This document shows positions 1 to 64,000 of a stretch of 64,000 nt of DNA, in pieces. Source of the DNA: Leucosporidium creatinivorum. Taxonomy: Eukaryota; Basidiomycota; Microbotryomycetes; Leucosporidiales; Leucosporidiaceae. Position 1 is the stretch's first letter; each line of letters opens with the position of its first letter. The DNA lies in the NCBI GenBank assembly GCA_001600635.1, contig BCKL01000010.1, forward strand, positions 26,747 to 90,746. The letters are read 5' to 3'. The notes beneath the pieces are model-generated. The model ran no database searches. It had not been told where the DNA came from and saw only the letters and a program-made list of their open reading frames with translations. Position numbers and translations under genes: made by a program.

Positions 1-45
1 GGGGAGGACTTAGGAGCGGAGGAGCACCTGCGGCTCTTGACCTCA

Positions 46-138
46 GCCTTGTCTGAGTGTCTTTGCGCCCCAGGTGAGTGGTTGAGTAGGGTGTACAGCG
101 TTGCATTAGAGCCTTGTCTGAGTGTCTTTGCGCCCCAG
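46..138. repeat. 28-base direct repeat, two copies
   Basis: The same 28 bases, starting GCCTTGTCTGAG and ending GCGCCCCAG, occur at 46-73 and 111-138, with 37 unrelated bases between. The first copy is followed by GTGAGT, so it resembles an exon end duplicated together with a donor-like context. Function unknown. Confidence 0.8.
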
Positions 139-406
139 TACACATCTGTACACTCGCGGCTTGGTCATCGTTGTTCTCGATGTCAGCGCTGAAGCGGACT
201 CGACGATGCTCAGTGGCTCTTCCAGGCGACATGCCGGAGTGGGAGATGTCGGATCCCTCGCCCGGGCTCGAAGACGCCGATGAGGATGAGGAGGACGATG
301 ACAATGACGACAGTGATCTTGGTGATGGTGCTCCTTCTCGACGATCATGCGAAGGCAACAGTGATGGTGAGCGACCCGACGGCGTAGGAGATTTGTCTCG
401 CTCGGC

Positions 407-426
407 GAATGAATGAATGAATGAAT
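407..426. repeat. GAAT microsatellite
   Basis: Five perfect GAAT units lie in tandem. It is a simple repeat with no coding context. Confidence 0.85.
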
Positions 427-1022
427 ATGTCTCGTTTAAAGACCTGCAAGCTACCAAGGCTTATGTAGTCTATCAGAACAGAATCTGAACAAAAGGGGAA
501 CCGGAGAAGCAAGGCGCCGAAGCGCGTGAAGTGTAAATAATAGCGCGGGGTAAAGTGATGTGGTGAGGATGGTCCCTCTGTCGGCGCTCCCGCCCGTCCA
601 AGTCCCTCCGCCCCTCCATTGACCTGACCTCCTTCCTCGTCCACCTCCGCCGCTTGAAAAATCCGATCCCACTAAACTACCTATCCGCCTAGCCCTCCCC
701 TAACCCTCCTACTCTCCTACATCCCCTCCCCTCCCACTCCTCCCACCTCTCCCACCTCCGCTCCTCCAACTCCCTCTCTCACCTACTCCTCCTCCTCGTC
801 ATCTCCGTCTACACCCTCCTCTTCCTGCAATTCAATCAACCTCATCGCATCCCATCCATCCTAGCGCGCCTGCGCTGTGCCGACGCTGAGAGAGAAGGCG
901 AAGGAGAGGGAGAGGGCGGCTTGGGAATTGCGAAGTACCGGGGGAAGCGGTCGGTTGCTGTGATGTAGCGGAGGGTGGCGGGGATGCAGAGGGGGTTGGA
1001 GAGGAGGGAACATGTATGTACA

Positions 1023-1107
1023 CTAGGTTGAGAAGCCTCAGACTGAGCTCCTAGTTGCATACTGCACTACACAAACTCACCTAGGTTGAGAAGCCTCAGA
1101 CTGAGCT
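1023..1107. repeat. 27-base direct repeat, two copies
   Basis: The sequence starting CTAGGTTGAGAAG and ending ACTGAGCT occurs at 1023-1049 and 1081-1107, 58 bases apart start to start. CTAGG/CCTAG words around the copies give small local palindromes. It may be footprint-like debris of a mobile element, but no terminal inverted repeats or transposase frame could be seen. Confidence 0.75.
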
Positions 1108-1614
1108 GAGGACAACCTAGGGAGCGCCCGCCCCTGGGACTTTGAGTCCCGCTCCGCCTATGTCCCCAATAGGGGTCTCATTCCCAAACTCCACCAAACT
1201 CCACCAAACTTCTCCCAGTGATCCCCTGGTGAGGATTACTACTCTTCCAATGATCTGGACGTCCAGGAGAGGTCGAGGAAGCGAAGGTCGAGGAGGGCGA
1301 GAGTGAGGAGACTCAAGCTCATCGAGTGATGAGCTTGCCGGACTTGGTCGCCAAGCATTGACGGGAGTGCTAGCAGGGGGCACAAGATCAATGATGAGTA
1401 TTATGGAGAGTAATATGGGCGAGTTGAGAAGGGGAGCAAGGTCAGCTGAGGGAGTTAGGGCTCATTGAGGCAGGAGGAACGAGCATGGAGTCATGGACTC
1501 TGGTTTTAAACTTCTTTGGGCATAGGATGTATCGGGGATACCAGTTGAGCACGCATACAGGTTTATTACACTACATCCCCTTTTGGCTAGACCCTACAGT
1601 GCCTAGATGATGAG

Positions 1615-1621
1615 TATAAAA
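1615..1621 (+). promoter_or_regulatory. TATA-like box
   Basis: TATAAAA is followed by a pyrimidine-rich stretch (about 1650-1700 and 1780-1870) and by an ATG at 1876 whose frame closes at 2079 after 67 codons. The layout looks like a core promoter with a leader. The product is unrecognisable and the frame runs over the antisense of the Hsp70-like fragment, so this may be a relic. Confidence 0.3.
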
Positions 1622-2014
1622 GCCGTCCTTCGTAGTTTGCCACTCTGCTTCCTTACCACACCTGCAGTTTAAGTCTTTTCATCTCTTGTACTCGCCTACA
1701 CAGCCAACTTCAAGAGAACAGAAGTCTTGCAGTGCCCCCATAGTGCTCTTGTGGTGAGCCATACACCCTTTCCCGAACGCCAAAGGGCCCTTCCCTCCTT
1801 CCCCTTTTGCTCTCCCCCCCTTCTCCCCTGTACCTTTACCTCCGCTCTCTTCACTTGTCTACCCTTCCCTTCACAATGCCCCACAAGGTTTTGGGACAGC
1901 TCCTTCAGGCTTCCAGGCAGTCAAGTGCCCACGGGCCCAGGATGATGGCCTTCGACTCACAGTGGCAAGATGTGCAAGGATGGAGATGGAGGAGAGCTGG
2001 CCTTTTGGGCCGGA

Positions 2015-2440
2015 TCCTTTTGAGCTTGAGATTGGTGAGCGAAGAATTGAGGTTCACCATCTTGTCAAACTGCATCTGATGGAGGTGCAGGTGGAGCTGC
2101 CACCACCTGCAGAGATGAAGGTGCTCTAGAGAGGTTATGTCTAACATCTCAGTCAAGCACTTGGCTCCACCACAACGGGCCTGCTTGCTGAGTCCAAGAG
2201 AACGGGCGAGAGGATTTTAGTTCGAGGGAAGCGGCAGGCCACAAGGCGTTGGTACAGAGGGCTGGGATAAACCCAGGTCTTCAATAAGTGACGGAGCTAG
2301 AAGCTGCAGGTAGTGAGAGGTCAGCGGTGATGCAAGGCGAGGCGAAGTGGCTTGCTGGACTCACACCCCGTTGTTCCCACGTCTATGGCAATGACAAGCT
2401 TCTCCTCGCCCCAGTAGGGCTCTTTGATGGTGTTGGACAT
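2015..2440 (-). pseudogene. 5' fragment of an Hsp70-like (HSPA12-type) gene, decayed
   Basis: Read on the minus strand from the ATG at 2440, this fragment repeats the start of the intact Hsp70-like gene at 32329. Exon 1 gives MSNTIKEPYWGEEKLV and the phosphate-binding motif DVGTTG, followed by the same GTGAGT donor and an intron with a GCTGACC branch site. Exon 2 opens with an in-frame TGA soon after the acceptor, but is still recognisable further on, for example CRWWQLHLH and QMQFD against VKWWKLHLH and QMQFD in the intact gene. Similarity fades near 2015 and nothing of the rest of the ATPase fold remains. Exon 1 and intron 1 are nearly identical to the intact copy whereas exon 2 is clearly diverged, so the change in similarity is sharp. 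Host gene relic, not functional as Hsp70. Confidence 0.8.
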
Positions 2441-3054
2441 AGTGAACCTCCCGAGCAAAGAGCTGAGCGGTAGCAGTCGGAGAGAAAGAGAGCGGAGGCC
2501 AGAAAGCAGCGAAGCTAAGGAGGCACTGGCTCCAAAAACGAGGGTCACGGAGCCCACTGAGGTGGGGCAGAAACAAGTGGGATGGCTCACAGGTACCCAG
2601 AAGATCAGCTACTGCTCAGCAAACGCTGTGAGCTTGTCTCTCCCGAGCCACAGGTNGGAGTTGATCATCGCCGAGCTCGCTTCATCTGCTCGCATCAGCC
2701 TACAAGGAGACGGGCTCAGCTGTGCTACATCACACAGCGGACTGAAAATACTGTAAGGCAGCAGGGCCTGTATAAGATTCCACATGCTACCGGGCTGACC
2801 GCCAACAGACCGAAAGCGTCGATGTGCCACTCGGCTCGGTCGAGGGCTGGAGAGAGGAAGAGGATCGCTCTGAGCTCGGATCTCGGCTCCAGAGGTTCAT
2901 CCAGCATAGAACTATCCCCCACGCAGCCCAGCTCTACCTCAGCTGGACCTCTTCCCGAAAGCAACTCCGACCCTCGACTTGAGTCGCGAGCAGCTGAAAT
3001 CGGGCTTGCCCTCCTCCCACTTCGACGTGCTCTTCGCCTCGCGCTCGTTTCGAG
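2441..3054. promoter_or_regulatory. shared divergent spacer between Hsp70-like fragment and lipase
   Basis: This 614-base spacer lies between the start of the minus-strand Hsp70-like fragment (ATG 2440) and the plus-strand lipase (ATG 3055). It contains a TATAAGA word at about 2770, pointing at the lipase, and one undetermined base at 2656. The open frames across it are not coding, because the matching spacer in the other arm breaks them. Its near-perfect conservation with 31716-32328 probably reflects gene conversion rather than function alone. Confidence 0.6.
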
Positions 3055-5533
3055 ATGAGCTCTGCTCGCGCCAAGACGACTACAGGTGATCCTCGAGGCG
3101 CGCCTCAAACGGATCGCCCTGCCAACAGGCTGCTGCACGATCACGCTACAGAGCTCGCCCACTTGAGCTCGCTTCGTCAGAGCTTGATGCGCAGGGCCAG
3201 GAGGTCGTTGCCCATCGCCTTGTGAGTAGGCAGCTGTGTGCGAGCTGGACAGCCAGCTCACTGCTCTGTCCCACTGCAACAGCCTCAACTACATCCTCCA
3301 GTCTGTTGCGTCCTACTTGAAGACGCTGCTCCTCTCGCCGTCGACCATCTTCTTCGACCCACTCAGCACCATCGCCTCGATTGTCATCTACCCTGTCATC
3401 TTTGTCTTCCTCTTCCTCGCCGTCGTGGTCCTCTACATCGCCTTGCTGCTCGTGAGTTGAGCTTGGTTGGGGGCTCCACAAGCTGTTCGGCGCCCGCTGA
3501 CCTCTCACTCGGACTGTAGGGCTTCGGAAGGGTCATGCGTGCCATCAGCAACAGGTGGGCGAACGGCTACAGTATCATCAACTGGGTAAGTACTTCGACC
3601 GAGCTCGTTCGGCGTAGACGAGAGCTGACTCGGGTCTCGGCTACAGCCCAACCCCGATCTCTTCTCGTCGCAAACGGCTCGCAACACGGTCCATTCCGCT
3701 CGCGCTACTCTCGCTGGATGCGCTACAACCTTCCCCGACGCTCCCCCTCCCGGCGCAACCAACATCGATCTCGAGCCGGGCTTGACGACCAGGATCTTTG
3801 ACCTTGACGTAGCCAGGGTGCGTTGCAGCGTGTCTTCCGAGAATGCGCTTGCTCACGCGATCTATTACCTACAGGCCTTCCTCCTGATGTCGGCTCTCGT
3901 CTACGAGCGCCGAGACGGCGATGTCATGGCGGCGAGCGAGATCTTCACCCAAGACAAGAAGGCCGCCGAGGTCTTGCTTCACAGGTCCGAGAAAGTCATC
4001 AGGGAGCAGGTAAGCCCCGCTGTACCAGTCTCGCTGAGGCTGGTTGGAGCGACGGGAGGAGACTCGGCGGAGGGATGAAGCGCCGAGGCTGTCGAGAACG
4101 CCGAAGAGAGCTGACCTCGTCGTCTCCTCCACTAGGCTTCAGGCTGGAATCTCCGATACGAAGGCATCTCGGACTTGGCCAGCACGTCGGGCCCTTTCGC
4201 CTCCATCTTCTACACCGAGGAGGGCGATCCCAATCCCTTCATCGTCCTCTGCTTCAAGGGCACGACGCCGACCAACTTTGCCGAGGTACGTAGTCGTCAG
4301 CCAAAAGCTTGAAGATGAGAAAGCTGACCTCAGCTCTTCAGTTACTTGTCGACGCCACCATCTCGCGCGTGTCGAGCGCCGTCTTCTTCGGCGATGGCAC
4401 GGCGCACCAGGGTGGGTCGAATCGCTCGAGCTTAGAGCCTGGTACACAGCTGACCGCTTGCTCCGATCACAGGCTTCTACACCGACCTGTTCCCTACTAC
4501 TGAAGGGGGCGCCGACGGCTACGGTGAGGCCTCAAGCTCTTAAGCGACGCTTGCTTCTCCGGCCGAGCTGACCTCCGAACCCCCCTCTCCCACAGGTCAG
4601 ATCACGAGGAGCCTTCGTCACGTCGCCAGCGAGATTTCGAAGGGAAGGAATGAGGTCGAGCCCGTCCCTCTCTGGGTCACTGGTCACTCGCTCGGCTCGG
4701 CGCTCGCTTCGCTCATCTACGCTCGCTACCTCCGCATGCCTTCCGACCTCGGCAAGGGCATCAGGTTGAGGGACTGCTACACGTACGGTAGTAAGTGCCA
4801 CGACCGCTACCCTGCTCCCTCGACCGACGCTGACTCGACCTCGCCTCTCCACAGCTCCTCGCCTCGGTGACGGCACTTTCGTCTCCAAGTACGAAGAGGT
4901 GAGCTTCTGATGTCGAGTGAAGGGTATCAGAAACGAGGCCAACACGCTTCATCTCACCGCAGTCCACCTGCACTCCTCTCGACCGACCCAACATCTTCTG
5001 GCGCATCATCAACCACTGGGACATCGTCTGCCAAATCCCTCCGTGAGCTCCCGCCTTGACCTCCGACGAGAAGCACCAAATCTNACTCCTCTCCAACCCT
5101 CAGCGGCCTCGCCGANAACGAGCTGAACCGCGCGAGCCTNTCTGCCCTCTCGGTGCTCAACTACGGCCACATTGGCNCCTCGCTCCGCCTCAACCCNTGG
5201 ACCCACCCCTTCTANACGGTCCAATCCTCCTCCTTCCATTCTGCCACCCGCGTCGTCGTCGTCAAAGAAGGCGCTCAAGGAGAGAGGACCCGCTCGAGGT
5301 GGAACTCGATCTCGGGGGAGACGGGCAACCCGCTCCGCTGGATCCTCATGCTCTTGCCTACGCCCATTTGGAACCATTTCCCCGCTTCTTACTACACCCA
5401 CCTCAACGAGATTCATGTGGATGGGCAAGGAGGCGCGTCGAGGTTCGAAGAGCCTGAGACGGGAGCGGCGAAGAAGGTGCCGAGCTTGAGGGTCGAGAAG
5501 GAGGAGAAGGTCGAGACGACGAAGGATGATTGA
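3055..5533 (+). CDS. class 3 lipase, membrane-anchored (left copy)
   Basis: Predicted alpha/beta-hydrolase of the fungal lipase class 3 family (Lipase_3), likely acting on acylglycerols at a membrane. I count twelve exons, including 3055-3221, 3283-3451 and 3520-3585, giving about 575 residues. Residues ~75-112 form hydrophobic membrane segments (IASIVIYPVIFVFLFLAVVV). The nucleophile elbow GHSLGSALAS is coded near 4681. DIVCQIPP and NYGHIG downstream fit the family's Asp and His positions. The start is the ATG at 3055, whose exon ends at a GTGAGT donor. The last exon is intact apart from six undetermined bases between 5084 and 5215; one lies in a TAN codon that is Tyr only if the base is a pyrimidine. 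The C-terminus is charged and low in complexity. A nearly identical gene lies at 29239-31715. The family call is firm; the substrate is inferred. Confidence 0.9.
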
Positions 5534-5765
5534 GGGAGCGAGGGGCTGCGACTAGCTTGTGCTTGTGCTTTGTTGCTGTGCGTAGTGATCTGTGATAGCT
5601 GTTTTGCCATATGATACGCCTTCTCTGTGCTTGCGCTCGGCAGACGATCAGCTCGGCGAGGCTCGCTGGCTCGCGGACAAGCTGTTCCAGTGTTGGCGGA
5701 CAGACAAGTCAGGCTTACTCGATTATTCATCGTGCTGCAAAGGTACGCCGTCTCCTTCCCGTCCC

Positions 5766-7812
5766 TCACAGCAGCTTCGGCCTACCAGCCGGCATGAAGG
5801 CCTTGATCGCATCACGTTCGAAATCCACAATTGCCGCCAGCTGGTCGGCGAAGCGCCTGCTCGGTCCCACGCCGATGTTGTCCCTCATGAGCGACTCGTG
5901 AGGTTTCGTGCACGGGCGTCCACCGGGAGGGTCGGTGAAGAGGGCAAAGCGCGCCGGCGAGTCGGGGTGAACGAGGGTGCGCACCAGGGGGAGGATCTTC
6001 TCCACAGGATCGCGGGTCTCGCGAGAGCCCACGCGACGTGCGACGTTGTCGGCGAGCTTCTGGAAAGCCTCGCGGAAGAGATCGCGACAAGCGACGACCT
6101 TCTCCACCGCGAAGGCGTAGTCACGAAGCTCGGGGAAGTTGTGTGGTGCAGCAAGGAGGTAGCGGGTCTGTTCGATATCTGCAGCAGCCGAAGGTGAGCA
6201 AGGCAGGCCGGATGATCGTCTGAGCAACTCACCGAGCCGCTGAGGATGGTCACGCCACAAGCGCTCCACGGCGATCCTGGTCCGCGGAACGAAGCGTGCA
6301 GTCGAATCGGTAGCATGCGGGAGAGACGGAAGTAGGTCGGTGTTGGTGCGGAAGGATAGGAAGACGACCTCCTCGGGCGTGAAGGTCGGCAGGTCGAGGT
6401 TCGCTTGAGGGTCGATGGCAGTGAGGAAGGCCGCCATACGAGTCCAGAATCTGTAGGGCGAGTCGATGATCAGCGAGTGGAAGAGCGGGAGAGAGCTTGA
6501 AGCTTATCCTGGAGTCCAGTCGACACTTGTCAAGCGGTCGCTCACGTAACGCTTCCAAGCCGGTCCCGCATTCGAGGCGAGGGGCAGGGGGCGCTCGAGC
6601 GGATCCAGACGATTGATGAGGGGTTGCGGCGAGCGGCTCCTTCGGCGCGAAGCGACAACGGGTCGAATCGGCGACAGGGAGCGTTCTCGTGCTCGGTCGC
6701 CGCGCTGGCGGGACACGTCGACAGGGAAGCGGTCGCGTGAGCGCGAGCGCGAGCGCCTGGGAGCTTGTGGAATGGCGGAAGGGACGCTATAGAAGAGGAC
6801 GAGGTAAGTCAGCTTCAGCGCTCTATAGAATCGAAGACAGCTGATCTCACTCTTCGGCGGCCATCTTGAATCCGTAGGCTCGGCTCCAGCCTTTGATGGC
6901 CATCCTCAGAGCTGCGAAAGCGGGATCATCCGTCGCAAGAGCACCTAGGTAGATCGTTGCGACGGCAGAGTCGTCCACAGCGCGACCCTTGGAACGGTAG
7001 CGCCGAGAGTTGATGCGCAACGAGCACTCCTGCTTGTCCTGTCCGTTCTCCACGACATGACGGCCGCCGAGGTCTGTTGACTTGTCGTGTCAGCTCCAGA
7101 ATACTGTAAGAGATGCGACCGAGGCGGGAACTCACACTTCAAGCTCCCAATCTGATCTCCTGCGCAAGAGAAGAGCTCCTCCGAGCGCTGCTCGAGCTTC
7201 AACCCATCCTTCTCGACGACGAGGACCATCTCCTCGGTCTCCATCGAGGCATCTCCACCGTGCTTCTCAATCTTGAACACCTTGCACTCGAGCTGAGTGA
7301 GCTGTCCCCTCTGGTAGCTCGCGGCCTGGGTCAAGAAGAGGCGTCCAGCAGCCGCGCAGAGGTCTTGGGTCGCGTCGGGCGTGAACTGGGCGATCAGGAG
7401 CTGTGCCGGAGAGAGGCGAGGGAGGTCCTCCAGGGTCAACGCGACGGCGTGGTCTAGCTCGAAGACTGCAGACGCGAAGGAGAGGGTCAAAACAGCCCGA
7501 AGGCAGACGGCGAAAAGCTACAGCAACTCACGGTCTTCTCGTCCGCGCTTGTCTCCTGCCTTGAAATTGTAGGTGAGTTGGCGCATGAGGTACTGCAGGC
7601 AGGAAGAAGCAGCATCAGCGCGGCGGCCTCGAGCCTGCTTCAAGCTGGATGGGACTGACCAAGCCGTAAGCACGCTGGCGCGTGAGAAAGTCGAGGTCTG
7701 GCCGGAGAGCAGCAAGCGCCAGTTGAGTAGTCGAGAGGTGCTGCACCGTCTTGGGCGTGGCGAGAAAGGCGGTCGGCTGGTTGAGGAGCTCTTGCGATGC
7801 TGGGAGCGCCAT
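5766..7812 (-). CDS. unknown protein with RS-rich central region
   Basis: A multi-exon gene I do not recognise. The first exon (ATG 7812, good context CGCCATGG) reads MALPASQELLNQP. It joins through GT-AG introns to frames containing YLMRQLTYNFKAG, LEDLPRLSPAQLLIAQF, KVFKIEKHGG and MAIKGWSRAYGFKM, then to an arginine/serine-rich stretch (RRSRSRSRDR, RRRSRSPQP), and ends with a globular exon of about 220 residues closing at 5766. An in-frame ATG at 7965 would add about 50 residues rich in leucine. The RS-rich part suggests an RNA-processing or nuclear role, but that is only a guess from composition. It is convergent with the left lipase, 233 bases apart. Confidence 0.7.
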
Positions 7813-8144
7813 GGCGAGTAACAGGCGTGGTAGAAGGGCAACTAGGCCGACCTTGCGCTGGTGAAGACCCGGAGGCGAAGCGGTCGAAGAGGCGAGCAGA
7901 AGGGAAGAGGGAGAGCCGCCTCGAGGACTTTCGCGCTGGGTCAAGGGGGCAAGGTCAAAGCGCATGCAAGTGGTTGGACGGGTGAGACGGCACTAGGCAG
8001 CAGCCAAAGTAGTGCTACAGTGCTCGCTTGAACTCACTGCTCTCCCCCAGCACCCGACTCGGCGCGGCTCAGCTAGCTCGGCGCTCGGCTCACTCGTGGA
8101 TGGACTTCTAGCTCGATTAGCCCATCCTTCTCCCTCCGATCTAT

Positions 8145-11100
8145 CTACTTGAGGTTCACACCACTCCACTCGGCCCTCATCCACCCTCTCCTGCTCAAAT
8201 TCCCGAGCCCCAAGCCTCCGCTCCCAACTCCACCGCCCATCGCTCGCCGTGTATCGAGTCCCAGCTCTTCCAGCTCGGACGAGACGGCTCCTGCTGCCAT
8301 CTGGAGGAAGAAGCGCGCCATGGTTGACTTGAGGTAGTTGGAGAGGACCGAGACCTCCATCGAGTCGCCCCGGGCGGAGGCTTCCTGCGAACGCCGAAGG
8401 GAGGGGGAGAGGGTCAGCGGTCGAGCTCGGGGAGTCGAGGGACAGCATAGCGGGCGACGGAGGAACACGGACCTGTACTTGCTGCCAGAAGCTCTTCTGT
8501 AAGGGGAAGCGCTTGAGGCGCACTGTGGGGCGAGCGGCGGAGGGTCAGCTCAGCTCGACGCACGCCTCGCCTCCTCCTCGAATCACCGCCTCTCTGAACG
8601 CGAAGCCATCGAAGGCGAGACTCACCATCCATCTGCATCGTCAGCTCCCCATTCTCGTCCATCTGCCATTTGGTGCCCGGCAGCAGAGCTTGAACAGCAT
8701 CCGTGTCCGAGGCGTCGGGGTTCTCGACCTTGTAGCCGGCGATGCCATTCGAGATCTGATATCGTAGAGTGAGGAGAGGATGTTGCGTGTAGGAGAAAGG
8801 GCAAGAGAGAGGCGAGGAAGAGGGACGATCAGCTCCAGCTCTCCCCGTCAGCGCCGACAACGGACCAGCGACTCACAAACAGCTCGGTAGCGTAGACCAT
8901 CGCATCTCGGATTCCTCCGATCCCATCAATCAATCCTCGACCGAAAGGTCCCGGCTGCACCTCATACCTCCCCGCCGCTGGGACCGGTCCCGCATTCGGC
9001 GATGATGGCGGTTCTTGTTCGGCGTGCGTGGAGGTGGCGAGGGCTGTAGCAGCGGCAATGGCAGGGGGGTCGGCGAGAGGTGCTTCGATGGCGGTTGGGG
9101 GAGTGGCGGTGGGGAGGAGAGAGGAGGCGGAGGACGTGGCGGGAGGGGCGGGAGGGGCGAAGGGCGAGGTGTCTTGATCTTCAGGGAGGACGACGATGGC
9201 TGCTCGGTTGAGGTCGTGGTCCTGAGCGGCTTCCTCCGACGACGATGCCTTGGAGTCTCCTGCTCCGACAGCAGCACCCTGCTCCTCGCCCTTCTCGACC
9301 GGCGAGCTCTGCACCACCTCGGCCACCTTCTCCTTGACCTCCTCAATCTTGGCTCCCACTGCTCCCGCCTCCTCCTCCTTCTGCTCCACCACCGGCATAT
9401 CCAACCCCTTGATCCTCCTAATCAACTCCTCCGGCGCATTCAGCTCGAAAGCCTTCAACCCCGTCATGACCCTCCCTCCCGCAATCAATTCAATCACCTC
9501 AGGATCAATCCCCCGTCCCGTGCAGACGCGGTTCTTGAAATCATCGTACATCTCGTCCACGTGGGCTCTGTGCCGGACGAGCTCGTCGCCGGAAAGCTTG
9601 TGCGTGACGTCTTGCGAGCGCGAGCCGGTGAAGAAGGAGTCGAGGGTGATGTGGAAGCGGTCGAAGAAGGCGATTAGGAAGGTAGGACGGAGAGAGGCGA
9701 CGCCGATGCTGTGGTTGAGAGGAGAGAGGTCAGCGATGGAGGGCAAGGGGGGCGAGAGCGAGGGCCGAGGGGCGCGAGTGAGCGAAGGACGAACGAGCCG
9801 GTGACGGTGGAAGCTGTAGGTGAGCAGTAAGGGTCAGCTGAGGATCACGAGCCTGAAATAGTGAACTCACGAGCAGCGATGATAGCGTCGGTGTCTGTTT
9901 GACGAGGGCGAAAGAGGTCAGCTCGGCGTCTTCCCTCCACTCGCTCCCACCTCAGCACAAACAGCACTCACGAGTCGACACCAAGTACCCTCCACTCGCA
10001 CTCGCATTTCCAAAGCTAGCGACGACCGTCTTGCCATACTTCTCCCTCAAATCCCTCACCGCAGCCCAAATGGTATCGCTCTCGACGACGCCTCCTCCGC
10101 CCGAGTCGATACGGAGGACGACAGCGCCGATGGAAGCGTCCTCGCCTGCTTCTTTGAGACCGCGAACTACGGCGGCGGTGCCGAACCTGTGGTGGAGAGC
10201 GGAGGTGAGGTCAGCGGCGAGTTCGACTAAGCGCGCCGACCACGGGGACAGCACCAAAACTCACTCTCCCGGATCCCCAATCGTCCCCAACAAGTACACC
10301 ACCCCTACATCAATCGCCTCAGCCACACTCTTCTCCACGGCCTTCTCCATGACCCTCGCATAATGGTAAAGACCCTGGACCTTCCTCTCCTCATCACCCC
10401 CCTTCTCATTACTCAACACACTATCCAACACGTCCTGTCGGTATCCCACCCCGTTGAGCAGACCGGCGGAGACGGCTTCTGTTGCGGTGTAGGGCCCGAC
10501 TTGGGAGAGGGCGCGGACGTGATCCAACCCGCTCTGGCCGGGGTGAGTGGGGAAACGGTTCCGTGCGATGTAGGTGAGGAGGTTGGAGTTGAGGTCGCTG
10601 AGGAGCTCGATTTGATTCTCTTTTTGGGGGGGCTGTTGACGAGAGAAGCGGGATGGAGGGAGAGAAGCGGCGATCGAGGTCGAGGTTGAGGAAGGGGAGA
10701 GGAGGGGAGGGAGCGGATTAGCGAAGGACGAGCGAACACGATGGAATTCGGAGGCTTACCGTAAGCTTCTCATCAATGTACTGTGATGCCAGGGGAGTCG
10801 AGTATCATGAGAGTAGCGAGGAGGTCAGCTCCTCAACCACCGCCGAGCTTCTGCCCTGCCACCTCTGTGCTCAACTCACAGGCTGCACAAATGACTTGTA
10901 CTCATTTCTCGCCTCTGCATGCACTTCGATACCGAGCCACTTGGCTAGCCGACCGAAGAAGGGGGTGGTGGAGCCTGTTTGGTGGTCATCAGAGTCAGCG
11001 CCGAGCGGGGAAGAAGAGTCGGGAGGCGACAGCGCACCCATGCCCACGAGGGGAACTTCGCCGGTAGGTTGGGTGTAAATCTCGTCGAAGGCTGTTGGAG

Positions 11101-12110
11101 GTGAGAAGGGGGAGTCAGCTTCCTCCTACCTTTGCGCTCGGCGTTCGGCGTTCGGCGCTCGTCCCTTCTACCTTTCCTCGAACGAAGCCCACTCATCACT
11201 CACCACTAGCAAACAAATACTGTCCCTGACTCTGGAAGCTGTCCGTCCAAGCGACGGTCCTCCACCCATCCTTGCCCAACCGTTCTTGCTTGACTCGGCG
11301 CAACTCGAGGAGAGCATCCTGGATCTCCTCCAATTGGGCCAAGCCGAGCGTGTAGGAGGGGACGGTGGGGACGGAAATGTGAGAAAAGTCGGCTATGATG
11401 CCGTGCTGTTTTCACGGAATACGATGAGCAGGGGAGGGAGAAGGAGAGGAGAGCGATGAGGACAAACGATTCGGTCGTCCTGTTCGATGAACTTGAGGGT
11501 GCGGATCACGTCGAATAGGGTCATCACGCGGGGTGGTTCTTCGGGTGAACCACCTTGTGAAGAGTTGAGGAGGTAGTTGAGGCTGTTGGTGTTGAATACA
11601 GAGTCAGGAGAAGCCGAGCAAGGAGGAGGGAGCTACAAGCGCACTTTGAGCCGGTGGATTTGGCTTCTACGATGCCACCGTCGTAGAGCTTCCAGTAGAG
11701 GTAGGTCTGTGGTACAACAGAGGGTCAGCTGTGCTGTTGAGCGGAGAGGAGAGCTCTCACTCGCCTTGTCATGGACGGCGTCTCGTTTCCTAGCGGCTGC
11801 CTTGGCTTGCGAGTATCTGTAGTCGAGTGATTAGCTGAGCAGAGAGGAGAGGGAGAGCAGTGACCTACCTGACTAGAGCATAAGAAGTGCCTACACCCAA
11901 CAAGATTGCTCTCCTCCAACCCCATAGTTTGGTTGCTCGTTGATAAGAGCGGGAGGAAGTGACCCTCGAGACGAGTCCCACGCCTGGAGTAGCAGGCCGA
12001 GGTGGTGGTACAGCAGCTGTAGCTGTAGGCTTAGCTGTCGGTGCTGCTGTTGGTGCTGCTGCTGCTGCTGCTGCTGGCGGTGGTGGTGGTGTTGGAATCT
12101 CGGACGACAT
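8145..12110 (-). CDS. SppA-type signal peptide peptidase (S49 serine protease)
   Basis: Membrane-bound protease of peptidase family S49, long form with two tandem S49 domains as in bacterial SppA. The N-terminus has proline/alanine runs (GCT/GCA repeat at about 12052-12076), then a short hydrophobic segment (AILLGVGTSYALV). In the first domain SFQSQGQYLFAS and NEYKSFVQP match the bacterial SQGQYYLAS and YKSAVEPF motifs; the Lys of the latter is the general base. In the second domain LRIDSGGGGV and GNASASGGYLVS match the oxyanion and nucleophile regions, and STVTGSF follows. A long low-complexity acidic insert (about 9380-9000) precedes the C-terminal exons, which stop at 8145. More than ten exons are needed and I did not fix every border. 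The substrate and the organelle (mitochondrion possible) are unknown. Its start is 98 bases from the divergent gene at 12209. Confidence 0.88.
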
Positions 12111-12208
12111 CGCGGACGAAGCTCAAGAGGGAGAGGGAGAGGGAGACGCGCGTCGATTCTCGACTTGGCTCTGTCCAAATCAGCTCGCTTCGACTCAGCT
12201 AGAGGAAG

Positions 12209-12989
12209 ATGGAAGGAGGGATCCCTAGTACGACTGCTTTGGTGGATAAAGTACCCTTGATCAAATCCCCTTCCTTCTGGGTACCCCCTCCAGTCAGTCG
12301 TCTCTCGTCTCTCGTCTCTCTCAGCTCTCTCAGCGCTGACATCTCTGTCGTCCTACAGATCCAACTACCACCAGACATTCACCCCCTCCCAGACGACCTA
12401 CAAGCCTACGTCCGTTCACTCTCTCTCCGCTCCCCCACTCGTCATCTCTCTCTCCGCTCACTAAACCCCCCCTTACTCTGCACCACAACAGTTCGTCTAC
12501 CCGCACTCGATCGAATCCCACACTCTCACCACCCTTCCCAACCTCCTCAGCACCCTTCATTCCACCCACTCGCAACGACTGGCCCTCCTCTCCTCCCTCG
12601 CCGAATCCAAAGAGCGAGCCAGGAAAGCCAGGTTGAACCAGATTGCCCCGGGGTGGGCCGAGGGGGGTGTTATGCAGCCGGTGAGGAAGGAGGTGGCTGC
12701 TGCTAAGGGAAAGGAGAAGAGAGGTGGGAGGGATCTCTTGGAGGATTCGGAGGGGGAGGGAGAGGGAGAGGGAGAGCCCAAGGAGGTTCAAGCGGCTGGA
12801 CCGAAAGAGAGAGGGAGGGATGATCTCTTTGGTCTAGGAGGAGAAGGAGATCAAGTCGAGAGTCCTATAGAAGCCGGGGAAGCGACCATGGATCAACTCA
12901 GAAGGGACCAGATGACCGAGTTCGTCGATGGGCTGTTCAAGCTGGATGAAGGGATGGGAGTAAAGACTGGTGAGGGGGCGTTGATTTAG
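12209..12989 (+). CDS. small unknown protein
   Basis: Three exons. ATG 12209 opens MEGGIPSTTALVDKVP. A GTCAGT donor follows KSPSFWVPPP and a CTACAG acceptor leads to IQLPPDIHPLPDDLQAY; a second intron (donor GTCCGT, acceptor ACAACAG) leads to FVYPHSIESHTLTTLPNLL. The last exon is charged, with a glutamate/glycine run (EGEGEGEGE) and the ending KTGEGALI. The predicted length is about 210 residues. No signal peptide or membrane segment is evident. I do not recognise the family. It is divergent from the SppA-type gene and probably shares its promoter. Confidence 0.65.
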
Positions 12990-13336
12990 TGTTGGACAGG
13001 AGGAAGAGTGATTCGGTATATGTGCTGTGAACTTGCTGTGACTTGCTTGTACTAGCTGGGACAGGGAGGGAACTCGGCGGAGAGTTCGGCGATCCAAAGA
13101 GAGGCGGTCTGGAATCTGCTCCGTTCTGCTCGAGTGATTATCTACCAATATCGGGCTACATACCTCCCCGACAGCCTCTTGCGATTCCCCTGCCGTCTCG
13201 ATTCGACCTCGGCGCCCAAATGCCGAGCCCCTCTCAGCCAGCCTGACCAAGTCCGGGGGGCGTGTTTGGCGCTTGACTTTAGCATCATTCCTCGTCTTCC
13301 CTTTCGACCAATCGCCGCCTCCGAGCAGGACTTAGG

Positions 13337-16300
13337 ATGCCGGATTCTACTGTACATACTAATGGGCAGGAGAAGGTGCAGGAGAAGAGCGATGCTGGAC
13401 GAGGAGGAGGGGAAGCAAGTGCAAGCGGACGGGGAAGCGACGACAGCCAAAGCAGTGGATCGACCAATGAGGGACAGCAGCAGCATGGCAAAGGGAAAGA
13501 TGCAGGATCTGCTACTGCTGCTGTTGTAGGAGGAGCTCAATGGAGAAAGAGATGGCCTGCTTTCACTACTCCCATCAACAGTGAGCTTACTCTCACCCTC
13601 CGTCATTCTCTCTCGGGGCTAACTCCCGCTGTACCTCAACAGTCCTCTTCCCACCTCGACCCTCTCCTTCTACCCTCCCCCTCATCGCCGCCTCTTCCAA
13701 CCGCGCCGCCTGGCGAGCAAGGAAGCTCCTCTTTCGCGCCATGCTCGTGACACTTGCATGCTTCATCTTGCTCTTGGAGCCTAGGAGTTTAAACGCTTTG
13801 GGGCAGGCCGCATTCTTTGGGTGTATCGGTGAGTTGTGGAGTCCCGCTGAGGAGCAAGAAGGGGAGAAGGGGCTGGGAAGCAGAGCCGAGCTGACCTCCG
13901 CCGAACGAACGATCCTACAGTCTCCATCATGATCCCGCCTACTTTCCCTGCTATGGTGTTCGTACTTGTAGCTACCATGCTCGTGTTCGGAATGGCCCTG
14001 GGTGCGTGGATCTCTCTCTCTTCGTCCGAGGTTTCTTCTCGGCGCTGAGCTCAACGTTCCCTCTTCCTTCGCCGTCCACTTCCTTCTCCCACTTTTTTCC
14101 CTCCCTTCCTCGCGCTCCTCTACTTTTCTGCCTCTCCGCCGAATAGGATGGGCCTGGTCCTGCGCCGCCATGGCCGCCGCCCTGCTCGCTCGGGACAAAG
14201 TCTACCTCGCCTCGCAGCTCCAAATCGCTCAGCAGTCGTTCGTCCTCCCGTCTCATTCTATTCCGAGCTCAAGACTGTACTCTCTGTCTTATAGCTCAGA
14301 GCTGACCTGGTGTACGGCTTCACAGCGCCGCCACAGCAGTCAACCCCTCGGCCGCCTTCCGCGTCTCCATCTTCCAAGGCGATTTTCTCGACTGGAGGTC
14401 AACATTAGTATATGGGTGCTTCTTCGCCCTAGGAACATTCGTCCTGGGGTTGTTGAGGGCCAACAACGCCAAGTTGACGCTCGTGGCGGTGAGTCTGAGA
14501 GCGGAAGGTGTGGACACGAGCTGATGTCCCTCGATTTGCAGATCTTTGGCTCCATCGTCATGGACGTGATGATGAGTTACGGACCCCTCTTCCCCGTCAA
14601 GCAATACACGCTCGCAACGACCTTTCTCAGTGAGCTCATTCCTTCTCCCTTCCCTTCGGCGCTCGCTGACCGCTCTCCTTCTCGAAGTTCCGACCGGCTG
14701 TTTCGTCGCCATCGGCATGATCGCCAATTTCACCATCTTCCCCGAAACGCTCAACTCGTCCTATACCACCGACCTAGTCGACAAATTCCTCATCCCCATC
14801 CTCCAACGCTCGCACCTGCACTCCAAACTGCTCGCTACCTCTCCTCCTACCGAAGCGGGGGGGTCGGCCGAATGGGACGCGTTGGGCGTTAGGTTTGATG
14901 AGACTCAGAGGGGGATTAGTGCGGGATTGGAAGGCCTTTTGGGGAGTACGGCGATGCTTGAGTTGGAGGTTAGTTATGGGAGGTTGGGAGCTAAAGATTT
15001 GAAGGGGATGGGGGGCAAGCTAAGGGAGGTGTTGACGAAGAGTATGGGATTGGGAGTGCTATTGAGGACGGTGGCGAGGCAGCATCGGGTGAGTGGTCGG
15101 AAGGTGGGAGGGCGGCTCGACGCGGAAGCTCATCTCGCTCATCCACTCAACAGCGCCGATTCGGTAACGAGGCTCCCGCTTCAGCTACCACCCTCTCCAT
15201 CCCCACCACTACGACCAAAGGAGCCTCCAGCTCCACCCCCCGTACCACAGCCCGCATGGCCCGCCTGCGCACCAAAGTCGACGCCGCCGAACTGGCTCAT
15301 CACCACTCCCTGGCCGCCCTTCTTCCTCTTCTCTCTTCCTCCTCCGCACCACTCAGAACAGCAACCGACGAAGCCCTCCTCGGCGCGATGGAATGGTTGA
15401 CGACTACCTCCTCGAATCGCTGGGGTCGGCAGCTGAGCGCCGAGGTCGTGCAAGAACGATACCAAGCCCAACGAGGGAAGGTCGCAGCCCTCGCTGCCCA
15501 GATCGCCGAATGGAAAGCCTCAGGCCGTCTCGCCGTCACCGCCCCCTTCGCCTCCTTCTTCGACCCCATCACCGGCGCTCTCCTCCCCCGCCCACAGGAG
15601 CAGCACTTCTCCCCCGCCTCCCTCTTTATCGTCCTCTCCGCCTCGGACAACCTACTCGTCTACGCTCAAGCTGTCTATTCGCTGACGCAGCAGCTCTCGG
15701 AGTTGGAGGATAAGAGGAGGAGGAATAAGCTGTGGTGGCCGACGGGGTTGAGGAAGGTGGGCAATTTGGTGAGAGGGGGGAAGGGAGTTGGGGAGATGGG
15801 CGATGGGGAGAATCCGGAGGAGGTGACACTGGTGGGGGATGGGGAGGAGGGTGAGGAAGGTGGGGAGGGTGAGGTGCGCGAGAAGGAGAAGAAGAAGGGC
15901 AAGGGGGAGAAGAGCAAGGAGGAGGAGGAGTCGGACTTCTTTGCCAAGAGGAAGTGGGAGAGTGAGTTCACGCTGTCTTGCCTTTCTCCCTTCTCTCTGC
16001 TCCCTTCAAACGGGGAGGTGATCCCATCCTCGAACGCCGAGCTGACCACCACCTCCCTACTCTTGCAGGGCACGACCCCGACGCCAAGCCGCCCAAGAAC
16101 GCCCGTCAACGCTTCGCTCTCAAGCTCTACTACGTCTCCAAATGGGCGCACAAGGCCGAAACCATCTTTGCGTTCAAGTGAGTCCTCGTCTGCTCGGCTT
16201 GACTCGGCGGGAAGGGAGCTGAGAGGTCGGTCAAACGCCAAAGCTGATCCTCTTCTTCGACAAATAGGTACATGATCGGCTCGGTCCTACTCTGGCTTCC

Positions 16301-18173
16301 CCAGGTGTTCCCCTCGTCGGCTTAGTGAGTCGTCGCTCGCTTCTCCAGGCTCCGATCTCTGCGCGAGCTTCGTCGAGGATTCAGCGGACGTGCGCTGACT
16401 TCGCACGCATCGGCCACTCCTACAGTTTCGTCTACACCGAGAAGGGTCTTTGGAGGTGAGTCAGCCAGTCGGCTCTGGCATTGCTTCGAGAAGGACTCGG
16501 CTAACTTCGACCTCGTCGGACAGCTTGATAATGCTGCAAACGGGCCTCGCCGTCTACGCGGGAGACCAGATCTTACAGACGGTGCAGAAGCTGACTGGCA
16601 CTGCCATCGGACTCGTGTACGGCATGCGTGAGTCGTATGAGGCTCGGCCTCTCCTCCTCTCCTCTCGTCGAACTGGCCGAGCATGCGCCTGTCGCTTAGG
16701 AGAGCGAGCCGGCGACAGCTGCAGCTCATCTCGGAGGTTTTCCAACTAACTCACTCTGCCTCGACAGTAATTTGGTACATTGGATCCGGCACGGGTACGG
16801 GCAGTCGGCCAGGTCTCGGCGCCGCCTTCTACATCCTCATGCTCCCCGCCATGGCTATCCGTCTCTACGCACCGCCGGCCATGATGCAACTCACTATGAT
16901 GATGGCGGTGACTACCGTGCTGGTGGTGAGTCTCCGAGTCGAAGGCTTTCTCGGCGCTCGAAGCTTGAGCTGATCCCTCTGTCGGCTTTCGCCACAGGTC
17001 GGCTACTCGTGGAGCAACGCCCACCTTCCCACTCTTGGCAGCCCAGGTATCGGCTACCACCTCGCCTGGAAACGAGCTCTTCTCGTCATTATCGGAACGT
17101 GAGTCGCGCGGAGCTCTGCAGCGTGCTTCCGCTGACCGTCTCGCTCCTCCACAGCGCTGCCGCTACCATCCTCATGATGTTCCCTTCTCCTCAATCGACT
17201 CGCCTCCTCGTTCGACGAACCCACGCCACTTGCATCGACCAGATCGGCCGACTCTACGCACAAGTACTCTCAGCTTGGTTGTCGGAGGAGCGCCGAACCT
17301 CGGCGCAGGAGAACGGCGCCTCGGCGAAGAACCTCGACGACCACTTGCCCTCGGCCTTCACGCAGAAGGTGCAGCAAACGGCGAGAGCGAGGATGCTTGC
17401 CATCTGGACCAAGCTCAACGGCACGAAGGCGAGCATCTTGCAGAGCAGCTACGAGGTCTCGCTGAGAGGTGATTGGCCCAAGAAGGAGTACCTTCATTTG
17501 TTGGAGACGCAGCTTAGTCTTGTACAAGCATTGGCGCAGCTTGGGCAGTCTCTCACGAGGCTGGATCCGAAGTGGAGGAGGACGTTGGTGAAGCAGACGG
17601 CTTTCTTGAACCCGAATCTGGTACGCATCCGCTCTTCAGGCTAGAAATGAAAGCTGTTGCTGACTTTCCTACCTTTCGCAGATCTCGGACGTTTCATCTA
17701 CCTTCACACTCGTACGTGACTTCACCTCGGCGACGAAAGACCTCGGCGTTGAATTTAACTCCCACCCACAGCTCTCCCTCGCCCTCCGACAAGGCTCTCC
17801 TCTTCCGGAAGCTACTCCTGGGCCCCTCCTCGACCGACTTCTGTACCACGACGCCCGCCTTCGCAACCTCACCGAGCGCGAGGACGAGGAGCATCCGCAC
17901 TCACAAGTCGAGGGCGCCTCGGTTGGCGACTTTGAGCTAACGCTGGGTGTGCTGCAGGTGGGCTACTCCTGCTCTGACCTCTCTCAAAACGAGTAAAGCT
18001 GACCTTTACCGTTCGAACAGGACGAGCGATTCGCCACTCACGCCAGCGCCATCCTCGCCCTCGCCAACATTCTCTCGGCGCTGGACGAGTTAGAAGAGAC
18101 GACAAAAGAGCTGGTCGGAGAGGTGTCCATGCCTGGGTATCATGACCTGCTGGCGAGGCGCGCCGAGGTTTGA
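13337..18173 (+). CDS. BRE4/ArAE_2-type multipass membrane protein
   Basis: Large fungal membrane protein of the type called brefeldin A-sensitivity protein or aromatic-acid-exporter-like family 2 (ER transporter 6TM N-terminal domain plus ArAE_2/DUF2421 domain). The N-terminal ~70 residues are low in complexity and polar. The first helical bundle follows in short exons (MLVTLACFILLLEP, MIPPTFPAMVFVLVAT, GCFFALGTFVLGLL, VPTGCFVAIGMIANFTIFPE). The middle is a long soluble region with a lysine/glutamate-rich run at about 15840-15940. A second bundle (YMIGSVLLWLPQVFPSS, GAAFYILMLPAMAIRLYAP) comes before the C-terminal domain with NRWGRQL-type and HDARLRNLTERED segments. The stop at 18171-18173 closes the exon that begins after the CAG near 18021. 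At least 15 exons. Transport substrate unknown; the family call rests on topology and sequence character. Confidence 0.75.
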
Positions 18174-18524
18174 ACGGAGTGTAAGGAGCTGACGGCTGTA
18201 GGCCGTCGCTGAGGCACAGTGAAGCATCCTAGAGTCATCACTGTATATTTAATCGCCTGTTGCACTATCTGAAGAGCACGGACCAGCGCTGCAGGCTCGA
18301 GAGAGGCAGCTGCGAAGCTCGGCGAAAGGGGCAAAGCTGAGCGAGGGAGTCCGACGTCTTTTGGCAGAGCTGCAGCGACTCCTTAGCGACTTTCCAGTCG
18401 GTCCAGCTGCTCTGCTACATCCCTCGTCGTCCGCCTTCACTCGCTCCCCGAGCGTCACCACTCCAAAGCGTCCCTCTCCCTTCGCCGTTTCATTCGTCTG
18501 TCTGCTGTCAACTCGCCTCGCAAC

Positions 18525-21500
18525 ATGGACTTCATGAGTCGGTTCGACGATGATATCCCTTCAAATCCAGGTGAGCCTCACTGCTGTAGTTTGCTTGTGA
18601 GGCGCGCTGATCGCTGGTCTCCCCTCCTCCTCTCGTCTCTCGCTCTGCCTCTGTCGCTTACTGCTTGGATGTCTGCACTCGTCGAATCAACAGACCTACC
18701 GCCTGGTTACGGCAAAGAGCTACAGTGTGTCTGGACGAGCTACAGCGCTCCCCAGCTCCGCTAACCCGCTCTTTCGCGCAGAGGACCCTGGCTATCCACA
18801 CAGCTCATCCTATCTTGCTCGATTGGCCTAGCCAGCTTCCTGTTCTTCTGTATCGCCCGCCGAGTCGAGAAGTGGAAGGTCCTGTACAGCCCGAGGACAT
18901 TGCTGAAAGGTGAGCGCGCGTCGGCCTTCCTCTTGGGGCTTGTGGGGCGGCAGAGAGTGGGGGAGCAAGGCATGAATGACCAGGATATAGGTATAGAATC
19001 GGGACGCCCAGGCAAAAGCGCCGAACAGCTGAGCTGCTACACGCCGCTTCGGCGAGGCCGACGTGACGCAACGATCGCCTGGCTTGCCTCGGCGCTATCA
19101 ATCCCAAATACCTCTTGAAGGTACATGCTAACGCTCTTGATACTCGTACTCAGGATTCTCGCCTCACGAGGTACACGATACTCCCTCGTTCTTCGGCTGG
19201 ATCCTACCAACTCTCCGTACCTCCGAGTTCACCGTTCTGCAGATTGTGGGACTCGACGCAGCTGTGGTGAGTAGAACTGACTACCTATGCGACCGAGCCC
19301 GATAGCTGACCTTCTCGACGCTTCGAACAGCTCCTTTCGTTCTTGAGGACCGGCTTCCTCTTCTTCCTCACCTGCACCCTCCTCGCCTTCTCCATCCTCG
19401 TCCCCATCAACTATCGCGAGAATGGTACATCGGAAGGCGTCCCCCCTCCGACACGCACCAACGATACCTCTTTTTTCCCCGACACCCTCTCATTCGACGC
19501 TTCGGCTGCTCGCTTCGGCAAGGTCCACCACGGCTCGACCGTCTACCTCACTTCCCACCTCGTCTTCACCTACGTCATTACCATCATCGCTTTCGTCTTC
19601 CTCCAACGCAATTGGAAGCGCTACATCCCCCTTCGCCAGCTCTTCTCGCTCGAGCTCGCTCACTCGATCCCCGCCCGCACTGTCATGTGCACCAATCTGC
19701 CTCCTCACCTTCGCTCAGAGCGCGCTCTGGCCGAGTACTTTGAGGGGATCCATCTCGGCGAGTCGGGCGAGTCGGGAGGACTCGGCGTCGAGAGCGTTAC
19801 CGTTACGAGGGCCGTCGGTGGGATGAAGGAGCTGCTGGAGAAGCGGACCAAGGCGCTACGGACGCTTGAGGAGGCTTGGTGCAAGTACCTCGGCAACCCT
19901 GTACCGGTCGAGGGGAAGAAGGCCGTGTTTGGCTACGATGCCTCGGTCGAGGTGGAGCGCATCATCGAGCCTGGGGCGTCGCCAGTCGGAACGCCGACGA
20001 GGGATCGTTCGCCTGAGCGCCGAGGCGAGGGAAGACTAGTGGACGTCTCGGAGGATGGAGTTCCGGGGGATGATGATATGGACGACGAAGCCGACCTGGA
20101 GGCTAGGCTGCTCACCCCTTCGAGGCCCACCATCATCAACTCGGCGCGGCAGAGACCCAAGTTGAGGCCAGGATGGTTCCGCAAGAAGGTTGACGCTCTC
20201 GACTACTACGCTGAGCAGTTCAGGCTGGCCGATGAGGATGTCAAGAGGAGGAGGAAAGGTCGATTCCGGTGAGTAGCTGTCGCGTTTCTTCTTCGCACAG
20301 CCGCTAACCTCGCTTCTTCTCACAGCCCCACCGGCGTCGCTTTCACCACCTTTCAATCCCTCGCTGCAGCTGTGAGTTTTGCGTCCACCACAAACCCGCT
20401 GCCTCTTCCTGACGGCTTCTCCCCCAGCAAATTGCCGCTCAAACGGTCCACTACCCTCAGCCGAGCGTCTTCCAGACTGAGCTCGGTGCGTCGGCTCACA
20501 TTCGATGCATCCGAGTGCTTACTGACCTCCTCGCAGCCCCCGAGCCTCGCGACATCCAGTGGTTCAACCTCAGCCTCTCGCCCAGCTCGGTCTTCATCCG
20601 CCAGATCCTCGTCGTCCTCACCCTCCTGATCCTCCTCTCGGTCTGGCTGGTCCCCGTGCTGTTCCTCGCCAAGCTCATCAGCTGGGCCAGCATCGAGGAA
20701 GCTGCACCCAAGCTTGCCAAGTGGATCGGAAAGAGGTAAGCCTTCGCCCCGCAAGCCGGAGCGATAGGGGAGCTGACCGCCGTTCACTCGTAGCCCTCGC
20801 CTTCGCGGCTTCGTCCAGACCTCACTTCCTTCCCTCGTGATGGTCGCATTCAACAACTTGCTCCCCTTCTTCCTCGAGGGTGAGTATTGCGCTTGTTCGC
20901 GACGAGCCGAGCTGACCTCGTACCTTCAGCTCTCTCCGTTTTCCAAGGACTGCAGGCGCGCTCGTGGATTGAGTACTCGCTCCTAAAGAAGTACCACCTT
21001 ACCCTTCTCTTAACCACCCTCTTCGTCTTTGTGAGTCCTCAGCGAAACTGCCCTCGAACGCCGCTGATCTCTCTCTGGCCCTAGATCACCTCCTCGACCT
21101 ACTCCCTCCTTCAAGACATCTCGCAGAGCCCCGCGAAGGTGCTCGACAAGCTGGCTACCACTCTTCCCGGCGCGAGGAACTTCTTCGTATCCTATGTCAT
21201 GCTCAGCGGTAGGTCTCGTCTCAGTGACCGCCGAAAGTCGTTGCTAACTCTCTCGCATCACAGGTCTCGCCATGATGCCTCTGCAGCTGTTGGAGCTGGC
21301 GACTGTCATTCCTCGAGCTTTCTTCCAGGTCTTCTATACTCGCACTCCTCGAGGTGAGCTTCCAGCGCCGACCGAGCACCGGAAACGCTTGCTGACCCTT
21401 CACTCGTAGACCATGCCGAGCTCAACTCGCCTTCCATGGTCAACCTCGGCGTCGTATACCCTCAAGTACGTCTCATACTCTCTCGCTACAAGCCTATCAC

Positions 21501-22802
21501 TAACCTTTAACCCGCAGGCGCTGCTCATCTGGACGCTTGGAGTGACCTACTCGATCATCTCGCCTCTCATCCTCCCCTTCGCGACCCTGTACTTCGGTAT
21601 CGCCTACCTCGTCTACAAGTACAAATTCCTCTTCGTCTACTGTGAGTTATCGTTGCTTCTCGTGGCCGTTTCGCGCTCATCTCGTTGTCCATCGCAGACC
21701 GACCCTACGAGAGCCGAGGACAGGCCTGGCCGCTCGCCTTCAACCGAATCGGCTGGGGCATGCTCATCTTCCAGACCTTCATGCTTGGTGAGTGTTCTGC
21801 CACTACCCTCCTGGCGACAAGAACTGACGGCCCGCTTCTCGCAGGCCTCTTCACCGTTCGCAAGGCGTTCCTCCTCGCCGGTCTCGTGATCCCTCTCCTG
21901 CTCGCCACCGCCTACGCTACCTACCGCATCGGCATCACCTACCGAGCTCTGTCGCGCTTCGTCAACCTGTCGCAAGCGTGCGAGATCTCGCATGGCGCCG
22001 CGAGCGACATCGTCAAGCTGCGCCGAGGACATCCCGTCACGAGGAGCCAGACACACCTCAACCGTGGGCGCTACAAGCATTCCGGAGAGGGTATCTACGC
22101 GGTCGGAAAAGTGAGCTGTTCGCGGTCTCTCAGACTTTGCTCGGCGCTGACTCGCTCTCTCGACGTCTCGCAGAACAAGCACACCGACTACGCTCAGCCA
22201 CCACTATCGGATGCCTACCCTGGCGTGCTCAACACGGGCTCTCGCCTCTACAATCACCCCGCCCTCTCTGGCCAACTTCCGGAACCGTGGCTCCCCGTCC
22301 CCGCCGAAGCGACCGGTGTCTCGGAAGTGCCCGACGTCGTAGCAGACGCCATGTCGGGCGGCGGCGCCGTCATTGTCGACCTTCGTCGTCGCTGGAGTAT
22401 CGCCAAGCGAGCAGTGAGGGACGGCGCCAACAAGATGCCCGGGGTCAACATCCCCAAGAGCGCGAGTGAGCGCAGCTTGGATGAGGAGAATCCGGCGAGG
22501 GCGTGGAGGAGGAGGAGTGGGAGTGAGGTGCCGGTTTGGGGTGCTGCTGGGTCGCAGCAGGGGGATTTAATTGGGCATGCGGAGATGGAGGATGGAGCTT
22601 CGAGCGATGAGGAGGAAGAAACTGAGGGCGAGGGCATGACTAGGTGAGTCCTTCATTGCTATCTCTTGAGTGCACGAACGAGAAGCTGATCGTTTGATCT
22701 GACAGGTACTCGACCTACTGGCATCATCGAGACCCGTCAGGCTCGGCGGCCAAGTTCCCTCCTTCGCCGGGCGAGTCGAGCGAGACCGAGGACGAGGCGT
22801 AG
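18525..22802 (+). CDS. CSC1/OSCA-type calcium-permeable cation channel
   Basis: Homologue of yeast Csc1/Phm7/Rsn1 (DUF221, OSCA/TMEM63 family), osmotically or mechanically gated channels of plasma or internal membranes. ATG 18525 (MDFMSRFDDDIPSNP) is followed by TM segments with FLFFCIARRVEKWKVLYSPR, PSFFGWILPTLRTSE and GFLFFLTCTLLAFSILVPIN. A cytosolic RRM-like region follows (SIPARTVMCTNLPPHL). Later come the channel core helices (PGDIQWFNL-type EPRDIQWFNLSLS, LITTLFVFITSSTYSLLQD, RPYESRGQAWPLAFNRIGWG, GLFTVRKAFLLAGLVIPLLL). The C-terminal tail is polar and acidic and ends SSETEDEA at 22802. The exon count is high (about 17). It ends 155 bases from the convergent RBM18-like gene. The family call is strong. 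Confidence 0.9.
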
Positions 22803-22956
22803 TCGATCCTGCAAACACGAGCTTCCTTTCTTTCTCTCTGGCGCTGCAGCTGAGAGCGAACGACACCATAGCGAGCTGCAATATCATCGATACAACAAGA
22901 AGCGACCCATCTCGTCCGCGCCGAGCTCTCTTCTTCCATTGTCTCCGCCCCTCGCC

Positions 22957-23967
22957 TCAACGCTCCCGCTCTGGTGCCGCCTCGAACATTGGCCTCGCCG
23001 GCAACCCCGCCTTCAGCGCATCGACCTTGATCCTCATATCCTCCACCTTCTTGCCCTTCCCATTCTCCCCACTCGGCCCAGCTTCGGTGCCTCCTTCTCC
23101 ATCCGTAGCAGCTCCGAGCATACCCTCTCCGTCGGGGATAAGTCCCTCGAGCCATTGTTCCCCTCCGCTTTGCTCCTCCTGACCTGAGGGCTTGGACTGA
23201 CGAAGAGCAGCGAGCTTGGCTTCGAGGGCGGCGATCTTGCGGTCGGTGGAGCTGTAGCGTTGAGAGGTGGATGAGCTCGGGGCGGGGAGGGAGTAGGGAG
23301 AGAGCGGAAGCGCACGCGTTGGCTACACCTTGGCCCTTGAGCAGGGAGATGGCGGTCGGGCGATGCGAGTCGCTTCCTCGACTTCCTCCTCGCCCTCGCC
23401 CTCGTCCACTGCCTGACAAAGCGGCGAGTCGTACATCCCCGGGATCCGTCTGAGTCTGTGGTGATGTGTGAGAGATCAGCTAGCAGTCCAGAGCTGGTGA
23501 GAGCAGAAAGAGCGAGCTCGGAAACGCACCTGCTCAGCGGCGGGAGTGACCATGAGTTTCCTGCCTCGTACTAGCTTGTCATTGAGAGCAGCCTGAGCGC
23601 GTTGAGCTTCCTGACGAGAAGGTGCGCGGACAAAAAAGGGTACAGCGGAGAAGAGAGTCAGCTCTAGGCGCAGCTCCTTCGCTCTCTGCTCCTGGACGAA
23701 CCTCTTTTGTACTGTATTCGACGAAAGCATAACCTCGAGGTTTACCCTTTTGAGGTCCTGCTTTGTGGAATAAGAAGTCGAGTTTGGAGATTTTGCCGTG
23801 CTTTGAGCAGACCTGCATCAACGAGTACCTGCGATTGAGTGAGAGAGAGAGAGTCAGCTGCTGCTGTAGAGCAGTGAGGCTGAGAGGGAGAGCAGGACGT
23901 ACTCGTCTACAGAAGCAGATAGATTGCCGACGTATAAGCGTGTAGCAGAGTGAGGTTGACCAGCCAT
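22957..23967 (-). CDS. RBM18-like RNA-binding protein
   Basis: Single RRM protein resembling metazoan RBM18. Exon 1 (ATG 23967) reads MAGQPHSATRLYVGNLS (RNP2 LYVGNL). The next gives KLDFLFHKAGPQKGKPRGYA then FVEYSTKE (RNP1-like RGYAFVEY), then an exon with ALNDKLVRGRKLMV. Downstream an RG-rich patch (GRGRGRGGSRG) precedes AISLLKGQG and STDRKIAALEAKL, which parallels the conserved C-terminal segment of RBM18. Joining these needs donor GTGCGC at about 23310 and acceptor CTACAG at about 23253, which keeps the frame. The stop is at 22957-22959. An unusual feature is that human RBM18 lacks the RG patch. Role in RNA metabolism inferred from the fold. Confidence 0.82.
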
Positions 23968-24409
23968 GACAATAGGAGGGGGGAAGGGAGACCAGCGAAG
24001 CGCGCTGCTTGGACTCGTTCTACAACTCGCCGCTGGCAACTGTGCGCTCCGGGACCACCTGACAGGCTACAGAACTAGTACAGTCATCCTCTCCTGCTCG
24101 CTCGTATCCCCGAGCAGCTCTCAAGTAGACGCAAGTAGACGATCCTCTCACACCTCTCGCGCCCCGCTCGCCTCCCGCTTCCCTTCCCGTTCCCACGAAT
24201 AGCCCCCTGCGGCCACCTGGTAAAGCTCGGATCTCTCTCTTTCTCTCTCCTACCACATCACTGACCTACCACTGCTCCCGCACCTTTCTTCCCGCTCGCA
24301 ACAGCTCACCACCAGCCCACCACCTCGGAGCTCAAAGTCGCCGAGCAGCCTCCCACCTTCATCTCTCACTCGCTCCCAGTCCCGGCCTCTCGGACACCTA
24401 CACACCGCC

Positions 24410-25627
24410 ATGTCCACTCTCGCCAATCATCCTCTCTTCCAACCTAGCGCTACCAAACCTCCCCTCCCGTACAACTCGCGCGCCAACATCATCGCCCGCT
24501 TCAAGCGCATGGCCCTCGACGCCGTCCCCTTCACCTTCCTCCTCGGCCTCGGCGCCCTCCTCCAATACCTTTGGTCCTCTTCTTTCTCCTACCTCCCTTC
24601 CTTCCTCCTCTCCGGCACCTGGTCCCACCTCGGTCCCCTCTCGGCCCTCCTCGGCGTCGGCGCTTTCACCCTCCCTCTTTTCCTCCTCGTTGGTCCTTGG
24701 ATCAAACCTACGCTGCAGGTGTGTGGACTAGTAAGGAACCCGTGGATGGACGAGAGCATCATCAATGAGAAGGTCTACGCTAGGGTTCCCGGCGGCGAGT
24801 TCAACGAGGAGGGCGTTTGGCAAAGCCCAGAGTATGCTGTGTTGATCATCGGAGCGAGGTGTAACAAGCCCTTCGGAGCCTTTGATTTGCACTTTAAGAA
24901 GATCGGGGATGACTTTGCCAAGGTGAGCGAGGTGTCTCGCGGAGGGGGTTTGAAGCAACGCCGAGCTCCGAGCTGACCCTTTGCTCGGTCGTCAACAGAT
25001 GTGGGTCGACCTCGAAGCCGATCCGAACTCGGGTCTCCTCAAGTGAGTGCACTCGTTCCTCCTTAATCCCCGCCTCGGCTGACTCTGCTCCCCTCGCGCC
25101 CCGTCCCCCTCCCCTCTCTTCCGTCCCCACCCCTCCCAGCGCCAACTCCTACATCTCGACCGAGCGCCCTCTCAACAACCAACTCATGACCATCGGCTAC
25201 TTCCGCTCTACCGCCGACGTGCACGCTTTTGCGCACAAGAAGTTCCATCGCGACGTGTGGACCAACTACTTTGCCATCCCCGAGAAGGATAGGGCGGGGT
25301 TGGAGATTTGGCATGAGCTTTACACGGTGCGTCTTTGCTTACTCGGGTGGTGGAGAAGGAGAAGAGAGGAGAGGAGAGCGAGAAGAGCTGACCCCCGCCT
25401 CGCGCCGACAGATCAAAGCCGGCGGCTCGGAGGGCATCTACATCAATTCGACGGCACCTGGCCTGGCGGGCATCTATTCTCAAGTCGGAGCCGATGAGGA
25501 GAACGACGGGGAGCAGGATGAGAAGACGGAAGGAGTCAGAGGTGAGGCGGGCGAGTGGGTGTCGAGTTTGAGGTCGGCGAAGGGGAGGTTCTCGAGTAGT
25601 AAAGGGAGGATGGGGATGAAGGTGTAG
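24410..25627 (+). CDS. DUF4188 / monooxygenase af470-like protein
   Basis: Four exons. Residues ~25-100 contain two hydrophobic segments (FTFLLGLGALLQYLW and FTLPLFLLVGPW). The conserved core includes PEYAVLIIGARCN, FKKIGDDFAKMW, LMTIGYFRSTADVHAFAH and LEIWHELYTIKAGG, typical of DUF4188 fungal proteins, some of which sit in secondary-metabolite clusters as monooxygenase-like partners. No such cluster is visible here. The C-terminus is a lysine/serine-rich tail with GMKV before the TAG at 25627. Introns lie at about 24920-24998, 25041-25139 and 25327-25411. Catalytic activity is unproven for most members. Confidence 0.82.
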
Positions 25628-25832
25628 AGCCTGGGAGAGGGAGGGGAGAAAGATATAGACACTTTTTGCTCCGTACTCGCTGTTCGACATCCGCTTTGTA
25701 GCCTCCTCAGCTGTAATTCGTCATCGTGGCTTGTTCATATCTCGCTCGGCCCGCTCGCAGCGAGAGAAACTTGGCGTGGGCTCGACGTAGCGGTGGTTCA
25801 GCAGCCCGACACCTCGCTCTATGTCCCATCAC

Positions 25833-27535
25833 TCTACGCCTCCAAAATCTCCGCCAACTGATCCTCCTCCTCCATGATCTCGAGCTCCCTGGCGACCATA
25901 TCGAGCGTCTCTCCTCCTTCCATCGCGTCCGACAGGCCAGAGATGGTCAAGGGGATACGGTGATCGGTGATGCGGTCCTGTTGGAGCGGGTGGGAGATTC
26001 AAGTCAGCGCTCGAACGGCGTAAGCGAGCGATTCGGCGGGGGAGCAAGCGCCGACGCAGCGAAATCGGTCAACAGAAGGCAGGGGAGGTCGAAACACACC
26101 TGAGGAAAGTTGTACGTCCTGATCTTCTCGCTCCGATCCGTGCCCTTGACTTGATTCCTCCTGACAGAGCGACGAGCTTCCATCTCGGCGGTGAGGCGAC
26201 GGTCCATCAGCCGGGCGCGGAGGACTCGGTAGGCTTTCGTTCGGTTCTGTTTGGTCGAGAGTGCGGATGATGAGGGTGAAAGACTGTCAGTTGGTGAAGG
26301 TAGAGATGGGAGAGGCGGTTGACGGTCGGCGAGGGGCGAGGGGCGAAGACGGAAGGCGGCGAAGCGGGAAGGCAGGCTTTGGTGCGGGGGAGGGGGAGGG
26401 CGAGAAGGCACTGAGCGAGAGAGCACAGTTAGACGTACCTCGTGTTGTGAACGAGAGTCCTGCATCGAGACGGTGACGCCCGTCGGGACGTGAGTGAGAC
26501 GAATCGCCGACTCGGTCTTGTTGACGTGCTGTAGATGAGAGGAGAGTTGGTGGGCCGCCTTCAAGTAGCTGATAGAGTGTACTAACCTGTCCACCGGCTC
26601 CTCGGGACCGCATGACTTCGACCTTGACGTCTTTTTGGTCGAACAGGTCGTCGTCCATCGGCGCCGAGTTTGCTGGTTCAGATGGGAGGACCTGGGGTAA
26701 AGAGAAGGTTCGAGAGATGCACAGAGAGTGTCAAAAGCCTCTGAACCCACAATGATGCCAACAGTACTGGTATGAACCCTCCCTTGACTCTCGGTCGCCG
26801 GAACCCTCTGCACTCGGTGCACGCCAGCTTCCCTCCTGAGCACTCCGAACGCTCCTTCTCCCGTTACTTCCAGGATAGCCTCCCTATAGGCATCTCCCGT
26901 ACCCATCCCCACTCCTCCCAACCCCACACTCTCCACCAAACTAGCCTTCCACCCTTTCCTCGTCGCCATTTTGGTGTACATCCTGACCAGTTCAGCAGCA
27001 AAGAGGGATGATTCGGATCCTCCCACTCCTGATTTGATCTCTAGGAGAGCGGAGAGAGCCGAGACGGGAGGAGAAGGGATGAGGGCCGAGCGAAGGGTCG
27101 AGCGAAGGGAGCGGAGGGTCGATTCTGCTTCTGGGAGGTCGCCGAGGGCGAGTTCTCGCAGGTCGGCGTCGGATTCGTTGTCTGCGAGGTCTTGGAGTGT
27201 TGCGACGAGCTGTAGAACAGTCAGGGATGAGTTGAAGCCGAGTCGGCGGAGAACGCGAAAGGAGAAGGAGAGCTCACCTCTTCACCATCTGTGACATCTG
27301 CGAGAGCAGCACGTAGACCGTCTAATTCCCTATCCCGCTTTGCCGCTTCTATAGAACCGGACTCGCTGTTGGCGGCTGCCTGGTCGAGAGTTTTACGAGC
27401 GGCGAGGAGCAGCTTGTCGGCTGGCGGTGGTGGAGGAGCTGCAGCGTAATGTCGTACTAGTGATGGTGATGCTGCTGAGCAGGTGCAGTGTAGTAATGTA
27501 GGGAATAAAGCTGTCTTCGGCGCTAATCGAAGCAT
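25833..27535 (-). CDS. mitochondrial peptide chain release factor 1
   Basis: Class I release factor acting at mitochondrial stop codons. ATG 27535 starts a basic, serine-containing presequence (MLRLAPKTALF) followed by a proline run. The core contains GVGGSESSLFAAELVRMY, the RF1 codon-recognition tripeptide PAT within VQRVPATESQGRVHTS, and the catalytic GGQ within MRSRGAGGQHVNKTESAIRL. The family ending includes VKGTDRSEKIRTYNFPQ, DRITDHRIPLT and LEEDDQLA-like EEEDQLAEILEA before the TAG at 25833. PAT rather than SPF points to UAA/UAG recognition. Exons are separated by short introns, for example near 26530-26590 and 26230-26440. It is divergent from NAC-beta with 87 bases between the starts. 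Confidence 0.92.
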
Positions 27536-27622
27536 TTCTAGTAGTGAATTGGCAAGAGGGCAAGGGGTAGTCGAGCGCGTCGATGCTCTTTCTCCCTTTT
27601 ACTCCCTCCTTACTACCTCATT

Positions 27623-28809
27623 ATGACTTCTCAATTCGACCCGGAAGCGCTCAAGAAGCTACAGGCAAAGACCTCGGGTCTCCGCATCGGTAAGTTATAC
27701 AGTCCTACAGCTTCAGCTCTCCCCTTCAAGCTTGCATCAGCCATCTCCTCCCACCGCCAACTCGCACACGACCTCGAAACCCGCTCTTCTCGGCTCGCCT
27801 GCTGGTCTGAAGGAAGGGAGACAGTCTAGAGTTGTACAGAGTCACTCGTAGCTCCTACCCGGCCCAGCAACATTCGACTACAGCCCGTCCAACGGCTGAC
27901 CTTCTCTCTCCCTCCACGCTCCCTCTCCCTGCGCTCTCTCGACTCTGAAACAGGCGGCAAGGGTACCCAGCGGAAAAAGGTCGTCGCCAAGGCTCGTCCC
28001 GGTGTCGTCGTCGAGGATAAGAAGCTCCAGGCTGCTCTCAAGAAGCTCGAGCTCTCCGCCTTGACCGGGTCAGTTTGTCGCCTGAGCTGTCTCGCAGACG
28101 AAAGCTGACCGGCGATTGAACCCTACAGTGTGGAGGAGGTCAACATGTTCTACGAGAACACCAACGTCCTTCACTTCACCGCCCCCAAGGGTCAGTCCAC
28201 TCGCTCCCCTACAGCGCCGACCTCAAGACTGACGAGCTTGCCTTTCCGCGTCCCCACCTCTCGCTTTCGATTCAATCGTTGTCACTCGCCTGCCATCCTG
28301 CACCCTCGCTCTTCCACTCGTAATCTCTACACAATCACCCTCTCTCACACCACACCACAGTCCACGCCGCTACCAACGCCAACACCTTCGCCATCTACGG
28401 CCGCGGCGAGGAGAAGGAGCTCACCGAGCTCGTTCCCGGAATTCTCTCGCAGCTCGGACCCGAGGCCATGAACGGACTGAGGAGGATTGCCGAGTCCTAC
28501 CAGGCTCAGCAGGGATCCGCGGGAAGCTTGGGACCGGATGGCGTCCCTGCTGTGGCCGCTGAGGATGATGACGATGATGATGAGGTACCAGAGTTGGTTG
28601 AGGCTGATGCTGTGAGTTGGGAGAGATGCTCTTAGAGGATGGTGTTGCTCGAGACGGGAAAGCCGGGAGCGCCGAGCTGACTTGTTCCCCTCCCTCCTTT
28701 CTCGCTCCTACGCTCACAGACCCCCAAGATTGACGAGATCGTGCGTTCCACGCTCCTCGACCATCTCCTCGAATCGGTTCGCTGACATCGCCTCCCTTCA
28801 CAGAACTAA
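27623..28809 (+). CDS. EGD1: nascent polypeptide-associated complex subunit beta (BTF3/Egd1)
   Basis: Ribosome-associated chaperone subunit that pairs with NAC-alpha at the tunnel exit. Exon 1 is 27623-27689 ([19 protein letters not shown]), followed by an intron of 264 bases, long for this window. Then come [12 protein letters not shown] (ribosome-binding RRKxxKK-like patch), [35 protein letters not shown], the NAC domain core [14 protein letters not shown], and the C-terminal helix [15 protein letters not shown]. The tail is aspartate-rich. The last exon is only two codons (Asn, stop) at 28804-28809 after a TTCACAG acceptor. A long first intron in a highly expressed ribosome-linked gene may aid expression. 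It ends 430 bases from the convergent right lipase. Confidence 0.95.
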
Positions 28810-29238
28810 GCTCGCCGCTTCCTACCCCTGCCTCCGTCGTCCTTCTCCCTCTCTACGGGATTGTAGCGCTCTTCCAAAATGCAGAAATCGAAACCGTCGT
28901 CTAAATGAAACTGGCGTTTGACTGCCACGACGAGGGTCCCCGCGACTGAAGGCTTCGACTGCTCGGTCGACCCCCCGACGCCTAGTGATCTCTCGCCGAG
29001 TCGCCCAGGATGCAGAGCTGCTGGGCTGCAGGCGCTTGAGCGGTCGCTTTACGATATCCATCGGACTCGGCTTCAGCTTCCCCCATCCCAGCCAGTCCAG
29101 AGCCCTGCGCCTTCGCCGAGCTGCTCGTCTGCCGGGCGAAAGCACCGAGAAGTCGTATCGTATGGCAAAACAGCTATCACAGATCATTACGCACAGAAAC
29201 AAAGCGCAAGCACAAGCTATTCGCAACCCCTCGCTCCC

Positions 29239-31715
29239 TCAATCATCCTTCGTCGTCTCGACCTTCTCCTCCTTCTCGACCCTCAAGCTCGGCGCCTTCT
29301 TCGCCGCTCCCGTTTCGGGCTCCTCAAACCTCGACGCGCCTCCCTGCCCATCGACATGGATCTCATTGAGATGGGTGTAGTAGGAAGCGGGGAAATGGTT
29401 CCAAATGGGCGTAGGCAGGAGCATGAGCAACCACCTAAGCGGATTGCCCGTCTCCCCCGAGATCGAGTTCCACCTCGAGCGGGTCCTCTCTCCTTGAGCG
29501 CCTTCTTTGACGACGACGACGCGGGTGGCAGAATGGAAGGAGGAGGATTGGACCGTNTAGAAGGGGTGGGTCCANGGGTTGAGGCGGAGCGAGGNGCCAA
29601 TGTGGCCGTAGTTGAGCACCGAGAGGGCAGANAGGCTCGCGCGGTTCAGCTCGTTNTCGGCGAGGCCGCTGAGGGTTGGAGAGGAGTNAGATTTGGTGCT
29701 TCTCGTCGGAGGTCAAGGCGGGAGCTCACGGAGGGATTTGGCAGACGATGTCCCAGTGGTTGATGATGCGCCAGAAGATGTTGGGTCGGTCGAGAGGAGT
29801 GCAGGTGGACTGCGGTGAGATGAAGCGTGTTGGCCTCGTTTCTGATACCCTTCACTCGACATCAGAAGCTCACCTCTTCGTACTTGGAGACGAAAGTGCC
29901 GTCACCGAGGCGAGGAGCTGTGGAGAGGCGAGGTCGAGTCAGCGTCGGTCGAGGGAGCAGGGTAGCGGTCGTGGCACTTACTACCGTACGTGTAGCAGTC
30001 CCTCAACCTGATGCCCTTGCCGAGGTCGGAAGGCATGCGGAGGTAGCGAGCGTAGATGAGCGAAGCGAGCGCCGAGCCGAGCGAGTGACCAGTGACCCAG
30101 AGAGGGACGGGCTCGACCTCATTCCTTCCCTTCGAAATCTCGCTGGCGACGTGACGAAGGCTCCTCGTGATCTGACCTGTGGGAGAGGGGGGTTCGGAGG
30201 TCAGCTCGGCCGGAGAAGCAAGCGTCGCTTAAGAGCTTGAGGCCTCACCGTAGCCGTCGGCGCCCCCTTCAGTAGTAGGGAACAGGTCGGTGTAGAAGCC
30301 TGTGATCGGAGCAAGCGGTCAGCTGTGTACCAGGCTCTAAGCTCGAGCGATTCGACCCACCCTGGTGCGCCGTGCCATCGCCGAAGAAGACGGCGCTCGA
30401 CACGCGCGAGATGGTGGCGTCGACGAGGAACTGCAGAGGTGAGGTCAGCTTTCTCATCTCCAAGCTTTTGGCTGACGACTACGTACCTCGGCAAAGTTGG
30501 TCGGCGTCGTGCCCTTGAAGCAGAGGACAATGAAGGGATTGGGATCGCCCTCCTCAGTGTAGAAGATGGAGGCGAAGGGTCCCGAGGTGCTGGACAGGTC
30601 CGAGATGCCTTCGTATCGGAGATTCCAACCTGCAGCCTAGTGGAGGAGACGACGAGGTCAGCTCTCTTCGGCGCTTTCGACAGCCTCAGCGCTTCATCCC
30701 TCCGCCGAGTCTCCTCCCGTCGCTCCGACCAGCCTCAGCGAGACTAGTACAACGGAACTTACCTGCTCCCTGATAACTTTCTCGGACCTGTGAAGCAAGA
30801 CCTCGGCGGCCTTCTTGTCTTGGGTGAAGATCTCGCTCGCCGCCATGACATCGCCGTCACGGCGCTCGTAGACGAGAGCCGACATGAGCAGGAAGGCCTA
30901 CAGGGAGTGACGGGTGTGAGTATGAGCTTTCAAAGAAGATAAGCTGCAACGCACCTTGGCCACGTCAAGGTCGAAGATCCTGGTCGTCAAGCCCGGCTCG
31001 AGGTCGACGTTGGTCGCGCCGGGAGGGGGAGCGTCGGGGAAGGTTGTAGCGCATCCAGCGAGGGTAGCGCGAGCGGAATGGACCGTGTTGCGAGCCGTTC
31101 GAGACGAGAAGAGGTCGGGGTTGGGCTGTAGCCGAGACCCGAGTCAGCTCTCGTCTACGCCGAACGAGCTCGGTCGAAGTACCTACCCAGTTAATGATGC
31201 TGTAGCCGTTCGCCCACCTGTTGCTGATGGCACGCATGACCCTTCCGAGGCCCTACAGTCCGAGTGAGAGGTCAGCGGGCGCCGAACAGCTTGTGGAGCC
31301 CCCAACCGAGCCGACTCACGAGCAGCGAGGCGATGTAGAGGACCACGACGGCGAGGAAGAGGAAGACGAAGATGACAGGGTAGATGACGATCGAGGCGAT
31401 GGTGCTGAGTGGGTCGAAGAAGATGGTCGACGGCGAGAGGAGCAGCGTCCTCAAGTAGGACGCAACAGACTGGAGGATGTAATTGAGGCTGTTGCAGTGG
31501 GACAGAGCAGTGAGCTGGCTGTACCTCCGAGAGCTGTCCACTACTCACAAGGCGATGGGCAACGACCTCCTGGCCCTGCGCATCAAGCTCTGACGAAGCG
31601 AGCTCAAGTGGGCGAGCTCTGTAGCGTGATCGTGCAGCAGCCTGTTGGCAGGGCGATCCGTTTGAGGCGCGCCTCGAGGATCACCTGTAGTCGTCTTGGC
31701 GCGAGCAGAGCTCAT
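29239..31715 (-). CDS. class 3 lipase, membrane-anchored (right copy)
   Basis: Second copy of the lipase at 3055-5533, with the same twelve-exon structure: ATG at 31715, N-terminal hydrophobic segments, GHSLGSALAS nucleophile elbow, NYGHIG and the same charged tail. Visible protein changes are few, such as KAPSL against KVPSL, RWLLML against RWILML, and Lys against Arg at the end of one exon. Many base changes are silent or lie in introns; intron 1 and the intron following DLDVAK differ most. Silent change with protein conservation suggests both copies are under selection. Six undetermined bases fall in the last exon at positions mirrored in the other arm, including the TAN codon. Convergent with NAC-beta. 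Confidence 0.9.
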
Positions 31716-32328
31716 CTCGAAACGAGCGCGAGGCGAAGAGCACGTCGAAGTGGGAGGAGGGCAAGCCCGATTTCAGCTGCTCGCGACTCAAGTCGAGGGT
31801 CGGAGTTGCTTTCGGGAAGAGGTCCAGCTGAGGTAGAGCTGGGCTGCGTGGGGGATAGTTCTATGCTGGATGAACCTCTGGAGCCGAGATCCGAGCTCAG
31901 AGCGATCCTCTTCCTCTCTCCAGCCTCGACCGAGCCGAGTGGCACATCGACGCTTTCGGTCTGTTGGCGGTCAGCCCGGTAGCATGTGGAATCTTATACA
32001 GGCCCTGCTGCCTTACAGTATTTTCAGTCCGCTGTGTGATGTAGCACAGCTGAGCCCGTCTCCTTGTAGGCTGATGCGAGCAGATGAAGCGAGCTCGGCG
32101 ATGATCAACTCCNACCTGTGGCTCGGGAGAGACAAGCTCACAGCGTTTGCTGAGCAGTAGCTGATCTTCTGGGTACCTGTGAGCCATCCCACTTGTTTCT
32201 GCCCCACCTCAGTGGGCTCCGTGACCCTCGTTTTTGGAGCCAGTGCCTCCTTAGCTTCGCTGCTTTCTTGCCTCTGCTCTCTTTCTCTCTGACCGCTACC
32301 GCTCAGCTCCTTGCTCGGGAGGGTCACT
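31716..32328. promoter_or_regulatory. shared divergent promoter of lipase and Hsp70-like gene
   Basis: This 613-base spacer separates the right lipase (ATG 31715, minus) from the Hsp70-like gene (ATG 32329, plus). It is nearly identical to 2441-3054. It includes the mirrored TATA-like word (about 32000) and a single TTCGGGAA pair near 31813 that resembles two units of a heat-shock element; three units would be expected for a good site, so the regulatory reading is weak. Divergent layout allows co-expression of the two genes. Confidence 0.55.
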
Positions 32329-34966
32329 ATGCCCAACACCATCAAAGAGCCCTACTGGGGCGAGGAGAAGCTCGTCATCGCCATAGACGTGGGAACGACG
32401 GGGTGTGAGTCCAGCAAGCCACTTCGCCTCGCCTCGCATCACCGCTGACCTCTCGTGACGTGCAGCTGCCGTCTGCTTCACTCATCTACAGCCTGGGTCT
32501 ATCCCCGCCCTCCGCACCGTCACTTCGTGGCCTGCCGCTTCCCTCGAGGCCAAGATCCCCTCGCTCGTTCTCTTCGACTCGGCAGGCGAGCCCGTTGCGG
32601 TCGGAGCCGAGTGCTTGACATTTGACATGTTAGACCGAACCTCTCGTGCGCATCTCCGCCTGGTCAAATGGTGGAAGCTCCACCTGCACCCTCGTCAGAT
32701 GCAGTTCGACTCGACGGCCACCCTCGCCCCATTGCTGGCCGATGTCACTCTCGACAGCTCGCTCTCGATCGGCGCTCGCACTACTATCGTACCCGACTTT
32801 GACGTCCCTTCTCTTCCTCTTGGGGTCACCATTGACAAGGTGTACCGCTCCTTCCTCGCCTATCTCTTCAAGCATGCGAGAGCTTGGTGGATTGAGCACA
32901 AAGAGGGAGGTGCAGCGCTATGGGACCAGCTATACGACTCGGCCGAGGTTATTATGGCTCTTTCCGATGGCTGGAACGAGTCGCAGCAGGCTATCCTCAA
33001 GCGAGCGCTTGTCGCGGCGGGCGTTCTCAGCGCCGAGGGCGCCGAGCTCAGGCTCACGTTCGTTCGGGAGGCTGAAGCTGCCATCCATTACGCCCTGTCC
33101 TTTGCTGCGACTTGCGACTGGCTCAAAGTGAGCTCCGGTGGCGTTTACGGGCGCGAGGATCGAGCTCACCCTCCTCTTACGCAGCCCGGCGCAATCTTCA
33201 CTCTCGCCGACCTCGGTGGATCAACCGTCGACATCTGCATGTGTAGGTAGCCACCAGTGCTCTCGGTTTTTGTTTGAAGCTCATCTTTTTCTCGTCGCTG
33301 TGATAGACCGATGCGTTCAAGTCTCGCCAACCCTTCAGCTCAAGGAGGTGAAGGTGTCCGATTGTAGGAGGCCTTTGCTTCTCTCCGTCAAAGCCGCGCC
33401 CGCTAACGACCTCTCCGCTCACACAGGCGTCCAAGCCGGCGGTGTCTACGTCGACCAAGTCGCCAAGACCGTCATCAAAGCCAAGCTCGGCGGCTCGTCA
33501 TTCTTCCTCCCCGAGATTGTCGCCCGCCTTGTGGCTCTCTTTGAGGAGAAGCCCAAGCGCAAGTTCCGCGGCGACAAGGAGACTTTCTACATCAAGTTCG
33601 CCTCGCCCTCAGAGGGCGACCAAGCTCACGGTGTTGTCAAGGGCCGCCTAGTCCTATCGTCGTGGGTCGCCGCAGCGCGTGTTGGTGGCAGTCGGCGGCT
33701 GACCTTTGTTCTTCATCAGGGCGGAGGTCGAGTCTACCTTCTCTTTCTGCGTCAACGAGATTCTCGCCGCCGTCAAGCAGCAGGTGCAGATGGGCAGCGA
33801 CAAGTCCTCGGTGAGTTCAACTTCAACCTCGGCGCTCGCGCTTGCAGACCCGGAGCTGACCTCAAGGACTCTACAGCACATCATCATCACCGGAGTTCGT
33901 CCATACTTCACCGTGGCTTTGAGATGCTCTCGCTGATCTTTCTCCTTCTCCCACGCAGGGTTTCGGCGAGAGCCCTTACGTGCAAGCTCGTCTTCGTGGC
34001 TTCTTCGAGCCTTCGGGCTTCAAGATTGAGACGAGCGGAGAGCAGAGGTACGTTGAATCTCTCTACACCTGGGTAGGTGCTCGCGCTGACCTCCTTTTTT
34101 TCCACGGCGGATTGAACAGCAAGCTTGCCGTCGCCGAAGGAGCCATCTACTCGTACCTCAGCTCAATCGTCTGTGCCAGAGCCACCAGAAGCTGCTACGG
34201 CAACGAGGTGATGGTGCGGTACAACGAGCTCAACCTCGGTCATCATGCCCGCCGTCCTTTTGCGCACGTGAACGGGTTCCGATACGTCGACGGCGCCTGG
34301 AGTGCAATTGTCCCCAAGGTAAGCCCGAGCACGGTTCTCAACATCACAAGACCTTCTGACCTCTCTATACTTTAGGGTTCGGTCCTCCACACTTCGGCTT
34401 CGTTTTCTCAGTCTTACGCACGGATGGCCCGCGACCCTCGAGCATTGGCTGCCTTTGAGACCAATGTGCTCGTCTATGACGGAGAGGGCACCCCAGAGTG
34501 GTGCAGGAATAGATACGGTACATGAAGACTCTGCACGGTCCCTCTGCACGCTGCTGACAGCTCTGCACTAAAATGATCTACTTCCTGGATTCGTGCGCCG
34601 AGCGACGGTCTCGGCCGACCTCTCTCGCTATGTCGCAACGCTTCAGCCTCTGCGCCTGGGATCTATGTTTGAGCAAGCGGCTCCTCGTGATGTGCTGTAC
34701 GGGAACGCCTACTATCGAGTCGAGTTCAAGATCCGCCTCTTCGTCGCTCAAAGCACTCTCACGGCCAAGGTGCAGTGGAGGGAGGACGTGAGGCTTCCCT
34801 ACCGTTCTACATATATGAGCTGCGCTGACCTTGTCCTCTTCTGTAGGGCTGCTTGTGCGAGGGACCGGCTACTCTTGTCTTCACCGAGCTTGATGATCGC
34901 GCTGCGGGGGTACTAACTCAAGTCGCCCGCCGAGCTATCGCCGATACGGTGGCGTCGCGCGCCTGA
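32329..34966 (+). CDS. Hsp70-like actin-fold ATPase (HSPA12-type), copy A
   Basis: Divergent Hsp70 superfamily protein lacking a typical substrate-binding tail, like HSPA12. Exon 1 (32329-32404) carries MPNTIKEPYWGEE and phosphate loop 1 DVGTTGS. Exon 2 starts at 32466 (AVCFTHLQPGSIPALRTV). ADLGGSTVDICMY is phosphate loop 2, and HIIITG joined to GFGESPYVQARL is the adenosine motif. The C-terminal part is family-specific (WCRNRYG, FVRRATVSADLSRYVATL) and ends DTVASRA at 34966. About 12 exons. The intron after NRYG has donor GTACAT and a GCTGAC branch site, but where the paralogue predicts the acceptor the sequence is CTTCCTG instead of ending in AG (about 34589), and the nearby upstream CAG leads to an immediate stop. 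The gene may therefore use a rare acceptor, or be damaged near its end. Client and process unknown. Confidence 0.83.
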
Positions 34967-35180
34967 AGGAGGAGGGTTGGAGCAGTACTTTCATTCTTAT
35001 ATGTGACTTGCTATCGAGCTGCTTGGTTTTGCAGTCGTCGCCTCGCCGTTCGATCGCCGAGAGACTCAGCCGAAACGTCTCGACCGCGCTCTACAGCTGA
35101 TACCAACCTCAAAATACACTGCACCGCTTGAAATGATGATACCAATATGTTACCCCTAATCCAGCCTGCTTTGCCCACGC

Positions 35181-37085
35181 CTAACAACGCCGAGCCCCAT
35201 CCATGCCCGAGTTGCCGACCTTCCGCACCCTCTCCGTCCACACTTCCGCCCTCAACAACGTCACCTTGTCCACCAGATCACTCCCATGACTATCCTTCTT
35301 GATCTTGACTTGCGCCAGCCCAATGGTTAGCGCAGCCACCACTTGGAGTGTCTCGGCATCGACTCGCTTCTCCCTCGGCGCCGGCGTGGCGTTGCTCATC
35401 GTCTCTGAGTTGAAGAGGATGCCTCCTTGCGCCGTCGCGGGGTAGCCAGGTGGGATGTTGCAGAGAGGGAAAATGAGGTCGAAGTCGGTGTAGAGGTATT
35501 GAAGGCGGTGGAGGGCTTGCCAGGCGAAGGCGTCGACGACGAGCCGACCAATTTGCTCCCTCACTGGAGCGAGCAAGCTCTCCGCCTCAGAGCTGGGTTG
35601 CTGCTCCGTAGCCAGGCAGGCGATTGAGAGCTGTTGGAAGATGTATTGACTGAGGGAGTCGACAAACGGCTCGCGCTTGCGCTCCTGGAGCACTTCGAGG
35701 GCGCCGAACGTCGTCGCCCGCCATTGCGCCGCCTTCGCTTTCCCTGTGAAGAGTGGGAGGTCAGTGTTGTCTGGAGCGGGGGCGTAGGAATCTGTTGAAC
35801 GCACCTTGCGTCTTGATATGCTCATATAAGCAATGGAGGAGGTGACGAGGCCGGTCCTGGTAAACGAGCGGATGGAAGTGGCCAAGGATGCCCTGGTAGA
35901 TGGCCTCAGCAATGATGGCCTTGAAAAGCGAATGCAGAACGTCGTCGAGCTTGAGACTGTCGCCGAGGGAACGTCGCGCGCTGGCCAGGAGGTGGTGCGT
36001 GGAGAGCAGACCGTTGGAGGCGCGTTGCAGAGCGAAGGCGTCGAGCATGAGGGAGACCGGTGCTTGAAGAAGGGTGTCGTCGACTTGCTCGGTATAGGCG
36101 AATGCGATGTCGTCGATCTTCTCGTTGAGGTCTTTGAGGCCGGTGATGATGCGTTGAACGTCGCCGACGTCTCCCAAATCGAAGAGCTCCCTCGCCTGCG
36201 CCGCTGACCGCTCCAGCGCTTGACGCCTGGCCTCCGACTCCTGGTACGCGGTTGCCATCGCTTTATAGTGTCCCTCCTTCTCCACGACCACTTTCTCCAG
36301 GCGCCTGAGCTCGCCGTCTCGAGCTCCCGCCTCCCGCTTCAGCTTGTCGGCTCCAGCCCTAGCTTTCTCCTCTGCTCGAGCGAGTTGGTCAACCTGCTTC
36401 TTGTGCGTCGTCGCAGTCTTCTGGCTCTCCCTCAGCTTCTCCTCCAGCTCTTTGATCTTAGCCTGCGCCGCCACCAGCTTCTTCTCGAGCGCCCGAGCTT
36501 CGGCGATAGGCTCGCTTTGCGCGGCTTGCTGCCTTGCCTTGAGCGTGGGAGGCTTGGAGGGTACATCCAGGGTAGTTATTTCCGTGATATTAGACGACAA
36601 AAAGGAGGGGAGCGAGGTCTGGGCGGCGGGGGATGCATACGTCGAAGGTTGCTGGGGGTCGAGAGCGCCGAGCGAGGAGGAGCGCAAGTCGATTAGGTCC
36701 TCTTGAGAGCGCGTGGCGGAGACCGAGTGGTGTCTAGGGTCACAAGAGAGTATGTAGGTCAGCGCTCTGTCTCTTAATATTCCCGCATCAAAGCTAGTTG
36801 GCTCACGAAGGGGGTCGAACCGAGGGCCGAGGGTAGGGGTCGAGGGAACGGGAGCTTGCGAAGCGTTGAGACCTGTCTCTCTTCATTGCGCTACACCAGA
36901 TGTCGGAGTGTCTGTAGCGAGTGAGAAGGTCAGCTTCGAGCGCTGAGGAGCGAACGGGCGTGGTGGCTCGCAGAGCCACCGTTGTGAGTTGACGCTCAGG
37001 CTTACTCTTCGAAGGTGTCTGACCAGGGGGTTTGCGGGCGAGATGTACCCCAGTTCAGAGGATTGAGACTATCTAGCCAGCCCAT
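35181..37085 (-). CDS. unknown coiled-coil protein
   Basis: Five exons join cleanly: ATG 37085 (MGWLDSLNPLNWGTSRP), then EEHSDIWCSAMKRDRSQRF, then HHSVSATRSQEDLIDL and a long exon. Residues ~120-260 form a heptad-rich coiled coil (ALEKKLVAAQAKIKELEEKL, DGELRRLEKVVVEKEGHY). The C-terminal half is helical and globular, with LNEKIDDIAFAYTEQVDD, AIIAEAIYQGILGHFHPLVY and FAWQALHRLQYLYTDFDL. The stop is at 35181. The protein resembles coiled-coil proteins found widely in basidiomycetes with no assigned role; I cannot name a family. It sits between two Hsp70-like paralogues and is divergent from copy B with only 144 bases between the start codons, so the two probably share a promoter. Confidence 0.75.
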
Positions 37086-37229
37086 GCGCCAGAAGATTGC
37101 GAAGCGAGAGCGAGAGGAGCGACGAGCGGGCGAAGTTCAAGAAGCGAAGTGGAGCTCAACCCTTCTTTCCTTCCCGCCATCTCGAGCTCTTGTGCTCTCA
37201 TCACACTTCGACAAGCTTACGAGTACAAC
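37086..37229. promoter_or_regulatory. short bidirectional promoter
   Basis: These 144 bases separate the start codons of the coiled-coil gene (37085, minus) and Hsp70-like copy B (37230, plus). No TATA box is apparent. Direct GAGCGA/GCGAGA words occur, but I see no defined operator. Confidence 0.5.
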
Positions 37230-39814
37230 ATGAGTGGACAGCTCTCCCTCCAGACTCCGTACAGCGGCAAAGAAGCCCTGGTAAGCACACCGAGCTGCCC
37301 CCTCGTTGCTGCTCGCACGAACGAGTGCTGACCCGGTTCCGGCGCTCGCAGATCATCGCCATTGATGCTGGTGAGCTCGATGGAGCACAGAAGAGCCCTT
37401 GGATGCCCTTACTGACCCGCTGCTCTGCGTCTGATCGTCTACAGGTGCCTCGGCGAGCGCCGTCTGCATCGCGCACCTCCAGCCCGGCGTCGTCCCTCGC
37501 CTCAAATATGTCACAGAGTGGCCTAACGGACAGGGAGAGTCCAAGGTTCCCTCCTGCATCTACTACGACTCGACTGGAATGGCCCGTGCCTGCTGCGCCG
37601 AGACTCGCGACGAGTTCATGGAGGTCAAGGTGACTTCGACTCGGAGGAGGCTCGACGAGACGCGAAGCTGACCTCGTGCATCTCCATAGGCTCACGATGA
37701 GGGATGGACCAAGGTCGAGGAGTTCAAGCTCCTTCTCAACCCCCCCAGCACGACCGACTCGACCCTCATCGGCGCCAGCGCCAACGCCGAGCAGGTCACC
37801 CTCCCTATCTTGCCTCCGAACGTCACCATCGTCAAAGTCTACGCCGATCTCTTCGCCTACCTCATCAACAATGCGCAGTCGTGGTACCAGGAGACCACCT
37901 TTGAGTACGCGCCGAGCGCCGAACTCGGTCAACAGCACGCGCTAATGCCGAGCATGTTCCACAGCGGAGAGGACGTCTGACGCCGTTTGTACCCCTCGGC
38001 GACGATCATCCTTGCTCATCCCGATAGCTGGATGGAGACTCAGCAGAATGTCCTTCGTCAGGCGCTGATCCGTGCCCAAATCCTCCCCCACCAGAGCAAC
38101 GATGGTCGCCGTCTCGAGCTCGTTCGAGAGTCCGAGGCCTCCATCCACTGGATGATGGGCACGAATCGTGCTCCTCTCGAGGTCAGTCTTGAAGCTAGCT
38201 CTCCTCTGCATGCACGCTGACCTTTCACCGCGCAGCTCAAGTCGGCGCTCACCGTCGTCGACGCTGGAGGATCCACCGTCGACATCGCCCTCTATATCGT
38301 TGATTCGGTCTCGCCTCGGGTCACTCTTCGCGAGGTCAAGACCTCGGATTCGCTTCACGCGGGAGGCATCTTCGTCACTCGCGCCGGAGAGCGTTTGCTC
38401 TCGGGGAAGCTGGGCGGCTCTCGCTTCGACGACGAGGACTACCTTGCCGAAGCGACGAGCAAGTTCGAGCACGACACGAAGCGTACCTTCGCCGATGTCG
38501 ACCCCTTCGCTTATATCAAGGTCGCCGGCAACGCCGACACCGCCGGCAACGTCGTGAGGGGCCGTATCAAACTCTCGCAGTGAGTCGAAGTTCTCGCGCT
38601 CGCCGAGCTCGCTGGCCGCTGACCCTCTCAAACCTCTACTACAGAGAAGAGCTCAAGGGCACCTTCGAAGGCAGTCTCGCTCAGATCATGGCCAGTGTCG
38701 AGAGGCAGACTCAGTTCGGCGACATCAAGTCCAAGGTCAGCTCTCGCTTCTCTCCTGTGCGAGTGTAGCTGATCGCCTCCTCTCTATGCAGCGCATCATC
38801 CTTGTCGGCGGCTACGGCGAATCGCCTTACCTCAAGAAGGTTCTGCGCGAAGCCTACGCCTCGCAGGGGATCCAGGTCGTCATCTCTGACGAGCCGAGCA
38901 AGAAGGCGGTCGCCGAGGGCTCCGCTCTGTGGTTCGTCAAGCGTCTCGTCGTCGCCCGCGCGGTCAGGACAACCTACGGAATCTCGCTGGTCTACCCGTT
39001 CAACCGCGACAACGAGGAGCACGTGAGTCGCTCGCTCGGCGATGGCGTTTCGAGGCTCTCAGCGCTCAAGAATCTCGACTAACTCTCCCCGTTGGTATAC
39101 AGCTCTCGCGCGGCCACATCGTTCTCCCTGACCGCACCAAGGGGGTCCGTGGAGGCTGGAGCACCGTCATCGCGAGGGTGCGTCGCCGAGTCCGGTTCAA
39201 TTCTCGCTTCGGCGCTAAACCCATTCCTCTTCTCGTCTCCCGGTCAATCTCATCACAGGACACCGTCGTTGAGGTCAACCACCTCACGACCATGGGCTAC
39301 ACTCGCCTCATCACTGAGCCCTCGGCTCTTCACTCGTTTGAGATTGAGCTCTACGCTTTCGAGGGAGACGAGACGACGCCTGCTTGGTGTCTCGACGCTT
39401 ACGGTGAGTGGCATTAAGTTTTGACACCGACGGGGTGCTCACTGACGAGCTCCCTTCCACGCGCTGCCCTGCCCCCCACCACCTCGCCGATATCTCCTCC
39501 GACCTCACAGGCAACCTCCTTCCCTCCTTCCGCAAGGTCTGCACCGTCACCGCCGACCTCTCGCCTCTCCAGCACATCCTCATCCCTCGTACCGGCGCTG
39601 GTGGAGTCAAGTACTGGGAAATCTCCTTCCAGCTCGGCGTCTCGTTCGGCTCGACCGAGCTCAAGGCCAAGGTCCTCTGGACTGAGCAGGCGAGTCGTCT
39701 TCTGTCGCAGAGTAGCGATGTGAGAACTGAATTTTTAGCTCGTCACAGGGAAGGAAGTGCGAGGGCCCCGCTTCCATCGTGCTTGGAGCGATTCGCGGCG
39801 CAGAAGAGGTCTGA
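37230..39814 (+). CDS. Hsp70-like actin-fold ATPase (HSPA12-type), copy B, with one in-frame TGA
   Basis: Paralogue of copy A. ATG 37230 (MSGQLSLQTPYSGKEAL) leads to IIAIDAGASASAVCIAHL, so phosphate loop 1 reads DAGAS where copy A and the family have DxGTT. Phosphate loop 2 is VDAGGSTVDIAL and the adenosine motif is VGGYGESPYLKKVL. The C-terminal domain matches copy A (WCLDAYG, GRKCEGPASIVLG). After the intron following TTF, the frame reads GEDV, TGA (37978-37980), RRLYPSATII; copy A has GAALWDQLYDSAEVI, so the TGA stands at the place of a Trp. Everything after it is well conserved. The last intron (from about 39690) has a GC donor (GAGCAG/GCGAGT) and an AG acceptor. It may be a recent pseudogene, an allele, or a base error. 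Roughly 13 exons. Confidence 0.8.
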
Positions 39815-40057
39815 GGCGGAAAGTCAGCGGCTTGAATAGCTTGAGTACCAAAGTGACGGAAAGGAAATCGATACGTTCTGTGACATCTTGACCTCGAAGC
39901 GCCCGACAGCGAAGACAGTCTTCGCTCGAGCCGCCAGCGTTGGCAGAAGCCGCTCGGCGCTCGCTTCTCGCGGCTCTCGTTGCAGGGCGAGGAGTATAAA
40001 GAACGGGAATAAGGTGCAGGGGTATCGATAATAAACGAAAGGGAACACTGCTGCATG

Positions 40058-43000
40058 CTAAACTACGTCCTCCAAGAGCTCATCCTCACCCAACGCCCTC
40101 TCCTCCACGGGCGCCCATTCCTCCCTCCCATCGTCTCCGAGCGCGCTATCCCCGATTGGCAACGCCTCTATCGTCTCGACGTCGTCGTCTCCGCCAAAGT
40201 CAACCTCGCCGTCCTCGAGCTCAATGTCTGCCTCCTCACCCTCCAACTCGACCCTCTCCGGCTCCCTCATCTCGGCGCCTTCCATCCCGACGCCCTCCCC
40301 CAATCGCCGAACAGCACCGACGATTGGTCGCCTGACGTTCACATCCAACTCGCGGTCGATCCTGGCGCCCTCCTCTTCTCGAGCGTCGCGTCGTCCTCCT
40401 TCTCCAACGGCGCCGATGCCGTCCACGAGAGCCTTATCCGGATGGGCGACGACGGGAGGACGGTTGACCGGTGGTGGTCGAGGAAGGGGTTTGAGGGGTT
40501 GAGCTTCGACCAGTCGTTCGACTCGCTCATACACCCTTTTGCAGAGCAACTCCCTCGCCTCGAACGACAACTCCTTCTCGGGGCTCATCACCCCCGGCGC
40601 GCAAGTCGCGAGCTGACTCCACGTCTGCCACCCTCGCTCCTTGACCTCCTCATCGGTCGTCACACCTCCCCAGAAATCGAGTAACGGCAGCTCGGGCCAC
40701 GAGGGGAGTCGAGCGTAGGGAAGGAGGTGGAGGATAGAGGCGTTGGAGGGGAGGAGAGGGACTTCGAAGAGGGACTTCCGTTTGACAAGGTCGGCGTTGG
40801 ACTTAATGTGCGTGCCCAGTTCGACGTGGTTGGTTGAGAGCGAGTAGAAGTCGGCGTAATTTGGGTAGAGCATGACGTATCCTCGAAGGTAGACGAGCTC
40901 GATGAAGTACTTCTTCCAACTCCTAGGCCAGCGGTTGGACTTGATGTCGGGGACGATGGGTTCTGAGATGGGGAGAGCGATCTCCGAGAGGCGCAGGGCG
41001 AGGTAGGCGTGGAACTCTCGCCATACTTCGGGGAAGTAGAGGGCGCCCCAGGAGCATGGGACTTGGGAGAGGTAGGGAGTTGTCGGAGGGAGGGACATGG
41101 AGGAGAAGAGCGAGTGGGCGTCGAAGGGTCGTCGGCCGATGGGAAGGAGCTCAAGGTTCTTGGGTTGGTAGAGCGAGATGCCGTAGAGGTGGGCTGATAG
41201 GTCGGGGTAGGAAGGCTCGCCCGAGGTCGAGTAGGAGGAGTAGCGATACCGGAGGACGGTGAACTTGAGCCAGCTGTAGAAGAGGGGCGAGACCTCGATG
41301 TCGTCCTCGAGGAAGACGCCGTACGAGTCGTTGGACGTGGGATACCAGCTCTCGACGATGGCGGGCATCAAGCCTCCGAGGACGATGCGGTGCCGAACCG
41401 AGACGGTGCCGTGGTGCCAGTCGAATTCATCGACGAGTCGTTGAGTGGCTCGGTCGGCCGTTTGCTCGAGGTTGAGCGACAGGGAGATGTCGTCGTCGTG
41501 GTAGTAGGCGGTCTCGAGCGAGGTGAGGAGGCGTGTGAGGGACTGAGGTCGGTTCATCGTGACGACCGAGAGGTCGATGCGAGGGGTGTGCCATTCTGAG
41601 GGCGGCGGCAGAGCAAATATTGTGATAGGAAAGGGGGAGAGTACAGAGGAAGAGATCAAATGGTGTAGTGGTGACGGAAGAGGAGGAGAGGAGAAGGTCA
41701 ATAGTCGCTCTCTCGTTCCCGAAACGCTGCAGACTCACGCCTCAATGCTCCCCTCTCCAATCCAGCAATCCAATCCACCACTCCATCCTCAACTTCCTCC
41801 CTCCTCAACCCAATTACCACCGTCCTATCCCCACTCTCCTCAATCATCGCCTTGCTCGTTCTCCGTCCACCTTGCTTCGGTCCAAAGATTGCTCGTCGAG
41901 AATGGAGGGCGGCGAGTAGTGGCGACGAGGAGAATGGGAGAAGGTGGAAGAAGACGGAAGGGTTGAGATGCGAGAGGGCGGTTGCCACAGATTGTTGGGA
42001 GGAGGAAGAGCCGAGGGTGTGGAAGTCGAGATGGCATCGCTCCCCTTGTCCGACGTCATCATCGCCCATCACCAGCACTCTGACCTCCTCACTTCCCTCC
42101 GCCAACCCACACATCACACCCTCCAACACCCTCGCCTCCTCCTTCCCCTCAACGACGAACACAATCGGTCCATCCTCCGCCCTCCCACCTCCTCCAACCC
42201 CACCCTTAGCCCTCTCCAACGGCAATCCCTTCCTCCTCTCCCTCAAATCCCCTCCCCCTCCCATCTCCCTCGCGAACCACTTGCCCAACTCCCTCTCCTC
42301 TTCCGCTCCGCCGAGCTCCCTACGCAGGCGCTCGCACTCGTTGCCACCTCCGCCGCTGGGAAGGACAGGAAGAGCAAATGCTGGGATCCCGGCTTTGTTG
42401 TATAGGGCTAGAGCGAGGGCGGCAGGGAGGGGAAGGTCGATTCGCAGGCCGGAAGGGGATAAGGAGGGGTGGAGAAGCCAGGTCGGTTGGAGGAGGAATG
42501 GAGAGGTGGGGAGGTGAATGCGGGAGGTGAGGGACTCTGCTAGCCCTCCTTCTGTTGTTGATGAGGAGTGGGAAGCGTGGCAGATTGAGGAAGAGGAGGA
42601 GGATATGGCGAGTGTGAGGCCCGAGGTTGCGAGTAGGGCTGCGCTGTACTCTTTCGTTGCTGAGGCGCGGAGGAGAGACTTGATTAATGCTGGAGGAAGG
42701 GAGGGTGCTGTTGCTGATGATGCCGAGGACGAAGGAACGAAGAGGAGATGGTCGGTTTCCATGAGAGGAGAGGAAGGCGTTGCGGCGGCCTCGAGGAGGG
42801 CCAGCGCAGAGGACTGAGACGAGGAATAGGGAAGAAGAAGGACGTTCGAGCTGTAGCTCTGTAGGTTTGGCTCTACGCCTCTCGGCGCGAGGATGAGGAC
42901 CTTCTTCGGCGCGACTGATTGCTTCAAAAGCTGAGAGATGAGGGAGGGGAGGTCGGCCGACTCAGAGGAGGAGGTCAGATGAACGACGGCGGACCAGGAG

Positions 43001-43988
43001 GGAGGTGAAGTAGCGGAGAAGGTGGAGGGTAGCCGTGAGAGTTGGGAGAGGGAATGGGAGAGGAGGAGCGGAGGTCGTGCTGGCGGTTTTGGAGGCATTG
43101 GAGGCCGAGGTAGGAGTTGCGCGAGGTCGTCTATCATGAGCGAAGGGGTTAGTGAGCTCCAGAAGCGAGAAAGTGGGCGCCGAAGCACGAACCTGGGTCA
43201 TTCGTCTCCCACCACCGATTCGTCAACTTCCGCCGCGGCGTCATCTCCTTACCGCTCTGTAGCCATAAATACACGCCAACCACACTCAGCACCACCAACG
43301 TCAACCGAATCCCTCTGCTGCCCAGCGAGCTGCGCCCTCCCATTCCCAAGAACCTCGGAATGGCCTGCGCAGGCCGCCGGATCGCGCTACCGATAACATC
43401 CCGTTTCGACGGGGATGGGCGCGAGAAAGCACCTCCAATAAAGCCGCTCTGCGACGTCGAAGCCGAGCTGGACCTTGAAGGCGAGCGCTGGCGCACGCGA
43501 TTGAAATTGGGCGAGGAGGTGCCGGCTGGTCCTCGGGATTTGAGGTTGGAGGATGTTGGAGGATAGTCGAAGCGTGAGGTGTCCGAGATGGGTGATTGGG
43601 TGTACTCTGCTGCTTGCTGGCCTTGCTCCATGGCGCTGGAAGAAGGAGCGAAGCGCGCTGGCGGATGAGCTTGAGAGGGCGAAGTGCGGCGATTTGTGGT
43701 GGATGTAGTCGAGTAAAGCTGCTGATCCTGTATCAACGCATCGTCGTAGCCTCGCTGCTGAGCTGCTTGAGCTAGATCCTTCGTGTTTAAACGACGGAGA
43801 GCTCGTTGCTCCGCTGGAGTCGGCGAGGGCGAAGGAGAGGGCATTCGAGCCCGGGGGTATAAGGGTACAGAAGGGGGGGCGAAGCGAGCTCTTGAGTATT
43901 CGGTGTACTCTCTCCTTGCTGTACGAGAATCCAACGAGTCGAAGATGTAGTCGGAGGCCAAGGAGTCCAAGCGTCGAGGGCGCGTCAA
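40058..43988 (-). CDS. type II membrane glycosyltransferase-like protein
   Basis: Three exons cover about 1270 residues. The polar N-terminus (RARMPSPSPSPTPAEQRAL) is followed by one membrane segment (RLTLVVLSVVGVYLWLQ), as in a Golgi type II anchor. The middle ~480 residues (exon ending at 41719) look like a degenerate nucleotide-sugar fold (PPSWSAVVHLTSSSESADLP, QSVAPKKVLILAPRGVEP). The third exon starts after a CCTCAG acceptor with QWHTPRIDLSVVTMNRPQ and contains the acidic motif VFLEDDIEVSPLFYSWLKF, typical of metal-binding in GT-A glycosyltransferases, then PCSWGALYFPEVWREFHAYL. The tail is very acidic (LEGEEADIELEDGEVDF). The start is uncertain: the frame is open to 43988 without an ATG, and the first internal ATG is at 43844. 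Acceptor and sugar unknown. Confidence 0.78.
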
Positions 43989-44089
43989 AGGCTGAGAAGC
44001 GGCCCGTGCTCCTTTATCTCCTGCGCTGTACCTCGATACACCTCTCGCGCTCTCCTTCGACCTACAAGGCTACAGAACCAAAGCATAGG

Positions 44090-45557
44090 ATGCCACCCAA
44101 GATTCGCTCGCCAACACCCTCGTCGGAGGAGTATGATCAGCTCGACTCGCCGCCTCCCGCTCCCCGTCCTGTACCTCGTCAGCCTCTGCCCCAGCAGCAG
44201 CAGCAGCAGCAGCGTGGCCCTCTTCCCATCCGCCTCGTGTCTCACTCGCACCCACAGCCGCACGCCTCGACCTCCAACTCCCGCCAGCCCTCGTCCTCCG
44301 CTGTCCCTACTTCCGAGCAGGACGAGGAGGAAGACGACGACGATGAACTCTCCTCGCTCGACTCGAACGACAGCGACGACGACCGCGCTCAGCAGCAGGC
44401 CCTCTACGACCAAATGGAGATGGAGCGCGACGAGGATGCCCAGGAGGATGCGAGAGATCGAGCTCGGAGGGCCTACGACGACTCAGAGGACGAGGATGTG
44501 GAGATGGATCAACTGGACGATGATGATGAGGATGAGTTCGCGCCGACGCCGAAGAAGGCGAGGGGCAGGGCTACGCCGAAAGCGCCGGCGATGAAGGCTA
44601 GTACGAGCACGGGGATGAAGATCAAGTTCAAGTTGGGTGGAGGTGCTGGAGGAGGGACACCGCAGACGCAGGCGAGCTCGGTCGCTGGTAGCTCGAGGGC
44701 GGGCAGCGTCAAGGGCTCGGCGAGCGGCGGGCGCGCTAGCTCGAGCAAGAAGAGCAGGTCGCATCGTAGGAAGTCTACACCAGGTGAGCTCTTCGTACTC
44801 TCACTCGCCCGCTCCGACATTGACCCTCCGGCATCCACAGACGAAGACGGCCTCGACTCCCTCTCCTCCGAGCAAGATGCCGCCTCCGACTCGTTCCTCT
44901 CCGACTCTTCCTCGACTCACTCGGGCTCGGGCCAACGCCTCACCGCTCGTCAAAAGGCCAAGGAGATGGGCGGCGACTGGGGCGAGGAGCTGCAGAGCTT
45001 GCCGACCTACCGAAGCGACAAGCCCAAGTTGACGGAAGCCGAGATTGCGCTGAGGAAGAGCGAGGTTAGCAGGAAGAGGAAGAGTCAGAGTGATAAGAAG
45101 TTGGAGGATGAGGTGCGCTTGCTTTCCATTCCCTTCTCCGCTCCTTTCATCCTTCCGTCGCCTCTCGCGCCGAGCAGCTCGCTAACAGCTCTCCTCGCGT
45201 CGACGACAGAAAACCGAAACCATCAACCGCCTCCTCAAGAAGCAAGTCGGCAAAACCACCGGCAAGAGCAAAGGCAAATCCAAGCTCTCCACCTCCACCA
45301 CGACCAACAACAACCAATCCCACGGCGGCACCGAAGACGGCGAAGATCAAGCTGCTCCCGCGTTCGTGGCTCCACCTGTGATCCCTACGACCAGTCGATG
45401 GGTTAGCTCGATCAAGAGTGGAGAGTATACTGCTGTATTGGCTTTGCCGCCTGGACCGCCGGTGAGGAGGGAGCTCGGTGGTGTCGGAGCGCCGAAGGAG
45501 CCGGTCTACCCTGGTCCGAGGCCGCCGTTGAAGACCAGGAGGTTGGTGAGGGCTTGA
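44090..45557 (+). CDS. INO80 chromatin-remodelling complex subunit B (Ies2/PAPA-1)
   Basis: Nuclear protein of the Ies2 family, a subunit that stimulates the INO80 remodelling ATPase. ATG 44090 opens MPPKIRSPTPSSEEYDQLD. A CAG repeat (44192-44213) codes seven glutamines. Residues ~85-175 are strongly acidic (EEDDDDELSSLDSNDSDDD, EMDQLDDDDEDEF). A basic/serine-rich segment follows (SSSKKSRSHRRKS). The diagnostic part is RLTARQKAKEMGGDWG, LTEAEIALRKSEVSRKRKS and DEKTETINRLLKKQVGK, the PAPA-1-like region. Residues after it include PPVIPTTSRWVSS and end RRLVRA at 45557. Introns lie at about 44784-44839 and 45112-45209. Divergent from the glycosyltransferase-like gene, convergent with the next one. 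Confidence 0.85.
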
Positions 45558-45701
45558 GTCGTTACGAGGCTGAAACAGACAGCACATCATCAACTGTCTA
45601 GCCAAGCAAAGAATTGGCGAGCGGCATCAGGCTTCGACACGAGGCTCGCTACATAGGCGGAGCGCTCAACTCGAGTATATCAATTGGAAAGCGATCAAAA
45701 A

Positions 45702-47891
45702 CTACGCCAGAATCCCTCCAAGCCACATACCGACACGCGCAACCGTCTGCGCTAGCGGTGGGCGCGCCACCGTCGCCTTGCAGGCAACCCCTACGATATC
45801 CTCCTCCCCTTCTTCCTCGGCCTCGCCCCCTACATACCTCTGCACATAATGGCCCTCCTCATCAATATAGTACTCCCACCCAATGTTCGAAGTCTCCTCC
45901 CAGATTGAATCATCGAGAATCGTCGACTCGCCAGCATCCTGGGCAGTCTCCGCCGGCCCTCGGCTATCATCTCCTCCCTTCGTGTTTCCGCTGCTGACCC
46001 CGCCCGAGTCAACCGTAGGTGTTGTTTCCGATATCGACTCTCCCGTTCGAGCGGCGCGCGATCGCTCGGTTCCTCCACCTCCCTCGCTCCCGTCTCCTTG
46101 CGATCCATCTCCATCCTTCCTCTTCGGCTTGAGGTTGGTGGATGAGGGAGCGGAGGGCTGGATGTCGGAGGAAGCGAGGCGAGAGGCTGTTCGTGAGAGG
46201 TGTTGGAAGGAGGCAGGCATGAGCTGGTAACAGCGGTCGAGGAGGAGGGGATTTGTTGGAGTGGCTTGTTCGAAGCGGGGGGGCTCGACGGGTGCGAATT
46301 TGATCTGTGAGGAAGCTTGCGGGTCAGCGCTGCGCGGTGTCGTCGACCATGAGACAGGAGAAGCTCAGCAAGATCACAGCTACTCACGGGATCCGTCAAC
46401 GCAAAGCGACAGCTCTGCTTCACAGCAAGAACGTAAGACCTCCGCTCATTCAGCAATTGTCCACCTTGTCCATCGTGAACTTTCAGCATCGACGAGGGAG
46501 CCGTCGAGTCGTGTGGATCACTCCGAGCCCTTTCGGATGAGCGAGGGATACTGGGACGGCCACAGAGGCGATGGGGAGGTGGTGGTCGCTGATCGTAGTG
46601 TTCGGCCGGCCGGGAACAGGCTCGGCGAAGTCGATGTCGTAGTTGGAGAAGGTTTTGATGATGAAGTATGGAACAGCGACGACCTGTTTAGAAGTAGAGT
46701 GAGCAGCTGTGGAGGCTGTACGAAAGCCGATGGAACATACCTTGCGCGTCTGCTTGGTCTTGGGATGGACAGACTCTTCGGCCGTGATATCTCCGGCGAG
46801 CACAGCCATGTGCGGGCGGTGGATGCTGTGGTAGTCTTGGTAGAAGATGTTGCTGGTCGTAGCTGACGCGGAGGATGGTGGAGGTCCTGGAGGGGATACC
46901 AACGATGAGGGAGCGGACGAGGGGTTGACGCTCGAGCTTTTGGGCGATGGCCTTGCTGCTGGCGACCTCGCGGTCGTTGCTGAGGTACGAACGGGGGTGA
47001 GAGCCGACGAGGCAGCAGTAGAGGAAGGGATGACCGATGCGTAGGAGGGGCGAGCACTCGCCGACGGGGTAGGATGGGGGGTTCGGAGCTGAGCGCGCGC
47101 GGCGGACGAGCCAGTCGATGAGGTGGGAGGGGCAGAGGTGAGGCTCCCGCCATGAGAGCGAGATGCAGATGGGCGAGTAGACTGTGTGGGTGGCGGGAGG
47201 CGTGCAGACCAGGCGGAGGGCGTAGTAGAGATGCCTGAGGCGTGGGAGGAGCGCGAAGCCGGCGAGTCGCTCGTCTTGACGTGTGCCGTACGTTGCGAGG
47301 GAGGAGTGGGTGATATGGGTGCAGAAGAAGGATGAGGGTGCGTTGCCTTCGAAGGGGGAGCTCGTCGACTACTTGGGCCTGCCTGCAGCTGGCCGAGCGT
47401 CGAGGCGGTTCCGCGCTGCTTCGATCCGGCGAGAGATCCCCAACTACCCGTCGACACTGGCGTGCTTCCCGCTGCCTTGGCGCCACCAGCAGCTGTTGCC
47501 TTCAGCCGCGGGACCTGCGACTTGACGGCCACGCCGCGAGACTGCGAGAGCTGGCGCGAAGGAGGGGGAAGGGACGTCGCAGCGGGAGGAGCGGCCGGGG
47601 CGGGCGTGCTTGACCGAGGGGTACCAGCAAGTGACGGGGCTGCAGACGATGTGGCATCTGAAGCAGCCGTGTCGAAGGGGTGAGAAAGGCGAGGGAAGTG
47701 CGAGCGCACGAGAGTGCCGGGGCCGACGACGATTGAGCCATCGTAGACCTGAGCAAGCGGCAGATAACTTCCTAGATGATCCTTGTTGTAGGTCAGGACT
47801 GCTGGAGGCTGCAAAGTAAAAGTTCGGTCAGCTAGGGCAGCGTGCTGGAAGGGCATTACAGCAAACCTACGGGTCGAGGTAAAGGGTGCAT
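45702..47891 (-). CDS. unknown low-complexity protein
   Basis: A gene I do not recognise. A likely first exon is MHPLPRP (ATG 47891), joined by a GTAGGT donor and CTTTGCAG acceptor to PPAVLTYNKDHLGSYLPLAQ. A long serine/proline/threonine-rich stretch of about 300 residues follows (47680-46840), then the ordered part IFYQDYHSIHRPHMAVLAGD and, after an intron, VVAVPYFIIKTFSNYDIDFA. The last exons give RRSYVLAVKQSCRFALTDP and IKFAPVEPPRF, and the C-terminus has WEYYIDEEGHYVQRYVGG and ends GGILA at 45702. The junction around 46440-46520 is not clear: the frame must change there and no ordinary intron fits well. Upstream in-frame ATGs at 48029 and 48080 would lengthen the N-terminus. Confidence 0.6.
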
Positions 47892-48106
47892 CGTCGAACA
47901 ATGGCAGCAAAGGCGCCTATGAGTAGGTGCAGTAGCTCGAGCCGGCGAAGTCGACCATTGTACGGAGGCTGCAGAGTCGCTGCCAGAGAAAGCATGAGAG
48001 GGGACGAAGAAGAGAGCAGGGGAGGACATTCGGGCGCATAACCCAACACGGTCATCTGTACAGGGGCTGCTGTACTGCATTTTGGAGCTATCTGGCTATC
48101 ACTAGT

Positions 48107-48369
48107 GTTCGCTTGCCCTTCCCTCTGCTAGCTCTACTCCCTCGCCTCGCATCATCGCCGAGGCTGAGCAAGCTGCTCGACAACGCGACTCAGATTTCAA
48201 AGCAGCTTTAAGAGACGCACTAGCAGACTCCACCTCCCTCAGTCCACCACCGACAACGCCCTCGCCGCCCATCCATCGAGTACCAGCGCCGAACCGAGCT
48301 CGTCAAAACGTCGTTAACGACTCTGGAGGGGGATCACAAAACACTGCCGTAAAGGGGGAGAGGAAATAG
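48107..48369 (+). other. open frame without ATG, exon-like
   Basis: Between two minus-strand genes the plus strand is open for about 86 codons and ends at TAG 48367-48369. It reads with normal amino-acid balance, for example RIIAEAEQAARQRDSDFKA, ALRDALADSTSLSPPP and NRARQNVVNDSGGG. It follows a CACTAG that could be a splice acceptor, but no upstream exon with ATG is evident. It could be the last exon of an unrecognised gene or a gene remnant. No family recognised. Confidence 0.3.
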
Positions 48370-48612
48370 AAAAGAGGGGGAGAAGAAACAAGCAAGATGG
48401 CTACCGAGAGGGTTGCGAGGGAGAATAGAAAGTGGGGAAGAGGCGAGGGGAGGCAAATTCGAATGGAGTGGGGAAAGAGATGAAGAGTGGGCGGTATGTC
48501 GCGCGTGTGGGGTGTAGGAAATTATGTTCATGAGGGGGAGAAGAGAGGTGGGTATCTTGATGGGTGGGGTAGGCGAGAGACGGAGAAGGGGAACGTGGTC
48601 GATCCGAGTCGT

Positions 48613-51035
48613 CTAGAGAATGGGAGGGAGGGCGACAAACTCCATCTTGCGGAGGGTCGAGTTGTACCTCTGTACGGGGGAGAACTCCTCCTCGGCCCAC
48701 TTGCGGATGCTGGTCGAAGCCTTGAAGAACTATGTTCGGCGAGCGAGACGGTCAGCTTCATCGTCGATCGAAAGCAAACGAAAGCAAGCGCACCTTCTTA
48801 GCCGCGTACTTCTTGATGAAGTTGGGGTGCTCAACCTCGTGCGAGATGGGGCTCGTCTGCAGAGGGTTCATGCCCGACTGGTTGGCCTTGGCGGCGTCGG
48901 CCGAGAGGATGGGCGACGAGCGAACGACGTAGTCGAGCATGAGTTGCGCGGTGGGCTTGAGCTCCTCCTCGCTGTAGCCAGAGTAGTGCACGAGGTTGGC
49001 GTCCTGTTCAGCAGAGACGAGAAAGTCAGCTTTCGAGTCCTCGGCGAGCGCTAAGTGAGCCGAGACCACTCACCCATTCTCCCTTGTCCAATACACGACG
49101 GGCGAGCCAGTTGCCAGCGGCGGCGATGAGGGAAGGAGGCGTGCCCATGAACTTGTGGTCGACAATCGAGATCTCCATCAAGTACTTGGCCATCGTTCGG
49201 CTCTGAATGTCGTAGCCGTCGGCTTTGGAGATGCGGCGGAGGAAGTTGATGGGGTTGGGGTAGGAGAGGTTGAAGTCGATCATCGAGAGGACGTAGCGCT
49301 CGGCCTTGAGGATCTCGTCGTCGCCGTAGCCGCCGTCGGTCATGTAGAGGAAGTTGGAGACCGAGGGGCAGACGACCTCCTCGTACTTGGCGGCGATGAA
49401 GAGGGCGGTGACGCCGACGAGTTGGAACTTGACGAGCGACACGACGCGGGTGGAGAGGAAGCGGTCGATGATGTTGGTGGCGAGGAAGATGGTCTCGGGG
49501 AGGAGGCGGAACTTGGTGTGGATCTCGATGAGCCAGTCGACGAGGATACCACGCATCTTCCAGGTCACCTCGTTTTGGTTGGCCATGTAGTCGACTTCGG
49601 GCATGGTGGTGAGCTGTACAAGCGAGAAAAAGAGGGAGACAATGGTCAGCACGTGAGCTGGGCAACGCGTCGGCGCGCTCGAGCGACCAAACACCAAAAC
49701 TCACCTCGAGCTCGCGCAAGTACTCGTACACCTCAACAACATACGCCGACACCATCAACGGGTCCTCCTCATCTCCGTCATCCAGATCCTCCCATCCGTG
49801 ATCCTTGGGCAATCCGGCGTCGGTCTCGACAAAGTACTCGTCCTCGCCACGAACCTCGACATCATCCTCATCGAGCACCTCAATCTCCTCCTCCTCCTCC
49901 TCCTCCTCCTCCTCCTCCTCCTCCTCATCGTAGTGATCCGGTTCGCTCGTCCTCGCCTTCTTGCTCCTATGCGCCAACTCCTCCTCGGCCCGCCTCGCCT
50001 CCTCGACCTCCCTCTGCGCCTCCAACTGCCTCGCCTCGGCCGCTTCCCTGCGCTGACGAGCACGGAGAGCAAGCGTAGCCTTGCTGACGTTGGCTCCGGC
50101 GGTGGCGGTGGTCGAAGTCGAGGTGGACGTGTTGGCGCGCTTGGACGCCAGAGCGGGGCGACGAGCAGCAGCGGCGCCGGCAGTCGACGTAGGCTTGGCG
50201 TTGGATGCAGAGGCGGTGGCAGCGGACCTCTTGAGGCTCTTGATCTGACGGGCGGCAGGAGCGGCAGCAGGAGGATCGATGGCCATGGCGTCGTCGTCCT
50301 CCTCGGCCTGCTCCGAGCCATCCTCAATCTCGCGGCCTTGGTCGTCGAGCTTGATGGCGCTACCGCCAGTCGAAGAGCGGGTGCGGTAGCTTCGACGGGC
50401 GGTGGTCGAGCTGGCGAGGGCGGGGGCCGGCTTGGTGTAGGTGCTGACCGACTTGGCGGCGGCCGAGGTCGAAGCGGCGCTGGCTTTGTTTTTTGTGCCG
50501 TTCGTCACGTCGGCAAAGGCGGAACGCTTGCGCGCACCAGCGATGGTGGTAGTAGAGGTGGTAGCAGACTGCAGGCGCGTGACGGCGGGGGAGGAGAGCG
50601 TATGCAGGGCGAGCGCGAGGGGAGACAAACAAGTCGGGGGTGATGTGACGGGAAAATGTTAGCGGGATGTATGCGATGCGAGGAAGTTGGTGGTGCGCTG
50701 GTGTCCAGTATCATCCCTTGGTACCCTCCTACAGTCGCAGCGCCATCGGAGAAGAGAAGAGAGCGAGCTCACCTTGCCGACGACGACGGACTTGCTTGCG
50801 GCTGCTCGAGTGGTGACGACAGGCTTGAGTCCCTGCTTGCCTGCAGCAGCGGAGAGGCTGGGAGCGGTTCCCTTGGCGGCGATGTCGTTCTCGATCCCGT
50901 TGCCAGCAGCGACAGAGCGGCGAGTCGTCCTGCGAGTCTGGTGTTTGCGAGAGTTGAGTGAGGTGGGGGCCAGTGCTAGTCAGCTTGGGAGGTCTGTAGT
51001 AGTGTACAGCAGGCTCTGCAACCACTTACTGCCAT
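48613..51035 (-). CDS. G2/mitotic B-type cyclin
   Basis: Regulatory subunit of the mitotic cyclin-dependent kinase. Exon 1 is two codons (ATG 51035, Met-Ala), then TRRTTRRSVAAGNG. A ~210-base intron leads to ARKRSAFADVTNGTKNK, which matches the destruction-box pattern of B cyclins (RxALxDxxN) with Phe in place of Leu. The N-terminal region is disordered, with a CTC/GAG microsatellite (49885-49926) coding a glutamate run. The cyclin box begins MANQNEVTWKMRGILVDWLI and contains HTKFRLLPETIFLATNIIDR, LVGVTALFIAAKYEE and YVLSMIDFNLSYPNPINFLR. The C-terminal cyclin fold includes LVHYSGYSEEELKPTAQLML. The end is KMEFVALPPIL at 48613. Six exons or so. Family call very strong; the exact yeast orthologue (Clb1/2 or Cdc13 type) is not resolved. 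Confidence 0.94.
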
Positions 51036-52347
51036 TGGAGGCTACTTGCAGCGCGAGTTTGAAGAGGAAGAGGGGGGCGAAGTCGGGGAGAACGGGAGGT
51101 GACTGGCTGAGAGCGGTGGAGGGGGCACTCGACTAGAGCTGAGAGAGAGGGAGGGCGGCGAGAGAGGTAGTTCTGTAGTCGAGCAGCAGCCGCTGTAAAA
51201 GCTAACGAGGCGAGAGAAGCGAAGAAGAGAGAGGGAGGAGGAAGGAAGCAGAGTGCTGGCTCAGCGTTCCCAAGGAAAAGCGGAGGTCGAGAAGCCACAA
51301 ACAAGTCGCGTGAAGCGCCTCATTCTTGGTCTGTAGTGCTGTATATCAAAGTGTTTGAGAGCTCAATCGTAGCTCTGTATCACTATAGTGCCCCTACAGC
51401 TCAAAAGGTGGACCCCTAGACGCGCCTTTCATCACAGCACGTCCGCGAAGCAGCGCTCTCTCGACTTCGCCGAAGCCAAACAATGCGGCGTCACACCTCG
51501 CTGTAGTCAAGTAACTGAGGCTCGTAATAATCCCGAGAATGTATATCTATCACTCTGTACAACTCCCAGCACTCCGCGAGCTCGCCTCGACTTCCTTCTT
51601 CCCCCTCCCTCGTCGCGCTCAGTCGAATTCCTCGACGTAAGAAGACCTTCCCGTCACTTTGCGCACCACCACGCGCTTCCCTCCTCTAGCCAGAACACTC
51701 AAAGTCGTAACATACTTTACGAGCAACATCATACAGCCTCCTTCCGTTTAGCAGCTCGTCTTTTCTCCCTTTCTCCTGCTCGACGCGCTGGAGGCGCATG
51801 CATGCATCATAACACTAGATGATGGGCAAAGCGGTGCCGAGATGACATGTATACAGCTTTCAGTACACCCGCAGGGATTACCTGGAGATGTTGTACCTCA
51901 GTAGCACTCGCTTTCCCTGCGCCGAACCTCGACCTCGGCGATAGCTTTACCAGCCGCTGGGAGCTACACTAGGGCACTGACTGGCCCAATTCGCTCGACT
52001 GACGGTGGCTTGTAGCTATTGGAACGTGCACAAGAGCTCAAATAGCTAGGAAAGCGGCTCACTACAAGTCGAGCTTTACCCGGCCGCCTCGCGCAGCCAG
52101 CGAACGCCGCGATGGCGCTTCATGCTTGCTGCAGGGTCATCGACGGCATCTCGACGGGCAGGATCAGTACTTTACAGTAGCAGAAAATCGTGCAGGGGTA
52201 CGCGAGGCCTTACTGAGCTGCGATTGGCTCGTGCGGACCCTGCTCGGCGCTCGCGCTCTGCTGGAACCACACGGGGCGCTGAGGTAGAGCATTAAAGACC
52301 ACGCGCTAAAGCTACCGGTCAACTGCCTTTGATTCTGCTTCTGTAGC
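51036..52347. other. gene-free intergenic stretch
   Basis: About 1.3 kb between the cyclin start and a short frame at 52348. The plus frame at 51388-51822 has no family resemblance and no splice context and is probably chance. No tRNA, rRNA, clear repeat or element was seen. TGTAG/CTACA words are frequent, as in other spacers here. The part near 51036 presumably holds the cyclin promoter. Confidence 0.55.
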
Positions 52348-52482
52348 ATGATACCCACAATTCTCCTGCTACTCTCCTTCAGCCTAGCCTCGGGCCCGGA
52401 CAGCTCTGAGTCGGAGGCCAGCTCGCTCGCCGCCAGGGCCCAGTACCCTCTCTCGGCTCAGCCTCAGCTGTCCTCGGCCTGA
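52348..52482 (+). CDS. possible 44-residue secreted peptide
   Basis: A short complete frame opens MIPTILLLLSFSLASGPDS, a good signal-peptide shape (hydrophobic core then small residues), followed by about 25 polar residues ending QLSSA. There is no CAAX box, so it is not a standard basidiomycete pheromone precursor. No introns are needed, although a GTACCC donor-like site lies inside. It stands alone on the plus strand before the tetraspanin 3' end. It could be chance. Confidence 0.25.
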   Translation: MIPTILLLLSFSLASGPDSSESEASSLAARAQYPLSAQPQLSSA

Positions 52483-52593
52483 ACGTACCAGCTAGCTTAC
52501 AGCTCGCCTCTCTCAAAGCCTAGAGCACAGCAGGACCAGCCTGCACTCTCCTACCCCCCGCCGCCCTCCTCCTTGCCGACCTCGCTCCCTTTC

Positions 52594-53645
52594 TCAAACA
52601 AATCCACCCCTCATCCCCGTCTTCTCATCCACCCTCCTGAACCTCTCCTCCTCCCTGCGACTGATCACAAGGCAGACTGAGACGAGGAAGAAGGCCACTT
52701 GGATGGAGGTGAAGCCGTAGATCTGTGTGGTGGGGTCGGGAGTGTCAGCGACCGAAAGAAGGAGAGACGAGAGAGACGAACGGTGGTGAAGACGTTGTTG
52801 AGGAAGTAGCTAGGTGGCGTGGTGTAGCGAGTTAGTAAACGAGCGGAGGTTCACCACGCAACGTGGAAGGAGGAGAAACAACTCACTCGGCGAAGCCCGT
52901 AATGGGCGTCACGCAGGGTAGCATGGCGGTCATGTTGGTGATGGCGCCACAGAAGCCAGTCGTCTGAGTAAGGAGCCCAAGCGAGGTAGCGTTCCAATAT
53001 CCGCAGCAAGAGAGCTGTTCATCAAGACGAGGTCAGCTTCCTGCGCCGTGCGAGAGATGAAAAGCTCAGCTCACCGAGTCCTGAAGAAACGCCTGCGTCT
53101 CTCCGTTCTGCTCGAGCCAGACCTTTTCGAAATCGGCGCGCTCGGTGAGGGTGAAGATCCAGATGATGGAAGCGACGACGAGGGTGATGATGGCTGTGCG
53201 AGAGAGCGAGCGGCATCTGATTCTCAGCTCTGTGCTCGGCGATGACCTTTCCCGCCGTTCCGACTCACTCGTAGCGATTAACGCCCAGTTGAAGATGATG
53301 AGTCCAATATCCTTGTTGCGATGCCCAGGTCCCATGCCGTCGAAGAAGCCCCAAAAGCCTACAGCGAGGCAACTGAGGATGAAGCCTCCGAGTACGGTCG
53401 CCGCTGTGCCTTCTCGTCAGCTCTGCTCTCCCCTCGATCGGTACAAAGCTTACACACTCACCAGTCAAATCCATCTTGCTCACGACCAAGCTCCTCAACG
53501 TATGCTTGCCAAGCTGCCCTGCCCCAGCACGCCAGACACCAGCGACGACGATGAGGACGATTCCGGAGGCGAAGAAGGCGAGGGCGAGGAGGAGCCAGGA
53601 GAGGCTGAGCTTGCGGTTGCGGGACCAGCCCGCGAGGAGACCCAT
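52594..53645 (-). CDS. tetraspanin
   Basis: Four-transmembrane protein of the fungal tetraspanin family. ATG 53645 (MGLLAGWSRNRKLSLS) starts TM1 (WLLLALAFFASGIVLIVV). Exon 2 carries TM2 (VLGGFILSCLAVGFWGFF). The next exon has TM3 (AIITLVVASIIWIFTLTE). The large outer loop contains the signature CCG in LSCCGYWNATSLG with further cysteines (FCGAITN, LPCVTPITGFADYF). TM4 is SIQVAFFLVSVCLVI, and a short charged tail ends MRGGFV at 52594. The length is about 215 residues, normal for the family. Exons are short, the one before the tail being only about 25 bases. Role in appressoria or cell polarity is known for some fungal members; here it is only inferred by family. Confidence 0.88.
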
Positions 53646-54023
53646 CTTGCTGCTGTGGTTGTCGGGGAGGAGCGAGTTTGGTGAAGCGCAGGTGAGAGGC
53701 GGCGAGCGAGTTGGCGTGCAGCAGAGGCGGGAGTGCAGCGAGGACAGAGTAAAGAGGTACAGAAGAGTGTGCAAGTCGACCAGCGACGAGTGCGAGCGAG
53801 CGAGACGGCGGCGAGCAGAGACGAGGTAGCGGGGGAAGGGAGAGCTGAGACGAGCGGCGCTCGCTCGCCTTGACGAGCAGCTTCGGCGTCTCCCAAATTA
53901 GTTCGGCCGCAGCTCACACTCGTATAAACGAAGCTATAGTACAATCACAGCGGAAAAAGCACAAGCTACACAGACTGCTCCCTCGTCGGACCTCAAGCCC
54001 TGCCGCCGAGCCCCTTCTCCCGG

Positions 54024-57000
54024 TCAATACGTCTGCTCCAACACCTTCTTCGTCCACTCAGTCTCCTCAAACCTGTCCTTGTACTCGGCAAAGCACTTGA
54101 CCAACGCCGCGTAATCCCTCTCGACCTCGAGGTCTCCCTCGCCGGCCTCTGCGTTAGCCATCTCGACGTCGTCGCCGTCGCCCCCGGTCGGTGCGGGTGC
54201 AGAGGAAGCGGGCGCGACACTCGCCCAGGCGTTGAGGAACTGCTCGACGAGGGCGGTGCCTTCGGCGATGGCGGCGGGGGAGAGGGTGGTGGCGGAGGTG
54301 TTGGCAGCGTCGGCTGGAGGAGGGAAGGGTGAGTTCAGCGAGCGCTCGGGGAGAGAAACAGAAGACTTACGGTTCTCGCTGAAGTCTTCGAGATCATCAG
54401 CCTTGCGCTTGGCGAGCTGTTGACGGGGAGGAGGGGGTAGAGGTCAGCTCGGCGCTCCAAGAGTCATCCTGAGAGCGACTCACCTTGACGACCTCCGTCG
54501 GGAACGAAGCGAGCTCAGCGACATGGATACCGAAACTCTGGTCACAGACGCCTGTTTGAAGCGAGGAGCGAGGTCAGCTATGCTTGCCCTCTGCAGGCGC
54601 TCAGACTCACCTGGCTCGACCTTGTACAGCAGGGTGATCTCCTTGCCAGTGAGCGAGTCGGGCTTAGTGTCGACATGAGCGACGACGTGGAGGTTCTGGA
54701 CGTGAGGGATCTCTTGAGCGAGGGCGGTGAGCTCGTGGAAGTGGGAAGCGAAGAGGACCGAGGCGCGGGTTTCGGTGGCGAGGTGTCTGATGATGATGAC
54801 GTGATGGACAACGGGGAAGAGAGCGAGAAGCGAGCGTCAGCTCGGGTATTTCGAACGAGCGAAAAGGCCACGACTCACTCTGAGATGGCCCACGCAAGTC
54901 CGAATCCGTCGTAGGTCGACGTTCCACGACCGAGCTCATCAATGATGACAAGGCTATTCCTCGTGGCGCCCTTGAGGATGGCGGCCGTCTCGAGCATCTC
55001 GGCCATGAACGTCGACACTCCCTTGAGCTGCGAGTCTCCGGCGCCGACACGGCACAGGATCGAGTCGAAGATGGGGATGGTGGCGGTGGTGCAGGGAACG
55101 AAGGCGCCAATCTGGGCGAGTAGAGAGATGACACCGGCGGAGCGGATGAAGGTCCTGTGAGATTACGAGAGCGATCAGCGGTGGTTCGGCGAGCTCGGGC
55201 AAGGCGGGACGAACGATTTTCCGCCCATGTTGGGTCTGCAGGTGAGAAGGAGGGTCAGCTGATGTGCTGAAGTCTGGACATTAGTCTTCGAGCTCACCCC
55301 GTGATAATCTGGAACTCGCTGACATCTGCGAGAAGGGACCGAGCAAGGTCAGCTGAGCGCCCAACAGCTAGCGCTCCCCTAGCTACGCACCTCGCTCGAG
55401 CTTGACATCGTTGGCGATGAAGTTGACTCCCTCCATGACCTCCAGACAGGGATGCCTAGCCTCGCTGAGGTCCAAGCTTCCCTCGCCGCTCTCGGTGACG
55501 GTGGGCTTGATGTAGGCGATGGGAGCGTTGAGCGCCGAGGTGGCGAGACTGCGAGGGAGCGAAGGGTAATTCGAAGAAGGATCGCTGAGCGGAGTCGTGG
55601 AGAGGCTCACCTGGCGATGACATCGGCGTGGGCGAGGACGTTGTTGAGAGTCTCGAGGACAGGGCAGTAGGAGGCTGTATAAGCACAGGATCAGGACGAG
55701 ACTCGAGCCGAAGAGGAATGAGAGAAGGTGTACCGGCGATGCCGACGACCTCTTTGACGAGCGAGGACTGTTTGCGCTCGTACTCCTTGGTGACGTCCTT
55801 GTGCTCATCAGTAAGCGCCTTGAGCGCCTTGGTGGTGAAGTAGACTCCTTGACTGGTGTTCTTGAGCTCAATGTACGCCTTCTTGCCCTTGATCGCCGAG
55901 CCCTCCTGCGAAACCGAAGGGGAGGCATCAGCTCGCTGCTCGGCGCCTGAACCCACCGAGCTCGACTCACCTTCCTCGTCAGCCTGAAGCAGTAGCCGTA
56001 CAGCGAGTGCTGCTCAAAGTGGAGAATCTTGTTGTCGGTCTCCATGTCGAGATCGCCTGCGACCGTTCGGTGCTCGTCGTCGAGCTGATCCCTCACGCCC
56101 TCCAAGCGCTCCTTCAGCTGACCGAGCGTCTCGTCAAATTCGGGCTTGATGACAAAGTTGTGGCGGTCCAGCTCGTCGAGGTCGATCGTCTCCTCCACCA
56201 TCTCGCGCATGGGCTGCAGAGCGCCCGAATATTCCTGCAGAGGCGAGCGAGGTGAGCTGGGACTGCTAGCGTGCATATGCTACTCGAGACTCACCCTCAG
56301 CTTAACGAGATAGTTCTCCTCGATGAGTTCGGGCCACCTGTCGTTGGCCTGTCCGCCATTCTCCAGGATGGTGATGAGGCCGGGCAGAAGGAGGAGAGCT
56401 TGGTAGACGCGAACGACGTCCTCGAGGTTGGCGACGCCCTTCTGGAATCGCTTGGAGATGCGGTGGAAGTCGGGCATCTTGTTGAGGTACGAGCTCTGTA
56501 AGTGGAGAGGTCAGCGAGCGGCTCGGCGAGGGGGGCGCGAAGCGAAGCCGTACCGTGAGCTCTTCCCTCAAGTCCGAGTCCTCGTACATGCACTCGACCA
56601 GATCCTGTCGTTGCTCTAGGTATGGAGGAGAAGGTGAGCGAGGGTCTCACATCAGGTGCGCCAGACCTACGAATGGCGTGAAGGTTGACGAGGGGCTGCT
56701 TGAGCCACTGAGCGAGCATCCTAGTTCCCTGCGAGGTCTTGCAGCGATTGAGAAGGCCAAACACGGACATGTTCTTCGAGCCTCCTCCGCCCATGCCGGT
56801 AGGGTCGGGCATCACTGTTCGAGGGCGACGGTCAGCTTTTCGGACGAGGTAGGTTGCGAGTTCGAGAGGTGCTTACGGTTGAGAGCACGAAGAGCACTGG
56901 CGTCGAGCTTCATGTACTGCTTGAGATCATGCGGGACGAGGCTGTAGGCGGCAAAGTTGGAGTCGTCGGACATGAGGCCAAGGTAGGAGATCAGCGCCGA

Positions 57001-58094
57001 GGTGGCCGACATGGCTGATTTGAGGTCGAACTCGGCTGTAGGTTCGAGCAGAGGTCAGTTCATTGTACACCAACACGCTGAGAAACCCTCTGCGATGACT
57101 CACGACGGGTGGAAGCCTGCAGATCGCCACGGAGAAGTCGGTTGAGGTCCTGCTCAACATCCTTGGCCGTGAACTCGCCTAGAGCCAGAGAAAACGGTCA
57201 GTCATAGTACAGGTAGCCGGGAAGGCTTCCCGACTCACTCCTCTTGCGGTCGGTGATGACAATGTTGCAGCGCTCGACGAGGGTGCGAATCTTGCGCAGG
57301 TCGTAGTCGGTGTTCTTCTCGTCGGCGGGGAGCAGCACCTCCTTTACTCCGAGCTGAATGAGCAGAGCCTGTAAGACGAGCGAGAAGGTTAGCGAGTCAG
57401 CCCGATCCCACCGCCGAGAAGCTCGGACGCGCTGCAACCGACGTCGAAGACTCACCTCGGTGTTGGAGAACAGGTCGTTGTCCACGAACTCGGAGACGCC
57501 CATGTCCTGCCTCGAGGTATCGGCAAAGGCGACTCCGACCGTCTTGACGTTGTCCTTGACGCTGAGCTTGAGCGCGAGGATGACTGGCGCCGCGAGCATG
57601 TCGGTATGAGCGAAGAGCAGCTCCTCGACGCTGCCGAGGTTTCCGGGACTCGCACTCTTGCCCAGACGCCACTTGGCCGAGTTCTTGCCGCCCTCCGACT
57701 CGTACAGCTCAATGCGAAGCTGCTTGGTTGTGAGCGCGTCGCGGAGGAAGGATTGCGCGACGGCGTGCGACAGTGTGACGGCGGGGAGGCCATCGGGGTT
57801 GGAGGAAGTGATCTTGCCGAGCTTCTTGATGACCGTCTGGGTCTGTAGGTGTCCTAAGCTGTCAGCGAATCGCTCTGATAGCCAGACGTGATCTCGAGAC
57901 GCGTTGCTTGCCTTGTAGTGGTGTGTAGCGACATAGTAGGCGTCGGGGCCGAACGCAGAGAAGAACTCTCCTCGATCGAATAAGCGTACAGTCCCAACGG
58001 GCGTCGGCGGCAGCTTCCTGATGATGGAGCAGAATCCGTCGTCCGCAGAGGCGTCGTTGGCGTTCTTGGCCTCGCCGTACTGCAGGGGAGGCAT
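54024..58094 (-). CDS. MSH2: DNA mismatch repair protein MSH2
   Basis: MutS homologue that pairs with MSH6 or MSH3 to recognise mismatches in the nucleus. ATG 58094 opens [20 protein letters not shown]. Domain I shows [17 protein letters not shown] and the connector [20 protein letters not shown]. The lever/core region has [20 protein letters not shown] (the conserved NRCKTxxG motif) and the clamp ERRYGYCF-like [10 protein letters not shown]. The ATPase contains Walker A PNMGGKS (about 55235) split by an intron, [20 protein letters not shown], and Walker B with [16 protein letters not shown]. The last residues before TGA 54024 are [10 protein letters not shown] count more than 15 exons. An ACGCGT box lies 82 bases upstream of the start, in keeping with G1/S control of mismatch-repair genes in yeasts. 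Confidence 0.96.
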
Positions 58095-58175
58095 TTTGAA
58101 CGAGTTCTGTTGTCCTTTACGGAACGAGGCGAGGGCTGTAGGTAACGAGGAGGGATGAGGAGGAGGGAGAGCTGG

Positions 58176-58181
58176 ACGCGT
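58176..58181. promoter_or_regulatory. ACGCGT (MCB-like) box upstream of MSH2
   Basis: A palindromic ACGCGT lies 82 bases upstream of the MSH2 ATG. In Saccharomyces the same box binds MBF and drives G1/S transcription, including mismatch-repair genes. A single copy could arise by chance in GC-rich DNA. Confidence 0.45.
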
Positions 58182-58310
58182 CGAGGCGTTGCGAGTCTTT
58201 CGATTCAGCGAGTTCGCTCGTCTTGCTCTGGTGCAGGTCCAGTGGTTTACTGACAATCCGATTTGTAGCTCTGAGCCATGCCGACCCGCCAGAGCCGCAA
58301 AAGGTATCAG

Positions 58311-58345
58311 CTCGGCGCTGGCTGCTCGGCGCTGGCTGCTCGGCG
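58311..58345. repeat. 14-base tandem repeat, 2.5 copies
   Basis: The unit CTCGGCGCTGGCTG is present twice in tandem and starts a third time before diverging. It lies between the MSH2 start and the ABC transporter stop. Confidence 0.8.
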
Positions 58346-58425
58346 AAGGCTTCCCGACTTTCTTTGCGGGCATCCTAAGCCTTGCAGTCTCATGTATATC
58401 TGCATTTACTCCAAACTATACACGT

Positions 58426-61400
58426 CTATACACTAAGCGTTCTCAGCTGCAATGCGCCCCAAGCGAGCAGCCGCCAAATCACGACGAGCGTGATGAGAAG
58501 GCCGAGGTACCCCTCGGTGCCGGTGGGAGCGATCGAGAAGGTGGCGAGTAGTTGCTCCCCTGTAGTAGCGATGCACGCGCCGCTCTGCACCTCGGCGTCG
58601 GTGCACTGGAAGACGAGGCCCTTCATCTCGTTGATGAGCTGGATCCGGGCTGGGAGGAGGGTCGGGTCAGCCTCGAGGCGAGTATCATTGAGCAGCGGAT
58701 CAGTAGTGCCAAGCGTACCTTGCGGCTTCATGGGCGAGATCCTAGGGTAGCGCGCAGAAGAGTCAGCTCGGCGCTCCGTCGGCGCCTGGGAGGGTCGAAC
58801 TCACCAGCCGATAACCTGAAGCCAGAAAGGGATCGTAACGGAGATGATGCCGTTGAGTTGCGAGAGCATGGTGATGAAGGAAGAGGTGACGGCGACGGCG
58901 AGGCCGCCCGATGAGAAGAAGGAGGAGAAGATGATCTGGAAGCGGGACGATCAGCCTCAGCCTCCGCCGAACAGCTCAAGTGTACTTACTCCAACGCTCT
59001 CCCCAAACGACAGCAGCGACAACGTGCAAATCCAGAACTCAATGAAGATGCGAGCCGAATGCTGAAGGTTCATGCCGTAGACGAAGATGATGCTGTAGAT
59101 CTGTGAGCGGAAACAAGGCAGGTCAGCGACCTCTGGGTACGAGTGAGCAGCAGACTCACCAACGACGAGATCAGTGACGAGATGGCTTCTTGCGCCGAGT
59201 AGGAGGCGAGCAGAGTCAAAGTGCTCTGCCGAGCGCTTGACGACCGTTCCTGTAAGCGAGCAAGGCAGTTGATCAGCGATGAGAGGCCGCGAGCGCCGAG
59301 CATCGACCGCTGAGCTCAAGCGAACTATGACCTACATGCAGGAACAGCCGCTTCTCCTGGGGGAAGATGGAGAGACACGACAGCATTCCTGTCGGGTATG
59401 TTGGAGTCAGCAAGGAGACAACGATACTTCAAGGACTCGGCGACGCTTCGAGAACTCAACAACGCTTCGAAGACTCGGACTCACCCACGAACGGGGTCGC
59501 GGCCTGCTGCTGTAGTAGACCGACTCGATCTTGCGCGCTGCTGGGCCCGTACCCCATCCTCGCAAAGAAGATCCAGAACAGCAATGCGAGGAATGGAGGG
59601 TTGGCGATTCGCGCCACGACCGCGTCCTTCCCGCGCCACAAGTTGAGCGCCGAGCGATGTACTACGACTGGGAATGCAGTGAGGAAAGGCGCCGAGCGTC
59701 GCTTGAAGGTGGTCTCTGTGCTGGTGGACCGCTCCACCTGCGCCTCGGCGTCCGACTTGCGATCTCGCCAGGCATCGAGGATCCGGTTCACGCGAGCCTT
59801 CGAGCTCTCGGTGGCCGCTGGTGAGCGATAGTCGACCGAGATGGTGTCGAGGATGAAGTCGGCGGGGCTGCGAAGTAAGAGTGGTCAGCGACTCGGTGGG
59901 GGAGCAGACGAAGTGGTCTTTCGGCTCACTTGTGATGCGGCGGGCAAGTCTCGCCAACTGTCTCAAACGACTTGAGAATGGCCGAGCGAGGTCCCGAGAA
60001 GGCCGTGATTCCTCCTTTGGCGAGTAGCAGGACGTTGTCGAACATCTAGGCGGCGGGAGCAGGTGGATGCCGTCAGCTTCCTGAGGTCGACATCACAGGT
60101 CAAAGAAACATATGCTCACCTGCCAGATCTCGCCTCGAGGTTGATGTACAGAGACGATGATGGTTCGACCCGTCGCGGCGAGGTCCTTGAGGGTCTGCAT
60201 GACGTTCTGTGCCGTGAAGGAGTCGAGTCCCGAGAGCGGTTCATCCGCTACGAGGACAAGCGGATCCGAAATGAGCTGGATGGCGAGCGAAAGGCGCCTT
60301 TTCTCTCCTCCGCTGATGCCCTTGATGAGCTGTATGTACATGACTAGGTCAGCTCGCCACCCGAGAAGCTCGGTCAACGTCGAGCAGCCGTCGCTCACCT
60401 CTCCTCCCACAACGTTGTCGGCACAGAGCTTGAGCCCCAGCGCCTGAATCAACTCCTCCGCCCGAGCTTCGCACTGGGCCGTCGTCTTCCCTCGCAAGCG
60501 CAAGCGAGCAGCGTAAACGAGTGTTTCTCTGACGGTGATGGAAGGAAGATGGTGGTCGTCCTCTTGCTGGATGAAGGCGACGAGAGAAGCGGTGAGGGGG
60601 CCGAGTGGTTGATCGTTTAGAGTGACGGAGCCGGTGGTGGAGAAGTTCGAGGTGAGGCCCGAGGAGAGCTGGCTTGCGAGGATCTGAAGGAGTGAGCTCT
60701 TGCCGGCCTGTAGACTATAGGGTCAGTGGGAGGTCACCGAAGATTGAACGAGGAGCAACATACTCCACTGGGGCCCATCAGAGCGGAGACTTGCCCTCGA
60801 GGGAAGAGGGTGTGCATATCGGCGAGGATGACCTTCTTGCCCAAATCCTTGCCTCGGCGCAACAACGAGCGAGACGAAACGGTGAGACCGAGGTGCTCGA
60901 TCTTGATGTCCACTCCATCACGCTGAGGAATCGCCTCGCTCTCCCGAGCTGTGGCCTTGTCCTTGATCGCTTTCGTGTCCGCCGAAGCATGCTGAACTCC
61001 TCCGACGTGAGCGAACTGGAGGATAGAGGTAGCGAGGCCGAAAGTGACGATGATGAAGCCCAGTAGTCCGAGAGGGTAGACGTAGAGTGGCGTTGCGAGA
61101 TGGAATCGAAGACCGAGGAGAACGCCCTCCCCCGAGCATTGGTTGCGAGCGGATCCGACTACGCCTTCGCAGGCGAATGTGCGGCCGATGAATTGCGTGC
61201 GACCGATCCACATGAAACCTGTCGTAGAGTAGGTGGTCAGCGACGTCTCTTGTTAACCTCACACTCGCCAACTCCATCCCCGACTAATCGCCGACTTGCC
61301 GTAGAAGTAGGGACTGATCCAACGTGCCCATGAGATCCAGACGGGGACCTCGGTGATGAGGTATCCAGCCGTGAGGATGAAGACGATGGAGAAGCCTAGT

Positions 61401-63698
61401 TTGGAGGCGTAAGGTCAGCGAATCACCGAGCGCCGAGGCCCGACGTACCGTTCGCAAGCAGCGAAGCTTGTGCAAAAGAGCGGTTGACTGCTGCGCACAG
61501 CAAGGCGTAGACGAGGGCACAGAGCTGCTGCATGATGCACTGTCGAGCCAAAAATCAGCGCAGTCTTCGCAGCTGGGCGAAGAAACGGCTCACTTGAGCG
61601 ATGAAAGAGAGCAGATTGACGGCGAGGTCGTCTCGGCGGAACCCTCCCATGAAGTAGATGATGATGGCGTACAACGTTGGCGCCAGAATGGCAAGCGGAA
61701 GAGCGGAGAAGAAGATGGCGAGTGTGGCGGGCAGGGTTTGATAGAGATGGTCCTCTCGCTCTCGGTCGAAAACGACGAGCTCTTCGCACTGGAGAAGGAG
61801 CAGGCCAGAGCAGGTTAGCAGTCCCCTCTTCCAGCTGTAGAGCACTGTCTGTAGGTCATCACTCACCAACAAAAAAACGTAGATAACTATTGAAAGGTAG
61901 AAGAAGGCCGGTGTTGACTGGTAGACGAGACTCTTCAGCGACTGGATGCCTGCTGGCGTCTCGGGCGGTTGGAGGAAAGCGAGACCCATGCCGACGCCGA
62001 TCCTGTGTACAGAAGCAGATGCCAGACGAGGGAGATGAGCCGAGGAAGACGATTGAGCGCCGAGATGAGGGAGGATGAGCCGAGGACGACTTACAATAGA
62101 GCTTGTAGAAAAAAACCTGTTGACTGTCCCCAGTTGCGCGAGACGTTCCGTAGGCCCCGAATGGTGAGGATCCGAGTCTGCGACAGACCGTTAGGCCGAT
62201 TCTGAGCAGCCGCCTCGCCGACCGAGCTACCGCCGCTGACGATTCGTTTAATACCGCGCTCGACATCCTCAGCCGGCGTGCGAGTCACGACCGCAGATGA
62301 TCCTCCGGGCTGACTACCGTTCTCCTGGCTCTTGAGGCCGGTGGCAAGCTCCCGCTCCCGCCATGCTCGGACCAGACGACCGACTCGCTCGCGTGAGATC
62401 GCTTCCGCTTGATCCTCCCGAGTGTCGAAACTGGAGAGCTGTGTGTTTGTTAAGTCAGATGAGCTTCAGCGATAAGTCGTAGGAGTAAAGCACTCACGTC
62501 GACCACCCAGTCGAGAGGATTCGCCTGCTCGGGCGGGGCAAAGCCCAACGAGCCGAAGTGCTCCAGCATCTCTGATCTTAGACCAGAGTAGACGACGGAG
62601 CCTTGCGAGAGGAGGACCACTCTCCCGAGCTGCGTGCGGATGAACGTGAGTAGCTAAACTCGAAATGAGCCAGCTCGGCGCAAGCTCACCAAATCAAAGG
62701 CGTCCGATCGAGGTTGATGGATGCTGAGGACTACCGCGCGACCGCGAAGAGCCAGAGACTGTAGCGTCTCGAGCAGGGCGTGAGCAGTGTAGGAATCCAG
62801 GCCCGTGGTGGGCTCATCGAGGACGAGGACCGAAGGTAAAGTGACGAGGGTACAGGCGATGGTGAGGCTGCAAATGAGGCATCAGCAAGCGAGGCTGGAA
62901 CAGAAGGGCTCGTTACATACCGGCGCTTCTCTCCTCCACTGATGCCCTTGCGAAAAGCTCCTCCGACGAGCACATCGGCGACCTCGCTCAAGCCGAGCTC
63001 CGTAAGAGTCTCGTCGACGATGGCGGAGAGGGTCGCCGAGTCCGAGCTCACAGTTTTTGGCAGCCTTAGCTGTGCCGCGACCGTGATCGTTTCCCGCACC
63101 GTGAGGTAGGGGAGCAGCATGTCGTTCTGGGCTACAAAGCCCACGACGTTCCGCCGAGCAGCTCTCGTCGGTGCCGTCTCGGGACCATCCTTGTCCTCGA
63201 ACGCGGTCGAATGGCGGACACGAGTGCAAGGGACATAGTCGACCAACCCGGTGTAGAGTAGGTTGGTCTCCCGCTGGGCAATAGCGTTGAGCAAGGTCCT
63301 GCGCGGAACAATAGCATGAGCTCGAGATCAGAATCCTGTAGCAAGGCGACAGAGCCTACGTCTTGCCTGAACCAGATCCTCCAATTCTGTGGGCCGCTAG
63401 CGTCAGCCTTTTCGCCGTCTGAAGACAAGACTGCAGCGACAACTCACATCGCTAAGACCTCTCCTGGTTCGACTCGCAGACTCGCTCCTCGTACAAGCTC
63501 TCGAGGCTCGGCAGCGGCAGCTCCTTTTGAGCTGAATTGTCTTTGGATAATCCGAGGTACAGTGATGGGAATGGCGAGAGGGATGCGCCAGACCGGAGGT
63601 GGAGCGACAATGTTCAAGTCGCGCACCTCGACGCGGAAGGGAGGGGGCGCCTTGAGTGCAGAGAGCAGTGACTCGTTCGTCACCTGCTTGTCGTCCAT
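58426..63698 (-). CDS. full-size ABCG-type ABC transporter (YOL075C-like)
   Basis: Two ATP-binding and two membrane domains in the order NBD-TMD-NBD-TMD, as in the yeast YOL075C group of ABCG exporters. ATG 63698 opens MDDKQVTNESLLSALKAPPP. NBD1 has Walker A GGSGSGKT split over two introns (about 63440-63360), Q-loop VGFVAQNDMLLPYLTV, signature GISGGEKRR and Walker B VLVLDEPTTGLDS. TMD1 lies around 62100-61300. NBD2 has ILADMHTLFPRGQVSALMG, Walker A GPSGAGKSS across an intron, FIQQEDDHHLPSITVRE, signature GISGGEKRR and VADEPLSGLDSFTAQN. TMD2 ends with LGLLITLVVIWRLLAWGALQ and stop 58426. An upstream in-frame ATG at 63995 would add about 100 residues with a hydrophobic patch. Substrate unknown. 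Confidence 0.9.
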
Positions 63699-64000
63699 CC
63701 TGGACCAGCTCCGAAGGGCGGCGGCGGCGGCGAGAGAGGCGAAGAGGAGCGATGAGCGGGAGCGAGAGAAGCGGAACCGATGCTGAACCGCGAGGCTTCT
63801 CGCGACCAGCGCAAGCAACAGCCTGCCAGCAGAGGAGAGGATAGTCCAATAGTTACTTTGAGACTGCCGAGCGTCCCGCTGCTCGTCCAAGTCGAGCCTA
63901 CGCGGGACCACCCCTTTTCTGTCTCCGCCGAGCAGGCTAGTCGCTCCCTCTGTAGCCTGAGCAGCCAGCTGTTTCTCTCGGCGAATCGGACACATAAAGT
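63699..64000. other. upstream region of the ABC transporter, cut by window end
   Basis: About 300 bases remain upstream of the chosen ABC transporter start. The minus-strand frame stays open through them to an ATG at 63995, so the true N-terminus could begin here or beyond the window. No other gene seen. Confidence 0.5.

Follow-up and report, generated by a model that had tools for sequence, protein, structure and literature searches.

A large inverted repeat with apparently homogenised, patchy arms in Leucosporidium creatinivorum, a candidate flip/flop-like segment

Could recombination between two long inverted copies of one sequence in the genome of Leucosporidium creatinivorum turn round the 23.4 kb of genes between them, and what would such a turn change? 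The locus lies in the window, by which we mean the whole 64,000-nt stretch that was analysed, bases 26,747-90,746 of contig 10 in a 27.7-Mb assembly of 63 contigs. A sequence-only reading of this DNA had described a large inverted repeat with 3.6 kb arms, which was confirmed by BLASTN of the window against itself and by an ungapped search, with ends within a few bases of those claimed. BLASTN returned one large inverted pair, 2064-5662 against 32710-29109, at 95.04% identity over 3,610 columns (E=0). The ungapped search resolved five collinear inverted pieces reaching 2017/32757, of which the outermost is 70% complementary, and placed the inner arm ends 23,453 nt apart. The parts of the locus are as follows.

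2017-5662, plus strand: left arm, in good alignment from 2064 on, its outer end decayed
5663-29108, no strand: middle segment, with an S49 peptidase, a BRE4/ArAE_2_N protein, an RSN1_7TM channel, an af470-like monooxygenase, a release factor, a NAC-domain protein and others
29109-32757, minus strand: right arm, in good alignment up to 32710

A genome search with the arm gave at least 13 matches (counts are lower bounds), two of them full copies and the remaining 11 pieces on contigs 13 and 23 at 66-86% identity. That the arms form a mobile element is unsupported, since their outer ends fade with no abrupt stop (the outer 300 bp are 68-83% alike per 75-column bin) and two full copies, again a lower bound, were found in the genome.

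Gene models were obtained with a simple gene finder that we wrote and trained on this window, and are predictions from sequence; it returned spliced genes with short introns. Each arm carries an open class-3 lipase, an upstream region of 745-746 bp and the start of a divergent Hsp70-like gene.

2017-2440, minus strand: left Hsp70-like remnant, with exon 1 kept and stops and frame breaks thereafter
3187-5533, plus strand: left class-3 lipase, 12 exons, 531 aa, three residues ambiguous owing to N, with a Lipase_3 exon match in the genome search
29239-31583, minus strand: right class-3 lipase, 12 exons, 531 aa (Pfam Lipase_3, E=8.7e-18)
32329-34525, plus strand: right Hsp70-like gene, predicted whole, 562 aa

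The two lipases differ at 11 of 531 residues, and the GT and AG ends are retained at all 11 introns of both. From the Hsp70-like ATG to the lipase stop, the models span 3,094 nt on the left (2440-5533) and 3,091 nt on the right (32329-29239), in agreement with the net difference of three bases reported earlier. The 745-746 bp between the lipase ATG and the Hsp70-like ATG lie wholly within the arm on both sides, so that each arm contains a whole lipase with its promoter-side region, while the Hsp70-like gene is not whole within it. A crossover anywhere in the arm would therefore leave each lipase complete and with a nearly identical upstream region, and the earlier claim that flipping alters which promoter side each lipase faces fails on this ground. 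Judged from the sequence, inversion would alter only how the middle genes are oriented with respect to the outer flanks.

The name Hsp70-like for the right gene is weakly based, on DnaK/HscA-type similarity and on a paralogue outside the arms.

37230-40012, plus strand: Hsp70-like paralogue, about 31% identical to the right Hsp70-like protein

For the right protein, neither Pfam (threshold 0.01) nor the solved structures (E up to 1) gave a match, and its NCBIfam matches to DnaK/HscA-type families (E 0.10-0.28) fall far below cut-off. In the PDB the paralogue matched DnaK weakly (E 0.13 and worse), and in NCBIfam it had a chaperone match at 0.0026, below cut-off. None of the 30 matches listed in a genome search with PF00012 (HSP70) falls in the window.

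Nine genes had been counted between the arms, which is roughly right: the gene finder gives seven models, and an ORF at 26007-27026 encoding a PCRF/RF-1 release factor, overlapping none of the seven, makes an eighth. The Pfam scan took in six of the seven models, one of them by its first 233 residues alone, plus six ORFs. Among the six models it identified an S49 peptidase, BRE4/ArAE_2_N, RSN1_7TM, af470-like monooxygenase and NAC-domain proteins, and one model was without a match. BRE4 and ArAE_2_N are fungal families. No recombinase was found by Pfam in these models and ORFs or in two models right of the arms, and no tRNA gene was found in the window. A second haplotype in the assembly was rejected because a 4.7-kb query from the middle (13500-18200) matches the genome once. 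Two long inverted repeats thus flank genes, with a single copy seen for this middle piece.

The divergence between the arms is distributed as a patchwork. Counting N against N as a match, exact-match runs of 343, 384 and 981 columns were found, which make up two blocks.

2501-3227, no strand: exact-match block spanning upstream sequence and lipase exon 1, interrupted by a single-base gap at 2844 and including one mirrored N (2656/32113)
4348-5328, no strand: exact-match block of 981 bp inside the lipase, with six mirrored Ns at 5084-5215

Lipase introns 7-11 show zero differences, whereas introns 1-6 differ by 1.6-33.3%. Fourfold sites follow the same division, with 0 of 123 differing in 4348-5328 against 14 of 122 in 3228-4347 and 4 of 28 in 5329-5533. 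The Hsp70-like remnant differs from the right arm by 25.4% over 2017-2303 and by 5-8% over 2304-2440, and its similarity to the right protein stops at about residue 121 of 562. When the columns of 2441-5662 were shuffled 2,000 times with Ns as matches, the longest run reached at most 324 columns, compared with the 981 observed; with Ns as mismatches the figures are 271 and 736. Such shuffling takes sites as alike and independent and ignores the unequal rates of exons and introns, and so shows clustering, not its cause.

A recent duplication without conversion, in which the differences mark where mutations happened to fall, would be in keeping with the overall identity of 95% and with both lipases being open. 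One age hardly fits an intron at 33%, a section of the Hsp70 remnant at 25% and 981 columns at 0%, and none of the 2,000 shuffles attained the observed run, a contradiction that holds unless the exact blocks are artefacts. On this patchwork we reject a recent duplication as very improbable. The clustering of arm differences goes far beyond the shuffles, yet the exact blocks also hold the mirrored Ns, and these bear on how far the blocks can be trusted.

Every N in the window has a mirrored partner: the 14 make up seven pairs, each of which lies within the exact-match blocks; five pairs fall in lipase coding sequence, four of those five at third codon positions. Of 20 other stretches of the assembly, three read N throughout (contig 10:1-26746) and 17, of 10 kb each, contain no N, whereas three further stretches picked for inverted duplicates contain 15 Ns, all in the duplicated arms. 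The Ns are probably unresolved differences between the two copies, at places where reads of both were pooled. With such pooling the exact runs may overstate arm identity, and mirrored Ns serve as a warning that identity is not to be taken at face value there. It could accordingly be supposed that the duplication is old and real and that the exact blocks were made by the assembler or polisher, which pooled the reads and wrote one consensus twice. The confinement of all seven pairs to exact blocks and the N-free stretches elsewhere speak for this. A true divergence of 4-10%, however, should leave dozens of ambiguous sites if the consensus marks most disagreements, and only one N stands in 2501-3227 and six in 4348-5328, all inside 132 bases. 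Pooling also requires copies that are already nearly identical. Furthermore, of the 17 N-free stretches, four belong to a fold-back on contig 13 and two more have short inverted duplications, so duplication by itself brings no Ns. We consider a twice-written consensus unlikely, though not negligible. The six Ns within 132 bases approach the density of differences in the unconverted parts, and conversion may not have reached there.

The fold-back lies near the start of contig 13 and is near-perfect, with two stretches of 9,828 bases at 100% and, close to its centre, 99.84% over 1,878 columns. The assembly may thus contain inverted artefacts, and the whole inverted arrangement on contig 10 might be an assembly fold-back error of this kind. 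Its arms, however, are about 5% different, and those in the lipase are constrained by the code, 38 codon changes being synonymous and 11 altering the amino acid, while part of the left remnant is 25% different, which is unexpected for a copied stretch. We give such an error hardly any credence. Local duplications are fairly common in this assembly: among eight arbitrarily placed 10-kb stretches, two had inverted and one had direct duplication, of 0.5-1.1 kb.

A second inverted pair was found on contig 23 (325283-328942 / 350284-346626), which is 91.7% identical over 3,694 columns, or 92.9% over 3,584 columns by BLASTN, has its copies about 17.7 kb apart and carries a relative of the Hsp70-like gene. 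It too is a patchwork, with a longest run of 1,246 against 139 in shuffles (3,694 columns), or 570 against 247 with Ns as mismatches (trimmed, 3,014 columns). Three mirrored N pairs lie in its exact block and eight more Ns are confined to one arm, a further point for a pooled consensus. In the frames displayed, each copy of the gene has a stop, at differing positions, and both copies may be broken.

Taken together, these data are best explained, and in our judgement likely so, by an old inverted duplication whose arms have exchanged sequence by gene conversion. A block of two genes, comprising the start of the Hsp70-like gene, the shared upstream region and the lipase, would have been duplicated in inverted orientation long ago. 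Homologous repair would then have led to gene conversion between the arms, erasing divergence in patches over the upstream region, lipase exons 8-11 and part of exon 12, while unconverted parts would retain the old divergence. We infer conversion as the cause of the patchwork from the aligned arms. A minority of conversion events would be crossovers and would turn the 23.4-kb segment round, the route suggested for the Saccharomyces flip/flop, a step put forward less firmly than conversion itself. No dedicated switch would be needed. The earlier proposal that recombination between the arms flips the segment is sound in its crossover geometry, and past recombination between the arms is suggested by the patchy homogenisation; inversion of the segment itself may or may not have followed, since one genome does not show it.

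The left Hsp70-like part, broken and decaying, lies beside a repeat-rich island in the left flank.

1-2016, no strand: left flank, a mosaic of fragments of dispersed repeats that is poor in CpG from about 1000

This flank has 47 genome matches besides itself, 44 of which lie in blocks on 11 contigs. By our own count, all 11 contigs have a match to the rve integrase family inside the block or no more than about 10 kb from it. The rve matches number 25; six score below the family cut-off, the two on contig 12 included, and four are located away from the blocks. The CpG observed/expected ratio is 0.33-0.52 over 1001-2500, compared with 0.76-1.06 in the window's other stretches. Over 2017-2500, counting both strands, a C on the right is a T on the left at 22 of 84 CpG positions and at 19 of 218 other C positions (Fisher p=0.00025). 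This is compatible with CpG mutation eroding the left copy next to silent chromatin, the change being unpolarised by an outgroup and the reverse change not counted by context. The left flank is probably the edge of a transposon island, and such islands are possibly centromeres.

A rival reading is a regulated switch like that of Ogataea polymorpha, with the segment flipped so as to alter mating type or gene expression. There, inverted repeats likewise surround a 19-kb region, and centromeric repression sets which genes are on (PMC5720833, PMC5701183 and PMC4238957). Arm size and spacing at the present locus are about right for such a switch, and the left arm adjoins the island that could be a centromere. 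The O. polymorpha region carries mating-type genes and is regulated, whereas nothing in the window matches STE3 or Homeobox_KN: in a genome search covering all but contig 10:1-26746, STE3 matches at one place, on contig 25, and the single Homeobox_KN match is on contig 24. With these genes mapping to other contigs, a mating-type switch was judged unlikely. The Pfam-scanned middle models (six of seven, one partial) and six ORFs are ordinary cell genes or nothing, and the lipase upstream regions would stay unchanged by a flip. We therefore regard regulated switching of any kind as barely credible here.

The flip/flop (FF) segment of Saccharomyces chromosome XIV is the closest known parallel. According to PMC9731477, its arms are 4.2 kb long, 24 kb apart and homogenised, and both orientations occur across strains; its authors cite a figure of about 4% for conversions that resolve as crossovers, to which they attribute, as a proposal, the inversion of the segment. 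Arm length and spacing are similar here (3.6 kb and 23.4 kb), as are the presence in the arm of a complete protein gene with its promoter, the apparent homogenisation of the arms and the ordinary genes between them. A centromere lies nearby there, and the repeat-rich island adjoins here. The differences are that the Saccharomyces arms are almost identical while those here are 95% alike and patchy, that both orientations have been observed across strains there whereas one genome is at hand here, that each arm there has a tRNA gene besides two complete protein genes, where here one arm gene is a remnant and no tRNA gene was found in the window, and that the gene families differ. A section heading of the same report describes FF orientation as stable on laboratory timescales, which is a point against flipping here, and its authors state that they did not find the reason why their arms stay alike. 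Recurrent inversions between homogenised repeats on the mammalian X (Caceres et al., cited in PMC9731477) share the proposed mechanism of conversion between inverted arms with occasional crossover; there inversion was observed, as opposed to the one genome here. Among the papers listed in literature searches are inversions in budding yeasts, mammals, insects and plastid genomes; those on basidiomycetes include work on the Cryptococcus and Kwoniella mating-type loci.

By analogy with Saccharomyces, inversion of the 23.4 kb by a similar route is plausible, and we put forward the inverted repeat as a candidate further instance of flip/flop-like segments, with no claim of a first case. Going further, it could be a natural flip/flop outside the budding yeasts, with an unrelated gene family beside a centromere-like island, in which inversion picks the end that adjoins the island and could toggle silencing of the end genes; we hold this extended reading to be improbable. 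If it is true, the contig 23 pair would make mutually copying inverted pairs recurrent in the Hsp70-like/lipase neighbourhood. An independent case with other genes, with another such pair elsewhere in the genome, would argue that arms are kept alike as a general by-product of repair between inverted copies more than through a property specific to one gene family.

Beside the arms in the window, a second inverted pair was located on contig 23, and a fold-back and further duplications were found elsewhere in the assembly, as listed below.

Duplications and a fold-back outside the window (L-numbers denote stretches taken from the assembly)
Contig 23, 325283-328942 and 346626-350284 (L029, L030): second inverted pair, ~17.7 kb between copies
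Contig 13, parts of 10001-106000 (L013-L016, L031): near-perfect fold-back, inverted
L026 (contig 15), 5363-6440 and 8924-10000: inverted duplication, 95.5% over 1,081 columns
L027, 407-1239 and 2724-3555: local duplication, direct, 88.7%
L028, 2707-3214 and 9474-9974: local duplication, inverted, 85.9%

The contig 23 pair carries an Hsp70-like gene and displays a patchwork of exact-match blocks and diverged parts like that of the window arms, with three mirrored N pairs and one stop displayed in each copy, at positions that differ between the copies. The contig 13 fold-back encloses a spacer of ~2 kb with a gene inside that resembles mannose-6-phosphate isomerase; the structure either arose during assembly, as an artefact, or is an inverted duplication of very recent date. 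The stretches L026, L027 and L028 were placed arbitrarily, and the duplication in L026 runs up to the edge of its stretch.

To the left of the window, contig 10 bases 1-26746 consist of N alone, right up to the first base of the window, and are either withheld sequence or a gap. Window 1-2016 consists of dispersed repeat fragments in a mosaic arrangement. Other copies of these fragments are clustered near matches to the rve integrase domain, and most contigs concerned have a single such block; such blocks are likely transposon islands and perhaps centromeres. Window 1001-2500 is depleted in CpG, and the C/T differences between the arms over 2017-2500 are biased to CpG, a pattern for which we propose methylation-type or repeat-induced mutation adjoining the island.
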